From Lachnospiraceae bacterium P6B14 (lineage in GTDB: Bacteria; Bacillota; Clostridia; Lachnospirales; Lachnospiraceae): a DNA stretch of 46,390 nucleotides. The stretch covers positions 1 to 46,390 of the forward strand of contig JHWZ01000018.1 of assembly GCA_000687695.1 (NCBI GenBank). The letters are read 5' to 3'. This document shows positions 1 to 46,390 of the stretch, piece by piece. Positions within the stretch are counted from its first letter, which is position 1. Each line of letters opens with the position of its first letter. The position numbers were made by a program, and so were the translations under genes. A model generated the notes under the pieces. The model saw only the letters and a program-made list of their open reading frames with translations. It had not been told where the DNA came from and did not search any database.

Positions 1-1
1 A

Positions 2-235
2 ATGAAGGATCTATACAATAAACGAAAAGAAACCATAGAGCGATTGTTTGGAACAGCAAAAGAGAATCACGGTTTCCGATACACGCAGATGTATGGAAAG
101 GCCCGGATGCAAATGAAGGTCGGGCTAACCTTTGCGTGTATGAATCTAAAGAAACTGGCAAGAATCCTAAAAAAGAAGGGGATAATCCCCACTATTTTTC
201 GCTATTTTCCTAAAAATCTACCAATTGCATGCTAA
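2..235 (+). CDS. IS1182-type transposase, C-terminal remnant
   Basis: The frame is open at the left window edge and encodes the last ~77 residues of a DDE transposase. The block ETIERLFGTAKENHGFRY followed by a Met/Lys-rich helix (MNLKKLARILKKKG) is the usual C-terminus of IS1182-type (DDE_Tnp_1_6) enzymes, with the third acidic residue of the DDE triad normally in the ERLFG segment. The rest of the gene lies outside the window, so I cannot say whether it is intact. It is on the strand opposite the butyrate operon and ends 20 bp before that operon's terminator. No inverted repeat end could be placed with confidence. Confidence 0.75.
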   Translation: MKDLYNKRKETIERLFGTAKENHGFRYTQMYGKARMQMKVGLTFACMNLKKLARILKKKGIIPTIFRYFPKNLPIAC

Positions 236-241
236 AACAGG

Positions 242-328
242 AAAAAAAACGAGAAAACCCGGTTCAGCGGAACTTTCCGCCAAACCGGGTTTGTCTACGG
301 TCTGCGGGATGCTCATACGAGCATCCCG
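242..328 (-). terminator. Double hairpin terminator of the butyrate operon
   Basis: Two strong hairpins follow the etfA stop on the minus strand. The first is 305-328 (10-bp stem CGGGATGCTC, loop ATAC). The second is 255-292 (10-bp outer and 6-bp inner stem). On the minus strand the second is followed by a T tract (A run at 242-249 on plus), as expected for intrinsic termination. It also separates the transposase remnant from the operon. Confidence 0.75.
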
Positions 329-358
329 TTTAATAGCTTATTCAGACTAAAGACTCGA

Positions 359-1408
359 TCAAGCCTTCTCCATCTCTGCCTTAACCATGTCAGTCATCTG
401 CGGAAGAATCTTGTTCAGATCTCCTACGATTCCATAGTCAGCAACATCGAAGATCGGAGCATCCTCATCCTTGTTGATAGCGATGATGAGATCACTCTCC
501 TCCATACCTGCTACGTGCTGGATAGCACCTGAGATACCGATCGCGAAGTAAACGTTCGGGCGAACAGTCTTTCCGGTCTGTCCTACCTGACGCTCCTGCG
601 GAAGCCAGCCGTTCTCTACAACCGCACGAGAGCAGCTTACTGTTCCGCCGATAACCTCAGCGAAGTTCTCAAGAAGCTTGAAGTTCTCTGCAGAACCTAC
701 ACCACGTCCACCTGATACGAGGATCTTTGCGTCCATGATATCAACGGTAGAAGCAACCTTCTTAACCACATCCTGGATCTCCACATAGCGATTATCCGGA
801 GTGAATCCCGGGTTGAACTCGATGATGTCAGCCTTAGCGCCCTTGTTCGGCTCGATCTTCTGCATAACGCCCGGACGTACGGTAGCCATCTGCGGACGGT
901 TGTACGGGCAGGCGATCGTAGCGATCGTGTTACCGCCGAATGCAGGACGGGTCATGAGAAGCTGTTTCTCGATGTCCGTATTAGCTGCATTGTCATGGAA
1001 TGTACCGATCTCAAGTACTGTACAGTCAGCTGTAAGACCTGTAGCCACACGAGCTGATACTGTAGGACCGAGGTCACGACCGATCGGTGTAGCTCCTACG
1101 AGCATAACCTCCGGCTTGTACTCCTTGATAGCAGAAGCCAATGCATGAGCATATGGCTCTGTACGATAATCCTTAAGCTCAGGATCATCGATAACGATTA
1201 CGTGATCCGCACCGTACTCAGCGAGCGAATCAGCTTTATCCTTGATTCCGGATCCGATAAGAACTGCGGTCACATCCTGACCGAGGTCTGCTGCCAGATC
1301 CTTTGCTTTGCCCAACAACTCAAAGGCGATTCCTCCGATCACACCGTCGACCTGCTCAGCAAAGACATAAACGCCCTTATATTCTTCAATATTCGGTGTA
1401 TTAGCCAT
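359..1408 (-). CDS. etfA: Electron transfer flavoprotein, alpha subunit
   Basis: EtfA forms a heterodimer with EtfB and carries electrons to or from butyryl-CoA dehydrogenase. In clostridia this complex can bifurcate electrons from NADH to crotonyl-CoA and ferredoxin. The 349-residue protein has the N-terminal Rossmann-like domain (about 10-190) and the conserved C-terminal FAD-binding domain, with SGGRGVGSAENF at 232-243, then GQTGKTVRP and GISGAIQH near 277-299. It is the last gene of the thl-crt-hbd-bcd-etfB-etfA operon. Its ribosome site AAGGAGGG overlaps the etfB stop codon, so translation is probably coupled. A double terminator follows. Confidence 0.96.
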   Translation of the reverse strand: MANTPNIEEYKGVYVFAEQVDGVIGGIAFELLGKAKDLAADLGQDVTAVLIGSGIKDKADSLAEYGADHVIVIDDPELKDYRTEPYAHALASAIKEYKPEVMLVGATPIGRDLGPTVSARVATGLTADCTVLEIGTFHDNAANTDIEKQLLMTRPAFGGNTIATIACPYNRPQMATVRPGVMQKIEPNKGAKADIIEFNPGFTPDNRYVEIQDVVKKVASTVDIMDAKILVSGGRGVGSAENFKLLENFAEVIGGTVSCSRAVVENGWLPQERQVGQTGKTVRPNVYFAIGISGAIQHVAGMEESDLIIAINKDEDAPIFDVADYGIVGDLNKILPQMTDMVKAEMEKA

Positions 1409-1421
1409 TATATGTCCCTCC

Positions 1422-2210
1422 TTAGATTACATGCTTTTCTTTCAACTTGTCAACGATGATCGTAGCGCCCTCTGTCGGATCAGCCGGTACAAACTTCTCG
1501 CCTGCACCCTTTCTTACCTTGTCAGAAGCCTTAGCGATCTTGGTCGGTGAACCATTAAGACCGAGGTTGGAATCATCAACATCCTTGAGGTCTGCACGTC
1601 CCCATGTTGTGATCTCCTTCTCGAAAGCATCCCAGATTCCGCCCGGGCTCATGTAACGTGGCTCGTTCAGCTCTGAAAGTGCTGTGATCAGGCACGGCAT
1701 TTTTGCCTTGAGTACATGGTAACGATCCTGGTACTGTCTCTGAACGATAACAGAATCACCCTCAACCTTGATATCCTGTGCATAAGAAATGACAGGAAGT
1801 CCGAGGTGCTCAGCGATCTGAGGACCAACCTGAGCGGTATCACCATCGATAGCCTGACGACCTGTGATGATGAGGTCATAATCGATATTGCGAAGAGCAC
1901 CTGCGATCGTTGTAGATGTTGCCCATGTGTCGGCACCACCGAGAACACGATCTGTAACAAGGATTCCCTTGTCTGCGCCCATTGCCATAGCCTCGCGAAG
2001 TACATCCTCTGCCTTCGGAAGGCCCATGGTAAGAACCGTTACTTCTACATCGTCTCTTTCATCCTTGATGCGAAGCGCTGCCTCGAGGCCCGCCTTGTCA
2101 TCCGGATTCATGATAGTGAGCATCGCTGCTCTGTTAAGTGTACCGTCCGGGTTGAATACGACACCGCCCGCTGTATCCGGTACCTGTTTGATACATACTA
2201 CGATTTTCAC
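1422..2210 (-). CDS. etfB: Electron transfer flavoprotein, beta subunit
   Basis: This is the partner of EtfA in the Bcd-EtfAB complex. The 262-residue protein starts MKIVVCIKQVPDT, the typical EtfB opening. It contains LIITGRQAIDGDTAQVGPQ near residues 114-132 (the EtfB signature and nucleotide-binding region) and a C-terminal helix that normally wraps around EtfA. It lies 16 bp downstream of bcd with a GGAGGG site just before the ATG. I infer the bifurcating form from the gene order; sequence reading alone does not prove bifurcation. Confidence 0.96.
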   Translation of the reverse strand: MKIVVCIKQVPDTAGGVVFNPDGTLNRAAMLTIMNPDDKAGLEAALRIKDERDDVEVTVLTMGLPKAEDVLREAMAMGADKGILVTDRVLGGADTWATSTTIAGALRNIDYDLIITGRQAIDGDTAQVGPQIAEHLGLPVISYAQDIKVEGDSVIVQRQYQDRYHVLKAKMPCLITALSELNEPRYMSPGGIWDAFEKEITTWGRADLKDVDDSNLGLNGSPTKIAKASDKVRKGAGEKFVPADPTEGATIIVDKLKEKHVI

Positions 2211-2226
2211 TGCGAACCCTCCTTTC

Positions 2227-3402
2227 TTATTTCAAAAGATTACCTGAGATGACCATACGCTGAACCTCAGAAGTTCCCTCATAGATCTCTGTGATCTTAG
2301 CGTCGCGCATCATACGCTCTACGTCATACTCACGGATATAACCATAACCACCGAACAACTGAACCGCCTTGGTAGTAACCTCCATAGCGGTCTCTGCAGC
2401 GAAGAGCTTAGCCATAGCTGCCTCTACTGAGTAGCTGACCTTTGCACCCTCTGCGAACTGCTGCTTCTTCATAGCAGCCTGATATACAAGAAGCTTTGCA
2501 GCCTCAGTCTTTGCAGCCATGTCAGCGAGCTGGAACTGAGTGTTCTGCTGCTGAGCGATGGTACGACCGAACTGCTTTCTCTCCTTGGTGTACTCGATAG
2601 TACGATCGATAGCACCCTCTGCCAGACCGAGCGCCTGAGCAGCGATACCGATACGACCACCATCAAGTGTGTGCATCGCGATCGGGAATCCCTTTCCGCG
2701 AGCGCCGAGGAGGTTCTCCTCAGGGATACGAGCATCTTCAAAAATAAGCTCATACGTGGATGAACCACGGATACCCATCTTCTTCTCCTTTGTTCCGAAT
2801 GAGAATCCCGGAGTATCCTTATCTACGATGAACGCTGAGAAGTTCTTTTTCTTGCGTCCACGCTTATCCTCTGTGATATCGGTAACAGCGATGATGATAT
2901 ATACATCAGCAACCTTACCGTTTGTGATGAAGCACTTGGAACCGTTCAGTACCCACTCATGTGTGGACTCATCAAGAACAGCCTTTGTCTGTGCTCCCTG
3001 AGCGTCGGTACCTGCCATAGGCTCGGTAAGTCCGAAAGCTCCGAGCTTCTCGCCGCTGCAAAGAGGCGGAAGATATTTTTTCTTCTGCTCCTCTGTACCA
3101 TAGGTGAGGATCGGGTCAACACAAAGTGATGTATGTGCTGATACGATAACGCCTGTTGTACCGCAGACCTTGCTCATCTCCTCCACGCACATGATGTAGG
3201 TGAGGATGTCAGCGCCCTGGCCGCCATACTCTTTCGGCACCGGGATTCCGAGGAAGCCATACTTGCCCATCTTCTTCACGGTCTCCATAGGGAACGCTTC
3301 AGTCTCGTCGGTCTCCTGTGCCAGTGGCTTTACTTCATTCTCTGCGAAGTCCTGAAACAGCTGACGCGCCATCTCGTGCTTCTTATCCAATGTAAAATCC
3401 AT
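2227..3402 (-). CDS. bcd: Butyryl-CoA dehydrogenase (short-chain acyl-CoA dehydrogenase)
   Basis: This FAD enzyme reduces crotonyl-CoA to butyryl-CoA with EtfAB. The 391 residues are full length. Visible motifs are the FAD/substrate segment GAFGLTEPMAGTDA, the C-terminal ARTIAQ-type helix region (GRTIAQQQNTQFQLADM), QLFGGYGYIREYDVERMMRD, and the catalytic base Glu375 in the IYEGTSEVQRM motif. It lies between hbd and etfB, as in other clostridial bcs clusters. Some acyl-CoA dehydrogenases have other substrates, but the flanking genes make the butyryl assignment strong. Confidence 0.96.
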   Translation of the reverse strand: MDFTLDKKHEMARQLFQDFAENEVKPLAQETDETEAFPMETVKKMGKYGFLGIPVPKEYGGQGADILTYIMCVEEMSKVCGTTGVIVSAHTSLCVDPILTYGTEEQKKKYLPPLCSGEKLGAFGLTEPMAGTDAQGAQTKAVLDESTHEWVLNGSKCFITNGKVADVYIIIAVTDITEDKRGRKKKNFSAFIVDKDTPGFSFGTKEKKMGIRGSSTYELIFEDARIPEENLLGARGKGFPIAMHTLDGGRIGIAAQALGLAEGAIDRTIEYTKERKQFGRTIAQQQNTQFQLADMAAKTEAAKLLVYQAAMKKQQFAEGAKVSYSVEAAMAKLFAAETAMEVTTKAVQLFGGYGYIREYDVERMMRDAKITEIYEGTSEVQRMVISGNLLK

Positions 3403-3435
3403 TAGCTAAACTCCTTTCGGTTTATTTTTTTTAGA

Positions 3436-4272
3436 TCAATATTTGAAGAATCCCTCGCCGCTCTTGCAGCCGAGCTTGCCATCAGCTACCATCTTCTCAA
3501 GAAGCGGTGCCGGCTTGTACTTCGGATCGTTGTTTGTACCTGCATAGATAACGTTCATGATCGCAAGGCAGATGTCGAGGCCGATATAATCACCGAGGTG
3601 AAGCGGTCCCATCGGATGGTTACATCCGAGCTGCATAGCGATGTCGATATCCTCAGCAGAAGCAACATCAGCGTCGAGTACGTTGATAGCCTCGTTGATC
3701 ATCGGGATAAGAATACGGTTAACAGCAAATCCCGGAGCCTCGTTGATACGTACCGGAGTCTTGCCGATCTCCTCTGAGATCTTGATGATCTTGTCAAATA
3801 CTTCATCAGTTGTGCTCTTTGACTTGATAACCTCAACCAGCTTCATACGAGCTGCCGGGTTAAAGAAATGCATACCTGAAAGCGGTCTGTCGAGTCCCTC
3901 TCCGATCTCTGAGATGTTCAGAGATGAAGTGTTGGATGTGAAGATACAATCCTTCGGAACGATTGACTGCAGCTCTGTGAAGGTATCCTTCTTAACCTGC
4001 ATGTCCTCGAAAGCAGCCTCTACGATAAGGTCACAATCTGTACAGATGTCCTTGAGACCGGTCTTGATACGGCCAAGGATAGCATCAGCAGCTGCCTGAT
4101 CCATCTTGCCCTTGGCAACCATCTTGTCAAGACCCTTCTTGATCTTCTCCTTACCACCTGCTGCAAACTCCTCCTTGATGTCGCAAAGACGAACCTCAAA
4201 TCCATCAACCTGAGCGAAAGCCTGTGCGATACCGGAACCCATGGTTCCTGCACCAATTACACCTACTACCAT
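3436..4272 (-). CDS. hbd: 3-hydroxybutyryl-CoA dehydrogenase
   Basis: This enzyme reduces acetoacetyl-CoA to 3-hydroxybutyryl-CoA with NAD(P)H. The 278-residue protein begins with the dinucleotide fold GVIGAGTMGSGIAQAF (4-19). It has SNTSSLNISEI at 113-123, the catalytic His135 in GMHFFNPA, and the C-terminal dimer domain with NHPMGPLHLGDYIGLD. A GGAGGAAA site precedes the ATG. It is the third gene of the operon, between crt and bcd. Confidence 0.96.
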   Translation of the reverse strand: MVVGVIGAGTMGSGIAQAFAQVDGFEVRLCDIKEEFAAGGKEKIKKGLDKMVAKGKMDQAAADAILGRIKTGLKDICTDCDLIVEAAFEDMQVKKDTFTELQSIVPKDCIFTSNTSSLNISEIGEGLDRPLSGMHFFNPAARMKLVEVIKSKSTTDEVFDKIIKISEEIGKTPVRINEAPGFAVNRILIPMINEAINVLDADVASAEDIDIAMQLGCNHPMGPLHLGDYIGLDICLAIMNVIYAGTNNDPKYKPAPLLEKMVADGKLGCKSGEGFFKY

Positions 4273-4309
4273 AATATATTTCCTCCTTAAATTTGATTCG
4301 ATTGATTAG

Positions 4310-4347
4310 AAAAATGTTCCGGACGGCCGGTTCATTTTTAAAAATAA
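4310..4347 (-). terminator. Weak hairpin between crt and hbd
   Basis: A short GC-rich inverted repeat (CCGG..CCGG near 4318-4332) lies just after the crt stop and is followed on the minus strand by AACATTTTT. It may attenuate or process the operon transcript rather than end it, since hbd follows without a recognisable promoter. Confidence 0.35.
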
Positions 4348-5136
4348 CTAGCAGTTCTTGAAGTCAACAACCTTAACCTTCTCCTCTTTCGGAGCAAGGA
4401 AGTTGCCCATTCCTGCCTTCTGATCCTCTGTCTCGAAGCAGTCACCGAAAAGCTTCTCCTCAAGAGCAACAGCATCATCAATGTTCATCTGATAGCCCTC
4501 GTTGATAGCCTTTTTACAGTTGCGTACTGCGATCGGAGCCTGAGCGGCGATGCCGTTAGCCATCTTCTTTGCCTGCTCCATAAGCTCAGCCTGCGGATAT
4601 ACAGCATTTACAAGACCGATTCTGAATGCCTCATCAGCCTTGATATTGCGTGCACCGAAGATAAGCTGCTTAGCCATGCCCATCGGTACGAGACGCGGAA
4701 GTCTCTGTGTACCACCGAATCCCGGTGTGATTCCGAGACCAACCTCCGGCTGACCGAACATAGCGTTGTCGGAACAGATTCTGATGTCACAGCTCATTGA
4801 AATCTCGCATCCTCCGCCGAGTGCAAATCCGTTCACTGCAGCGATGGTCGGAATAGGAAGCTTCGCCAGCTTCAAAAATACGTCGTTACCCTTCTTACCG
4901 AAAGCCTCTCCTTCAGCCTTTGTAAGTGTGCTCATCTCACCGATATCAGCACCTGCGACAAAGCTCTTCTCTCCTGCACCTGTAAGGATGACGCAACGGA
5001 TCGCATCGAGATCGATGTTATCCAGTGTCTGATCAAGCTCATCCAACACCTGAGAGTTAAGCGCATTCAGAGCTTTTTCACGGCTGATGGTGATGATAGC
5101 GATCTTGTCTTCAACCTCATACTGAATGAATTCCAT
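4348..5136 (-). CDS. crt: 3-hydroxybutyryl-CoA dehydratase (crotonase)
   Basis: Crt dehydrates 3-hydroxybutyryl-CoA to crotonyl-CoA. The 262 residues show the enoyl-CoA hydratase fold: oxyanion hole segments AGADIGEM (61-68) and GFALGGGCEI (103-112), and both catalytic glutamates, Glu111 (GGGCEI) and Glu131 (GQPEVGLGITPGFGG). The extreme C-terminus (KVKVVDFKNC) extends slightly past the usual end. An AGGAGG-like site precedes the ATG. It is separated from thl by 166 bp holding a hairpin and a structured repeat (5169-5248). Confidence 0.95.
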   Translation of the reverse strand: MEFIQYEVEDKIAIITISREKALNALNSQVLDELDQTLDNIDLDAIRCVILTGAGEKSFVAGADIGEMSTLTKAEGEAFGKKGNDVFLKLAKLPIPTIAAVNGFALGGGCEISMSCDIRICSDNAMFGQPEVGLGITPGFGGTQRLPRLVPMGMAKQLIFGARNIKADEAFRIGLVNAVYPQAELMEQAKKMANGIAAQAPIAVRNCKKAINEGYQMNIDDAVALEEKLFGDCFETEDQKAGMGNFLAPKEEKVKVVDFKNC

Positions 5137-5168
5137 GTTAGTTTTTCCTCCCGTTTATTATTGTTGAT

Positions 5169-5248
5169 GGCGCCGGCGGCAGGAGTTTTCTCACAGCGAA
5201 CCAGCGCAGCTGTGAGTCGTGAGAAAAGCTCCGACCGCGTCCGGCGCC
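5169..5248 (+). repeat. Structured intergenic element, family 1 copy A
   Basis: A long imperfect palindrome lies inside the butyrate operon between thl and crt. The outer stem is GGCGCCGG (5169-5176) with CCGGCGCC (5241-5248). The next stem is GGAG/CTCC (5182-5185 / 5229-5232), then TTTTCTCAC/GTGAGAAAA (5186-5194 / 5219-5227), with a single unpaired G at 5228. An apical CAGC-GCA-GCTG hairpin (5202-5212) sits inside. It shares ~70 bp of near identity with the complement of 28315-28399 and the same plan as 12849-12924. It is read here on plus, opposite to operon transcription. Confidence 0.8.
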
Positions 5249-5262
5249 TTTTTAATATACTA

Positions 5263-5290
5263 AACCAGCCGGTCATCTGACCGGCCGGTT
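5263..5290 (-). terminator. Hairpin just after thl
   Basis: A near-perfect 12-bp inverted repeat (AACCaGCCGGTC - ATCT - GACCGGCcGGTT) begins 12 bp past the thl stop on the minus strand and is followed by TTTAG. With no clear T tract it is more likely an attenuator or RNA-stabilising hairpin separating thl from crt expression than a full terminator. Confidence 0.5.
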
Positions 5291-5302
5291 ATAAGTTCTG
5301 AA

Positions 5303-6499
5303 TCAATCCATCTCAACGATAGTTGCGCATCCCATACCACCGCCGATGCAGAGCGTAGCCAGACCCTTCTTAGCGCCTGCCTTCTTCATCTCATGAAGAA
5401 GTGTAACCAGGATACGGCAGCCTGATGCTCCAACCGGATGTCCGAGTGCGATCGCACCACCGTTCGGGTTGAGCTGCTTGTCAACATCGATTCCGAGATC
5501 CTTTCCTACTGCTACTGACTGAGCAGCGAATGCCTCGTTAGCCTCGATGATGTCGAAGTCAGAAATGCTCATGCCTGTCTTCTCCATAACCTTCTTTGTA
5601 GCAGCAACAGGTCCGATACCCATAACCTCCGGACGAACACCTGCAAGTGCTCCTGCAACAAATGTAGCCATCGGAGTAACACCGAGCTCCTTAGCCTTCT
5701 CCTCGCTCATAACTACGATAGCAGCTGCACCATCGTTGATACCTGATGCATTTCCTGCTGTTACGAATCCGTCTTTATTGATCGGACGCATGCCTGCGAG
5801 CTTCTCAAGAGTTACGTCAGGACGCGGTCCCTCATCTGTATCGAAGATAACAGTCTCTTTTCTCTTCTTAACCTCTACCGGAACGATCTCATCCTTGAAT
5901 GCACCGGTCTCGAGAGCCTTTTTGCATTTCTGCTGTGAGTTGAATGCGAACTCATCAAGCTCCTCACGTGTAAGTCCCCACTCGTTGCAGATGTTATCAG
6001 CTGTCTGGATCATGTGATAGTCGTTGAACGCATCCCAGAGAGCATCCTTAACCATCGTATCCACGAGCGCACCCTGGCTCTGTGACGGCCAAGTCATACG
6101 ATATCCGTAACGACCCTGCGGGATAGCATATGGAGCCATGCTCATGTTCTCCATACCACCTGCTACAACCACGTCAGCATCTCCTGCCATGATCATCTGA
6201 GCAGCCTGGTTGACACAGTTAAGACCTGAACCGCAGACAACGTTTGATGTTACAGCCGGAACCTCGATCGGAAGTCCTGCCTTGAGAGTTGCCTGACGTG
6301 CTACATTCTGTCCCTGTCCTGCCTGGATAACGCATCCCATGTAAACATGGTCAACCTGATCCGGCTTAACTCCTGCACGATTGAGCGCTTCCTTGATCAC
6401 GATCGCTCCCAGATCGGCTACCGGGATAGTAGAAAGGCCACCGCCCATTGTTCCAATCGCAGTACGACATGCACCTGCTAAAACCACTTTTCTTGCCAT
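5303..6499 (-). CDS. thl: Acetyl-CoA C-acetyltransferase (thiolase)
   Basis: Thiolase condenses two acetyl-CoA to acetoacetyl-CoA, the first step toward butyrate. The 398 residues are full length with the nucleophilic Cys89 (VVCGSGLNC), His354 in GHPVGASG, and the second active-site Cys384 in CIGGGMG. It is the first gene of the operon. A consensus promoter lies at 6575-6603 with a palindrome between promoter and gene, and an AAGGAGG site precedes the ATG. Confidence 0.97.
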
Positions 6500-6548
6500 G
6501 AAAATAGTCCTCCTTATGATACATAATTTTTCACATGTTACGAACTTT

Positions 6549-6564
6549 TGTCACAAATGTGACA
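6549..6564. promoter_or_regulatory. Palindromic operator candidate upstream of thl
   Basis: TGTCACA-AA-TGTGACA is a perfect 7-bp inverted repeat with a 2-bp centre. It begins 10 bp downstream of the thl -10 box, so it would cover roughly the first transcribed bases, where a repressor would block transcription. It is not the Rex consensus (TTGTGA-N6-TCACAA); the half-sites face the other way. The regulator is unknown. Confidence 0.5.
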
Positions 6565-6574
6565 GTCTTGTTCT

Positions 6575-6603
6575 ATCATAACAAAAATGGCTGACATTGT
6601 CAA
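6575..6603 (-). promoter_or_regulatory. Sigma-A promoter of the butyrate operon
   Basis: On the minus strand, -35 TTGACA (6598-6603) and -10 TATGAT (6575-6580) are separated by exactly 17 bp. It is 76 bp upstream of the thl ATG and is the only strong promoter seen for the six-gene operon. Confidence 0.8.
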
Positions 6604-6634
6604 TGATTTAACGAACGAAATTTTATAAATATTC

Positions 6635-6765
6635 GGAGCAGTATACAATACTTGTACGGGCACGCTTTCGCTTTTTTCTCGTACGTCACGTTGCATGCAC
6701 GGAAAATACCCGTGCTACGCAACGACGTACGAGACACATCCCGTACAAGTATGTATTTCTGCTCC
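6635..6765 (-). repeat. Structured intergenic element, family 2 copy D
   Basis: This 131-bp element lies between the coaD terminators and the thl promoter. Paired segments from outside in: GGAGCAG/CTGCTCC (6635-6641 / 6759-6765); a perfect 13-bp arm ATACTTGTACGGG (6648-6660 / 6740-6752); CTCGTACGT/ACGTACGAG (6678-6686 / 6725-6733); CGTTGC/GCAACG (6689-6694 / 6719-6724); and GCACGG/CCGTGC (6697-6702 / 6710-6715) closing a seven-base loop. Read on minus, the loop is GTATTTT and an AAGCGAAAGCG segment lies in the asymmetric internal loop. Copy E (20977-21109) keeps the same order with different stem sequences. Confidence 0.75.
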
Positions 6766-6781
6766 TCATTATTAGTTTTTC

Positions 6782-6934
6782 GCTCGTTGGGCATCTAAAA
6801 AATGTGCATGTAGCCATCTATGCTACATGCTCGCTATTTTTTTCCTTTTCGCTTATTGGGCATCAACAAAAATGTGCATGCAGCTATCTTTGCTACATGC
6901 ACATACTCTTTTATTTTTTTGCTTGGAGGGCATC
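6782..6934 (-). repeat. Tandem triplication of the coaD 3' end and terminator
   Basis: The last coaD codons (GGGCATC block at 6928-6934) recur at 6858-6864 and 6789-6795, spacing about 70 bp. The two downstream copies each carry a hairpin followed on the minus strand by a T tract: 6872-6904 (13-bp stem, near perfect) and 6806-6830 (9-bp stem). The copies of the coding end have drifted and are no longer coding. The result is a tandem pair of intrinsic terminators behind coaD. Confidence 0.7.
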
Positions 6935-7381
6935 AACAACTGCGGGCGGGACCATTTTTGATACGTCTGAACCGTAGTGCGCGACCTCCTTCACGATTGT
7001 CGAGCTCAAAAATGCGTACTCGAGGCTGGTCGTGAAAAACATAGTATCCACCTCAGGCTCGATGCTGTGATTGGTCTGAGCGATCTGCATCTCCGTCTCG
7101 AAGTCGGTGACGGCGCGCAGGCCTCTGATGATAAGGTTTGCGCCGTTCTGCTTGGCGAAGTCGATAGTCAGCCCCTCAAATGTTTTTACCTTTACATTCG
7201 GGATGTGCCCGGTCGTCTCCTCGATGAGCTTCACCCTTTCCTCTCTTGTAAACAGAGGATTCTTCGCGCTGTTTACCAGCACACCGATGATGAGCTCGTC
7301 GACCACCTTTGCTGCTCGCTCGATGATATCGAGATGTCCATAGGTTACCGGATCAAAGCTTCCGGGATAGATTGCTTTCAT
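6911..7381 (-). CDS. coaD: Phosphopantetheine adenylyltransferase
   Basis: CoaD transfers AMP from ATP to 4'-phosphopantetheine, the penultimate step of CoA synthesis. The 156 residues match the family length. Motifs are [10 protein letters not shown] (8-17, with the nucleotidyltransferase HxGH-type turn), the [12 protein letters not shown] segment, and [10 protein letters not shown] toward the end (the family's usual SSSxVRE is changed here to SSTIVKE). Its start is 5 bp after the CoA-transferase stop and its ribosome site (GAGGTAA) includes that stop, so the two genes are co-translated, joining CoA supply to CoA-dependent butyrate release. Tandem terminators follow. Confidence 0.95.
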
Positions 7382-7386
7382 TCGTT

Positions 7387-8730
7387 TTACCTCTTATTTG
7401 ATCTGCGCCACAAGTTCATCTTCTCTGCCTCGGCGATAAGCTCGTCTCTGAAGTCAGGATGCGCAACGCTGATAAGTCTCTCTGCACGCTCCCATGCGGA
7501 ACCGCCCTTAAGGTTTACGATACCGTACTCCGTTACGACATACATCACGCACGGTCTCGGATCGGTCACTACTGCTCCATCAGCCAGTGTCGGACGGATA
7601 CGTGAAACTGTCTCTCCTGCCTTATTGGTAAATGTTGACGACAGGCAGATAAAGCTCTTTCCGCCCTTTGACTTGTATGCACCGAGCACGAAGTCGAGCT
7701 GGCCGCCAGCACCCGAGATGTTCTTGGTGCCGGCTGACTCAGAGTTAACCTGTCCGTAAAGGTCTATATCGATCGCATTATTAATAGAAATAAAATTATC
7801 ATGAGCTGAGATTACATCGATGTCATTTGCATAGTCTACAGGCACGCTCATGCACTCCGGGTTATTGTCGAGGTAGTCATAGAGCTTTTTGGTTCCTGCG
7901 CCGAATGCGTAGGTCTGACGGCCCTTGTTGATATTTTTGCAGTTACCTGTGATCTTTCCTGCCATAGCCATATCGACGAATCCGTCCACATACATCTCGG
8001 TATGCACACCGAGGTCCTTCAGATCAGACTCTGCGATGAGAGCACCAACTGCGTTTGGCATACCTCCGATTCCGAGCTGCAAGCATGCTCCGTTCGGGAT
8101 GCGCTCCACGATGAGCTTTGCCACTGCCTTGTCGATGTCAGTCGCAGGACCTCCTGCCGGAAGCTCACCGATCGGCGGGTTATCTCCCTCGATGATTCCC
8201 GTTACCTGTGACACGTGGATCCTCTCATCGAATCCGCCCAGACAACGAGGCATATTTGTATTTACTTCTACATAGACTTTCTCCGATCTTGAGATGGCTG
8301 CTGCCATATGAGATGCGCTCGGTCCGAAACTGAACCATCCGTGAGCATCCATCGGTGACACCTGGAACACATTTACCGCGATGTCGTCCTCGAGATCACG
8401 ATAGTATCTCGGAAGCTCTGAATAGCGGATCGGTCCGTAGAAAGAGAACCCTTCCGCGATAGCTTTTCTCTCCACTCCGCTCATATGCCATGAGTTCCAT
8501 GTAAAGTGCTCTGCCGGATTCTCGATCTTGAATACCTCCGGAACCCACATAAGGATTCCGCCTCGCAGCTTCACATCCTTGAGGTTTGGCATTTTTTTAG
8601 CGAGCGCCGCGTCAAACGCAACAGGTGTATTTGCGCACCAGCCGAAGTCAACCCAGTCTCCGTCCTTAACCTGCGCGGCAACATCATCCGCACTCACCAG
8701 CTTCTGTTTGTAGATCTCCTGATAGTCCAT
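7387..8730 (-). CDS. but: Butyryl-CoA:acetate CoA-transferase
   Basis: This enzyme releases butyrate by moving CoA from butyryl-CoA to acetate. It belongs to the acetyl-CoA hydrolase/4-hydroxybutyrate CoA-transferase family. The 447 residues include [15 protein letters not shown] (218-232, CoA site) and [12 protein letters not shown], whose Glu245 corresponds to the catalytic glutamate known in the family. A GAGG-like site precedes the ATG. It heads a two-gene unit with coaD beside the butyrate operon; together these genes form a complete acetyl-CoA to butyrate route. A related propionate or 4-hydroxybutyrate transferase cannot be wholly excluded, but context favours butyrate. Confidence 0.92.
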
Positions 8731-8781
8731 GTTTTATACCTCCGTTTTTGTTTTTGTTTTATTATTTCATCTTAAAAATGC

Positions 8782-10458
8782 CTAGCACACCGGCCTGCCG
8801 ACGATATCATTTTTGCTGCCGCCATAGCCTGTACCACGGGCGCCCCATGTCAGATCGACCATAGGCCTCTTCCCTTCAAAACCGTACAACTGATAGCCCG
8901 TGATCATCTCCACGTGACTGATTCCCTTATATCTTCCGTTTTTTGCCCCTGTCAAAAATAGCAAGTCACCCGGAAGATATTTAAGCTTTGATATTTTATT
9001 GTAGTTAAACTTTCCGACTAATCTTTTATGATTAGCGCACCACTTGCCCAGATCAGCAGCCGTCGGCGCATAACCCTTTGCACCGGCCACAGCTATACCT
9101 CCGCTCTTATATGCCTTCCATACCAAAGCGCTACAGTCATAGTAACCCTTTTTCATGCGCTTTTCCTGCGAATACTTCCAGTGTGTACCGATGAATGTGG
9201 CTCTCGCACAGGCTTTGGTCACACCCTTTTTTACAACAGATACCAGGCATCCGATACGGCTTCCGTCCATGTCAACATAGATGATGGCATTGCCTGTCTT
9301 TTTGCCCTTGACCTTACCACTTCCGGACACCGATGCAACCTTGGCATCAGTTGACTTCCACCCCGGTGAACCCGGATAATTTTTGAGCTTTAAAACAAAG
9401 CTTTTTCCCTTGTCCAATACTCTTACTTTAGTAGCAATATTAACAACCTTACACTCAATATGAACAGTGAACGGAACGCCGTTCAGATAGAATGTCACAT
9501 CACCCGAACCGCTTTCGTATATACGTATACTAACCGTTTTATTCTTAGGGTTCAAAAATACACTGCCGCTCTCCAGACTTCCGGTTGACTTTCCGCTATC
9601 AACAGATGAATACGTAAAGTCAACATCACTCTTAAACTGTACGGTAGCATATCCGGTTGCATAGTCATCCATCATATAAACTGTCACGTCATTTTTCTCA
9701 AGAGTAGCTGATGAAGTATCATTAGACGCGAGGAAAACAAAAGTCGTTTTCATGGTTCCGCAGGTCGCAATAACTGTCGCCTTTCCTCCGCCAACGATAC
9801 AGTAGGTATGCTCCTTCTCATCGATCTTTACTACGGACGGGTTATCCACACTGTACTGTATCTGCTCACCTGCAAACTCGTCATATGCGAGAGTCTTGCT
9901 CCTGTAATAAGGAACTATCGCATCGTCTTCATACCAGTCGTCATCATCATATGAAGAAAATGTAATACGTCCCTGATCACCATAATAAAAATAGCTTGGA
10001 GAATAATCATCCTCGTCATAGTCGCCCGGATAATCATAGGTGTTTTCCGTGATATCTACTCCGTTATAAAGAGTTATATTTCTGTACGGATATTTGGTTA
10101 TATCATAATACTCTTCGTCGTAGTCGTCGTCCTCATCATCATAGCCGGAGTCATCGTCATCATCATAGTACGAATCATCATCCTCATTATAATCATACCC
10201 GTCGTCATCCTCGTCCATCAGATGATATATACTGCTACCGTACTCTGATGTTCTTGCATCAGCTTTTTTCGCACCGCCGAAAACAAAAATGATAACAACC
10301 GCCAGAATAATAGCGATGATACCAATCCCAATAAGCACCTTCGGGTTCGCTCTTTTCATCGGTTCAAATGGACTGGTATGATAATCCTTATATCTGTCGT
10401 TTATTATCTCTTCGATCTTCTCTTCATTTATTTCTTCATTCTTTTCATTGTTTTCCAC
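8782..10458 (-). CDS. Membrane-anchored NlpC/P60 cell-wall hydrolase with Asp-rich stalk
   Basis: This is a 558-residue envelope protein. Residues 1-42 are acidic/charged and presumably cytoplasmic, followed by one membrane segment (about 43-65, LIGIGIIAIILAVVIIFVFG). Residues 80-150 are dominated by Asp, Tyr and Glu (runs such as DDDDDSGYDDEDDDYDEEYY), possibly a calcium-binding or extended spacer. Two Ig-like (Big_2-type) units follow (about 200-250 and 340-405, ending KTGNAIIYVDMDG). The C-terminal NlpC/P60 domain has Cys442 (YYDCSALVWK) and His515 (ISHVEM). It probably cleaves peptidoglycan stem peptides outside the membrane. It is 51 bp upstream of the CoA-transferase gene, likely by chance. 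Confidence 0.85.
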   Translation of the reverse strand: MENNEKNEEINEEKIEEIINDRYKDYHTSPFEPMKRANPKVLIGIGIIAIILAVVIIFVFGGAKKADARTSEYGSSIYHLMDEDDDGYDYNEDDDSYYDDDDDSGYDDEDDDYDEEYYDITKYPYRNITLYNGVDITENTYDYPGDYDEDDYSPSYFYYGDQGRITFSSYDDDDWYEDDAIVPYYRSKTLAYDEFAGEQIQYSVDNPSVVKIDEKEHTYCIVGGGKATVIATCGTMKTTFVFLASNDTSSATLEKNDVTVYMMDDYATGYATVQFKSDVDFTYSSVDSGKSTGSLESGSVFLNPKNKTVSIRIYESGSGDVTFYLNGVPFTVHIECKVVNIATKVRVLDKGKSFVLKLKNYPGSPGWKSTDAKVASVSGSGKVKGKKTGNAIIYVDMDGSRIGCLVSVVKKGVTKACARATFIGTHWKYSQEKRMKKGYYDCSALVWKAYKSGGIAVAGAKGYAPTAADLGKWCANHKRLVGKFNYNKISKLKYLPGDLLFLTGAKNGRYKGISHVEMITGYQLYGFEGKRPMVDLTWGARGTGYGGSKNDIVGRPVC

Positions 10459-10511
10459 TACCGATTCACCTCTTGAATTCCAAAATCATATTTAAAACAT
10501 CTCCGTAAGAC

Positions 10512-11780
10512 TCACACATCCGTTTCCAACTCGCCACCCAAAAACTTCGGAAGACTCTTCCCGTCCTTCCTCCATGCATAGTATTCGGCAGTAGCTGCAA
10601 ACATGACATCACCTGACGAGTTCAGTGCGGTCTCCAAACTATCCTGGACAACTCCGATGATAAACCCGACACCGACCGCCTGCATTGCGATCTCATTTGG
10701 AATACCAAACATAGAACAAGCCATCGGGATCAGCAACAAAGATCCTCCTGCCACACCTGACGTACCGCACGCTCCGAGCGTTGCCAAAACACTTAATAAA
10801 AGTGCCGACCAGAAGTCAACCGATACTCCCATAGTATTAGCTGTTGCGAGCGAAAGCACGGTGATAGTGATCGCTGCACCGTCCATATTTATGGTAGCCC
10901 CCAGAGGTATCGCCACTGAATACATATCTTCATCGAGTCCGAGTTTTTCACACAATTCCATATTAACAGGAATATTCGCCGCCGAACTTCTCGTGAAAAA
11001 TGCAGTGATACCACTCTCTCTCAGACACCTTAATACCAGCGGATATGGATTCCTGTGAAGGAATATAAATGAGATCAGAGGATCCACGATAAGCGCCACA
11101 GCGAGCATACAACCCACGAGCATCAGAACCAGCGAGCCATACTCCGAGAAAATCTCTAACCCGGTCTCGGATACGGATGAGAACACCAGACCCATGATAC
11201 CGAAAGGCGCCAGGTTGATGACCCATCTGACCGCGGTCGTGACCATCTCTGCGAGATCCGCGATGACATTTTTCGTGTTATCAGATCCATATCTCTTGAG
11301 TGCCAGTCCGAATATAACTGCCCACATTAGGATACCTATATACTGCGCGTTCACGATCGCAGAGATAGGATTCTGAACCATCGTAAGCACCAGGTTTTCG
11401 AGCACCTCTCCGATACCGCCAACGACAGTCTCGGCCTGATAAGCATCCGTAAGAGTAAATGTCTGCGGAAAAATCAAGCTCGCGCACACAGCAATAAACG
11501 CAGCCAAAAATGTACTTAACATATATAAAAATATCACGACACCGAATCTCTTGTCCATCTTGGCGCTGCCCTTTGCCAAAGAACTGATAACCAGTATGAA
11601 CACGAGTACCGGAGCTACGCCTTTTAGCGCTCCTACAAACACCTCACCGAAAACCGAGATCCACTCCTGCCCCGGCACCAAAAGTCCCAGTATCACTCCA
11701 AGCACAAGTCCGATCAGGATCCTTATAACAAGAGATATTTTATTGTATACAGTTACTATTTTTCCCAATACATTCACCAT
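10512..11780 (-). CDS. sstT: Sodium:serine/threonine symporter, SstT type
   Basis: This is a 422-residue membrane protein of the DAACS family (sodium/dicarboxylate symporters). The segment FTRSSAANIPVNMELC and the later ATINMDGAAITITVLSL match the substrate and sodium-binding hairpins, and the RSSAANIPVNM form is the one usual in SstT. Eight or so hydrophobic segments are visible. The predicted role is sodium-driven uptake of serine and threonine, which this kind of fermenter uses as carbon and nitrogen source. It is 54 bp downstream of no obvious partner; neighbours are unrelated in function. Confidence 0.88.
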   Translation of the reverse strand: MVNVLGKIVTVYNKISLVIRILIGLVLGVILGLLVPGQEWISVFGEVFVGALKGVAPVLVFILVISSLAKGSAKMDKRFGVVIFLYMLSTFLAAFIAVCASLIFPQTFTLTDAYQAETVVGGIGEVLENLVLTMVQNPISAIVNAQYIGILMWAVIFGLALKRYGSDNTKNVIADLAEMVTTAVRWVINLAPFGIMGLVFSSVSETGLEIFSEYGSLVLMLVGCMLAVALIVDPLISFIFLHRNPYPLVLRCLRESGITAFFTRSSAANIPVNMELCEKLGLDEDMYSVAIPLGATINMDGAAITITVLSLATANTMGVSVDFWSALLLSVLATLGACGTSGVAGGSLLLIPMACSMFGIPNEIAMQAVGVGFIIGVVQDSLETALNSSGDVMFAATAEYYAWRKDGKSLPKFLGGELETDV

Positions 11781-11815
11781 ATGATCACCCCTTAGTTCTA
11801 CCTTTCATCACTATA

Positions 11816-12823
11816 TTATTTCAGCTTATCAAATCCCGAATCATGTCCATCTTCGTAAATAAATGCCGCCTTATAAAATGGATTCTTTTCAAGAACTGCT
11901 TTTGATCGTTCTTCGCCCATTACAAAAAAAGCAGTCGCATATGCGTCACACAGTAACCCATTCGGACCAACCACCGTCACGGATGCAAGCCCGTTATCGG
12001 CAGGAGCTCCTGTCTTCGGATCCATTATGTGATGATATCTTTTTCCATCCTGCTCAAAATAACGCTCATAATTTCCGCTCGTTACTACAGCGTTATTTCT
12101 AGCTACGATCTTTTCATATACGGAAGAAGGATCCTTTGGATCAGCGATACCGACTGTAAAATCAGTCCCATCAGGTTTGGTCCCGACAGACTGCACATTT
12201 CCACCGAGTGAAACTATACCGTTCACATTGTTGGCCTGCATGATCTCGCAGAGCTCATCAGAAAGGTAACCCTTCGCACACGCACCGAGGTCTATCTGCG
12301 CATCCCCACGCATGGAAACATTATGATCCTCTGAGACGTATACCTGCTTATAGTCAACCTTCTTAAGCTCATTTTTTATCTCATCATCAGATGGAACCCT
12401 GTTCTTTCCGGTCGTAAATCCCCATAGCTTCACGATGGGATATATCGTCGGATCAAACCGTCCCTCTGTTTCATCAGCTACCTTTATAGCACTGCTGAGT
12501 AGATAATATGTATCTTCAGAAACTTTAACCGCTGCGCCCTTTGCAGCGTTCAGCTTGGATACATCACTGTCCTTTTTAGTCACTGACAGTTCAGCTTCCA
12601 TCTGATAAATCCGGTCACGCATCTCCGTCATGATATCAGAGAGTTTCTCGTCAGTCTTATCCGTTTTATACAGCGTGATATCCATCACGGTATCCATCGC
12701 AAAAAACTGCTCGTAGAGCTTCTCGTCGTCGCCGCTCCTATTGAGGCGCATTACCACAAGAATACCGACAACTAATACCAAAACTACCGCCAAAGCTATC
12801 AGTTGTTTGTTATTATTCACCAT
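11816..12823 (-). CDS. apbE: FAD:protein FMN transferase (ApbE family)
   Basis: ApbE attaches FMN covalently to Ser/Thr of target proteins such as subunits of Rnf or Nqr. The 335-residue protein has an N-terminal membrane anchor (about 8-27), FAMDTVMDITLYK, the central IDLGACAKGYLSDEL, the HHIMDPKTGAPAD loop and the metal-binding DAYATAFFVMG near the end. No typical lipobox is seen, so it is probably held by an uncleaved signal anchor. No Rnf genes are in the window. A GGAG site precedes the ATG, and a family 1 structured element lies upstream. Confidence 0.92.
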   Translation of the reverse strand: MVNNNKQLIALAVVLVLVVGILVVMRLNRSGDDEKLYEQFFAMDTVMDITLYKTDKTDEKLSDIMTEMRDRIYQMEAELSVTKKDSDVSKLNAAKGAAVKVSEDTYYLLSSAIKVADETEGRFDPTIYPIVKLWGFTTGKNRVPSDDEIKNELKKVDYKQVYVSEDHNVSMRGDAQIDLGACAKGYLSDELCEIMQANNVNGIVSLGGNVQSVGTKPDGTDFTVGIADPKDPSSVYEKIVARNNAVVTSGNYERYFEQDGKRYHHIMDPKTGAPADNGLASVTVVGPNGLLCDAYATAFFVMGEERSKAVLEKNPFYKAAFIYEDGHDSGFDKLK

Positions 12824-12848
12824 AAAAACTCCTTGCGAAGTGCTCTCA

Positions 12849-12924
12849 CGCGAGCGGCGGTAGTTTTCTTCCGAGGAACACTTTACAGTGTGAGCGAGGA
12901 AGAAAAGCTACCATAGCGCTCGCG
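12849..12924 (+). repeat. Structured intergenic element, family 1 copy C
   Basis: Between alaS and apbE. The outer stem is CGCGAGCG (12849-12856) with CGCTCGCG (12917-12924). GGTAG/CTACC (12859-12863 / 12908-12912) and TTTTCTTCC/GGAAGAAAA (12864-12872 / 12898-12906) follow, with one unpaired G at 12907. The apical hairpin is ACACT-TTAC-AGTGT (12878-12891). Compared with copies A and B the stem bases differ but remain paired, while the TTTTCT/AGAAAA core and the bulged G are kept. Confidence 0.8.
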
Positions 12925-12930
12925 TATATA

Positions 12931-15570
12931 TCACCCAAGTTGAGTCTTCATTACATCAATAGCTTTAGCGAGCGCCTCAGGTATCTTGTCGGGATTCTTT
13001 CCACCCGCCTGTGCCATGGCCGGCTTTCCACCGCCACCGCCACCAACGATCGCAGCGACTTCCTTGATAAGGTTTCCTGCATGAGCACCCTTGCTCATCG
13101 CGCCCTCCGTCGCAGTCGCAACCAAACTGACTTTGCCGTCAGCCGCGGAAGCAAGAACGATAAACGCCTCGCCGAGTTTATTCTTCATATCATCAGTAAG
13201 CTGACGCATGCCGTTCATATCGACACCGTCAAGCTGCTTAGTCAGAAGCTTGATTCCGTTGTAATCCTCAGCCTCACTCGAAACATCACCTGCCGCATCC
13301 TTGGCAAGCTTTGCCTTCAGCTTTTCATTTTCCTTCTGAAGAGTCTTGACCTCTTCCTGAAGTCTTGATACCTTCTCATCAATTTCAGAAGGATTGCTCT
13401 TCAGGATAGTTGCCACCTTGTGAACCATCTCGTCAGATTTATTCAGATACTCGATAAGTCCTACCGAAGTGAGCGCCTCGATACGACGTACTCCTGCAGC
13501 TATACCACTCTCGGAAATAATCTTGAACGAGATAATATTTTTGGTATTTGAAACATGAGTACCACCGCAAAGCTCTGTTGAGAAATCTCCTATCTCCACA
13601 ACGCGCACGCGTTCTCCATATTTCTCTCCGAAAAGCGCCATCGCGCCCATTTTTTTAGCCTCGTCGAGAGTCATCTCCTCAGTGAGCACCGGCAGTCCGA
13701 GATTGATCTGCTCATTTACGATCTTCTCTACCTCTGCGATCTCATCGTCTGTCATCGGTGAGAAATGCGTGAAGTCGAAACGAAGTCTCTCCTGATCCAC
13801 ATATGAACCCTGCTGCTCAACATGACTTCCGAGCACACGACGCAGCGCCTCCTGCATAAGGTGAGTCGCTGTATGGTTGTTCGCGGTAAGCGCTCTGCGG
13901 CTCTCGTTAACGTTAAGGCGCGCGGTCTCACCTATGCTGATGGATCCGTCTAATACCTTTCCGACATGACCGATCTTCGTTCCCTGCAGGTGGATAACGT
14001 TATCCACGCGGAACAGACCGCCATCGGTCTCAATCATTCCTATATCATTCAGCTGACCACCCATCGTGCCGTAGAAAGGAGTTTTCTCCACGATGATGGT
14101 TCCTTCCATGCCTGATTCCAGCTTATCTACGATAGCATTTGTAGAGGTCATCGCCGTGATCTTTGAGAAGAACTCAAGTCTTTTGTATCCGACGAACTCG
14201 CTCTCGATAGAAGCGTCGATCTGCTGATAAACAGTCTCGTCCGCACCCATATAGTTTGTCTCTTTACGAGCGGCACGAGCGGTCTGACGCTGATTTTCCA
14301 TCGCCTTGTCAAACTCTCTCTCGTCAACCGTAAAACCGTTCTCTGCCAAAATCTCGATGATCAGGTCGAGCGGGAATCCGTAGGTATCACAAAGCTTGAA
14401 CGCCTCCTGTCCCGGAAGCACCGTCTCATCGATTATTCTCAGCTGAGACATCTCATCCTCGAGGATAGCTAAGCCCTGGCTGATAGTGCGATCGAAGTTC
14501 TCCTCCTCAACACTGATAACCTTTTTGATATACTCACGACGTCCCTCGAGATCAGGATATCCCGACTTCGAGTCATCGATCACGACCTCACTTAAGTCTG
14601 ACAAAAATGTTCCCTCGATGCCAAGCAGCCTTCCGTGACGAGCCGCACGACGTAACAGACGACGAAGCACATAACCGCGTCCCTCGTTCGACATGGTCAC
14701 ACCATCGGAAACCATAAATGTAACGGATCTGATATGATCCGTGATAACTCTTACCGACACATCAGTCTTGTGATCCTTGCCATACTCAACACCTGCGATA
14801 CGACAAACCTCCTCACGCAGATGACGGATGGTATCCACATCAAAAATAGAATCAACGTCCTGCATAACGGTTGCCAGACGCTCAAGTCCCATACCCGTAT
14901 CGATATTCTTGGTCGCGAGCTCCTCGTAACCGCCATGTCCGTCACCCTCGAACTGAGTGAACACATTGTTCCAAATCTCGATATAACGGTCGCAGTCACA
15001 GCCGACGGTGCAGTCAGGCTTGCCACAGCCGTATTTCTCTCCACGGTCAAAATATATCTCAGAACACGGACCACACGGGCCTGCACCATGCTCCCAGAAA
15101 TTGTCCTCCTTGCCGAAACGGAAAATCCTCTCCGGAGCGACACCGACCTCTTTTTCCCAGATCTCAAACGCCTCGTCATCATCCTCGTAAACAGACGGAT
15201 AGAGCCTGTCTGCCGGGATCTCGAGTACCTCTGTCAAAAATTCCCAACTCCACTTTATAGCCTCATGCTTGAAGTAGTCACCGAATGAAAAGTTTCCGAG
15301 CATCTCAAAAAATGTACCGTGTCTCGCTGTGTGACCGACATTCTCGATATCACCGGTACGGATACATTTCTGGCATGTAGCCACCCTCTTTCTCGGCGGG
15401 ATCTCCTGACCGGTGAAATACGGCTTCAAAGGCGCCATACCGGCGTTGATTAAAAGCAGACTGTTATCGTTCTGTGGAATCAGAGAAAAGCTCGGCATCA
15501 CGAGGTGATCCTTGCTCTCAAAAAAGTCCAGATACATCTTTCTGAGTTCATTAAGTCCGTAAGGTTTCAT
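12931..15570 (-). CDS. alaS: Alanyl-tRNA synthetase
   Basis: This enzyme charges tRNA-Ala. The 879 residues are full length. The catalytic domain contains RHGTFFEMLGNFSFGDYFK (motif 1 region). The editing domain contains the zinc ligands NNHTATHLMQEAL and ELCGGTHVSNT, and the C-terminal oligomer domain ends with a Gly run (VGGGGGGKPAMAQAGG). The AGGAGG site is just before the ATG. The leader is only about 100 nt after the promoter at 15673-15702 and has no visible T-box. Confidence 0.98.
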   Translation of the reverse strand: MKPYGLNELRKMYLDFFESKDHLVMPSFSLIPQNDNSLLLINAGMAPLKPYFTGQEIPPRKRVATCQKCIRTGDIENVGHTARHGTFFEMLGNFSFGDYFKHEAIKWSWEFLTEVLEIPADRLYPSVYEDDDEAFEIWEKEVGVAPERIFRFGKEDNFWEHGAGPCGPCSEIYFDRGEKYGCGKPDCTVGCDCDRYIEIWNNVFTQFEGDGHGGYEELATKNIDTGMGLERLATVMQDVDSIFDVDTIRHLREEVCRIAGVEYGKDHKTDVSVRVITDHIRSVTFMVSDGVTMSNEGRGYVLRRLLRRAARHGRLLGIEGTFLSDLSEVVIDDSKSGYPDLEGRREYIKKVISVEEENFDRTISQGLAILEDEMSQLRIIDETVLPGQEAFKLCDTYGFPLDLIIEILAENGFTVDEREFDKAMENQRQTARAARKETNYMGADETVYQQIDASIESEFVGYKRLEFFSKITAMTSTNAIVDKLESGMEGTIIVEKTPFYGTMGGQLNDIGMIETDGGLFRVDNVIHLQGTKIGHVGKVLDGSISIGETARLNVNESRRALTANNHTATHLMQEALRRVLGSHVEQQGSYVDQERLRFDFTHFSPMTDDEIAEVEKIVNEQINLGLPVLTEEMTLDEAKKMGAMALFGEKYGERVRVVEIGDFSTELCGGTHVSNTKNIISFKIISESGIAAGVRRIEALTSVGLIEYLNKSDEMVHKVATILKSNPSEIDEKVSRLQEEVKTLQKENEKLKAKLAKDAAGDVSSEAEDYNGIKLLTKQLDGVDMNGMRQLTDDMKNKLGEAFIVLASAADGKVSLVATATEGAMSKGAHAGNLIKEVAAIVGGGGGGKPAMAQAGGKNPDKIPEALAKAIDVMKTQLG

Positions 15571-15672
15571 TTTGTTCCTCCTGTTTTCCCGTTTTTATCT
15601 CGGAAGCCCCTATACAGGGCATTCTACCCGTGTTTTTATACATCCTGCAAGTGAGAGCACCTGCAAACAAAT

Positions 15673-15702
15673 ATTATATCATAGAACCCCCTCTTCTGTC
15701 AA
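15673..15702 (-). promoter_or_regulatory. Promoter of alaS
   Basis: On minus, -35 TTGACA (15697-15702) and -10 TATAAT (15673-15678) with 18-bp spacing. It overlaps the last codons of the formyl-THF cyclo-ligase gene. The short leader contains a TGCAgGTG/CACTTGCA hairpin (about 15643-15664). Confidence 0.75.
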
Positions 15703-16314
15703 AATAAGTTTTGGCCTGATATCGGTCACCTCGGTAGGGAGTCTGTCAGCCTTCTGGGCACAATACGCGAGCATGACCGTGTGCTCTCTGAGTTCCGCGT
15801 TCTGAGCCAGGAATCTGTCATAGAATCCGCCACCGTAGCCCATGCGGTTTCCGTACGTATCGAAGGCAACTCCCGGCATTATCACGAGGGTCCCCTCTTC
15901 CGGCTCTCCGTCCACAGGGACACGCTCCGTCCCGGCGTCATTAGTCTCTCCGCCCTGCCCATGTTTTTTACCTGCATACAGCCTGTCGGCTTCCTCCCGA
16001 GGCTCCATGATTCCCATGGCGCCGGATACCATGTCCGCCTCGAGATCGGTCACAAGAAAGAACCTCAGAATCCCTTCCTTCACATACGTCTTCGGGAGAT
16101 AAAGCTTCTTTCCGTCCGCGATGATCCTTCTGTTAATCTCATCCGTTGCCACCTCTGATCTAAACGATGCGTACGAAAGGACTGTCCCCGCATTTTTATA
16201 CTCATTCATAGCAAAAAGCCGCTCCGCGATGCGTGCGGAGAGCTCCACTCGCTCACTCTCTTTTATCGCATCCCGTCGGCTTATCATTTGCTTTCTTATT
16301 TCTTTTTTATCCAT
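15679..16314 (-). CDS. 5-formyltetrahydrofolate cyclo-ligase
   Basis: This enzyme converts 5-formyl-THF to 5,10-methenyl-THF with ATP. The protein opens MDKKEIRKQMISRRD. It has LSYASFRSEVATDEI and the signature GNRMGYGGGFYDRFL near the C-terminus. I chose the ATG at 16314 because it overlaps the upstream stop as TGATG and gives the family's usual N-terminus; a GTG at 16326 is also possible. A hydrophilic stretch (GKKHGQGGETNDAGTERV and on) replaces a normally short loop before PGVAFD, one of several such inserts in this window. Confidence 0.92.
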   Translation of the reverse strand: MDKKEIRKQMISRRDAIKESERVELSARIAERLFAMNEYKNAGTVLSYASFRSEVATDEINRRIIADGKKLYLPKTYVKEGILRFFLVTDLEADMVSGAMGIMEPREEADRLYAGKKHGQGGETNDAGTERVPVDGEPEEGTLVIMPGVAFDTYGNRMGYGGGFYDRFLAQNAELREHTVMLAYCAQKADRLPTEVTDIRPKLILTEEGVL

Positions 16315-18107
16315 CACGTCTGCCACGCTCCCAGCATATCACCGCTGAAGATCAGAATAACCTTGTTTTTCTTGTTCAAAAATACTCCGAACTCAGCCCA
16401 GCTTGAGCCTTGCGGCCATTTTTTATTAAACTTTTTATTGAACCATTTTTTTGATTTGATAGTTGCCTTTTTACCGTCGGCATCCGCGTCATAGATAACC
16501 TTGCAACCCTTGGCAAGCTTGTATGTATATTTCTTCTTTTTCAGCTCGCCGGATTTGTTTGTGAGATACCGGCTTCCTCCGTTTCCGTTACTGAAATTCA
16601 TCCAACAAATATATCCGTTTTTATTCTTCTTGAAGGTTATCTTTTTACCCTTGATCTTTCCGGTTACATTTGAGTAACGATTTGTCACGTACTTGTACTT
16701 TTTCAAGTACTTTGTATAGTTCATCTTCTTTTTCTTCGTCGATGTGAACGAGGACGAAGATGCCTGGGTCTTGTGTGTAAGTATCTCGTAACCCTGAGGT
16801 CCCACTTCCTCATCTTCCTTTGAAATGATCCGGATATAGTAACGTGTATTTGTTTTTAATTCCTTTGAAAGATCTGCATATACAGTATTACTGTTTACCA
16901 AAACATAGTATACAAAATCTCTCAGATCGATGTCCGAATAGATCTCAAAATACACCTGTTTATCACCATAAAAATCCATGGAATAAACATAGTTTCCCGT
17001 GTCGAAATACAGTACATCCTGATCTTTAGTGCTATCTATTTTTCCTGAAGTATATCCGTCTGTATTTGCCTCTGCTGCTGTGTAGCCGTCTCTTCCGGGA
17101 TCCACCGTCCATGTGGAGCCCGGACTGGTGGTCGGCTTAGCTGATGCAGTAGGTGTAGCGCTCGGCTTCGGTGATGCTGATGGCGTGGCACTCGGCTTCG
17201 GCGATGCCGATGGTGATGCACTCGGCTTAGCTGACGGGGTTGGTGTAGGCGATACCGCGCCTTGCGGTTCAAGCTTAAACGTGTATCCAACAGGTATTCC
17301 GCATATACCGTTTCCGAACTCTGTCTTTATATAATAGCGCGTGTTTTTTTCGAGTAAATTTTTAAGATTGATAGTTCTTGACTCACTTTTGAACAACATA
17401 TAATAGTCCACCCGCTGAGTACACTCAGCATCCTTATAAAAATGCAGATTTACACTGCCTACAACACCTTCTTTTCTGTCGTCAGTTTTTCCGACAAGGT
17501 TATATGTATTATCTCCGGTATCAAAAACATAAACATCAGTATCCCTGACACCTTCAACCTTTTTGTAATACTCAACTCCGGGCTCAATAGTCTCCGCTCC
17601 GCTCGCTGTATCAGCCTCGGGATCCACATATGCCATTACGGATACAGTCGCATTGATGACCGAATCGGTTCTTCCTCCAAAAAGAATGTAATAAGTGGTA
17701 TTTGGCAAAAGGTTATTTCCACCTCCACCGACATCCCCGATCGAGTAACTGTTATCCATGGTATTTGAATGATGTATGCAGTCATCATAGTCGAGAGAAT
17801 CCGTAATATAATACTCGGGATAATAATTGTTGTCTGACCCACTCCAGATAAAATGATAATATGTTCTGGCTTCACCTGTTGTAGTAAAAGAATATGCAGA
17901 ATAATGAGAACTGTCTACACCAGGAATTCTTCTTTCGATGCTGACAGTTGTCTGTGTATTTAGAGGGATCGATCCTTTGGCCGTCACATACTTAGCTGTA
18001 TTAGATGCAGCAGTAGCCGCCTTAGGCCCTGTCGGTATCAGATTCCATACCAGTGCCAAAACAAGTACGATCGCAACTCTCGCTTCCCATCTTTTCATTT
18101 TTCTCAT
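16314..18107 (-). CDS. Secreted protein with Ser/Pro-rich linker, function unknown
   Basis: This is a 597-residue exported protein. A basic N-terminus and hydrophobic segment (VAIVLVLALVWNLIPTG, about 11-27) ending in a KAATA-like site form a signal peptide. Two similar beta-rich repeats (about 35-160 and 170-285, the second with DVYVFDTGDN and NLLEKNTRYYIKTE) resemble bacterial pre-peptidase C-terminal type domains. Residues about 288-335 repeat SAKPSASPSAS-like units, a flexible spacer. A third beta unit follows (about 350-450, NTRYYIRI again), and a Lys/Tyr-rich C-terminus with KKKMNYTKYLKKYKY may bind anionic wall polymer. No catalytic site was recognised. It overlaps the cyclo-ligase gene by 3 bp. 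Confidence 0.7.
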   Translation of the reverse strand: MRKMKRWEARVAIVLVLALVWNLIPTGPKAATAASNTAKYVTAKGSIPLNTQTTVSIERRIPGVDSSHYSAYSFTTTGEARTYYHFIWSGSDNNYYPEYYITDSLDYDDCIHHSNTMDNSYSIGDVGGGGNNLLPNTTYYILFGGRTDSVINATVSVMAYVDPEADTASGAETIEPGVEYYKKVEGVRDTDVYVFDTGDNTYNLVGKTDDRKEGVVGSVNLHFYKDAECTQRVDYYMLFKSESRTINLKNLLEKNTRYYIKTEFGNGICGIPVGYTFKLEPQGAVSPTPTPSAKPSASPSASPKPSATPSASPKPSATPTASAKPTTSPGSTWTVDPGRDGYTAAEANTDGYTSGKIDSTKDQDVLYFDTGNYVYSMDFYGDKQVYFEIYSDIDLRDFVYYVLVNSNTVYADLSKELKTNTRYYIRIISKEDEEVGPQGYEILTHKTQASSSSFTSTKKKKMNYTKYLKKYKYVTNRYSNVTGKIKGKKITFKKNKNGYICWMNFSNGNGGSRYLTNKSGELKKKKYTYKLAKGCKVIYDADADGKKATIKSKKWFNKKFNKKWPQGSSWAEFGVFLNKKNKVILIFSGDMLGAWQT

Positions 18108-18163
18108 AGGCCGAATCCCCCTTCATTTTCAACACACAATTTCCGTTATGTTTGTTTCAAGAA

Positions 18164-19006
18164 TTAAAGCCTCGGCGTATCGAGATAATTCTTCAGGTGA
18201 AAATGTTTCGTTTTATGCGCGGTAAACAGCGTACCGATATCCTCACCATTAAACGCTCTTTCGATGTTGTTCATATCGTTTCCGTTTATGATGAGCATAT
18301 CCGCTCCGGCGTCGTTAGCAATACCCGCCGCCTCAAGCTTCGAGATCATGCCACCTGTCCCGACATCTGTCTGAGGTCCCTTTGCCATCTCGAGCATCTC
18401 ATCGGTGATCATATCAACTTTCGGGATACGAACGGCATCAGGATTCACTCTCGGATCGTCCGAGTAAAGTCCGTCGATATCGCTTAAGAGCACCACCAGA
18501 TCAGCACCCGATATAGCCGCAACGATAGCCGACAGATAGTCGTTATCGGAAAGCGTAAACTCGTCGGTAGCGACCGTATCATTCTCATTTACGATTGGTA
18601 TCACTCCCATATTGAGAAGCTCACGGAAGGTATTCTGCGCATTGTGCCTCGATGTATCATCGGCGATAGTCACCTTCGTCATCAGCACCTGAGCTGTTTT
18701 CTGGTTGTACTCAGAAAAAATCTTCTGATACACCGTCATCAATCTGATCTGTCCGACAGCTGCACATGCCTGCTTCACCGCCTGCTCTGTCGGTCTCTCC
18801 TTCAGCTCGAGGGCTCGCCTGCCCACTGCGATCGCACCCGATGAAACGATCATCACGTCCTTTCCGCGGTTGCGAAAATCCGAAACGATCCTGATAAACT
18901 TCTCAAGCTTTACCAGGTCAAGTCCGCCTGTCTCCTCGTGAGTAATCGTTGATGATCCCACCTTGAAAACTATTCTTTTCTTGTCATTAAAATCAATCCT
19001 GCTCAT
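18164..19006 (-). CDS. proB: Glutamate 5-kinase, short form
   Basis: ProB phosphorylates glutamate in the first step of proline synthesis. The 280-residue protein has the amino acid kinase fold: VFKVGSSTIT at the start, IVSSGAIAVGRRAL, PIVNENDTV, LLSDIDGLYS and GTGGMISKLEAA. It ends soon after the kinase domain and lacks the C-terminal PUA domain found in the longer ProB forms. proA is not adjacent. A promoter lies at 19073-19101. Confidence 0.95.
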   Translation of the reverse strand: MSRIDFNDKKRIVFKVGSSTITHEETGGLDLVKLEKFIRIVSDFRNRGKDVMIVSSGAIAVGRRALELKERPTEQAVKQACAAVGQIRLMTVYQKIFSEYNQKTAQVLMTKVTIADDTSRHNAQNTFRELLNMGVIPIVNENDTVATDEFTLSDNDYLSAIVAAISGADLVVLLSDIDGLYSDDPRVNPDAVRIPKVDMITDEMLEMAKGPQTDVGTGGMISKLEAAGIANDAGADMLIINGNDMNNIERAFNGEDIGTLFTAHKTKHFHLKNYLDTPRL

Positions 19007-19072
19007 TTTTCTACTCTCTCTTCAATCAGTTTTGTCACACGTATCAAATTATTCCCTTAGATTTATGGCTCG

Positions 19073-19101
19073 ATTATACTATAAAATCGCAATGAATGCA
19101 A
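19073..19101 (-). promoter_or_regulatory. Promoter of proB
   Basis: On minus, -10 TATAAT (19073-19078) and -35 TTGCAT (19096-19101) with 17-bp spacing; about 67 bp upstream of the ATG. Confidence 0.55.
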
Positions 19102-19119
19102 GAGACGTATACCCCATCT

Positions 19120-20895
19120 TTACTGCATCAGTCTCTCACCTATTCGCTCAGCTACCCGCAGTCCGTCCATGGCTGCAGAAAGGATACCTCCCGCGTAACC
19201 GGCGCCCTCACCGCAGGGATAAAGCCCGGGTAGCGATACACTCTCGAGCGACTCATCGTCACGAACGATCCTAACCGGTGACGACGTCCTCGATTCCACC
19301 CCGAGTATCAGCGTATCATCCGCGTCAAATCCCTGTATCTTTTTCCCGAACTGATCGATCGCCTCACACACAGCGGTGCGTATTTCCTCAGGTAACGCCG
19401 ATGCAACATCAGCGTATGTCCATTGTCCCTTCACGGACGGCTGGTTACTTGAGAGTCCCGTGACACGCACTTTACCACTTACCACCGCAGTATTCTCATT
19501 ATTATTGACATCTTGTTTCGAATCCTTATCCGGATGATCCATGGCCAAACTCTGAAACTCGCCGTATCTCTGCACAGGAATCTTTCCATCAGCAACCTGA
19601 TACATGTTTTTTTCGAGTTGTCTCTGGTACACCACTCCGACAAATACATCTGCGTCTTCGGATCCGTCCGACACTGCATTCCTCTCATCTGCACCGGGAT
19701 CCACCGTCACAACTATCGCCGCATTTGCATATCCGGAATCACGCCTGACATCACTCATTCCGTTCACGACCAGATGTCCCGGCTCACTCGAAGCATTCAC
19801 CACATATCCACCCGGGCACATGCAGAACGAGTATACCCCTCTGCCATCCTCAGTTTTTCCGGTCAGCTTATAGTATGCAGCCGGCACATTATTTCCGGCG
19901 TTCTCCGCCACTCCACCCGGCACATCCTGTCCGGCATGCTTGTCATTTTTCACCTGTCCATACTGCGCGCGGTCGATATCCGATTGTCTGTGCTGTACTC
20001 TGACGCCCACAGCAAACGGCTTCGGCCTCATCTCGATCCGCTGCTCTTTTAACTTATCGAATGTATCCCTGGCGCTGTGCCCGATCGCCAGCACCAGATG
20101 CTCGCACGGGATCGTATCGCGAAGTGCGCCCTGCTTTACCCAGACGCCGCTCACGCGGTCGCCCTGCTTTTCGACGCCGACATACTTCGTATGGAACAAA
20201 AATGTCACGCCCTGCTTTTCCATCGCCTTTCGCATATTGACGATCACGGAACGCAGAACATCAGTCCCGATATGTGGCTTGGCGTCATATAGTATATCCT
20301 TACCCGCGCCAAATCTCACGAAGGTCTCGAGGATAAATCTTTTCGTTCCGTCCTTATCCTTCACTCCGGAATTAAGTTTGCCGTCGGAAAAAGTCCCCGC
20401 TCCGCCCTCGCCGAAGCAGACATTGACCTCCTCGTTCAGCTCGCCGCTCTCCCAGAAACGCTCGACCTCACCGACTCTCTCCTCCATCGGCGCACCACGC
20501 TCGATAAGCACCGGTCTTAACCCTCTTAGTGAAAGCGCATACGCGCAAAAAAGTCCCGCAGGCCCACTGCCCACGACAACAATTCTTTCGTCATCACGCC
20601 CTCTGATCTGTGTCAACTTTGACTCATACATTATGGGCTTTTTAACCTGTCTTAAGTTCTTGTTATAATGATTCTTTTTGAGAATAGTTTCCTCATCATC
20701 CGACAGAAATCTGATCGAATAAATATAAAAGATATCCGGCTTGCTTCTCGCATCCAGACTCCTCTTATATATCTCAAATTTGCGCATCTGCTCCGCTTTA
20801 ATCTTCAACTTTTGCGACGCGTATTCACGCAAGTGCTCCTTCTCATCAGCGGGCACATCCTGTATATTAATCTTTATCTGACCCAACTCCAGCAT
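19120..20895 (-). CDS. FAD-dependent dehydrogenase, COG2509 type
   Basis: This is a 591-residue flavoprotein of unknown substrate. An N-terminal ~80-residue ThiF-like/RNA-binding type cap (LGQIKINIQDVP onward) precedes the FAD fold, whose GxGxxG is VVVGSGPAGLFCAYALSLRG. Later family landmarks include CFGEGGAGTFSDGKL, ILGVESRTSSPVRI and the C-terminal GEGAGYAGGILSAAMDGLR. Between about residues 385 and 490 the protein carries a long hydrophilic stretch (DERNAVSDGSEDADVF, DKDSKQDVNNNENTAV) longer than I recall for relatives. The family is conserved but not biochemically settled. Confidence 0.85.
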   Translation of the reverse strand: MLELGQIKINIQDVPADEKEHLREYASQKLKIKAEQMRKFEIYKRSLDARSKPDIFYIYSIRFLSDDEETILKKNHYNKNLRQVKKPIMYESKLTQIRGRDDERIVVVGSGPAGLFCAYALSLRGLRPVLIERGAPMEERVGEVERFWESGELNEEVNVCFGEGGAGTFSDGKLNSGVKDKDGTKRFILETFVRFGAGKDILYDAKPHIGTDVLRSVIVNMRKAMEKQGVTFLFHTKYVGVEKQGDRVSGVWVKQGALRDTIPCEHLVLAIGHSARDTFDKLKEQRIEMRPKPFAVGVRVQHRQSDIDRAQYGQVKNDKHAGQDVPGGVAENAGNNVPAAYYKLTGKTEDGRGVYSFCMCPGGYVVNASSEPGHLVVNGMSDVRRDSGYANAAIVVTVDPGADERNAVSDGSEDADVFVGVVYQRQLEKNMYQVADGKIPVQRYGEFQSLAMDHPDKDSKQDVNNNENTAVVSGKVRVTGLSSNQPSVKGQWTYADVASALPEEIRTAVCEAIDQFGKKIQGFDADDTLILGVESRTSSPVRIVRDDESLESVSLPGLYPCGEGAGYAGGILSAAMDGLRVAERIGERLMQ

Positions 20896-20976
20896 TTAGA
20901 TAATTCCTTCTCATTCATTCTTTATTCTTTTCTTTTATCGCAGACACCGTATTCTTAATTTCGTACTTGTATCGCA

Positions 20977-21109
20977 GGAATCTGATTACAGCTTTACGGC
21001 GAGTGACATGTCGCTTACGTCGTTGCGCAGACACCGTACTTTGGTGTCGTGCAACGTGACGTAAGGGAATAAGCGCAAGCGGTCACGAGCGTAAACTGTA
21101 TCAGATTCC
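20977..21109 (+). repeat. Structured intergenic element, family 2 copy E
   Basis: The outer arm is GGAATCTGAT/ATCAGATTCC (20977-20986 / 21100-21109), continued by ACAG/CTGT and TTTACG/CGTAAA with single-base bulges. Inner stems are GTGAC/GTCAC, CTTACGTC/GACGTAAG (21014-21021 / 21058-21065), GTTGC/GCAAC (21022-21026 / 21051-21055) and GACACC/GGTGTC (21030-21035 / 21043-21048) with loop GTACTTT. An AAGCGCAAGCG segment follows at 21071-21081. The right outer arm contains the stop codon of the adjacent oxidoreductase gene (21101-21103). It is the counterpart of copy D read in reverse. Confidence 0.75.
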
Positions 21110-22390
21110 GCACGTCCTCAAGATACTCTCGCTTGATATCATCGCACTTGCCCACGCGAGATGCAGATTATATCCGCCGCACATCCCGTCGATATCCATC
21201 AGTTCCCCAAGCACATACAGCCCCGGGCAGCACTTACTCTCAAACGTCTCTTCCGACACCTCTGAGACCGGCACTCCTCCCGCGCTCACCTGCGCCTTCT
21301 CAATCCCATAAGTATCCGTTATCGTAAACTCAAACCTCTTCAAAGTCTTCGCGATCTGCTCTGCACTCTTCTGACCGTTCCCGATCACGGAGAGCCATTT
21401 CGACGGCACCAGCCCGTCAAAACCGTTTACCGAAACCCACCTCTCGCACTCATCCTGCGACAAAGTCGGTACGAAATCGATAACGCCCCAAACAGGCTTG
21501 TCAGCGGCCAGCCCTTCAGCTGCCACCCTGCACATCTGGAATACAGGTATCCCGCTCACACCGGTCTTCGTTATCTGTATCTCACCGGTCTCAGTTCCCT
21601 GCAACATCCCGTCCACATAAAGGGAAAAGCTTCCCTGCACGCGCGTCCCGGCAACGCCCTTCCAAAAACGACCCGCCGCATTCATCCCCGTGAGTCCCGG
21701 ATACACATCCGTCACACTGTGACCGAGCTTCTTTAAAAATGAATAGCCGTCCGCACATCCTCCCTGTTCTTTACCGGCAGGTCCTCCCGTGGCGAGAATG
21801 AGCGTCTCACATCCATAATCACATGTATCAGTCTCTATCTCAAATCTTGCCGGTGCGTGGATGACCTGACCTGTAGACTCATCCACATCGATGATATCCC
21901 TTTCACTGAGCATCTCATTATCTCTGAAGCGTTCAGGCACTCCGCCAGCCACCCCCGCCGCATCATAAGCATCCTCACACCAAACATCGGTAACTCTTGC
22001 CGACAGTTCTATATGCACGTTCGGCTTCCTGCATCCCTTATACAGCGCACCGATCACCGTCTGCGCCTGGTTCGAATGCGGATACACATATCCATCCTTC
22101 TCGCGAGTCAGCACACCGAGCTCGTTAAAAGTATCGATCACGCGCGCGGGACTAACACGTTCAAGCACGGAAGAAACGAACTCCTTGTCCCCATAATAAT
22201 TCTTCCAGCTCATGTTCATGTTGGTCAGATTGCACCTGCCGTTACCCGTCGCAGACAGCTTTCTCCCGACGCGATCCTCCTTCTCCAGAACCAGGATCGA
22301 CTTCCCCGAACACGCCAAAAGGCAGGCGCTTAGAAGTCCCGAAGCGCCCGCCCCTATGATCACTATGTCATAATACTCGTTATGACTCAT
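21101..22390 (-). CDS. NAD(P)/FAD-dependent oxidoreductase, HI0933/BaiN type
   Basis: This is a 429-residue flavoprotein. It opens YDIVIIGAGASGLLSACLLA (FAD GxGxxG), then GRKLSATGNGRCNLTN, TLILATGGPAGKEQGGCADGYS, and ends with GLYVLGELMDIDGMCGGYNLHLAWASA, all landmarks of the HI0933 family that includes BaiN. Real substrates are uncertain; BaiN itself has been linked to bile-acid ring reduction, but membership alone does not show that here. Residues about 165-205 form an acidic insert (DAYDAAGVAGGV onward). Its last codons lie in the arm of structured element E. Confidence 0.88.
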   Translation of the reverse strand: MSHNEYYDIVIIGAGASGLLSACLLACSGKSILVLEKEDRVGRKLSATGNGRCNLTNMNMSWKNYYGDKEFVSSVLERVSPARVIDTFNELGVLTREKDGYVYPHSNQAQTVIGALYKGCRKPNVHIELSARVTDVWCEDAYDAAGVAGGVPERFRDNEMLSERDIIDVDESTGQVIHAPARFEIETDTCDYGCETLILATGGPAGKEQGGCADGYSFLKKLGHSVTDVYPGLTGMNAAGRFWKGVAGTRVQGSFSLYVDGMLQGTETGEIQITKTGVSGIPVFQMCRVAAEGLAADKPVWGVIDFVPTLSQDECERWVSVNGFDGLVPSKWLSVIGNGQKSAEQIAKTLKRFEFTITDTYGIEKAQVSAGGVPVSEVSEETFESKCCPGLYVLGELMDIDGMCGGYNLHLAWASAMISSESILRTCGI

Positions 22391-22424
22391 TTTTCAATTC
22401 CTATCGTGTTATTTTTCAAAAATG

Positions 22425-23660
22425 TCACGGTCTGCCTATTTTTACCGGATGACGATAATAAGCGTTTGAAATCTTGATACCGTCACGATGGTTGCTGGCG
22501 TGGATGACCTGACCGCCACCGATGTACATAGCTACGTGACCTATACCACCGTTACCGTAGAAGAACAGATCTCCCGGAATAGGATGTGACACGCTGGTCG
22601 TGCAACCTGCCTGTGCGGCTGAGCTGTGCGGAAGACCCTTTCCGAAGTGTGCCCAGATCTGCATGGTAAATCCGGAGCAGTCACATCCGTTGGTCAGGCT
22701 TGTTCCGCCCCATACATACGGATTTCCGAGGAACTGCATAGCGTATGCCACGATACCGTATGAGCCCGGAGCCTCTCCTGTCTCAGGATCATATTTAACC
22801 TTAGTCGCACGCTTCAGAGAAAACTGCTCTCTTACGTACTCCTTTGAAACAAATGCATAATCATCATCGACCATGATACATATGAACTCATTCATATGGT
22901 CAAGCAGGTACTGCATACCGCCTGCACGCTCGATAGCCTCATCAGAGATCTCTTCCTTCTTGATGATCTTCTCGAGGAACTGCTGATCGACACTCTCTTT
23001 CTTGATCTCGAACTCCTCGCCCGCATCACAAACAGAGTAGATCGGCGCTGTAGTTGACGGAAGCGCTCTTACATTCAGAGAGTCAGTCATGATCTCAACA
23101 CAATCACGTCCAACCTCAGGAGCGATCGCCTCAGCCTCCTCATCCATCGTAAGGAATTCAGCCTTAACGAATCCAACAACTCCGCCTGAAATGATCTTTG
23201 CCCATCCGTCCTTTGTAACCTTGTAGACATGGCATCCTGAGTTCTTAACCATCTTTCCGATGATGCGTGAATCAGTGGATGGTCTCTTACGAACGTTTAA
23301 GTAATTATCAACCTTGTTCGCGATACCGAGCCTCGAATAATTCAGATTCAGTCTGACATGCTCACCATCCTGGATCGCTGACTCGATCTCAGTCGCAGGT
23401 CCCGGGATAACCTCGTCATTTCCGTAGTTTCCCTTCATCTCCTGCTGAATCTGATCCCCATTCAACATAAGCAGAGGATCTGTAGCAAACAACTCGCCAT
23501 TGGCAACCTTTGCACAAAAATCATTCACAAGAACGATCGCACCACTGATGCCTTCCTCACGTCCGACAGCCTCAGCAGATGACTGAACTGTGGAAGCCAA
23601 AACGGCGATGGCAAAACCACCCGCAATAAAGGTAGCCGCAGCTCTTTTTATTCTTCTCAT
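22425..23660 (-). CDS. Secreted SH3-domain C40 (NlpC/P60) peptidase
   Basis: This is a 411-residue exported cell-wall hydrolase. The signal peptide is RRIKRAAATFIAGGFAIAV..SSAEA. Two bacterial SH3 repeats follow (about 120-175 with NYLNVRKRPSTDSRIIGKM, and 190-270 with DSLNVRALPSTTAPIYSV). The catalytic NlpC/P60 domain has Cys328 (GCDCSGF), His375 (GHVAMYIGGG) and His387 (VIHAS). It probably cuts peptidoglycan stem peptides during growth or separation. A consensus promoter (23766-23794) drives it alone, with a leader of about 100 nt containing a CATGTAT/ATACATG hairpin. Confidence 0.92.
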   Translation of the reverse strand: MRRIKRAAATFIAGGFAIAVLASTVQSSAEAVGREEGISGAIVLVNDFCAKVANGELFATDPLLMLNGDQIQQEMKGNYGNDEVIPGPATEIESAIQDGEHVRLNLNYSRLGIANKVDNYLNVRKRPSTDSRIIGKMVKNSGCHVYKVTKDGWAKIISGGVVGFVKAEFLTMDEEAEAIAPEVGRDCVEIMTDSLNVRALPSTTAPIYSVCDAGEEFEIKKESVDQQFLEKIIKKEEISDEAIERAGGMQYLLDHMNEFICIMVDDDYAFVSKEYVREQFSLKRATKVKYDPETGEAPGSYGIVAYAMQFLGNPYVWGGTSLTNGCDCSGFTMQIWAHFGKGLPHSSAAQAGCTTSVSHPIPGDLFFYGNGGIGHVAMYIGGGQVIHASNHRDGIKISNAYYRHPVKIGRP

Positions 23661-23765
23661 ATTTTACCGTCTCCTTATAATCGCGCATGTATACATCCGA
23701 GATACATGTCGCATAAGTAACTTATCCCTTTAATTTTGTTACAGAATTGTTACATGTCGAAACAA

Positions 23766-23794
23766 ATTATAACGCGTTTCCGTTCTTTTGTCAA
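23766..23794 (-). promoter_or_regulatory. Promoter of the C40 peptidase gene
   Basis: On minus, -35 TTGACA (23789-23794) and -10 TATAAT (23766-23771) with exactly 17 bp between: a perfect sigma-A consensus, implying strong expression. Confidence 0.85.
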
Positions 23795-23814
23795 TACTTT
23801 TTCGGTAAAAAAAT

Positions 23815-23844
23815 AATCCGTACTTCAAAAACAAAGCACGGATT
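23815..23844 (-). terminator. Terminator of the HD-GYP/FapA unit
   Basis: The 11-bp arms AATCCGTaCTT/AAGcACGGATT close a loop, and on minus they are followed by ATTTTTTT. It lies 68 bp after the HD-GYP stop. Confidence 0.7.
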
Positions 23845-23911
23845 TTCGTATCTTTTCACAATATCTTGTACTGACAGACTACACAAGTCGACAAAATATT
23901 ACTATTCATTG

Positions 23912-24565
23912 TTATTTATCTTTATTTTCTTCTCGTGCCAAAAGCACTTCAAGCTCCGGTCTTGACGCAATAAACGCGTTTACAAGCTTCGGAGAAAAAG
24001 AACCACACTCTCCGTTTACGATCATGTCATAAACCTCCAGCTTCGGGATAGCCGCTTTATGAAGTCTGTCACCCAGAGCATCCTCATACGCATCGGCAAG
24101 TCCTACTATCTGCGCACCGATAGGGATATCATCGCCCTTTTTATGCTCCGGATATCCGTCGCCATTGTACCTCTCATGATGATTTAAACATATCGATGCA
24201 GCGAGCTTGAAAAATACTCTGTCCTCATCACCCTTCGGGAGGTGCTTAAAAACATCCTTAAACATCTTTTCACCCTTGTAGGTATGGCTCTGATATATCT
24301 CATATTCCGTATCGGTAAGTCTTGACGGTTTATTTACTATTCGATCAGGCAGCTTTAGCTTACCTACATCATGAAGCGTTGCGGCGCTGGATATCATCTT
24401 CGCCATATCCTTGCTTATACCCAGATCAGGATACATCTTGCGAAGCTTTTCCACAAGGACATAGGAAATCATACCAACACGCCTTGCATGCTGGTTCGTG
24501 ATATAATCCCTGTTCTCGATAATGGCACCGAAGTACCGCGCCATTCTTACGCCGGCTTCATCCAT
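23912..24565 (-). CDS. HD-GYP domain protein, putative cyclic-di-GMP phosphodiesterase
   Basis: A 217-residue protein made of one HD-GYP domain. Metal ligands are in NQHARRVG (about 24-31) and AATLHDVGKLKLPDRIV. The defining GYP signature is present as NHHERYNGDGYPE, and the downstream IVGLADAYEDAL (D-A-Y/F-D motif) is clear. No sensor or receiver domain is attached. The expected role is hydrolysis of cyclic-di-GMP, although some HD-GYP proteins act on other dinucleotides. It lies 14 bp after the FapA-type gene and shares its transcript and terminator. Confidence 0.85.
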   Translation of the reverse strand: MDEAGVRMARYFGAIIENRDYITNQHARRVGMISYVLVEKLRKMYPDLGISKDMAKMISSAATLHDVGKLKLPDRIVNKPSRLTDTEYEIYQSHTYKGEKMFKDVFKHLPKGDEDRVFFKLAASICLNHHERYNGDGYPEHKKGDDIPIGAQIVGLADAYEDALGDRLHKAAIPKLEVYDMIVNGECGSFSPKLVNAFIASRPELEVLLAREENKDK

Positions 24566-24579
24566 ATTTGTCCCCCATG

Positions 24580-26982
24580 TTACAGTTTTGTTCTTATCTT
24601 GTAACCAACCCTGCCGTCTTCCTTAACGAAGATGACATTTTTGAGTGTATCTCTGACCAGATATACAACCGAGCTGATGAACACACGTGTACCCGGATAT
24701 ACGGTACCCTTTACCTCGATCGTCGCGTTTTGCTGCTGGCTCATCTTGAATATTTTTATTTCGCGCTCCTCCAAAAGGCCTTTGATCTCTTTTTTCTGCG
24801 TATACAGAGCCTTGGTCAACTGATCGTAGAACGCTTCCACTTTTTCGTCGCGTTCCGGCATAGCCATGATTTTTTCGATACCTTCCTCGAGAGTATCTAT
24901 ATCCTTTTGAACCTTTTCGCAGCGGTCCATGAGTTCCTGATAGGCTCTGGTATCTCCATCGCCCACACCAACCTCGACTATTGACTTACTCTCCGCAACA
25001 TTTCCGATTCCGAAACACTCGAGGCCGGTCTTCGCGGTAGTGTGACCGCCTATGATTACGCCTCGTCTTCCTGCCACCTGCAAAAATGCCTCGGTGACAG
25101 TATCGCAATTCAGAAGGTATGTGCAAGTGATATTTCCTTCTGCTCTGATCGTACATGATTCGAAGAACTGTCCTATGATCACACCGCCGGCGACAATCTC
25201 CGAGGTGCCACGCCCCTGGACACCGCCCTTGATAAGGACATCATGGCCGGCATAGATAGAGCATGCCTCACAGTTTCCTCCGATGGAAACATTACCGGAT
25301 GCAGAAATCATAAATCCGCTCTCCACGTCACCTGAGATATCCACATCTCCATCGAAGTTGATATTTCCGACTGACAGATCCACATTTCCGGTAACCACAT
25401 AAACATTTCTGATCTCTATAGTCTCGTCGTCGACCCACTCGATAATACCCGTGATATCGGCAATATACTGTTTTTTATCTTCAGAAATATAAAAGCCCTT
25501 ACCCTTGAGCGCCGGTAGATCATGTCCTCTTTCGGGTGTAAGGATATTTCCGTGAACATCATAACCAAACTCTCCGGCAGTAGCAGCGATATAGTCCGCG
25601 ATGACCTGTCCCTTCTCTACTGTCTCAAAAAGCTCAATACCCTTATAATCTACAGCGCCGTTCGGCAAAAGCTTCGGCTCACTTTTTACTTCCTTGCGGA
25701 AATGGAACTCAAACCTTCCGTCCTCACCACGCACGGCCGGCTTTCCTTCCGCGATGACCATATCCGTGAAGTACAGCTTCTCGTCGGTCATCTGTTTGAT
25801 AACATCTTTCTTTATGCCCTGCTTGATGTCATACTCACGCAAAGCACGCATAACGTCTCTGACACCGATAACAGCATCGTTTGTAGGCTGAGTGATACTC
25901 ATAGTCACACTCATTTTGTCCTCGGAAACGACGATATGTATGTCTCTCTTTATCTCCTGCTCGAGTTGCTCGGTATCCTCAATTTCCTTTGAGATATTTC
26001 CGATGAGTTCCTTTGCGAGAGCAACGGCAGGATCTACGACCTCCTCCTGCTCCAAAAGCTTCTCTGCCTCGGATGCGATATCGAAATCGATAGCCGGCAG
26101 ATCGTCCATCGACAAAAGGTCTGATACCAAAGAGCCCGCGAGAATCTGATCGATCTGCTCCTCGTAATCTCCCTCCTTGGCAACCTTCTCGCGAAGCTTT
26201 GCAATCTTCTCGGGCTCGAGTCCTACCTTCGCAAACTTGGAAGTGTTCAACCCCTGCTCGATACCTATTACGATCTCTTTCATCTGCTCCGGAGTGAAAT
26301 CCGGATTCATAACAGGCTTCATATCGAGCTTTTTCTCGAGTCCCTCACGGATGATCTGCATCTGCATCCAGTTGAACCCGCTTCCGGCATAGAGAGCAAC
26401 ATTTACGTCGTTCTCAATACCGGCGATAAGTTCACGAAGCTGAACTCCGTACAGGTTCAGCCCCAGATACGGAGTCAGATTTATATCCTTTTCATGCGCC
26501 TCAATAAGAGCCGCAAGCTGATCGCTGTCATAGCCATTATCCAAACGCTCCGCCAGATCAATTCCCGCGATGCGTCCACGTACGTACTCGAGCACAGGTC
26601 TACCCTGATGCCCTTTGCCGACAACGACCATTGCGTCTATATTGTTTTCTTTTCCGAGAGCGAGAGCTCTGATGGTAAGCGGTTGAAGCCTCGGGTTGGC
26701 ATATATAGACATGTTGACCCCGCGCTCCATACCTGCTCTGACCTCATGCATCTGGTACGAGGTCAGGTCTGTTTTTGCATATACAGAGACGTCGAGACCA
26801 TTTTTAAGACCGGATCTGATTTCCTTCATCTGCAGGGAATTAAACTCCTTCCTTGCAAATAAAGACACATCGACCCCGTCAGCCATACCCTCACGGATCT
26901 CCTCGCACTGAAGCGCGTCGAAGCCCTGTTCAAGGTAGGATGTGATATCGATCTCCTTGTCCTTTGCCTCTGCCTCTGCCAT
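24580..26982 (-). CDS. FapA (DUF342) family protein with N-terminal 26-residue repeats
   Basis: An 800-residue cytoplasmic-type protein. Residues about 10-270 hold roughly nine units of ~26 residues with the pattern F-x3-Q-M-x-E-I-R-x-G-x3-G-x-D-V-S-x-Y-A (for example FNSLQMKEIRSGLKNGLDVS), degenerate near the fourth. From about 350 on is the FapA/DUF342 core: DHLP-like (RGHDLPALKGKGFYISEDK), then a beta-helical stretch (VGNINFDGDVDISGDVESG, VSIGGNCEACSIYAGHDVLI) of the polymer-forming kind. A coiled coil (about 685-750) and a beta tail end it. FapA relatives affect flagellar or surface assembly; the partner HD-GYP gene suggests a link with cyclic-dinucleotide control. No flagellar genes are nearby. 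Confidence 0.82.
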   Translation of the reverse strand: MAEAEAKDKEIDITSYLEQGFDALQCEEIREGMADGVDVSLFARKEFNSLQMKEIRSGLKNGLDVSVYAKTDLTSYQMHEVRAGMERGVNMSIYANPRLQPLTIRALALGKENNIDAMVVVGKGHQGRPVLEYVRGRIAGIDLAERLDNGYDSDQLAALIEAHEKDINLTPYLGLNLYGVQLRELIAGIENDVNVALYAGSGFNWMQMQIIREGLEKKLDMKPVMNPDFTPEQMKEIVIGIEQGLNTSKFAKVGLEPEKIAKLREKVAKEGDYEEQIDQILAGSLVSDLLSMDDLPAIDFDIASEAEKLLEQEEVVDPAVALAKELIGNISKEIEDTEQLEQEIKRDIHIVVSEDKMSVTMSITQPTNDAVIGVRDVMRALREYDIKQGIKKDVIKQMTDEKLYFTDMVIAEGKPAVRGEDGRFEFHFRKEVKSEPKLLPNGAVDYKGIELFETVEKGQVIADYIAATAGEFGYDVHGNILTPERGHDLPALKGKGFYISEDKKQYIADITGIIEWVDDETIEIRNVYVVTGNVDLSVGNINFDGDVDISGDVESGFMISASGNVSIGGNCEACSIYAGHDVLIKGGVQGRGTSEIVAGGVIIGQFFESCTIRAEGNITCTYLLNCDTVTEAFLQVAGRRGVIIGGHTTAKTGLECFGIGNVAESKSIVEVGVGDGDTRAYQELMDRCEKVQKDIDTLEEGIEKIMAMPERDEKVEAFYDQLTKALYTQKKEIKGLLEEREIKIFKMSQQQNATIEVKGTVYPGTRVFISSVVYLVRDTLKNVIFVKEDGRVGYKIRTKL

Positions 26983-27030
26983 AAGGCCCTCCTGTTACAC
27001 TACAGAAAAATACGCCCTACTTAACAATGG

Positions 27031-28191
27031 TTACTCTGTGATTTTCGCCGCGTCACCTACGAGCTTTGATACCTCTTTGTAGATGTACGAGCTACGGATA
27101 TAATGCTCAAACGGCATAGCCGTTCCATAGTACTCTTTGTATGCTTTTTTGATACTCTCTACGGTACCATCCGAACTCTGCTTTCCGAGATCCTCGGTAT
27201 AAGCATCGATGGTTGCCTGAGAAAGATCAATATTCTCTTTGAGAGCAATAGCCTCCATGATAAGCTCGGTCTCCGCCATCGGCTTTGCCTGCTCTACGAG
27301 GTAATCCTCGAACTGTTCAGGGGTCTGACCAAACTGTGCGAGCGCATCAGAGATTGACATACCATACTGTGCCATCTGGTTCTCCATCTGAGCACGCATC
27401 ATCTCCTTCTCTGCAAGAAGAAGTGACGGCGGTATATTTTTAACCTTTGAATTGCTTACAACCTGCTCCATTGCTGATGTAGGAGCATTTGCCTTTTTGG
27501 AATCCCTGAGAGTCTTTTTCAAGGAATCCTTGTACTCCTGAACTGTTTTGTAGTCAGTATTTTTAGCAACATACTCATCAGTAAGCTCACGATTTTCGAT
27601 GTAGTTGAGCTTCATGGTAAATACGGTTTTCTTTCCTGCGAGATCAGGATCGTTCGGATACTCCTCAGGGAATGTGAGCTCCACATCCTTTTTCTCACCG
27701 ACCTTCATGCCGATGATACCGTCATCAAATCCCGGGATCATGCTGCTCTCTCCGAGCTTGATAGTTGTTCCCTTAGCAGTACCACCGTCAAACTTTTTGC
27801 CATCGAGTTTTCCGCTGTAGTCGATGTTAACGCTCATTCCGTTCTCGGCAGTTCCCTCTTTTATCTTCTGCGGATGCTCATCAAAAAGCGCATCGATGTC
27901 GCCCTGGATTTCCTCGTCTGTTACTGTACAGTCAACAGGGATACCCTTGTACTCTCCGAGTTCTACGAGCTCGGTTGCGTCATACTCCTCGATATCTACT
28001 GCCTGACCCGATACATAGGTCGGAAGTGCGGCAGTGCCTGAAGCGCTTACACTCTGCTCATCAGCTGCGGAACCACTTGCTGCCCCCACAAACTTCTCAG
28101 TAAAATCGTCCATCGAGCAGGCTGTAAGGCATGCAATCGATAAAACAGCTGCGGCGGCAATCGTCATTACCGCTCCCTTTCTCTTATTCAT
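27031..28191 (-). CDS. Lipoprotein peptidyl-prolyl isomerase, trigger-factor-like
   Basis: A 386-residue exported foldase. The signal peptide ends in the lipobox LTAC with Cys25 as lipidation site. After an Ala/Ser-rich spacer comes an FKBP domain (about 115-195: NIDYSGKLDGKKFDGGTAKG, IPGFDDGIIGMKVGEKKDVEL), then a long helical C-terminal domain resembling that of trigger factor (IPPSLLLAEKEMMRAQMENQM and on). It likely assists folding of secreted proteins at the outer face of the membrane. It is not the cytosolic ribosome-bound Tig, which lacks a signal peptide. Promoter at 28244-28272. Confidence 0.87.
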   Translation of the reverse strand: MNKRKGAVMTIAAAAVLSIACLTACSMDDFTEKFVGAASGSAADEQSVSASGTAALPTYVSGQAVDIEEYDATELVELGEYKGIPVDCTVTDEEIQGDIDALFDEHPQKIKEGTAENGMSVNIDYSGKLDGKKFDGGTAKGTTIKLGESSMIPGFDDGIIGMKVGEKKDVELTFPEEYPNDPDLAGKKTVFTMKLNYIENRELTDEYVAKNTDYKTVQEYKDSLKKTLRDSKKANAPTSAMEQVVSNSKVKNIPPSLLLAEKEMMRAQMENQMAQYGMSISDALAQFGQTPEQFEDYLVEQAKPMAETELIMEAIALKENIDLSQATIDAYTEDLGKQSSDGTVESIKKAYKEYYGTAMPFEHYIRSSYIYKEVSKLVGDAAKITE

Positions 28192-28243
28192 TTTTTGTAA
28201 TCCTCCATTTCATTATGAATCATGATGTAAGTACATCTTTTTT

Positions 28244-28272
28244 ATTTTATCACATACTACACATATTAGCAA
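28244..28272 (-). promoter_or_regulatory. Promoter of the foldase lipoprotein gene
   Basis: On minus, -35 TTGCTA (28267-28272) and -10 TAAAAT (28244-28249) with 17-bp spacing. It lies between structured element B and the gene. Confidence 0.5.
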
Positions 28273-28314
28273 GTAAATACGGAAAAAACACTAAATTTTC
28301 ACATTTCAACGACC

Positions 28315-28399
28315 GCCGCATCGGACGCGGTCGGAGCTTTTCTCACGACTCACAGCTACGCTGATTCGCTGTGAGAAAACTCCTGCCGCCGAATGCGGC
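28315..28399 (-). repeat. Structured intergenic element, family 1 copy B
   Basis: It lies between gpsA and the foldase gene. The outer arms GCCGCATCGG (28315-28324) and CCG-A-ATGCGGC (28389-28399) pair with one bulged A. The inner core is the complement of copy A with very few changes over about 70 bp, including the TTTTCTCAC/GTGAGAAAA stem, the extra bulged base beside GGAG, and the CAGC-tac-GCTG apical hairpin. Unlike A, it is in the same direction as transcription here. Confidence 0.8.
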
Positions 28400-28406
28400 T
28401 GATCAG

Positions 28407-29420
28407 TTATCTGTCCCATTTGAGGCTTTTGTATTCGACTACTTTGTCTCGCTCGAGGAGATCTGCCATCGCTTGTTTGGGTGGCTTGTTATCAAATAAA
28501 ATTGCGTTGATCTGTTCAACAATAGGCATCGTGACATGATACTTGTTGGCAAGATTCATAGCGGCTTGAGCGGTGTTAACACCCTCGATGACCTGATTAA
28601 TTTCCTTCTTGGCTTCCTCGAGAGTTTTACCTTTTCCGAGGAGATAGCCGCAATTGTGGTTACGTGAATGAACCGATGTACAGGTAACGATGAGATCGCC
28701 GATACCGGAGAGACCGGTGAAGGTTTCTATCTGCGCTCCGAGTTCTACGCCGAGGCGTGCGATCTCTGCGATGCCACGGGTCATAAGTGCAGCCTTCGTG
28801 TTGTCTCCCATCTCCATGCCGTCAAGTATTCCGGCGGCGAGTGCGATGACATTTTTAAGTGAGCCACCGAGCTCGATACCGATCATGTCGGGGCTTGTGT
28901 AAACCCTGAAGTTCGGCGCCATGAATACGTCCTGTACAAATGTAGCTGTTTTCTCCGTGTGCGCACCGACAACCACTGTGGTCGGGACACCCTTTGAGAC
29001 CTCCTCAGCGTGGCTCGGTCCGGACAGGACTGCCACATCAGCCTTCGGAAGCACTTCGGATATGATATCACAAAGTGTGAGGAGTGTACCATCCTCGATT
29101 CCCTTTGCGACATTGACTATAACCTGTCCTTCTTTTACGAAGGATTTGATTCGCTCCGCCGTCGTTCTGACGAATGGTGACGCAACTGAGAAAACGAGTA
29201 CATCACAGTCCGTGCATGCCTTCTCCAGATCACCTTCTATCTCGATCGAGTCAGGCAGCTTTACCCCCGGCAGGCGATCCTTGTGCTCGCGGTTTGTTCT
29301 GAGCATATCGAGCTCGCTCTCCACCGCTGACCATATGGTAACTTTATGGCCATTATTTGCACACAATATTGCGAGCGCAGTACCCCAACTACCAGCACCT
29401 AAAAACGTTACATTTCTCAC
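28407..29420 (-). CDS. gpsA: Glycerol-3-phosphate dehydrogenase [NAD(P)+]
   Basis: GpsA reduces dihydroxyacetone phosphate to glycerol-3-phosphate for phospholipid synthesis. The 337 residues show the N-terminal GAGSWGTALAILCANNGH nucleotide fold, VNVAKGIEDGTLLTLCDI, LSGPSHAEEV and the catalytic lysine in LGGSLKNVIALAAGILDGM. It lies 47 bp downstream of plsY, so the two consecutive enzymes of lysophosphatidate formation are in one unit with der. Confidence 0.97.
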   Translation of the reverse strand: MRNVTFLGAGSWGTALAILCANNGHKVTIWSAVESELDMLRTNREHKDRLPGVKLPDSIEIEGDLEKACTDCDVLVFSVASPFVRTTAERIKSFVKEGQVIVNVAKGIEDGTLLTLCDIISEVLPKADVAVLSGPSHAEEVSKGVPTTVVVGAHTEKTATFVQDVFMAPNFRVYTSPDMIGIELGGSLKNVIALAAGILDGMEMGDNTKAALMTRGIAEIARLGVELGAQIETFTGLSGIGDLIVTCTSVHSRNHNCGYLLGKGKTLEEAKKEINQVIEGVNTAQAAMNLANKYHVTMPIVEQINAILFDNKPPKQAMADLLERDKVVEYKSLKWDR

Positions 29421-29467
29421 GACTTATTAACCTCTTTTCCTGATATATCCCCTTCAATTCTTATTCA

Positions 29468-30190
29468 TTATTTCTTTTTGTTTTTCTTCTTATCTTTCTT
29501 CTTTTCTTTGTTATCAGCATCCTCTTCATCAGATTTTTTCTCAAAGAGTTTGCGTTCAGTTCCGTTAATTAATCTTCTTATATTTCCGGCATGCTTACAG
29601 TAACTCAGTGCGATAAATATAAGTCCGAGTCCCAAAGCCATCCAATAGTACTCGCTGTCCCAGAACTTCAATGAAACATAGATCGGGAAGTACCACAACA
29701 CGATGAGCGATCCCAGAGAAACATATCTGGTCACACCCACTACTATTATAAAAACAGCAAGCCCGATAAATATCATCCACAATCCGATCCCACCGTCGCA
29801 CGAGGTCGCCACGATAACCGCTGCCGCAACTGCAATCCCTTTACCTCCGCGGAAGCGAAGATAAAACGGAAAGATATGTCCGATGAACACTCCGAGTCCC
29901 GTAACCAAAGTTACGATATAGGTCATATCATCACCGTAACCCATTATCCTGCAGTATACAAATCTGACTACGAGAGTCGGTATAAACGCCTTCGCCAGAT
30001 CGCCTAAAAATGTTATCGCTCCGGCTGCCTTTCCCATAGTACGAAGAGCGTTTGTAGTACCTATATTACCGCTGCCCTCCGACTGAATATCATGGCCATG
30101 TTTTTTTTCGAAAAAATACCCCGTCGAGAAACTACCAAAAAAGTATCCAACGACGAAAAACAACCCTGCCATCAACCGCTCAAACCACAT
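29468..30190 (-). CDS. plsY: Acyl-phosphate glycerol-3-phosphate acyltransferase
   Basis: PlsY is a polytopic membrane enzyme that acylates glycerol-3-phosphate from acyl-phosphate. Landmarks are YFFGSFSTGYFF near the start, SGNIGTTNALRTMGK and the glycine-rich RFRGGKGIAVAAAV. About five membrane segments are visible. The 240-residue length includes an unusual Lys/Glu-rich tail after about 210 (KKSDEEDADNKEKKKDKKKN), presumably a cytoplasmic extension. It is cotranscribed with gpsA. Confidence 0.95.
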   Translation of the reverse strand: MWFERLMAGLFFVVGYFFGSFSTGYFFEKKHGHDIQSEGSGNIGTTNALRTMGKAAGAITFLGDLAKAFIPTLVVRFVYCRIMGYGDDMTYIVTLVTGLGVFIGHIFPFYLRFRGGKGIAVAAAVIVATSCDGGIGLWMIFIGLAVFIIVVGVTRYVSLGSLIVLWYFPIYVSLKFWDSEYYWMALGLGLIFIALSYCKHAGNIRRLINGTERKLFEKKSDEEDADNKEKKKDKKKNKKK

Positions 30191-30291
30191 GTTATGCCTC
30201 CTAGTAAAACCATTTGTTTTCTATATCATTTTGCTTTTATTTTTATATGATTTTGCTTTTGTTTTATTTTTTTAAACTATATCACTGCGCG

Positions 30292-31617
30292 TTATTTTTC
30301 ATTTTTTCTTTCTCTTATCAGAATGCGTATCGGCGTACCGGAAAACCCGAAAGTCTGCCTTATCTGATTCTCTATATATCTCTGATAAGAGAAATGCATA
30401 AGCTCTTTTTTATTAACAAAAATAACAAATGTCGGCGGCTTCACCGCAACCTGAGTCATATAGAAAAGCTTCAAGCGTTTTCCCTTGTCAGACGGCGGCT
30501 GCTGCATAGCTACAGCTTCTGTCATTATCTCATTCAGGACACCCGTCTGAACTCTGAGCGCATGGTTTTCAATAACAGTCTCGATGAGCTCAAATACCTT
30601 TCCGGTACGCTGCCCGGTCTTCGCTGATATAAAGATGATCTCAGCGTACGGAACGAACGAAAGAACCTTTCTGATGTCCTCAGTGTATTCCTTCACCGAC
30701 TTGTCATTTTTCTCGACGGCATCCCACTTGTTAACCGCGATGATGAGACCTCGGCCTCTGTCGTGCGCGAGTCCGGCAATCTTAGCGTCCTGCTCGGTCA
30801 CGCCCTCCTCAGCATCTATCATCAGCACGACCACATCCGCTCTCTCGATGGCAGCGACGGTTCGTATGATGGAGTAACGTTCTATGTTTTCTTTTATTTT
30901 TGATTTACGTCTGAGTCCGGCCGTGTCGATGAGGATGTACTCTGTACCGTTCACCTTAAGCATGGTGTCGATCGCATCTCTCGTGGTGCCGGCAATGTCA
31001 GAAACTATCACTCGCTCCTCACCGAGAAGCTTGTTTACAAGTGAGGACTTGCCAACGTTCGGCTTACCGACTATGGCGATCTTTGGTCTCTCGTCCTCCT
31101 CTACCTCATTCACCCTGTCGCCCAGTACCTCCAGTACTGCGTCAAGCATATCACCAAGTCCGAGTCTCGAGCTCGCTGATATCGGATGAGGATCACCGAT
31201 ACCGAGGTTAAAAAACTCGTACACATCCGGCATGAACTTTTCGAAATTGTCAACCTTGTTGACTGCGAGCACGACAGGCTTGGCAGTTTTTCTCAACATG
31301 TCCGCCACCTGGTAGTCCGCGTCCACGAGCCCCTGTCTCACGTCCGTCAAAAACAGTATACAGTCCGCAGTCTCCATCGCAAGCTCAGCCTGCGCTCTCA
31401 TATGTATCAGCATCTGATCATCCGACGTCGGCTCGATACCGCCCGTGTCGATCAGCGTGAAAGCATGATTAAGCCAGGTCACATCCGCATAGATGCGATC
31501 CCTGGTCACTCCGGGGGTATCCTCAACGATAGAGATCTTCTCCCCGGCTAATGTATTGAAAAGTGTCGATTTCCCGACGTTCGGGCGACCGACAACCGCT
31601 ATTATCGGTTTACTCAT
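30292..31617 (-). CDS. der: Ribosome-assembly GTPase Der (EngA)
   Basis: Der has two tandem GTPase domains and a KH-like domain and is essential for 50S subunit maturation. Walker A sites are [12 protein letters not shown] and [12 protein letters not shown]; the matching DTPG and DTAG motifs ([21 protein letters not shown]), NKVD and NKWD are all present. I set the start at 31617 because AGGAGG lies 5 bp before this ATG and the protein then begins [12 protein letters not shown]; an upstream in-frame codon at 31638 would add seven unlikely residues. Promoter at 31643-31671. Confidence 0.97.
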
Positions 31618-31642
31618 TTCTACCTCCTGGACACACACTTCT

Positions 31643-31671
31643 ATAATACTATTTTTCTAAGGATTTTTCAA
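31643..31671 (-). promoter_or_regulatory. Promoter of the der-plsY-gpsA unit
   Basis: On minus, -35 TTGAAA (31666-31671) and -10 TATTAT (31643-31648), spacer 17 bp, about 26 bp before the der ATG. Confidence 0.55.
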
Positions 31672-31794
31672 GAGTAAAATAAAAAAAGTATACTTGATGT
31701 GGTGCTTTAGTCATCAGGTACACCTTGTATGTTGTGATGAATTATCGAGAAGTATCGTGTTTTCTTCTGTACGGCATGCCTCCGTGCAGCTCTA

Positions 31795-32166
31795 CTACTG
31801 AATATAGTCGAAAGCATTCTGCACGAGACGTATCTCCCTGCCCAGGATATACACCACATCAAAACGGACCGGAATATCCATCGTCATTTGCTTTCCGGCC
31901 ATATAATACGCTGCGCATCTGCAGATGTTCAGAATCTTTTTATGATCGATCGCACCCTCACATCCTCCGTGCTCATCATCGTGACGATACTTCACCTCAA
32001 CGAAGCACAGATACCCATCCTTATCCCTCGCCACGATGTCAAGCTCCGCAAACCTCCCACCATGGAAGTTCCTGTCAATTATTCTATAACCACGGGACTC
32101 GAGAAAGGAGCACGCCACATCCTCCTTCTCCGCTCCGATCTCGCGGGTTGATTTGAGTTTTTCCAT
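31795..32166 (-). CDS. YraN family (UPF0102) putative nuclease
   Basis: A 123-residue protein of the UPF0102 family, which has a restriction-endonuclease-like fold. The core AELDIVARDKDGYLCFVEVKYR supplies the D-x(n)-ExK residues, preceded by GAEKEDVACSFLESRGYRIIDRNF. Cellular role is unsettled. In other Firmicutes it sits close to rnhB, as here. The downstream 170 bp before der hold no gene; a weak hairpin CTGTACGG/CCGTGCAG is near 31770. Confidence 0.88.
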   Translation of the reverse strand: MEKLKSTREIGAEKEDVACSFLESRGYRIIDRNFHGGRFAELDIVARDKDGYLCFVEVKYRHDDEHGGCEGAIDHKKILNICRCAAYYMAGKQMTMDIPVRFDVVYILGREIRLVQNAFDYIQ

Positions 32167-32168
32167 GC

Positions 32169-33038
32169 TCAGGCATCCTCATTTTTTACTAATTCACTAA
32201 GATCTATCTCCAGTTTCCCATCATAAATCCCCACAGGGATAGGCTCACTCATCGTCCTTATAGATGGATTGTTCGTTTTTGAAAACTCGTATATTATCAC
32301 TACTTCACCATCCATATCTACCATCCAATATTCCCTGACGCCGGCTTTCTTATACAAGTCTCTTTTTTTGACCATATCGCGATTTCTGGTCGAGGGTGAC
32401 AGTACCTCGACAATCCAGTCGGGAGCACCTATTACATGACGACCATCTTCCATTTTTTTCTCATCGCAAACAACAAAAACATCAGGCTCAACTACATTGC
32501 TCGGATCATCCACTACAGGCTGCACTGCTGCAGGTGATACCATAGCCTTACACTTCCCTTTGTTCTTTTTTATAAACAGTTTGGTCTGAAATATTATTTC
32601 CATAACAGCATCCTGGTGCGAAAAACTTGGTGCATCCATAGTTACAACCTTACCATCTATTAACTCAATTCTGGGTTCCATCGGCATCTCATCAAAGTCC
32701 TCAAGCGTATACTTCTTATCAATGCTCTTAACACTCATTCCTGATACATCCGCACTTTTCATATAAGCACCAGGCTCTCTCACAAGCAATCCATTTCCTG
32801 ATGGACGATTTTGTTTGGCATACTGCATGGCCTCGTTACGGAAATACTCGACCTGAGCCGGATGATACTTCGACTCGAAAAACTTTGACAGGTCATCTAA
32901 CGTCTGTCTACGCGGAACCTTCGTCTGCTTACTGAAAACCTTTCTAACCGTACTGATAGGCACACCCGACCCCTTCGCTATTTCCTCGCAAGTCAGGCAT
33001 AAATCTCTTTTCGAATTGATCATCTGAAATAATTCCAT
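32169..33038 (-). CDS. HTH-Uma2 (DUF820) family putative nuclease
   Basis: A 289-residue protein with two parts. Residues about 1-75 form an XRE-like helix-turn-helix (DLCLTCEEIAKGSGVPISTV, then a recognition-like helix). Residues about 115-289 are a Uma2/DUF820 domain of the PD-(D/E)XK fold: IELIDGKVV, VEPDVFVVCD, PDWIVEVLSPSTRNRDMV-KK, YKKAGVREYWMVD. Start taken at 33038 because AAGGAGG lies 8 bp before this ATG; the longer frame to 33113 begins inside the -35 box. It may bind its own promoter. Function of Uma2 proteins is unknown. Confidence 0.8.
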   Translation of the reverse strand: MELFQMINSKRDLCLTCEEIAKGSGVPISTVRKVFSKQTKVPRRQTLDDLSKFFESKYHPAQVEYFRNEAMQYAKQNRPSGNGLLVREPGAYMKSADVSGMSVKSIDKKYTLEDFDEMPMEPRIELIDGKVVTMDAPSFSHQDAVMEIIFQTKLFIKKNKGKCKAMVSPAAVQPVVDDPSNVVEPDVFVVCDEKKMEDGRHVIGAPDWIVEVLSPSTRNRDMVKKRDLYKKAGVREYWMVDMDGEVVIIYEFSKTNNPSIRTMSEPIPVGIYDGKLEIDLSELVKNEDA

Positions 33039-33084
33039 ATCCTTTACCTCCTTATTCCGAATCAATATTAGTTTTATACCATAT

Positions 33085-33113
33085 ATTTTACCATTTATGT
33101 ACCATATTGTCAA
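33085..33113 (-). promoter_or_regulatory. Promoter of the HTH-Uma2 gene with ATGGTA repeats
   Basis: On minus, -35 TTGACA (33108-33113), 17-bp spacer, -10 TAAAAT (33085-33090). Three ATGGTA hexamers occur at about 12-13 bp spacing across and just after the promoter, a candidate operator for the gene's own HTH domain. Confidence 0.65.
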
Positions 33114-33167
33114 TTATTAACCACAATCATCCCATAAAAACATCAAGACACCCCTGCGCAGTTACTG

Positions 33168-33197
33168 TTGACACTCTTTTGTCCGATATAGTATAAT
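33168..33197 (+). promoter_or_regulatory. Promoter of the ylqH-like/rnhB pair
   Basis: On plus, TTGACA (33168-33173) and TATAAT (33192-33197) with an 18-bp spacer. The divergent promoter for the HTH-Uma2 gene is about 55 bp to the left. Confidence 0.75.
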
Positions 33198-33256
33198 ATC
33201 AGGCAGAACATTTTTGTCTGATTTAGAAACCTATTGTCTAAAACAAGGAGCACCTT

Positions 33257-33544
33257 ATGGCTGAGTTTTATAACAGAAAAAAGGCTGTCGCGCTCGAGTA
33301 TGAACCGGGCGATCAGGCGCCTAAGGTCATAGCCACCGGTCAGGGAAAGCTTGCCGAACGAATCATCGAAATCGCCGAGGAATCAAACGTCCCCGTGCAT
33401 AAAGATGCGAAGCTCGCCGAATCACTTTCAATCCTTGACATCGGAGAATACATCCCGCCCGAACTCTACTCTATCGTGGCGGAGGTGCTTGTTTTCGTCG
33501 ACAATATGGATCGTATACAGAGCAAGATAAACAAAGGCCGCTAG
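33257..33544 (+). CDS. FlhB C-terminal-like small protein (YlqH type)
   Basis: A 95-residue soluble protein matching the cytoplasmic C-terminal domain of FlhB/EscU export-switch proteins (KKAVALEYEPGDQAPKVIATG, ELYSIVAEVLVFVDNM) without any membrane part. The NPTH autocleavage motif of true FlhB is not seen. In Bacillus the equivalent ylqH also neighbours rnhB, so this is a conserved pairing rather than a flagellar gene. AAGGAG lies 6 bp before the ATG. Role unknown. Confidence 0.85.
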   Translation: MAEFYNRKKAVALEYEPGDQAPKVIATGQGKLAERIIEIAEESNVPVHKDAKLAESLSILDIGEYIPPELYSIVAEVLVFVDNMDRIQSKINKGR

Positions 33545-33607
33545 CACTGCGATTCTTAAACCGGTACAAACTACTAACATATCAATACATAGAAAATGGA
33601 GCATACG

Positions 33608-34492
33608 ATGGGAGCAAGCATCAAAGAAATCGAGGACATTTTTAAAAATACTCCGCTGTCCGAGTTACCCGCTCGCATGAACGATTTCAGCTCAGATGAG
33701 CGCGGTGGAGTTCAGAAGCTGATCACAAAATATCAGAAGATACTTGATAAACATAACAAAGAAAAGGAACGTCTGGATACGATGTTCTTTTTTGAAAACA
33801 AATACCGTGGCGAATGCCCGGTTATATGTGGCATAGACGAGGTAGGCAGAGGCCCCTTTGCAGGACCGGTCGTCGCAGGCGCGGTGATACTTCCCTCCGA
33901 CGTCGTGGAGGCATGGGCTGCCGGCAGGCAAAGCTGCCCGACAGTATTTCCGGGAAATCAGTCTTCCGATCAATCATCAGAAACAGAAGCTGATGAGTTG
34001 CAAAAAAAACAGTCTTTCCCATGGATAAATATCGAAGGTCTGAATGACTCCAAACAGGTGTCCGTGAAGCATCGCGAAGCTCTGTATGACGAGATCACGT
34101 CAAAGGCTGTCGCATACGGGATCGGTGTCATCCCACCGGCTCGCATCGATGAGGTCAATATCAGAAACGCAACGATGGAAGCCATGAAGCTCGCCGTCGA
34201 AGACCTGGGCGTAGTACCCGATCTGCTTTTGATCGACGCGATGACACTGAAGGACCTTCCGATCCGCCAGGTTGACATCATAAAGGGTGACGCGAGAAGT
34301 CTCTCCATCGCAGCTGCATCGATCGTCGCCAAGGTGACCAGAGATCGCATGATGGAAACCTACGCTGAGGTTTATCCCGAATACCACTTCGATAAAAATG
34401 CAGGCTACGGAACGGCCGAGCACATCGCCGCGCTTAAAGAGCACGGACCGTGTCCGATCCACCGGAGAACATTTATTCATAACTATGTATAA
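33608..34492 (+). CDS. rnhB: Ribonuclease HII
   Basis: RNase HII removes ribonucleotides and RNA primers from DNA. The catalytic region CGIDEVGRGPFAGPVVAGAV carries the Asp-Glu pair; LLIDAMTLKD and IAAASIVAKVTRDRMM complete the site, and the C-terminus ends HRRTFI. I set the start at 33608 (MGASIKEIED) because GGAG lies 6 bp before it; an in-frame ATG at 33596 has no site. About 40 residues after VILPSDVV (GRQSCPTVFPGNQSSDQSSE and following) interrupt a loop that in relatives runs straight to GLNDSK. It converges on the Nudix gene with only 10 bp between. Confidence 0.95.
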   Translation: MGASIKEIEDIFKNTPLSELPARMNDFSSDERGGVQKLITKYQKILDKHNKEKERLDTMFFFENKYRGECPVICGIDEVGRGPFAGPVVAGAVILPSDVVEAWAAGRQSCPTVFPGNQSSDQSSETEADELQKKQSFPWINIEGLNDSKQVSVKHREALYDEITSKAVAYGIGVIPPARIDEVNIRNATMEAMKLAVEDLGVVPDLLLIDAMTLKDLPIRQVDIIKGDARSLSIAAASIVAKVTRDRMMETYAEVYPEYHFDKNAGYGTAEHIAALKEHGPCPIHRRTFIHNYV

Positions 34493-34502
34493 CACATGCA
34501 TT

Positions 34503-35093
34503 TCACTTCTCCGCCTTCGCCAGCAGCCACGCCGTCACGTGAGCCATCTGCTGGAACTGCCTGTTTTTGATCCACTCTTCTATCTGATCCGCGTCCACTC
34601 GATGCACATTCAAAAACTCGGTATCATCGAGATCCTGACCGCCCACCTTTCTGCAGTTCTTTGCCATATAAATGTGAGCGTAGTTATCTGCAATAGTTGC
34701 ATTCGACGGGATGGTCAAAAGATGCTTCCACTCATCAGACTCGTATCCGGTCTCCTCCAAGAGTTCACGCCTCGCCGCGTCCAGCGCATCCTCTGCACTC
34801 GCTCTCTCACTCTCATCAGACGCATACTCCTTCTCACCTGATACCTCAATTCCACCCGCCGGAAACTCATTTGTAACCTCACCGATCCCCTGGCGATACT
34901 GACGTACGCACAGATACTTTCCTTCCATATCCTGCGCCACGATCACGACATAGTCTCTCCTGGAGTAACTATAGAAAGGCTCCGCGATCGACCCGTCCGG
35001 CATCCGATACGCCGACCTCCTGAAATCAATCCACGCATCATTCACTATATGCTCTCGTTTTACGAGCTCCCACTCGAGGTCCTTATCACTCAT
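34503..35093 (-). CDS. Nudix hydrolase, probable ADP-ribose pyrophosphatase
   Basis: A 196-residue Nudix protein. The Nudix box ends in ARRELLEETGY with the metal-binding REuxEE residues, and the segment before it (FPAGGIEV) supplies the usual glycine. Between them lies an acidic insert (GEKEYASDESERASAEDALD) making the box longer than the strict GX5EX7 spacing. The N-terminus (VKREHIVNDAWIDFRRSAYR) resembles ADP-ribose pyrophosphatases. Substrate not proven. Confidence 0.88.
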   Translation of the reverse strand: MSDKDLEWELVKREHIVNDAWIDFRRSAYRMPDGSIAEPFYSYSRRDYVVIVAQDMEGKYLCVRQYRQGIGEVTNEFPAGGIEVSGEKEYASDESERASAEDALDAARRELLEETGYESDEWKHLLTIPSNATIADNYAHIYMAKNCRKVGGQDLDDTEFLNVHRVDADQIEEWIKNRQFQQMAHVTAWLLAKAEK

Positions 35094-35145
35094 TTATATT
35101 TCCTCCCTTGGTATATTTTCATGAATCACGTTCCTTCCTCTAAAT

Positions 35146-35496
35146 CTAATCTCTAACTGACAACTCAAACGGAATCCTCCTCTCCCGTCTGACCTTCTGC
35201 AAAAATATCCCGATAGCCACCTGCAACGACAGACCGATTTCCTCGCACACCTCCTCAGCCTCTTCCCTAACATCCGACTCGATCACGATATCCGACAGAC
35301 CATTAAGAGCATCCTTATACGCCAACGCCCTTTTTATCGACTCCGCCCTCCTGTTACCGCTCTTCAAAAGGATGATTCCCCCGTCTTCCGCCACGACCTC
35401 AAGCTCATCATCCTCCGTCAATCCGGCCATCTCTATCGCTTTAGCCGGAAGTCTAACCGCCCTGCTGTTCCCCCATGCTCTCAACTGTGTCTTCAT
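35146..35496 (-). CDS. Fused antitoxin: MazE/AbrB domain plus RelB/DinJ-like domain, no toxin adjacent
   Basis: A 116-residue protein with two antitoxin-like parts. Residues 1-47 (MKTQLRAWGNSRAVRLPAKA, LELEVV-type strand, GGIILLK) form a SpoVT/AbrB swapped-hairpin domain as in MazE. The C-terminal half (VREEAEEVCEEIGLSLQVAI, then QKVRRERRIPFEL) matches the RelB/DinJ ribbon-helix-helix pattern with its IPFEL ending. The ATG at 35496 has GGGAGG 9 bp before it; one at 35502 is too close. No RelE, YafQ or MazF gene is next to it. Strong promoter with palindromic repeats upstream suggests autoregulation. Confidence 0.75.
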   Translation of the reverse strand: MKTQLRAWGNSRAVRLPAKAIEMAGLTEDDELEVVAEDGGIILLKSGNRRAESIKRALAYKDALNGLSDIVIESDVREEAEEVCEEIGLSLQVAIGIFLQKVRRERRIPFELSVRD

Positions 35497-35562
35497 GCAC
35501 ATCGACCTCCCTTTTTCGTATCACAGCATATAAAAATATCCCGATAGCCTATACTTGCATCT

Positions 35563-35600
35563 GTATATACAAGTATATACTATCAGGATTGTTTTGTCAA
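35563..35600 (-). promoter_or_regulatory. Promoter and operator of the fused antitoxin gene
   Basis: On minus, -35 TTGACA (35595-35600), 17-bp spacer, -10 TATACT (35572-35577). Two copies of the self-complementary octamer GTATATAC (35563-35570 and 35573-35580) flank and overlap the -10 box, a good autorepression site for an AbrB or RHH domain. Confidence 0.75.
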
Positions 35601-35632
35601 TACGTATATACACCCTAGTAGTCCCTTTTTCG

Positions 35633-35650
35633 TGTGATACCGTTTGTATC
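35633..35650. repeat. 18-bp direct repeat, left copy, flanking the kinase module
   Basis: TGTGATACCGTTTGTATC occurs here and again at 37466-37483 with no mismatch. The core GATAC-CGTTT-GTATC is itself an inverted repeat. The two copies bracket exactly the resolvase-tailed gene and the HipA-like gene. Confidence 0.7.
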
Positions 35651-35684
35651 GTGGGCACCAACAACAATATCTCCGTGCCATATA

Positions 35685-36479
35685 TTAATCCAATTTCTTT
35701 TGGCGCTCGACTAAGAATTCCTTATATCTTCTTTGAAATGTTCGTTTACTAATCGACAGTTTTTCAGCGGCATGTGTACAACTTATCCTATTTCCTGCAT
35801 AGTCCAAAAATACTTCATTTGCGAAAGGCCTGTCGATTTTAATTCTCTTTCTTCCTCTGTAGTTACCTTTTTTTGCCGATGCAGCAATTCCGGCTCTTCT
35901 TTGAGAGTCAAGAAACTTTCGTTCTGTACTGTATAGCGCTATTATCAAGTCAAAGACTTGTTTCCTGTTTTCATCATCAACTTTCAGATTTCCTGTCGTC
36001 ACGGAATCACCATAGCATACTGTATCAAGCAGTTTTTTACATATTACTGAACTACGGTTTCCCAACGAAACTACAGAATCAACGTTAATTGATTTATCCT
36101 CATGGCTTTGAACAAATAGCTTGTCACCAGAATACCGAGTGTCAGTTTTGATCAACCATTCCAAACGGTTTAAATACTGCATATCACATTCATCCAACAA
36201 CGCCCATAAATCTTCTCTATTCTCTCCGGGTGTTCTTTCACTTATAAATACCGGCGTCATGTTCTCTCTGACATATACTTCTTTCTTTTGATCGAGGTCC
36301 AACCCTGGTATCCCCTGAAAATCCTCTGTTTTCAAAAGGCTTATCACACTATAGTTTGGTCTTATCTCATATCTAAAGCTATCATCTTCCCGCTCCGTAT
36401 ACGTGATTTCAGCAACCTTATATGTCAGCTTAAACTCATCGTATAGGCATATATCTCCAAGTGTTATTATCTCTTTCAT
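35685..36479 (-). CDS. Protein with unknown N-terminal domain and serine-resolvase C-terminal DNA-binding tail
   Basis: A 264-residue protein. The last ~70 residues (RRAGIAASAKKGNYRGRKRI, then a helix-turn-helix HAAEKLSISKRTFQRRYKEF) look like the DNA-binding end of small serine resolvases. The first ~190 residues have no recognisable catalytic domain and no active-site Ser motif; they contain PNYSVISLLKTEDFQGIPGL and RNRLEWLIKT-like segments of unknown meaning. Start at 36479 is supported by GAGG 8 bp upstream and lies 10 bp after the kinase stop; a longer frame to 36509 overlaps it. The pairing suggests a DNA-binding partner or antitoxin of the kinase. Confidence 0.6.
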   Translation of the reverse strand: MKEIITLGDICLYDEFKLTYKVAEITYTEREDDSFRYEIRPNYSVISLLKTEDFQGIPGLDLDQKKEVYVRENMTPVFISERTPGENREDLWALLDECDMQYLNRLEWLIKTDTRYSGDKLFVQSHEDKSINVDSVVSLGNRSSVICKKLLDTVCYGDSVTTGNLKVDDENRKQVFDLIIALYSTERKFLDSQRRAGIAASAKKGNYRGRKRIKIDRPFANEVFLDYAGNRISCTHAAEKLSISKRTFQRRYKEFLVERQKKLD

Positions 36480-36489
36480 CTCTTCAACC

Positions 36490-37350
36490 TCAAATAGTAA
36501 GTTTGTCAAACGATGCCTTTAGGATTCTGTCATACCTAGCATTAATCATATGAATATAAAACTTTCTTTGCACATCTGAAATCAACGGGGTTTCACGTAT
36601 CAAATCCTCAATCTTGGTCATATCTAATACATTTACAACATATGTTAATGCTTCATTGCATTCTTCAAACTGAAGGCTATTGATCACATCAAAATATGAA
36701 CTCTTTTTCCCGTTCAGCTTTACCTGTGACGTAGGGAATGCATACACTCTTTTTTCAGTCTCCTCCACTGACTCAATAACTGTTCGCATTTCTTCCTCAT
36801 CCACCATATTGGGAAACAAGCAAGAACCGTTGTCAAAAACCGGAGCCAGGGAATATCTGTTGTTTTCCTTTATGAAGCCCCAGTTTGCACCATGACGATC
36901 GAAATTTCCGAGCAATGCATCCATAACATATATAGTCCAAAACATTGAAATCGTTTCTTTCACATCAGTAAGTTTTGAATTATCCCTAAGCATCTGCATA
37001 ATATCTTCATAATCATACTGATATGTCTCTTTATCCTGATCCAATGTGCTCTCTCCCACATCGTTGAACGGAACAAACTGTTTTCCCTCTTCATTGAAGT
37101 CCTTGCAAGCGACCACCTGCTCTCCATTCCTATATCCAAGGAAAGTCTTATGTGCATTTATTCCACATATTTCAAAAACATGTGAGCCAATAAACTCCGA
37201 AAGATGGTTATTCCTTTTTCCAAAAGCGGTTTTCTTCTGGTACTTTATCAAATAATCCTGACCATCAATGGTTATTCCTACCTTTCTCTCAGAACCACCA
37301 TAATATTTACCATTTAACTCATAGTCAGAAAAATCCATAACCGTAAACAT
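36490..37350 (-). CDS. HipA/CtkA-like protein kinase
   Basis: A 286-residue single-domain kinase-like protein. It shows Lys36 in YLIKYQKK (ATP-binding), the catalytic loop GNFDRHGANWGF with Asp151 and Asn156, and the metal-binding VFDNG (Asp173). This arrangement is that of HipA-fold Ser/Thr kinases; the short length without the HipA N-terminal subdomain is closer to CtkA-type proteins. HipA kinases phosphorylate translation factors and halt growth when not held by a HipB partner. No HipB is present; the downstream resolvase-tailed protein may replace it. A perfect promoter drives the pair. Confidence 0.75.
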   Translation of the reverse strand: MFTVMDFSDYELNGKYYGGSERKVGITIDGQDYLIKYQKKTAFGKRNNHLSEFIGSHVFEICGINAHKTFLGYRNGEQVVACKDFNEEGKQFVPFNDVGESTLDQDKETYQYDYEDIMQMLRDNSKLTDVKETISMFWTIYVMDALLGNFDRHGANWGFIKENNRYSLAPVFDNGSCLFPNMVDEEEMRTVIESVEETEKRVYAFPTSQVKLNGKKSSYFDVINSLQFEECNEALTYVVNVLDMTKIEDLIRETPLISDVQRKFYIHMINARYDRILKASFDKLTI

Positions 37351-37377
37351 ACTCCGTACCTACCCTCGTTTTTTTAC

Positions 37378-37406
37378 ATTATATCTCATATCGAAATCCG
37401 TGTCAA
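37378..37406 (-). promoter_or_regulatory. Promoter of the kinase module
   Basis: On minus, -35 TTGACA (37401-37406), 17-bp spacer, -10 TATAAT (37378-37383), 28 bp from the kinase ATG. The module has its own strong consensus promoter within the repeat-bounded segment. Confidence 0.8.
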
Positions 37407-37447
37407 TAGAATTATAATTTATTTTTGTCACATATGTTACATACACC

Positions 37448-37702
37448 TTGACAATCTCTATTTACTGTGATACCGTTTGTATCAAAGAAAACATCTTGAC
37501 CGATTTCTTCAAGCACCACAGAAAGGAGGTTGCTATGATGAGCATATATGAATTCGATGAGGAACGCCACAATCGCACCTTACACGAAGAAGGCTTCGAA
37601 AAAGGCCGCGAGGATATTATCAACATCCTCCTCGCTGACGGAACCATCACTCCGGAGCGCGCCGAAGCACTTCGAAAAGAGACTGACGTTCAGAATACCT
37701 AA
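37448..37702 (+). pseudogene. Rpn-family (PD-(D/E)XK) transposase remnant: promoter joined to C-terminus
   Basis: The frame encodes only the C-terminal ~70 residues of an Rpn/PDDEXK_2 family putative transposase (ILTDFFKHHRKEVAMMSIYE, ending LLADGTITPERAEALRK). The same tail occurs at 44421-44631. A TTGACAATCTCTATTT promoter segment (37449-37464), also present at 43839-43854 before the other copy, is fused almost directly to the tail, so the gene body has been deleted. The deletion joint lies in the 18-bp repeat 37466-37483. Not expected to be functional, although AGGAGG precedes an internal MMSIYEFDEE start. Confidence 0.7.
37466..37483. repeat. 18-bp direct repeat, right copy
   Basis: Identical to 35633-35650 (TGTGATACCGTTTGTATC). 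It lies within the Rpn remnant, at the point where its promoter segment and coding tail meet. Confidence 0.7.
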
Positions 37703-37725
37703 TCACTTTCTTTATTTACTAACTC

Positions 37726-37752
37726 AGAGCCCAAGGCATTGCCTCGGGCTCT
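37726..37752. terminator. Bidirectional-type hairpin after the Rpn remnant
   Basis: AGAGCCCaAGGC - att - GCCTcGGGCTCT followed by TTTC. On plus it would end the Rpn remnant transcript. Its right edge touches the luxE stop (37754). Confidence 0.6.
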
Positions 37753-37753
37753 T

Positions 37754-38932
37754 TCACCCTCCAAACGTATCACTGCACCCTCGCACCTCGGCCTTCGCCA
37801 TACGCCCGTGTATCTCAAAATACTTTCCCTTCCTACCGCAAGGACAATCATCTTCACCGAGCACCACTCCGACATCCTCCGTCAGGATCGCATGCCCCGG
37901 ATACGACTCGGGCAGGCTCGACAGCACCTCGATCACGCCCTCCTCGCCGTACTCACACACTGAAAAATCCTTCATCCTCCTGGTAATCACATCCGAGTAG
38001 ATACTCGCATGCAGATGCCCGCACTCGCACTCCATATACACGCACCCGGTCTGCTCGACCATGCCATAATAATCGTGCACATTCTCAACCTTGATCCCGC
38101 ACACATCGTGCAGAGACTGCTTAAACTCATCCTTGCTAACCGCCTCATTTGCGAGCTTTTTCCATCCACCACCATGGATCAGCACAGCATTTTCCAGATT
38201 AAAAATATCCCGACACCCGTTGCCGGCATCGCACATCCTCTTCAACTCCTTGTAAAAATACTGCCAAATCATAAACGTGAAACCAAACATAAAGATAGTC
38301 TCACCCTCATGCTCCGATAAAAATGCTCTGACACCCTCGACATCTAACTTCATATCATCATCAAACGCATATATCTTTTTCGTGCCGAACATCGAGAACC
38401 CGAGGATTCCGGCGCCACGAGCCGAAAACATCGCGCGATCCTTCACCACCGATGGACAGTCAAGTATGATCATCGGCATACGCGACGCACCCGTAAAACT
38501 CTTCACAATCTCCACCAGCACCTTCTGCTGACTCTTCACCGTCTCACGATCAAGAAAGATCTTCGACACCTGCTGCCCGGTCGTTCCCGATGATGTCATT
38601 GTTTTAAAAACATCCTCATCCGGAACCGACTTTAACTCAAGTCTTTTAAAAAGAGCTACCGGTAAAAACGGCACGTCCTCGAGTTTTTCTGCATATAAAA
38701 GAGCATACTTATCAGCAATCTCTTCCTCTGAATCTGTAGAAGTTCTGATCTTTTTTACCCCATGCCCCTCTCTGAAATCATATATCATATCGAGAATATC
38801 GCTGTAGGTATCACATCCCAAATAGTGCAGTTTAGTAAGCTCATTCAACCGCGCCAAAAGAAGCGCCTGCTTCTCAGGCGCATCCAAACTGTATGGCTCT
38901 ATCTCGTAGAAATCTTCGATATTGACGCTCAC
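37754..38932 (-). CDS. luxE: LuxE-type acyl-protein synthetase (fatty acid activation)
   Basis: A 392-residue member of the LuxE/AMP-forming acyl-protein synthetase family. The ATP-binding signature is TMTSSGTTGQQVSK; later segments FMFGFTFMIWQYF, HGGGWKKLANEAV and NVHDYYGMVEQTGCVYMECE fit the adenylating fold. A Cys-rich stretch (CECGHLH, CPCGRKG) could bind metal. In luminous bacteria LuxE activates a fatty acid and passes it to LuxC. It lies 94 bp downstream of a luxC-like gene on the same strand, with no luciferase (luxAB) present, so the product is probably an aldehyde or thioester used elsewhere. Confidence 0.85.
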   Translation of the reverse strand: MSVNIEDFYEIEPYSLDAPEKQALLLARLNELTKLHYLGCDTYSDILDMIYDFREGHGVKKIRTSTDSEEEIADKYALLYAEKLEDVPFLPVALFKRLELKSVPDEDVFKTMTSSGTTGQQVSKIFLDRETVKSQQKVLVEIVKSFTGASRMPMIILDCPSVVKDRAMFSARGAGILGFSMFGTKKIYAFDDDMKLDVEGVRAFLSEHEGETIFMFGFTFMIWQYFYKELKRMCDAGNGCRDIFNLENAVLIHGGGWKKLANEAVSKDEFKQSLHDVCGIKVENVHDYYGMVEQTGCVYMECECGHLHASIYSDVITRRMKDFSVCEYGEEGVIEVLSSLPESYPGHAILTEDVGVVLGEDDCPCGRKGKYFEIHGRMAKAEVRGCSDTFGG

Positions 38933-39026
38933 GTTTTTCCTCCATTTTATCCCGTCTTCTCATCAGCATGTATCTCCGTGCACTCCGACAATGTCTCATC
39001 CGCTGCCGCCTGCACTTCACACAAGT

Positions 39027-40406
39027 TTACCCCTCTATAACCCGACTCATCTCTCTCACCAGATCATATCCATCCCAAACGACATCGATATCCAGCGTCT
39101 TTCCGATAGGCACCACCCTGTCGACCCCGTATAAGCCATTGTCTACGATCAGATCAACTACCTCAGACGTATCGATCCCGTACACCGCACACGTCTGAAC
39201 CTTGTTGTTATCCATTACCGGCAGCACCGACTTTATATCGATAAACGTATACTGGAAAAATAACCCGTACTTGCCCCTGCAATCTTCAATCGTTTGACCG
39301 TTAAGCTCATCCACGTCGCACACATAGAGCAGATTGTCCTGATAACTCTTTACTCCATTTATAATCGCATCTTCGGATGCACCATCACCCTCACCACGTA
39401 AAGTCGCTTTTTCGCATAGGTCGGCAAACTTCTCACTCACCTTTATGTCTGCAAGATCATATCGGTCAGACGCCTCTTTGGCCACGGCTTTCCAGAACCG
39501 CTCCTGCGCAGATTTCAGCCCGCCTTCCATCATAGATTTCACTTCTTTAGCAGACTTAGGGATATCTGCAAGACCGCTTTCAGCAATCCTCTTTTGCATT
39601 GACGCATCAACATATCCTTTAATAGACCAAGCGATCAGATGAGGGCTGGAGCAGGCGTTTTGATCCATCAGATACGTATCGTTATAAAAATCCTTGGCAA
39701 GCTTTGCGATCTCATCATCCGTAGCATCCGCCACTGCCTGCACATCGATAATCCCAAAAGAATACCTGTCAGCAAAAGTGATTTCCTTCGCCCTCGGCCC
39801 CATCGGATACTTCCTGATGTCAGCGATAGTCTCATCACCACCCCAGATGATCCTCACATCACAAATAGACGAAAAAAACTCCGTCATCCCCACACCGCTT
39901 GCATTCTTCTCATCACGGTCATAACGGAGCACCTGAATCCTGTCCGCAAGCTCAGAAAACTTGTGCTTCTTCAGTACAGCCGAAAGCGTCCTGCACAGTA
40001 TATTCACTTGCGGAAACTCCTTACTCGGCACACGTACTATATTCGCACAGCCCGAAAGCAGGCCAAAAACAAGAGTATACATGCAGTTTACCGGCACATT
40101 TGACGGCGCGATATGAAACGCCAACCCGCGTCCGAGTCGCCTCTCGGAAACATGCTTTTTCTGTTTTCCCTCATTTACACTTACGGCTTCCGGTACTCCT
40201 CCACATGACCGCAAAAAATCCTTCTTTTTCTTACTGATTGACCCCTTGCGTATAAAAAAACCAAACGTCAGCACATCCGGATACGCCTTCGCCTCTCTGT
40301 CTCCGCGTATCTCCGTCGCCCACGCATCTAACATATCGCACACCCTCTCGTCATATGGTATCACAGGTGTGCAATTAATATGCTCATCACCAACCAGGAT
40401 TTCCAT
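39027..40406 (-). CDS. luxC: LuxC-type acyl-CoA/acyl-protein reductase
   Basis: A 459-residue member of the LuxC acyl reductase family, distant from aldehyde dehydrogenases. Landmarks are GRGLAFHIAPSNVPVNCMYT, FGLLSGCANIVRVPS, a predicted nucleophilic cysteine in DQNACSSPHLI, and a late GLYGVDRVVPIG. It reduces an activated acyl group to an aldehyde with NADPH. I chose the ATG at 40406 because GAGGGAG lies 6 bp upstream; 40427 is the longer alternative. It forms a pair with the LuxE-like gene. Confidence 0.85.
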   Translation of the reverse strand: MEILVGDEHINCTPVIPYDERVCDMLDAWATEIRGDREAKAYPDVLTFGFFIRKGSISKKKKDFLRSCGGVPEAVSVNEGKQKKHVSERRLGRGLAFHIAPSNVPVNCMYTLVFGLLSGCANIVRVPSKEFPQVNILCRTLSAVLKKHKFSELADRIQVLRYDRDEKNASGVGMTEFFSSICDVRIIWGGDETIADIRKYPMGPRAKEITFADRYSFGIIDVQAVADATDDEIAKLAKDFYNDTYLMDQNACSSPHLIAWSIKGYVDASMQKRIAESGLADIPKSAKEVKSMMEGGLKSAQERFWKAVAKEASDRYDLADIKVSEKFADLCEKATLRGEGDGASEDAIINGVKSYQDNLLYVCDVDELNGQTIEDCRGKYGLFFQYTFIDIKSVLPVMDNNKVQTCAVYGIDTSEVVDLIVDNGLYGVDRVVPIGKTLDIDVVWDGYDLVREMSRVIEG

Positions 40407-40444
40407 TTGTAACTCCCTCACATGCACTTGTCATAGGTTATGGT

Positions 40445-40855
40445 TTATGTCAAATCATTTCCAATACTATCAGCCTTATCCTCTAGCAATTTAAGCAGTC
40501 TCTCTAATGCCAGCGTAAAACTATCTCTGATTAGCAATAGTATCTCATCTACTTCATCCTCATCATACTCATGAACAGACGTATTCCGCTTTTTAAGCAT
40601 AGTTAACCATACCGTCTCATCATCGACAAATCCAACTTTGTACCCGAGCTGCAATAACTCCCTCGGAGAACCTGTTTCTGATCCCTGAACACCATAATCA
40701 CGCATCACCTGCTGAAGCGCTTTCACAGCCAACTCGAAAGTCAAATTGAACTGGGCGATAACACCTGTCCGATATATATCATTTTCATTGGCCAGATTAA
40801 AATCAGCGCCCTTTAAAACCCCTAGACTGTTTTTAAAATTATCTATCTTTTTCAT
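40445..40855 (-). CDS. hepT: HepT toxin (HEPN domain, RX4HXY)
   Basis: A 136-residue HEPN-family protein. The RNase motif R-x4-H-x-Y is exact: Arg90, His95, Tyr97 in KKRNTSVHEYD. In characterised MntA-HepT pairs HepT is the RNase toxin and the motif tyrosine is modified with AMP by MntA. The N-terminal part (NSLGVLKGADFN, FNLTFELAVKALQQVMRD) matches the nucleotidyltransferase-substrate-binding family. It overlaps the mntA gene by 17 bp, so the two are translated together. Confidence 0.88.
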   Translation of the reverse strand: MKKIDNFKNSLGVLKGADFNLANENDIYRTGVIAQFNLTFELAVKALQQVMRDYGVQGSETGSPRELLQLGYKVGFVDDETVWLTMLKKRNTSVHEYDEDEVDEILLLIRDSFTLALERLLKLLEDKADSIGNDLT

Positions 40856-41129
40856 AAATCACCACACCATCCCTTTCTATCTCATCCTTCAACTCATCCG
40901 ACACAGCTGAATCCATATTAACAATATCAAGCATCAGCAGTGTATGGATATTCTCCTTGATATCCCAGAAAAATCCGTCGAACTCCCCCCCGTAAACCGC
41001 AATATCTATATCGCTTTTCTCAGTATGAGTATTTCTAGCTCTGGATCCAAACAAAACTACTCTGTCCACCCCATGCAAACGAGCTGTTTCACAGATCTCC
41101 CTTTTTACCTTATCAGAAAGATTAACCAT
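40839..41129 (-). CDS. mntA: MntA antitoxin (minimal nucleotidyltransferase)
   Basis: A 96-residue minimal nucleotidyltransferase. The GSX10DXD motif is exact: Gly28-Ser29 in VLFGSRARN and Asp40, Asp42 in SDIDIAV. MntA proteins AMPylate HepT at the tyrosine of its RX4HXY motif and so neutralise it. The GAGGAG ribosome site is 7 bp before the ATG. It is the first gene of the pair, driven by a promoter embedded in 11-bp iterons (41248-41300). Confidence 0.88.
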   Translation of the reverse strand: MVNLSDKVKREICETARLHGVDRVVLFGSRARNTHTEKSDIDIAVYGGEFDGFFWDIKENIHTLLMLDIVNMDSAVSDELKDEIERDGVVIYEKDR

Positions 41130-41247
41130 GTTCCTTCTCCTCTATCATTTCCACCATGATTATGCCCCAATCTAAGAAGAATGTCAAACGTCACCGCTCG
41201 CATCGATTCCAGAAACATTGGCACCTCCGACATTGTTTGCTTGAAGT

Positions 41248-41300
41248 ACTTCAATTATACTTCAATGCTACTTCAATATCAAGTTCAATGTCACTTCAAT
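41248..41300 (-). promoter_or_regulatory. Iteron operator and promoter of mntA-hepT
   Basis: Five copies of ACTTCAAT (one with C changed to G) start at 41248, 41259, 41270, 41282 and 41293, that is every 11-12 bp, about one helical turn. The first is part of a 14-bp palindrome TTGAAGTACTTCAA (41241-41254). The promoter lies inside: -10 TATAAT (41254-41259) and -35 TTGATA (41277-41282) on minus with 17-bp spacing. A protein binding cooperatively here would shut off mntA-hepT. Confidence 0.7.
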
Positions 41301-41329
41301 CTTTTTTACAAGGTATACTTGACAATATT

Positions 41330-42061
41330 TCATATCCTCACCAGTTGTTCAAAACATGCTCTCAACACATCAGACTTTTCCCAATCGACGCTCCTTATCT
41401 GCTCATCGATCAATCTGAACACCTTCTCAGGATATTGGATCGCCCATGTCACACCCAAATGAGCCTTTAATTCATCCCTTTTCGTCTTCAGATATTTCGG
41501 CGAAAGCTCCTGCCTCATACTCTTCACAAACCGACCTGCCTCATCGACGATTACTGATGCGTATGGATCCTCTGCAATTGAATCCAACATCAATGTCTCA
41601 AGAGCACCCTGGTGCTCTGTGGGAATAATAACAAGAAGCGTCTCCAATACTTGCTTTTCTCCATATGAATCCTTGTATGAGTTTTTAACCCAATCACTAT
41701 TCTTCATCGATGTGATTATCGGATTAAAGATTGACGATGCATGAGACTCTAACGAATCTGTTCCCCTATCATCCCTGTCCAAAACCACTGCAAATCTTGA
41801 AAACGAATTAGAAACAACCATAGGGTGTAGCAGATAATCATTAAAAAATGATCCCATTCTGTCTTTCCCACCAACACCACATATTAAGAGTCTCTCATCC
41901 CCTTTTTTATACCAATTTGCACTCTGTCCAATCCTATCATCAGGTTTAATATCTACTCCCTGAGGAGCTTTCTTACAAAAATCCCATCCAGCGACTTTTC
42001 CAAGATAGTAACTCAATAAAACCGCATCAGTCATTCCCTCACATAGAATCACCCTATTCAT
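41330..42061 (-). CDS. TOPRIM-domain protein (DUF3226-like), partner of the AAA ATPase
   Basis: A 243-residue protein beginning RVILCEGMTDAVLLSYYLG, with the TOPRIM glutamate Glu8, followed by AVVLDRDDRG carrying Asp95 and Asp97 of the DxD motif. TOPRIM domains of this kind act as nucleases in OLD-like and related ATPase pairs. The start overlaps the ATPase stop as ATGA, implying coupled translation. The rest (KTKRDELKAHLGVTWAIQYP) is helical and not recognised. The assignment to a defence pair is by context. Confidence 0.72.
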   Translation of the reverse strand: MNRVILCEGMTDAVLLSYYLGKVAGWDFCKKAPQGVDIKPDDRIGQSANWYKKGDERLLICGVGGKDRMGSFFNDYLLHPMVVSNSFSRFAVVLDRDDRGTDSLESHASSIFNPIITSMKNSDWVKNSYKDSYGEKQVLETLLVIIPTEHQGALETLMLDSIAEDPYASVIVDEAGRFVKSMRQELSPKYLKTKRDELKAHLGVTWAIQYPEKVFRLIDEQIRSVDWEKSDVLRACFEQLVRI

Positions 42062-43155
42062 AAACGCACCTCAAAACCAAACTCTTCCCTGTTTTCATAC
42101 ACTTCTCGTCCTGCAAGCACTCGAGAAAGAGTCTTTTCTTTAGTTCTTTTCAATGTGCAGACACATATATCATCATTCTCTTTCTGTGATTCATAGTCCT
42201 GAGTTGCCAACAATCCATCAATAGCCTCCAAACTGTGTGTCGTGACGAACACTTGCACGTCAAAAGACTTACATGCCTTAACTATAAATCTGAAAATATC
42301 ATCATAGTACCGTTTATGGATGGATGTTTCAATCTCATCTATCAAAAGAATCCCACCCGCGGCACGAGCAATACCATTTGACAACACCAACACCTTTTTT
42401 ACACCGTCTCCATAAGTCGATATAGGCATATCTCCGGTTTTACTGTGTCTGATATACTCAACAGGGCGGTTTTTTACATCACTCGGATAAACCATCATGT
42501 CTTCAATATCAGGATCAAACAACTGAACTGCTTTCAAACAAACCTGTTTATATCCCTCATTTCTTATGATTCCGCTGATCACTCTGCCACTTAAATGCTC
42601 AAACGGCGATACATAAACTATATCAAATTTCTTATTATCAGAAAGAGGCACGCCACCTATTTTGGAATACTGGTTTATATCCACGCTATTCTTCGTCAGT
42701 TCATCACCACATCTATATACTATATCTCCCTTGAAAACTTCTCCTTCCATTTCGAGCCTCATCTGGTCTTTATCTTCATACCTATCAGATGCTGATTCTC
42801 CCATTCCAAAATATCCGATTCCCTTTTCGCCATTTAACTCAAATGAAAGCTCCTTCTCGCCAAAAAGACTGGAAACAGATATCCTCATTGAATCTGATAA
42901 CCCACGCGGAAACATACAAAGAAAACTATCAAATGGTGATTCCGAATTTACAATTGACAACGCACTTCTTTGTCTGGAAACACGATAAATACTTGCCAGA
43001 CTACCGGATGTTCCCAAGAGCTGAATTGCCTCGAGAACACTTGTCTTTCCACAGTTGTTATCGCCAACGACAAGATTAACCTGTTTTAATCCGTCAATAT
43101 GAAGGCTTTTGATTCCCCTATACTCATCAACACGTACTTCGTTTAAAAAAGCCAT
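42058..43155 (-). CDS. AAA15/OLD-like ATPase
   Basis: A 365-residue ATPase of the SMC/ABC-like OLD/AAA15 group. Walker A is GDNNCGKTSVL (31-41), Walker B GILLIDEIETSIH, and the switch His is in VFVTTHSLEAIDGLL. The N-terminus VRVDEYRGIKSLHIDGLKQV is typical of such proteins. I use ATG 43155, which overlaps the XRE stop as TGATG, with AGGAGG 7 bp before it; a GTG at 43158 is also in frame. With the TOPRIM partner it resembles two-gene anti-phage systems of the OLD/Gabija/PARIS type, but I cannot assign it to one. Confidence 0.8.
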   Translation of the reverse strand: MAFLNEVRVDEYRGIKSLHIDGLKQVNLVVGDNNCGKTSVLEAIQLLGTSGSLASIYRVSRQRSALSIVNSESPFDSFLCMFPRGLSDSMRISVSSLFGEKELSFELNGEKGIGYFGMGESASDRYEDKDQMRLEMEGEVFKGDIVYRCGDELTKNSVDINQYSKIGGVPLSDNKKFDIVYVSPFEHLSGRVISGIIRNEGYKQVCLKAVQLFDPDIEDMMVYPSDVKNRPVEYIRHSKTGDMPISTYGDGVKKVLVLSNGIARAAGGILLIDEIETSIHKRYYDDIFRFIVKACKSFDVQVFVTTHSLEAIDGLLATQDYESQKENDDICVCTLKRTKEKTLSRVLAGREVYENREEFGFEVRL

Positions 43156-43460
43156 CACTCAACCTCCTGTTCAGCAAACCTCACAACCAATCTCCTATTT
43201 GTTGCATCCGCAATCTTCTTTAGAGAATCAATAGTCGGTTTAGAAATCCGCTTCTCAAAATTACTGATTTTCGCCTGCGTGAGTCCTGATCTGTACGCCA
43301 GTTCCTTCTGCGTCAGTTTGTTTTCCCGACGAATACGCCTAATATCGTCACTTATTTCAGCAAAAATATCATATTCCTCAACCTGAAACACATCTCTATC
43401 GCGCACATCAATGTGCACACTATCCAAGTTCTCATCCAAAAAATCTTGAAAATCACTCAT
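43155..43460 (-). CDS. XRE-family transcriptional regulator, first gene of the ATPase-TOPRIM operon
   Basis: A 101-residue protein with an acidic N-terminal arm (DFQDFLDENLDSVHIDVRDR) and a C-terminal XRE helix-turn-helix (RRENKLTQKELAYRSGLTQA, KISNFEKRISKPTIDSLKKI). I chose the ATG at 43460 (GGAGGG 10 bp upstream, 23 bp from the -10 box); the longer frame to 43511 would start inside the -35 box. Organisation and overlaps imply it controls its own operon through the twin palindromes upstream. Confidence 0.82.
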   Translation of the reverse strand: MSDFQDFLDENLDSVHIDVRDRDVFQVEEYDIFAEISDDIRRIRRENKLTQKELAYRSGLTQAKISNFEKRISKPTIDSLKKIADATNRRLVVRFAEQEVE

Positions 43461-43482
43461 AATACTGATACCCTCCATGACG

Positions 43483-43511
43483 AGTGTAACATATCGGACG
43501 TATAAAGTCAA
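43483..43511 (-). promoter_or_regulatory. Promoter of the XRE-ATPase-TOPRIM operon
   Basis: On minus, -35 TTGACT (43506-43511), 17-bp spacer, -10 TACACT (43483-43488), followed 23 bp later by the XRE start. Confidence 0.65.
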
Positions 43512-43517
43512 GAAAAA

Positions 43518-43565
43518 ATATCTATTTAGATATATACTCGGGCAGTATTATATCTAAATAGATAT
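43518..43565. promoter_or_regulatory. Twin palindromic operators upstream of the XRE operon
   Basis: Two 16-bp palindromes, ATATCTATTTAGATAT (43518-43533) and ATATCTAAATAGATAT (43550-43565), are 32 bp apart centre to centre, about three helical turns. They are also inverted copies of each other, so the whole region can fold as one long inverted repeat. The nearer one lies just upstream of the -35 box. They are the natural candidates for XRE-regulator binding. Confidence 0.65.
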
Positions 43566-43631
43566 TTTCTTATATTCTATTTCCTTTTCAAAATACGTCT
43601 TTTGAACGCATATAAAAGATTATATATAGAT

Positions 43632-43705
43632 GGCTCATCCGTTATCGGAATGATGGCTCACTACGACTGGTAAGCCGGCTCACCCCCTGTCGGACAGGTG
43701 GCTCA
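43632..43705. repeat. Four-unit tandem array, GGCTCA every 22-23 bp
   Basis: GGCTCA occurs at 43632, 43655, 43677 and 43700, spacing 23, 22 and 23 bp, with related sequence between. The pattern resembles the multiple terminal repeats of IS21-family ends, but no istA/istB gene is here. Part of a gene-free stretch from 43512 to 44020. Confidence 0.55.
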
Positions 43706-43738
43706 TCTGGGCCAAGAACACTCATGATGCTAGTGTTT

Positions 43739-43826
43739 TGTCCGATTGTTATAGGAATCCTGTCCGTATATTTCAAGATTCTTGTCCGAATGTTTCAAGA
43801 ATCTTGTCCGGGTGTTGCAAGAATCA
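43739..43826. repeat. Four-unit tandem array, TGTCCG every 22 bp
   Basis: TGTCCG occurs at 43739, 43761, 43783 and 43805, exactly 22 bp apart, each followed by a degenerate TTTCAAGAATC-like tail. It is adjacent to but different from the GGCTCA array, with a similar period, so both may be two ends or scars of one element. It is followed by the TTGACAATCTCTATTT promoter segment at 43839. Confidence 0.55.
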
Positions 43827-44020
43827 TCGCTAACACTTGACAATCTCTATTTCCTATGTTACCATGGGCTCAGCAGAAAGTTCTAGTATAATAATTCTAT
43901 TTTCAGTTACCAATCTTTAGTCGAAAGAACATCCTGCGATTTCCCAATTTCACATCAGCAGGAGTCTTACGACGATACGTAGGCGCTCCTGCCATTTTCC
44001 TATGGAAAGGAGACACGCCT

Positions 44021-44631
44021 ATGAAAACAGAAACAACTAATGTAACTGTAAACAGAAACCACAAGGATACTGTGTTCCGTAAATTGTTCAGCGACAAAAG
44101 CTCTTTACTATCGCTATACAACGCACTGTTCAATACGGAATACACTGACACGAACGAATTAACAGTAGTAACACTCGAAAATGCAATCTACATGAAGCAG
44201 AAAAACGACCTGGCCTGCATTATTGATTTACGACTGACGCTAATCTCGATCTAACCGTAACACAGCTAAATATCAACGACGGTCACAACGAAGATCTTAA
44301 GCAGCATTGCCCTGAGCTTTTCGGATATGCGCACTTTGTATCACTCATCCGATCAGGTATCAACCTATACGGAAACATCAAAAAAGCCACCGATGAAGCC
44401 ATAGACATATGCATAAACGAAGGCATACTGCCGGATTTCTTCAAAAAAAACCGCAAGGAGGTCGCCATGATGAGCATATATGAATTTGATGAGGAACGCC
44501 ACAACCGAACTCTTCGCGAGGATGGTAGAGAGGAAGTAATCAGCATGCTCCTCGCCGATGGAACCATCACTCCGGAAAAAGCAGAGGAAATCCGCCATCA
44601 AACAAACACACACAACTCTCAACAATCATAA
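44021..44631 (+). pseudogene. Rpn-family (PD-(D/E)XK) transposase, internal deletion and frame break
   Basis: The N-terminal 70 residues (HKDTVFRKLFSDKSSLLSLY, ENAIYMKQKNDLACIIDL) are those of an Rpn/PDDEXK_2 family protein, with the ENAIY segment of the nuclease core. Shortly after ACIID the frame is broken and the sequence resumes, in another frame, at LNINDGHNEDLKQHC and continues to MMSIYEFDEERHNRTL and LLADGTITPEKAEEIR. The central catalytic part is missing, so the gene is dead. A GCAGGAG/CTCCTGC hairpin (43958-43992) lies in its leader and AAAGGAG precedes the ATG. Confidence 0.75.
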
Positions 44632-44642
44632 TCAGTCATATC

Positions 44643-44672
44643 CCGCCCCATTACCATATCGCACTGGGGCGG
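44643..44672 (+). terminator. Hairpin after the Rpn pseudogene
   Basis: CCGCCCCA (44643-44650) pairs with TGGGGCGG (44665-44672). It follows the pseudogene stop by 11 bp in the same relative position as the hairpin at 37726-37752 after the other remnant. Confidence 0.5.
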
Positions 44673-44729
44673 TTCAAGACAAATAATACTATTTATACGC
44701 TTTGTTTAAAATCCCATTTAATGCATGAA

Positions 44730-45266
44730 TCATGAAAACAATCTTTCCAAGTATGTTTCTTTATCCAACCCGATCTCCCTAACAATAGTCTTTGCTGGTA
44801 TTTTCATTGGCTCTTCAATATGCGTAAGATTATACTGATACCGTGCATTTGTGTTGCCTTTCCAATCTGATAGAATTCTTAAATCATAGTTCTCCGGATA
44901 AACACAAAACACATTATCCCTATTTAGGCCTCCCAGAAAAAGTCCTAACTCAAACACTACGTTATCTCGGGGAGATACTACTCCTCTCCGAGCATAATAT
45001 TTACTTGATTTCTTATCGCCCTCATCAAAGAACACCATATCATCAGGGGTGAATAACAAAACCGCAAATCCTTTATTATTTTTCAGATCTTCTTTTATTC
45101 TCAGCAATCCCTCCACCGTAGAATAGCTTAGTTTAAACATATTTGAATCATTCCACAAATCACATTTTACATCCGCACCATCATATGCGTATTCCTCTAT
45201 ATATTTCCTCAAATACTCGGCGTGCCTTAGCCCCTTCGATGATGAACCAATAAAAACCCTTGTCAT
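44730..45266 (-). CDS. TIR-like predicted nucleotide-binding protein (PF10137/CAP12 type)
   Basis: A 178-residue single-domain protein. TRVFIGSSSKGLRHAEYLRK is the opening strand-helix of this TIR-like family, FAVLLFTPDDMVFF is the second core strand, and VSPRDNVVFELGLFLGGLNR carries the conserved PRDNVxFELG segment with the likely catalytic glutamate. Relatives serve as NAD-degrading effectors in cyclic-nucleotide immunity (CBASS, Pycsar). No cyclase gene is visible nearby and no fused STING domain is present. I chose ATG 45266 with GAGGAGGG 4 bp upstream; the longer frame to 45329 has poor support. Confidence 0.75.
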   Translation of the reverse strand: MTRVFIGSSSKGLRHAEYLRKYIEEYAYDGADVKCDLWNDSNMFKLSYSTVEGLLRIKEDLKNNKGFAVLLFTPDDMVFFDEGDKKSSKYYARRGVVSPRDNVVFELGLFLGGLNRDNVFCVYPENYDLRILSDWKGNTNARYQYNLTHIEEPMKIPAKTIVREIGLDKETYLERLFS

Positions 45267-45528
45267 TTTACCCTCCTCGTCTTTCGATATATATCTATAC
45301 TGACACGACATGTAAACACGCATAACCATAACTCAGACACTGAATATAGAAATAATTACATATATGTCGAAGTACGATACAACTCTAACTGCCACATAGC
45401 ACACTAAAAATGCTGACACCAAACGATACGGAAACTTTATTCTGGAGGCAGGTCTGGAGATTGACTCCGTAAAGAATATATCAAGAATTGTGCTACTTGA
45501 TTTACTATACTGCAACTAGTTTCCATCA

Positions 45529-45906
45529 TTAATCAACAATGTCCAAACCAGACAAATAATCACGAATGGTTTCATTGTGTTTTCTCCATTGTTCATTAAT
45601 TTCAATTGTTCTTTTGTAATCATCTGGTCTTAAATTAAAACCTTTTCTGCTATCTCCTATACTCGATTTTGAGTACCTAAACGCAACAACATTTATCTGC
45701 TCTTTGCACTTGTTCAAGACGGACTCATACCCATTAAAATAATCCTCAGGTATAAACGGAGCGCAGGAATAAAGGGCATCCTGAGCTTCTCCCACAGATT
45801 TGTTAGCAGCATCGAAGCAATTGTCTTCATATTCCTTTCTATATTTTTCATCACTTGGTTCCCAATGATACCCTGCTGGCACCATGACACTAACATCCTT
45901 AATCAT
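45529..45906 (-). CDS. Truncated conserved protein of unknown function
   Basis: A 125-residue frame from the first ATG (MIKDVSVMVPAGYHWEPSDE). The open frame continues upstream without a start to about 46065, and that upstream peptide (KEYVSKARFDLEFKIYRELS) looks coding, so the gene seems to have lost its 5' end at roughly 46030-46065, where the sequence character changes. As far as I recall, relatives begin with a short membrane segment, which is missing here. The C-terminal part (CAPFIPEDYFNGYE, RKGFNLRPDDYKRT) is intact. No function is known to me. Confidence 0.5.
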   Translation of the reverse strand: MIKDVSVMVPAGYHWEPSDEKYRKEYEDNCFDAANKSVGEAQDALYSCAPFIPEDYFNGYESVLNKCKEQINVVAFRYSKSSIGDSRKGFNLRPDDYKRTIEINEQWRKHNETIRDYLSGLDIVD

Positions 45907-46064
45907 TCCACAAAAAGCAGCGCTTAATTCTCTGTAAATCTTAAACTCTAAATCAAACCTCGCTTTGCTTACATATTCTTTAGCGTTTAGCTTCGTTTTA
46001 TACTCTCTATTCTTCTTTGTGCAAGTTCCACAAAACGCCCTTAAAACACTGGACTTGTGAAACC

Positions 46065-46390
46065 GTTAACTGTTCCGTATAATCTCAAAGTATAGTCATT
46101 TTGGATAAGAACCGGCTTCTTTGAGCCTATTTCTGATGATTCTGAGTACAAGGAAGAAAGCGTCGTGTTTTCATGTCATGAAGGCCTTCCTTGTATCCCC
46201 GCTCACCTACAGTAACTAACCTCTCATGTCTACCAGGATCACTGACCTCTGTCAGGTCCTAAATTCCTTCGTTCTGTTTATCCATAGTCGGGTGCTGCTC
46301 ATGCTCCTACATCAGGGTCATCGCCCTATCTAATATGTCAACGCAGCTACTGGCTCTACTTTGTCTTTATACTTTTTGCATTCCTGCTTC
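46065..46390. other. Gene-free structured stretch, possible mobile-element end
   Basis: About 326 bp without a convincing gene. A perfect 10-bp stem TACAAGGAAG/CTTCCTTGTA (46149-46158 / 46186-46195) and a GACCT-gacag-AGGTC hairpin (46245-46259) are present. On minus the right edge may hold the last 19 residues of an ORF (KQECKKYKDKVEPVAALTY and stop). It abuts the truncated gene, so an inserted element with a long non-coding end is a reasonable guess; family not identified. Confidence 0.35.

Follow-up and report, generated by a model that had tools for sequence, protein, structure and literature searches.

A probable clade-specific family of short interspersed palindromic elements, constant in shape and variable in stem sequence, in Lachnospiraceae bacterium P6B14 and related genomes

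How small palindromic repeats spread when no transposase is known for them is an open question in the field. Integron attC sites are shape-recognised imperfect hairpins in which some bases are extrahelical and the terminal structure varies, and they are marked by conserved core-site triplets and a tyrosine integrase; Correia, ERIC, BOX, and other MITE-like repeats carry conserved terminal inverted repeats; and no transposase is known for the Rickettsia palindromic elements (RPEs). The latter are described as palindromes of ~150 bp that are confined to a lineage and occur both between genes and as in-frame insertions in unrelated protein genes (PMC10969869, citing Ogata et al., 2000, 2002), and the MITE-like repeats are described as non-autonomous, transcribed, and foldable (PMC10969869). 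The GTAG/CGTC REPs are reported between co-directional or convergent genes, near 3′ ends, and as dimers in opposite orientation, with intragenic copies of which many are in DNA-repair genes, and the account given there of the CGTC REPs is of elements without a dedicated transposase (PMC3733652). The words Firmicutes and Clostridi are absent from the text of PMC3733652. In Escherichia coli, REPs located at most 15 nt from a stop codon are reported to reduce translation (PMC12306157).

The window analysed here is the whole stretch of 46,390 nucleotides, in which the original prediction had placed three copies of an element at 5169-5248 (+), 12849-12924 (+), and 28315-28399 (-). All three were found at these sites, with the following features and neighbours.

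4348..5136, - strand: enoyl-CoA hydratase/isomerase family gene (crt-like), downstream of copy A (Pfam ECH_1, E 5.5e-66)
5166..5248, + strand: copy A, subtype I, GGAG/CTCC foot (R1 model, 78.8 bits, E 3.1e-16)
5169-5176: outer stem of copy A, GGCGCCGG
5303..6499, - strand: thiolase gene (thl-like), upstream of copy A (Pfam Thiolase_N, E 8.6e-94)
11816..12823, - strand: ApbE family gene, downstream of copy B (Pfam ApbE, E 1.1e-87)
12844..12927, + strand: copy B, subtype II, GTAG/CTAC foot (R1 model, 91.7 bits, E 2e-19)
12931..15570, - strand: alanyl-tRNA synthetase gene, upstream of copy B (Pfam tRNA-synt_2c, E 4.4e-198)
27031..28191, - strand: trigger-factor-like peptidyl-prolyl isomerase gene, downstream of copy C (Pfam Trigger_C and FKBP_C)
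28315..28399, - strand: copy C, subtype I (R1 model, 74.5 bits at 28317-28399, E 3.6e-15)
28407..29306, - strand: NAD-dependent glycerol-3-phosphate dehydrogenase gene, upstream of copy C (Pfam NAD_Gly3P_dh_C, E 3.1e-59)

Copy A is antisense to both neighbours and lies between the thiolase and enoyl-CoA hydratase genes, in agreement with the earlier thl/crt assignment. Copy B is also antisense and follows the alanyl-tRNA synthetase gene, 3 nt past its stop codon, and copy C lies on the same strand as its neighbours, 7 nt past the stop codon that ends the glycerol-3-phosphate dehydrogenase gene, for which a longer start at 29420 is possible. Copies A and C are close relatives, with 2 differences over 65 core positions, and copy B belongs to another subtype. 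The DNA folds were stronger than those of dinucleotide shuffles by z values of -4.6 (A), -6.6 (B), and -4.4 (C), and the RNA folds of both strands by -5.0 to -6.8; in every fold, 0 of 200 shuffles were as good.

The three copies very probably belong to a palindromic interspersed repeat family, and with a probability of about 0.7 we assign them to a new family of short interspersed palindromes that is specific to this clade and works like REP/RPE repeats. The anticipated further copies exist: a first covariance model, built from nine copies of the own genome, gave 24 matches in that genome, and a refined model detected the family in 10 of the 39 genomes of the genus (1-25 copies listed per bearer) and, at reduced sensitivity, in 0 of 343 genomes sampled elsewhere in the order. 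The bearers are related uncultured bacteria, some of them from the rumen. Eight bearers form one clade on a thiolase tree, from which G010 and G011 are missing because their thl match is short or missing, and a patchy spread across the genus was rejected on the basis of this tree. Identity with a known Rfam family had been named as a possible objection, and no covariance-model match was found, either in the window at the gathering score or in five loci (15,218 bases) at E up to 1. No such family of this clade is named in the titles and abstract openings of the literature, which is no proof of absence. Carriage by phages, plasmids, or viruses was rejected, as the phage collection gave no match for copy A and the plasmid collection none for copy B, each being the only copy compared, and viral contigs gave no exact-pattern match. 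Six of the 125 listed matches were removed (four reverse-strand palindrome shadows and two partial matches), and the context, letter, flank, and wobble counts rest on the remaining 119 (118 distinct).

The family is defined by its shape, while the letters of the stems are replaced, one arm compensating for the other. The plan originally proposed, i.e., a variable outer stem, a GGAG/GTAG foot, a T-rich stem, a single bulged base, and an apical hairpin, is correct; across the family, the outer stem opens into an internal loop, marked by a near-invariant junction of CGGC opposite GCG, and is followed by an inner stem in which a single base is bulged and by an apical part with GAG...GAG loops and a terminal hairpin. 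The model comprises 85 positions, and full-length matches extend over 73-132 nt, most of them 75-105 nt. Near-invariant letters are located at the junction of the outer stem and the internal loop (G14, C15, C75, and G76 in 118/118 copies; C12 and G74 in 117/118), and this conservation is somewhat circular because the collecting model already expects those letters. The unpaired base keeps its position family-wide, but it is not always G (G 70, T 18, A 17, C 5, and gap 8 in 118 distinct copies), and the T-rich core, constant among the three copies of the window, is replaced elsewhere with pairing retained. The compensatory changes themselves are genuine: 97.5% of the stem cells in 123 distinct copies are paired, versus 75.4% in shuffles and at most 59.1% with the partner slid, and 454 cells are altered on both sides versus 112 in shuffles, figures that lean toward structure because a model guided the alignment. 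The family may resemble attC sites in being an imperfect hairpin defined by shape, and differs from them in that its copies are dispersed and single, cassette arrays not having been noticed. It also resembles the MITE-like repeats as a foldable and presumably transcribed and non-autonomous repeat, whereas its ends are variable paired arms.

The gene context was classified with a codon-scored gene caller, and a translation of L122:3190-4980 that seemed spurious was set aside. Among the 119 matches, 60 are antisense and 29 same-strand copies in tandem gaps, 6 lie between convergent genes, 0 between divergent genes, and 17 at contig or locus edges, the others being intragenic; divergent gaps account for 0 of 85 element-bearing gaps versus 33 of 301 other gaps of at least 40 nt (p 2.7e-4). 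In 38 of 60 antisense copies, at most 15 nt separate the element from the stop codon upstream, compared with 13.2 expected under uniform placement within the same gaps, and same-strand copies lie as close to a stop codon in 4 of 29 cases, so that a post-stop role cannot cover all copies. Orientation had been described as mixed, and both orientations do occur, but this wording is too weak, with 50 antisense singletons versus 19. Copies occur singly or as divergent pairs; the 11 close pairs, of which some are orthologous and hence not independent, are all in -/+ order, and G000:C14:6382/6456 and L258 are tandem exceptions to this order. The position behind genes in unidirectional or convergent gaps, the opposite-orientation dimers, and the intragenic copies are shared with REP/BIME elements, and a hairpin at most 15 nt from the stop codon is shared with the REPs of E. 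coli.

The seven intragenic copies are in frame within four Pfam-confirmed gene families (ftsK, mfd, hypF, and miaB), and the family adds peptides to FtsK, Mfd, HypF, and MiaB. Two of these insertions are clean against an insertion-free homologue: in HypF, a 39-residue block is missing in a relative's protein, and in MiaB, residues 276-318 have no match in PDB chain 7mjv. By published description, RPEs share the comparable size, the confinement to a lineage, and the combination of intergenic and in-frame palindromic insertions (PMC10969869). By contrast, nearly half of the RPE copies in R. conorii are intragenic (PMC10969869), compared with 7 of 119 here, and the frames of the present family are no more open than those of shuffles (3.04 vs. 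3.16 per copy), on which basis a designed coding role was rejected. Inverted complementarity of the far flanks is weak, exceeding the 95% control level in 16 of 116 cases where ~6 are expected, and was rejected as a general trait; one copy flanked by an inverted near-duplicate of its host hypF DNA is kept as an anecdote only.

Orthologous sites were compared between the own genome (G000), the closest genome (G061), the next relative (G002), and others. Site A is empty in G007 and in G015 (26-nt gap), and L085 contains an empty site opposite the occupied L065:8030. Seventeen own copies were placed in G061; eight of them, chosen as pairs of 98-100% identity, differ at 4 of 675 positions, loops included, and the flanks differ at 63 of 639 positions over the first 40 bp to either side (unevenly, from 1 to 25 of 80 per pair) and at 925 of 8653 further out. 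At seven other own copies, the element in G061 is different or altered. In the comparison with G002, freezing is confined to the pair L065/L085 (99 and 100%), and seven other own copies with a same-orientation counterpart are 56-86% identical, which is somewhat above to well below the identity of the flanks; freezing is therefore not general. Half-deleted copies exist, and copies therefore also get lost. No insertion event was directly observed, and inspection by eye revealed no target-site duplication at the sites compared. An origin of the variable outer stem by insertion into a pre-existing GC-rich palindrome or terminator was rejected, as none was seen by eye at the empty sites.

The original prediction had left the choice between a structured RNA and a palindromic mobile repeat, of which the second fits the genomic behaviour because the elements are multi-copy, confined to a clade, and present in both orientations, and because of occupied and empty orthologous sites, divergent pairs, and insertions inside protein genes. 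The family would spread as a non-autonomous DNA hairpin that an enzyme other than a Y1 (IS200/RAYT) transposase would recognise by its shape and mobilise in trans, a mode of mobilisation to which we give slightly less than an even chance. Many inserted copies would be retained as mRNA hairpins directly past the stop codon, with an effect on termination, recycling, or 3′-5′ decay between operon genes; such a post-stop hairpin is the likeliest retained role, and the odds that copies have it are about even. Since copies lie behind stop codons between operon genes, in one case between those for thiolase and enoyl-CoA hydratase, they may tune expression, as the original prediction suggested for copy A and the balance of thl and crt. 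Of the 199 Pfam families represented in 117 flanking proteins, the 25 most frequent include no transposase or recombinase, and such neighbours were set aside as candidates, as was a reverse-transcriptase partner, which shows no association with the family (3 of 10 bearers versus 14 of 29 non-bearers).

A host structured-RNA family (a cis-acting mRNA element or a small RNA) that was merely duplicated, with selection on RNA pairing producing the covariation, is an unlikely explanation. The strong covariation, the preference for transcribed positions, and the near-freezing of loops and stems in the eight copies shared by G000 and G061 would all suit it, whereas the two orientations relative to transcription, the in-frame copies, and the lack of an Rfam family argue against it. 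Wobble pairs are rare as well, without concentration on the transcribed strand: the inner-stem cells comprise 1477 Watson-Crick, 18 G-T, 8 A-C, and 23 other pairs, and antisense copies contain 9 G-T and 9 A-C in 916 cells, compared with 7 G-T and 1 A-C in 443 for same-strand copies. Because wobble is rare on both strands, one particular RNA strand is not clearly supported. The prevalence of Watson-Crick pairs, as if one arm had been copied from the other, is what would be expected of quasi-palindrome correction, in which the complementarity of the two arms is maintained by template switching within the hairpin; the compensatory changes would then arise without selection, and the covariation would be silent on function. 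The inverted near-duplicate beside the hypF copy points the same way, as do the stem pairs of eight orthologous pairs, with 16 double changes versus 8 changes to wobble and 2 broken pairs, although 7 of the 16 come from one 74%-identical ftsK pair (L070/L259) that may perhaps be a replaced copy. We consider this explanation improbable too, since arm-copying does not explain the conserved loop letters and bulge position or the eight copies frozen with their loops. Rather improbable, finally, is a mobile element known by shape only, whose enzyme would read the folded strand whatever the stem sequence, through the CGGC/GCG junction loop, the one-base bulge, and the GAG loops, and would preferentially rewrite occupied sites. 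Loci would persist and their content would be exchanged wholesale between close genomes (at site C and L064/L251 in the same orientation, at site A over a remnant, and at L068/L255 as a single-copy site with opposite orientation), unexchanged copies could stay frozen, and the covariation would be the signature of shape-specific propagation.

Ordinary REP/BIME elements moved by a RAYT (Y1) transposase are very improbable, despite the GTAG or GGAG in the stem foot, the divergent pairs, the location behind stop codons, and the intragenic copies. Y1_Tnp (PF01797) is present in 10 of the 39 genus genomes, all among the 29 non-bearers, and in 0 of the 10 bearers, several of which are incomplete assemblies, and RAYT/REP mobilisation was rejected on this ground. 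Moreover, in contrast to REPs, including those of E. coli, the elements are longer multi-loop hairpins (mostly ~75-105 nt versus 20-40 bp) with full stem turnover, and no unpaired GTAG/CGTC end tag was seen; the GTAG-like motif (model columns 17-20) has a pairing partner within the hairpin, with which it covaries, and element ends and flanks show low conservation. Intrinsic transcription terminators that are alike by convergence are scarcely credible: the hairpins are strong and lie behind genes, and on the + strand TTTTT follows copy A, but the U tract that a terminator has after its GC-rich hairpin is mostly lacking, with at least six T in the next nine bases of the transcribed strand in only 2 of the 60 antisense copies and in none of the 29 same-strand ones, no terminator-like site was found at site A by a simple scan, and the complex loops are common to the copies.

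These copies provide useful material, namely stem turnover under a constant shape and sites that are occupied, empty, half-deleted, or exchanged in close genomes, which is suited to telling apart selection for pairing and mutation by hairpin copying, and to the search for a shape-recognising recombinase. The insertion point of the empty L085 site carries a short inverted repeat (CTGATA-CA-TATCAG), and the empty site in L131 contains a TATATATA run, so insertion may take place at small AT-rich palindromes.

All three elements of the original prediction are present at the positions assigned to them in the window, and their fold energies lie far below those of shuffled controls.

5169-5248, forward strand: copy A, 54 nt past the stop codon of a thiolase gene
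12849-12924, forward strand: copy B, 3 nt past the stop codon of an alanyl-tRNA synthetase gene
28315-28399, reverse strand: copy C, 7 nt past the stop codon of a glycerol-3-phosphate dehydrogenase gene

A strict sequence pattern identified nine copies in the P6B14 genome, including these three, and the covariance model built from the nine yielded 24 matches there (the weakest truncated, E 2.7e-4), as well as matches in 9 of 61 searched genomes, P6B14 included. No matching Rfam family was found. A refined model, rebuilt from 125 matches, gave matches in 10 of the 39 genomes of the genus; the counts below are lower bounds, since 120 candidates were scored per genome and one known pair (G000:C1:75330 and its neighbour) was missing from them.

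Matches per bearing genome
G000 (P6B14): at least 24
G002: at least 19
G007: at least 2
G008: at least 2
G009: at least 1
G010: at least 13
G011: at least 12
G015: at least 25
G026: at least 24
G061: at least 20

In the rest of the order, none of 343 other genomes gave a family match with 13 candidates scored per genome, a setting that recovered 13 copies in P6B14. When genome_contigs (84,980 species) was scanned with an exact pattern, 37 stretches were returned, all in six uncultured-bacterium assemblies (RUG381, RGIG8302, UBA9840, RUI433, Tb.RUG.1, and SRR8387714_bin.46), one of which is labelled water-buffalo rumen. Among 30 genomes compared in a thiolase tree, the eight bearers included form one clade (support 0.853), and the family therefore looks like an amplification specific to one lineage; the sister of this clade is G022, which is without the family (joint support 1.000).

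The predicted covariation is borne out among 123 distinct copies, where standard pairs occupy 97.5% of 2372 stem cells, falling to 75.4% after shuffling and to 37-59% when the partner is slid, and the covariation score is 0.546 versus 0.166, although these figures are somewhat inflated because the alignment was fitted to the structure of the model. Changes on both sides occur in 18 of 20 stem pairs, a count that shuffles nearly equal (mean 15.6; 18 reached in 19 of 500), and in 13 of 13 pairs of the inner stem, whose cells, counted over 118 distinct copies, comprise 1477 Watson-Crick, 18 G-T, 8 A-C, 23 other, and 8 gapped. Model columns G14, C15, C75, and G76, at the junction of the outer stem and internal loop, are invariant in 118 of 118 copies. 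The bulge, supposedly unchanged, keeps its position but not its letter.

Turnover of sites is evident between close genomes. Of the P6B14 copies, 17 were assigned positions in fetched loci of G061, its closest genome; most of these loci had been fetched for containing matches. Eight of the 17 show 98-100% identity with their counterparts, the element opposite another seven is different or altered (53-80%), and two have no model match. Site A in G061 retains a truncated piece of another subtype, which is present there in full in G002 and G009, and the site is empty in G007 and G015; site C holds a different member in G061 at the same place and orientation, and the elements of loci L068 and L255 are oppositely oriented. 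Within the eight conserved copies, 4 of 675 positions differ, whereas the neighbouring DNA has diverged at 63 of 639 positions over the first 40 bp and at 925 of 8653 beyond. This freezing is not general across genomes: against G002, L065/L085 is the sole 99-100% pair, and seven other P6B14 copies opposite an element of matching orientation are 56-86% identical to it. Eight orthologous pairs were compared, seven involving G002 and the eighth, in ftsK, between G000 and G061: 16 stem pairs are double-changed yet paired, 8 changed one-sidedly to wobble, 2 broken, 1 otherwise changed, 1 gapped, and 132 unchanged. The ftsK pair, which supplies 7 of the 16 double changes, may reflect replacement. 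Copies are also lost through deletion of half the hairpin. At the insertion point, an empty site in L085 (~4090-4103, the counterpart of L065:8030) has the short inverted repeat CTGATA-CA-TATCAG.

Codon-scored gene calls placed 119 matches: 60 lie antisense to two co-directional neighbours and 29 on the strand of such neighbours, 6 are convergent, 0 divergent, 7 intragenic, and 17 at an edge. Divergent gaps account for 0 of 85 gaps with an element versus 33 of 301 other gaps of at least 40 nt, and antisense orientation is also commoner among singleton copies (50 versus 19, p 2.4e-4). The upstream stop codon lies within 15 nt of 38 of the 60 antisense copies (13.2 expected) and of only 4 of the 29 same-strand copies. 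Close pairs in the 125-match table are divergent in 11 of 11 cases, with 5′ ends facing, and some are orthologous to each other; tandem pairs occur outside these 11 as exceptions.

All seven intragenic copies are in frame, three on the strand of the gene and four opposite, in host proteins recognised by Pfam: ftsK/spoIIIE (G000, G002, G015), hypF (G026, G011), mfd (G026), and miaB (G026). A 39-residue block of G026 HypF is absent from G011 HypF, which has its own insertion elsewhere; residues 276-318 of MiaB have no counterpart in the solved chain 7mjv, whose alignment ends at 221 and restarts at 226; and the Mfd insert lies within a stretch left unaligned by phmmer. The variable FtsK linker carries different elements and orientations in G000, G002 (two matches), and G015 (L070, L080, L097), and apparently a different element in G061 (L259, placed by flanks only). 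In hypF of G026 (L104:4207-4303), ~24 bp of host sequence flanks the element as an inverted near-copy, by eye, resembling the result of copying one flank across the hairpin.

A non-autonomous palindromic mobile repeat would explain the family most simply. No resident Y1 transposase was detected in the bearers, and reverse transcriptases show no association with bearers. Because loops remain constant while stems change, the element would be recognised by shape. The covariation may have arisen by mutation, through hairpin-templated correction. To judge by the freezing of the eight shared copies, some may be kept because they serve a role, most plausibly as hairpins directly behind stop codons. 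In Escherichia coli, REPs that lie no more than 15 nt from a stop codon reportedly lower translation (PMC12306157). A terminator function is unlikely, judging by the downstream T-count of copies and a scan of site A. The genomic habits described for GTAG/CGTC REPs in PMC3733652 match those of the family, and those of Rickettsia palindromic elements (RPEs), as described in PMC10969869, match in part. The family lacks the defining tag and size of REPs, and their partner was not found in the bearers. We place the family among palindromic interspersed repeats, as a variant that works like REPs and RPEs without being a demonstrated member of either.

A second small palindrome, AACGAACTGNNNCAGTTCGTT, occurs with at most one mismatch at four places in P6B14 (C1:118640, C8:76971, C2:245690, and C7:23323), always within family copies and at two different positions in them. 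In many G026 copies (L100-L112, L128) the 5′ arm is preceded by ~20 extra conserved nucleotides that resemble ATGGAAGCACAATC..CAATGT. The window also holds other repeats: two adjacent 70-nt units at 6798-6937 that share 77% identity and contain one inverted repeat apiece, at the 3′ end of the reverse-strand ORF 6911-7381; a two-copy repeat (78%) at 37478-37656 and 44410-44576, near which shared 46-nt or 28-nt motifs lie at 35605, 37438-37447, and 43836; and four 27-nt units with 30-nt spacing at 17132-17248, within a long ORF.
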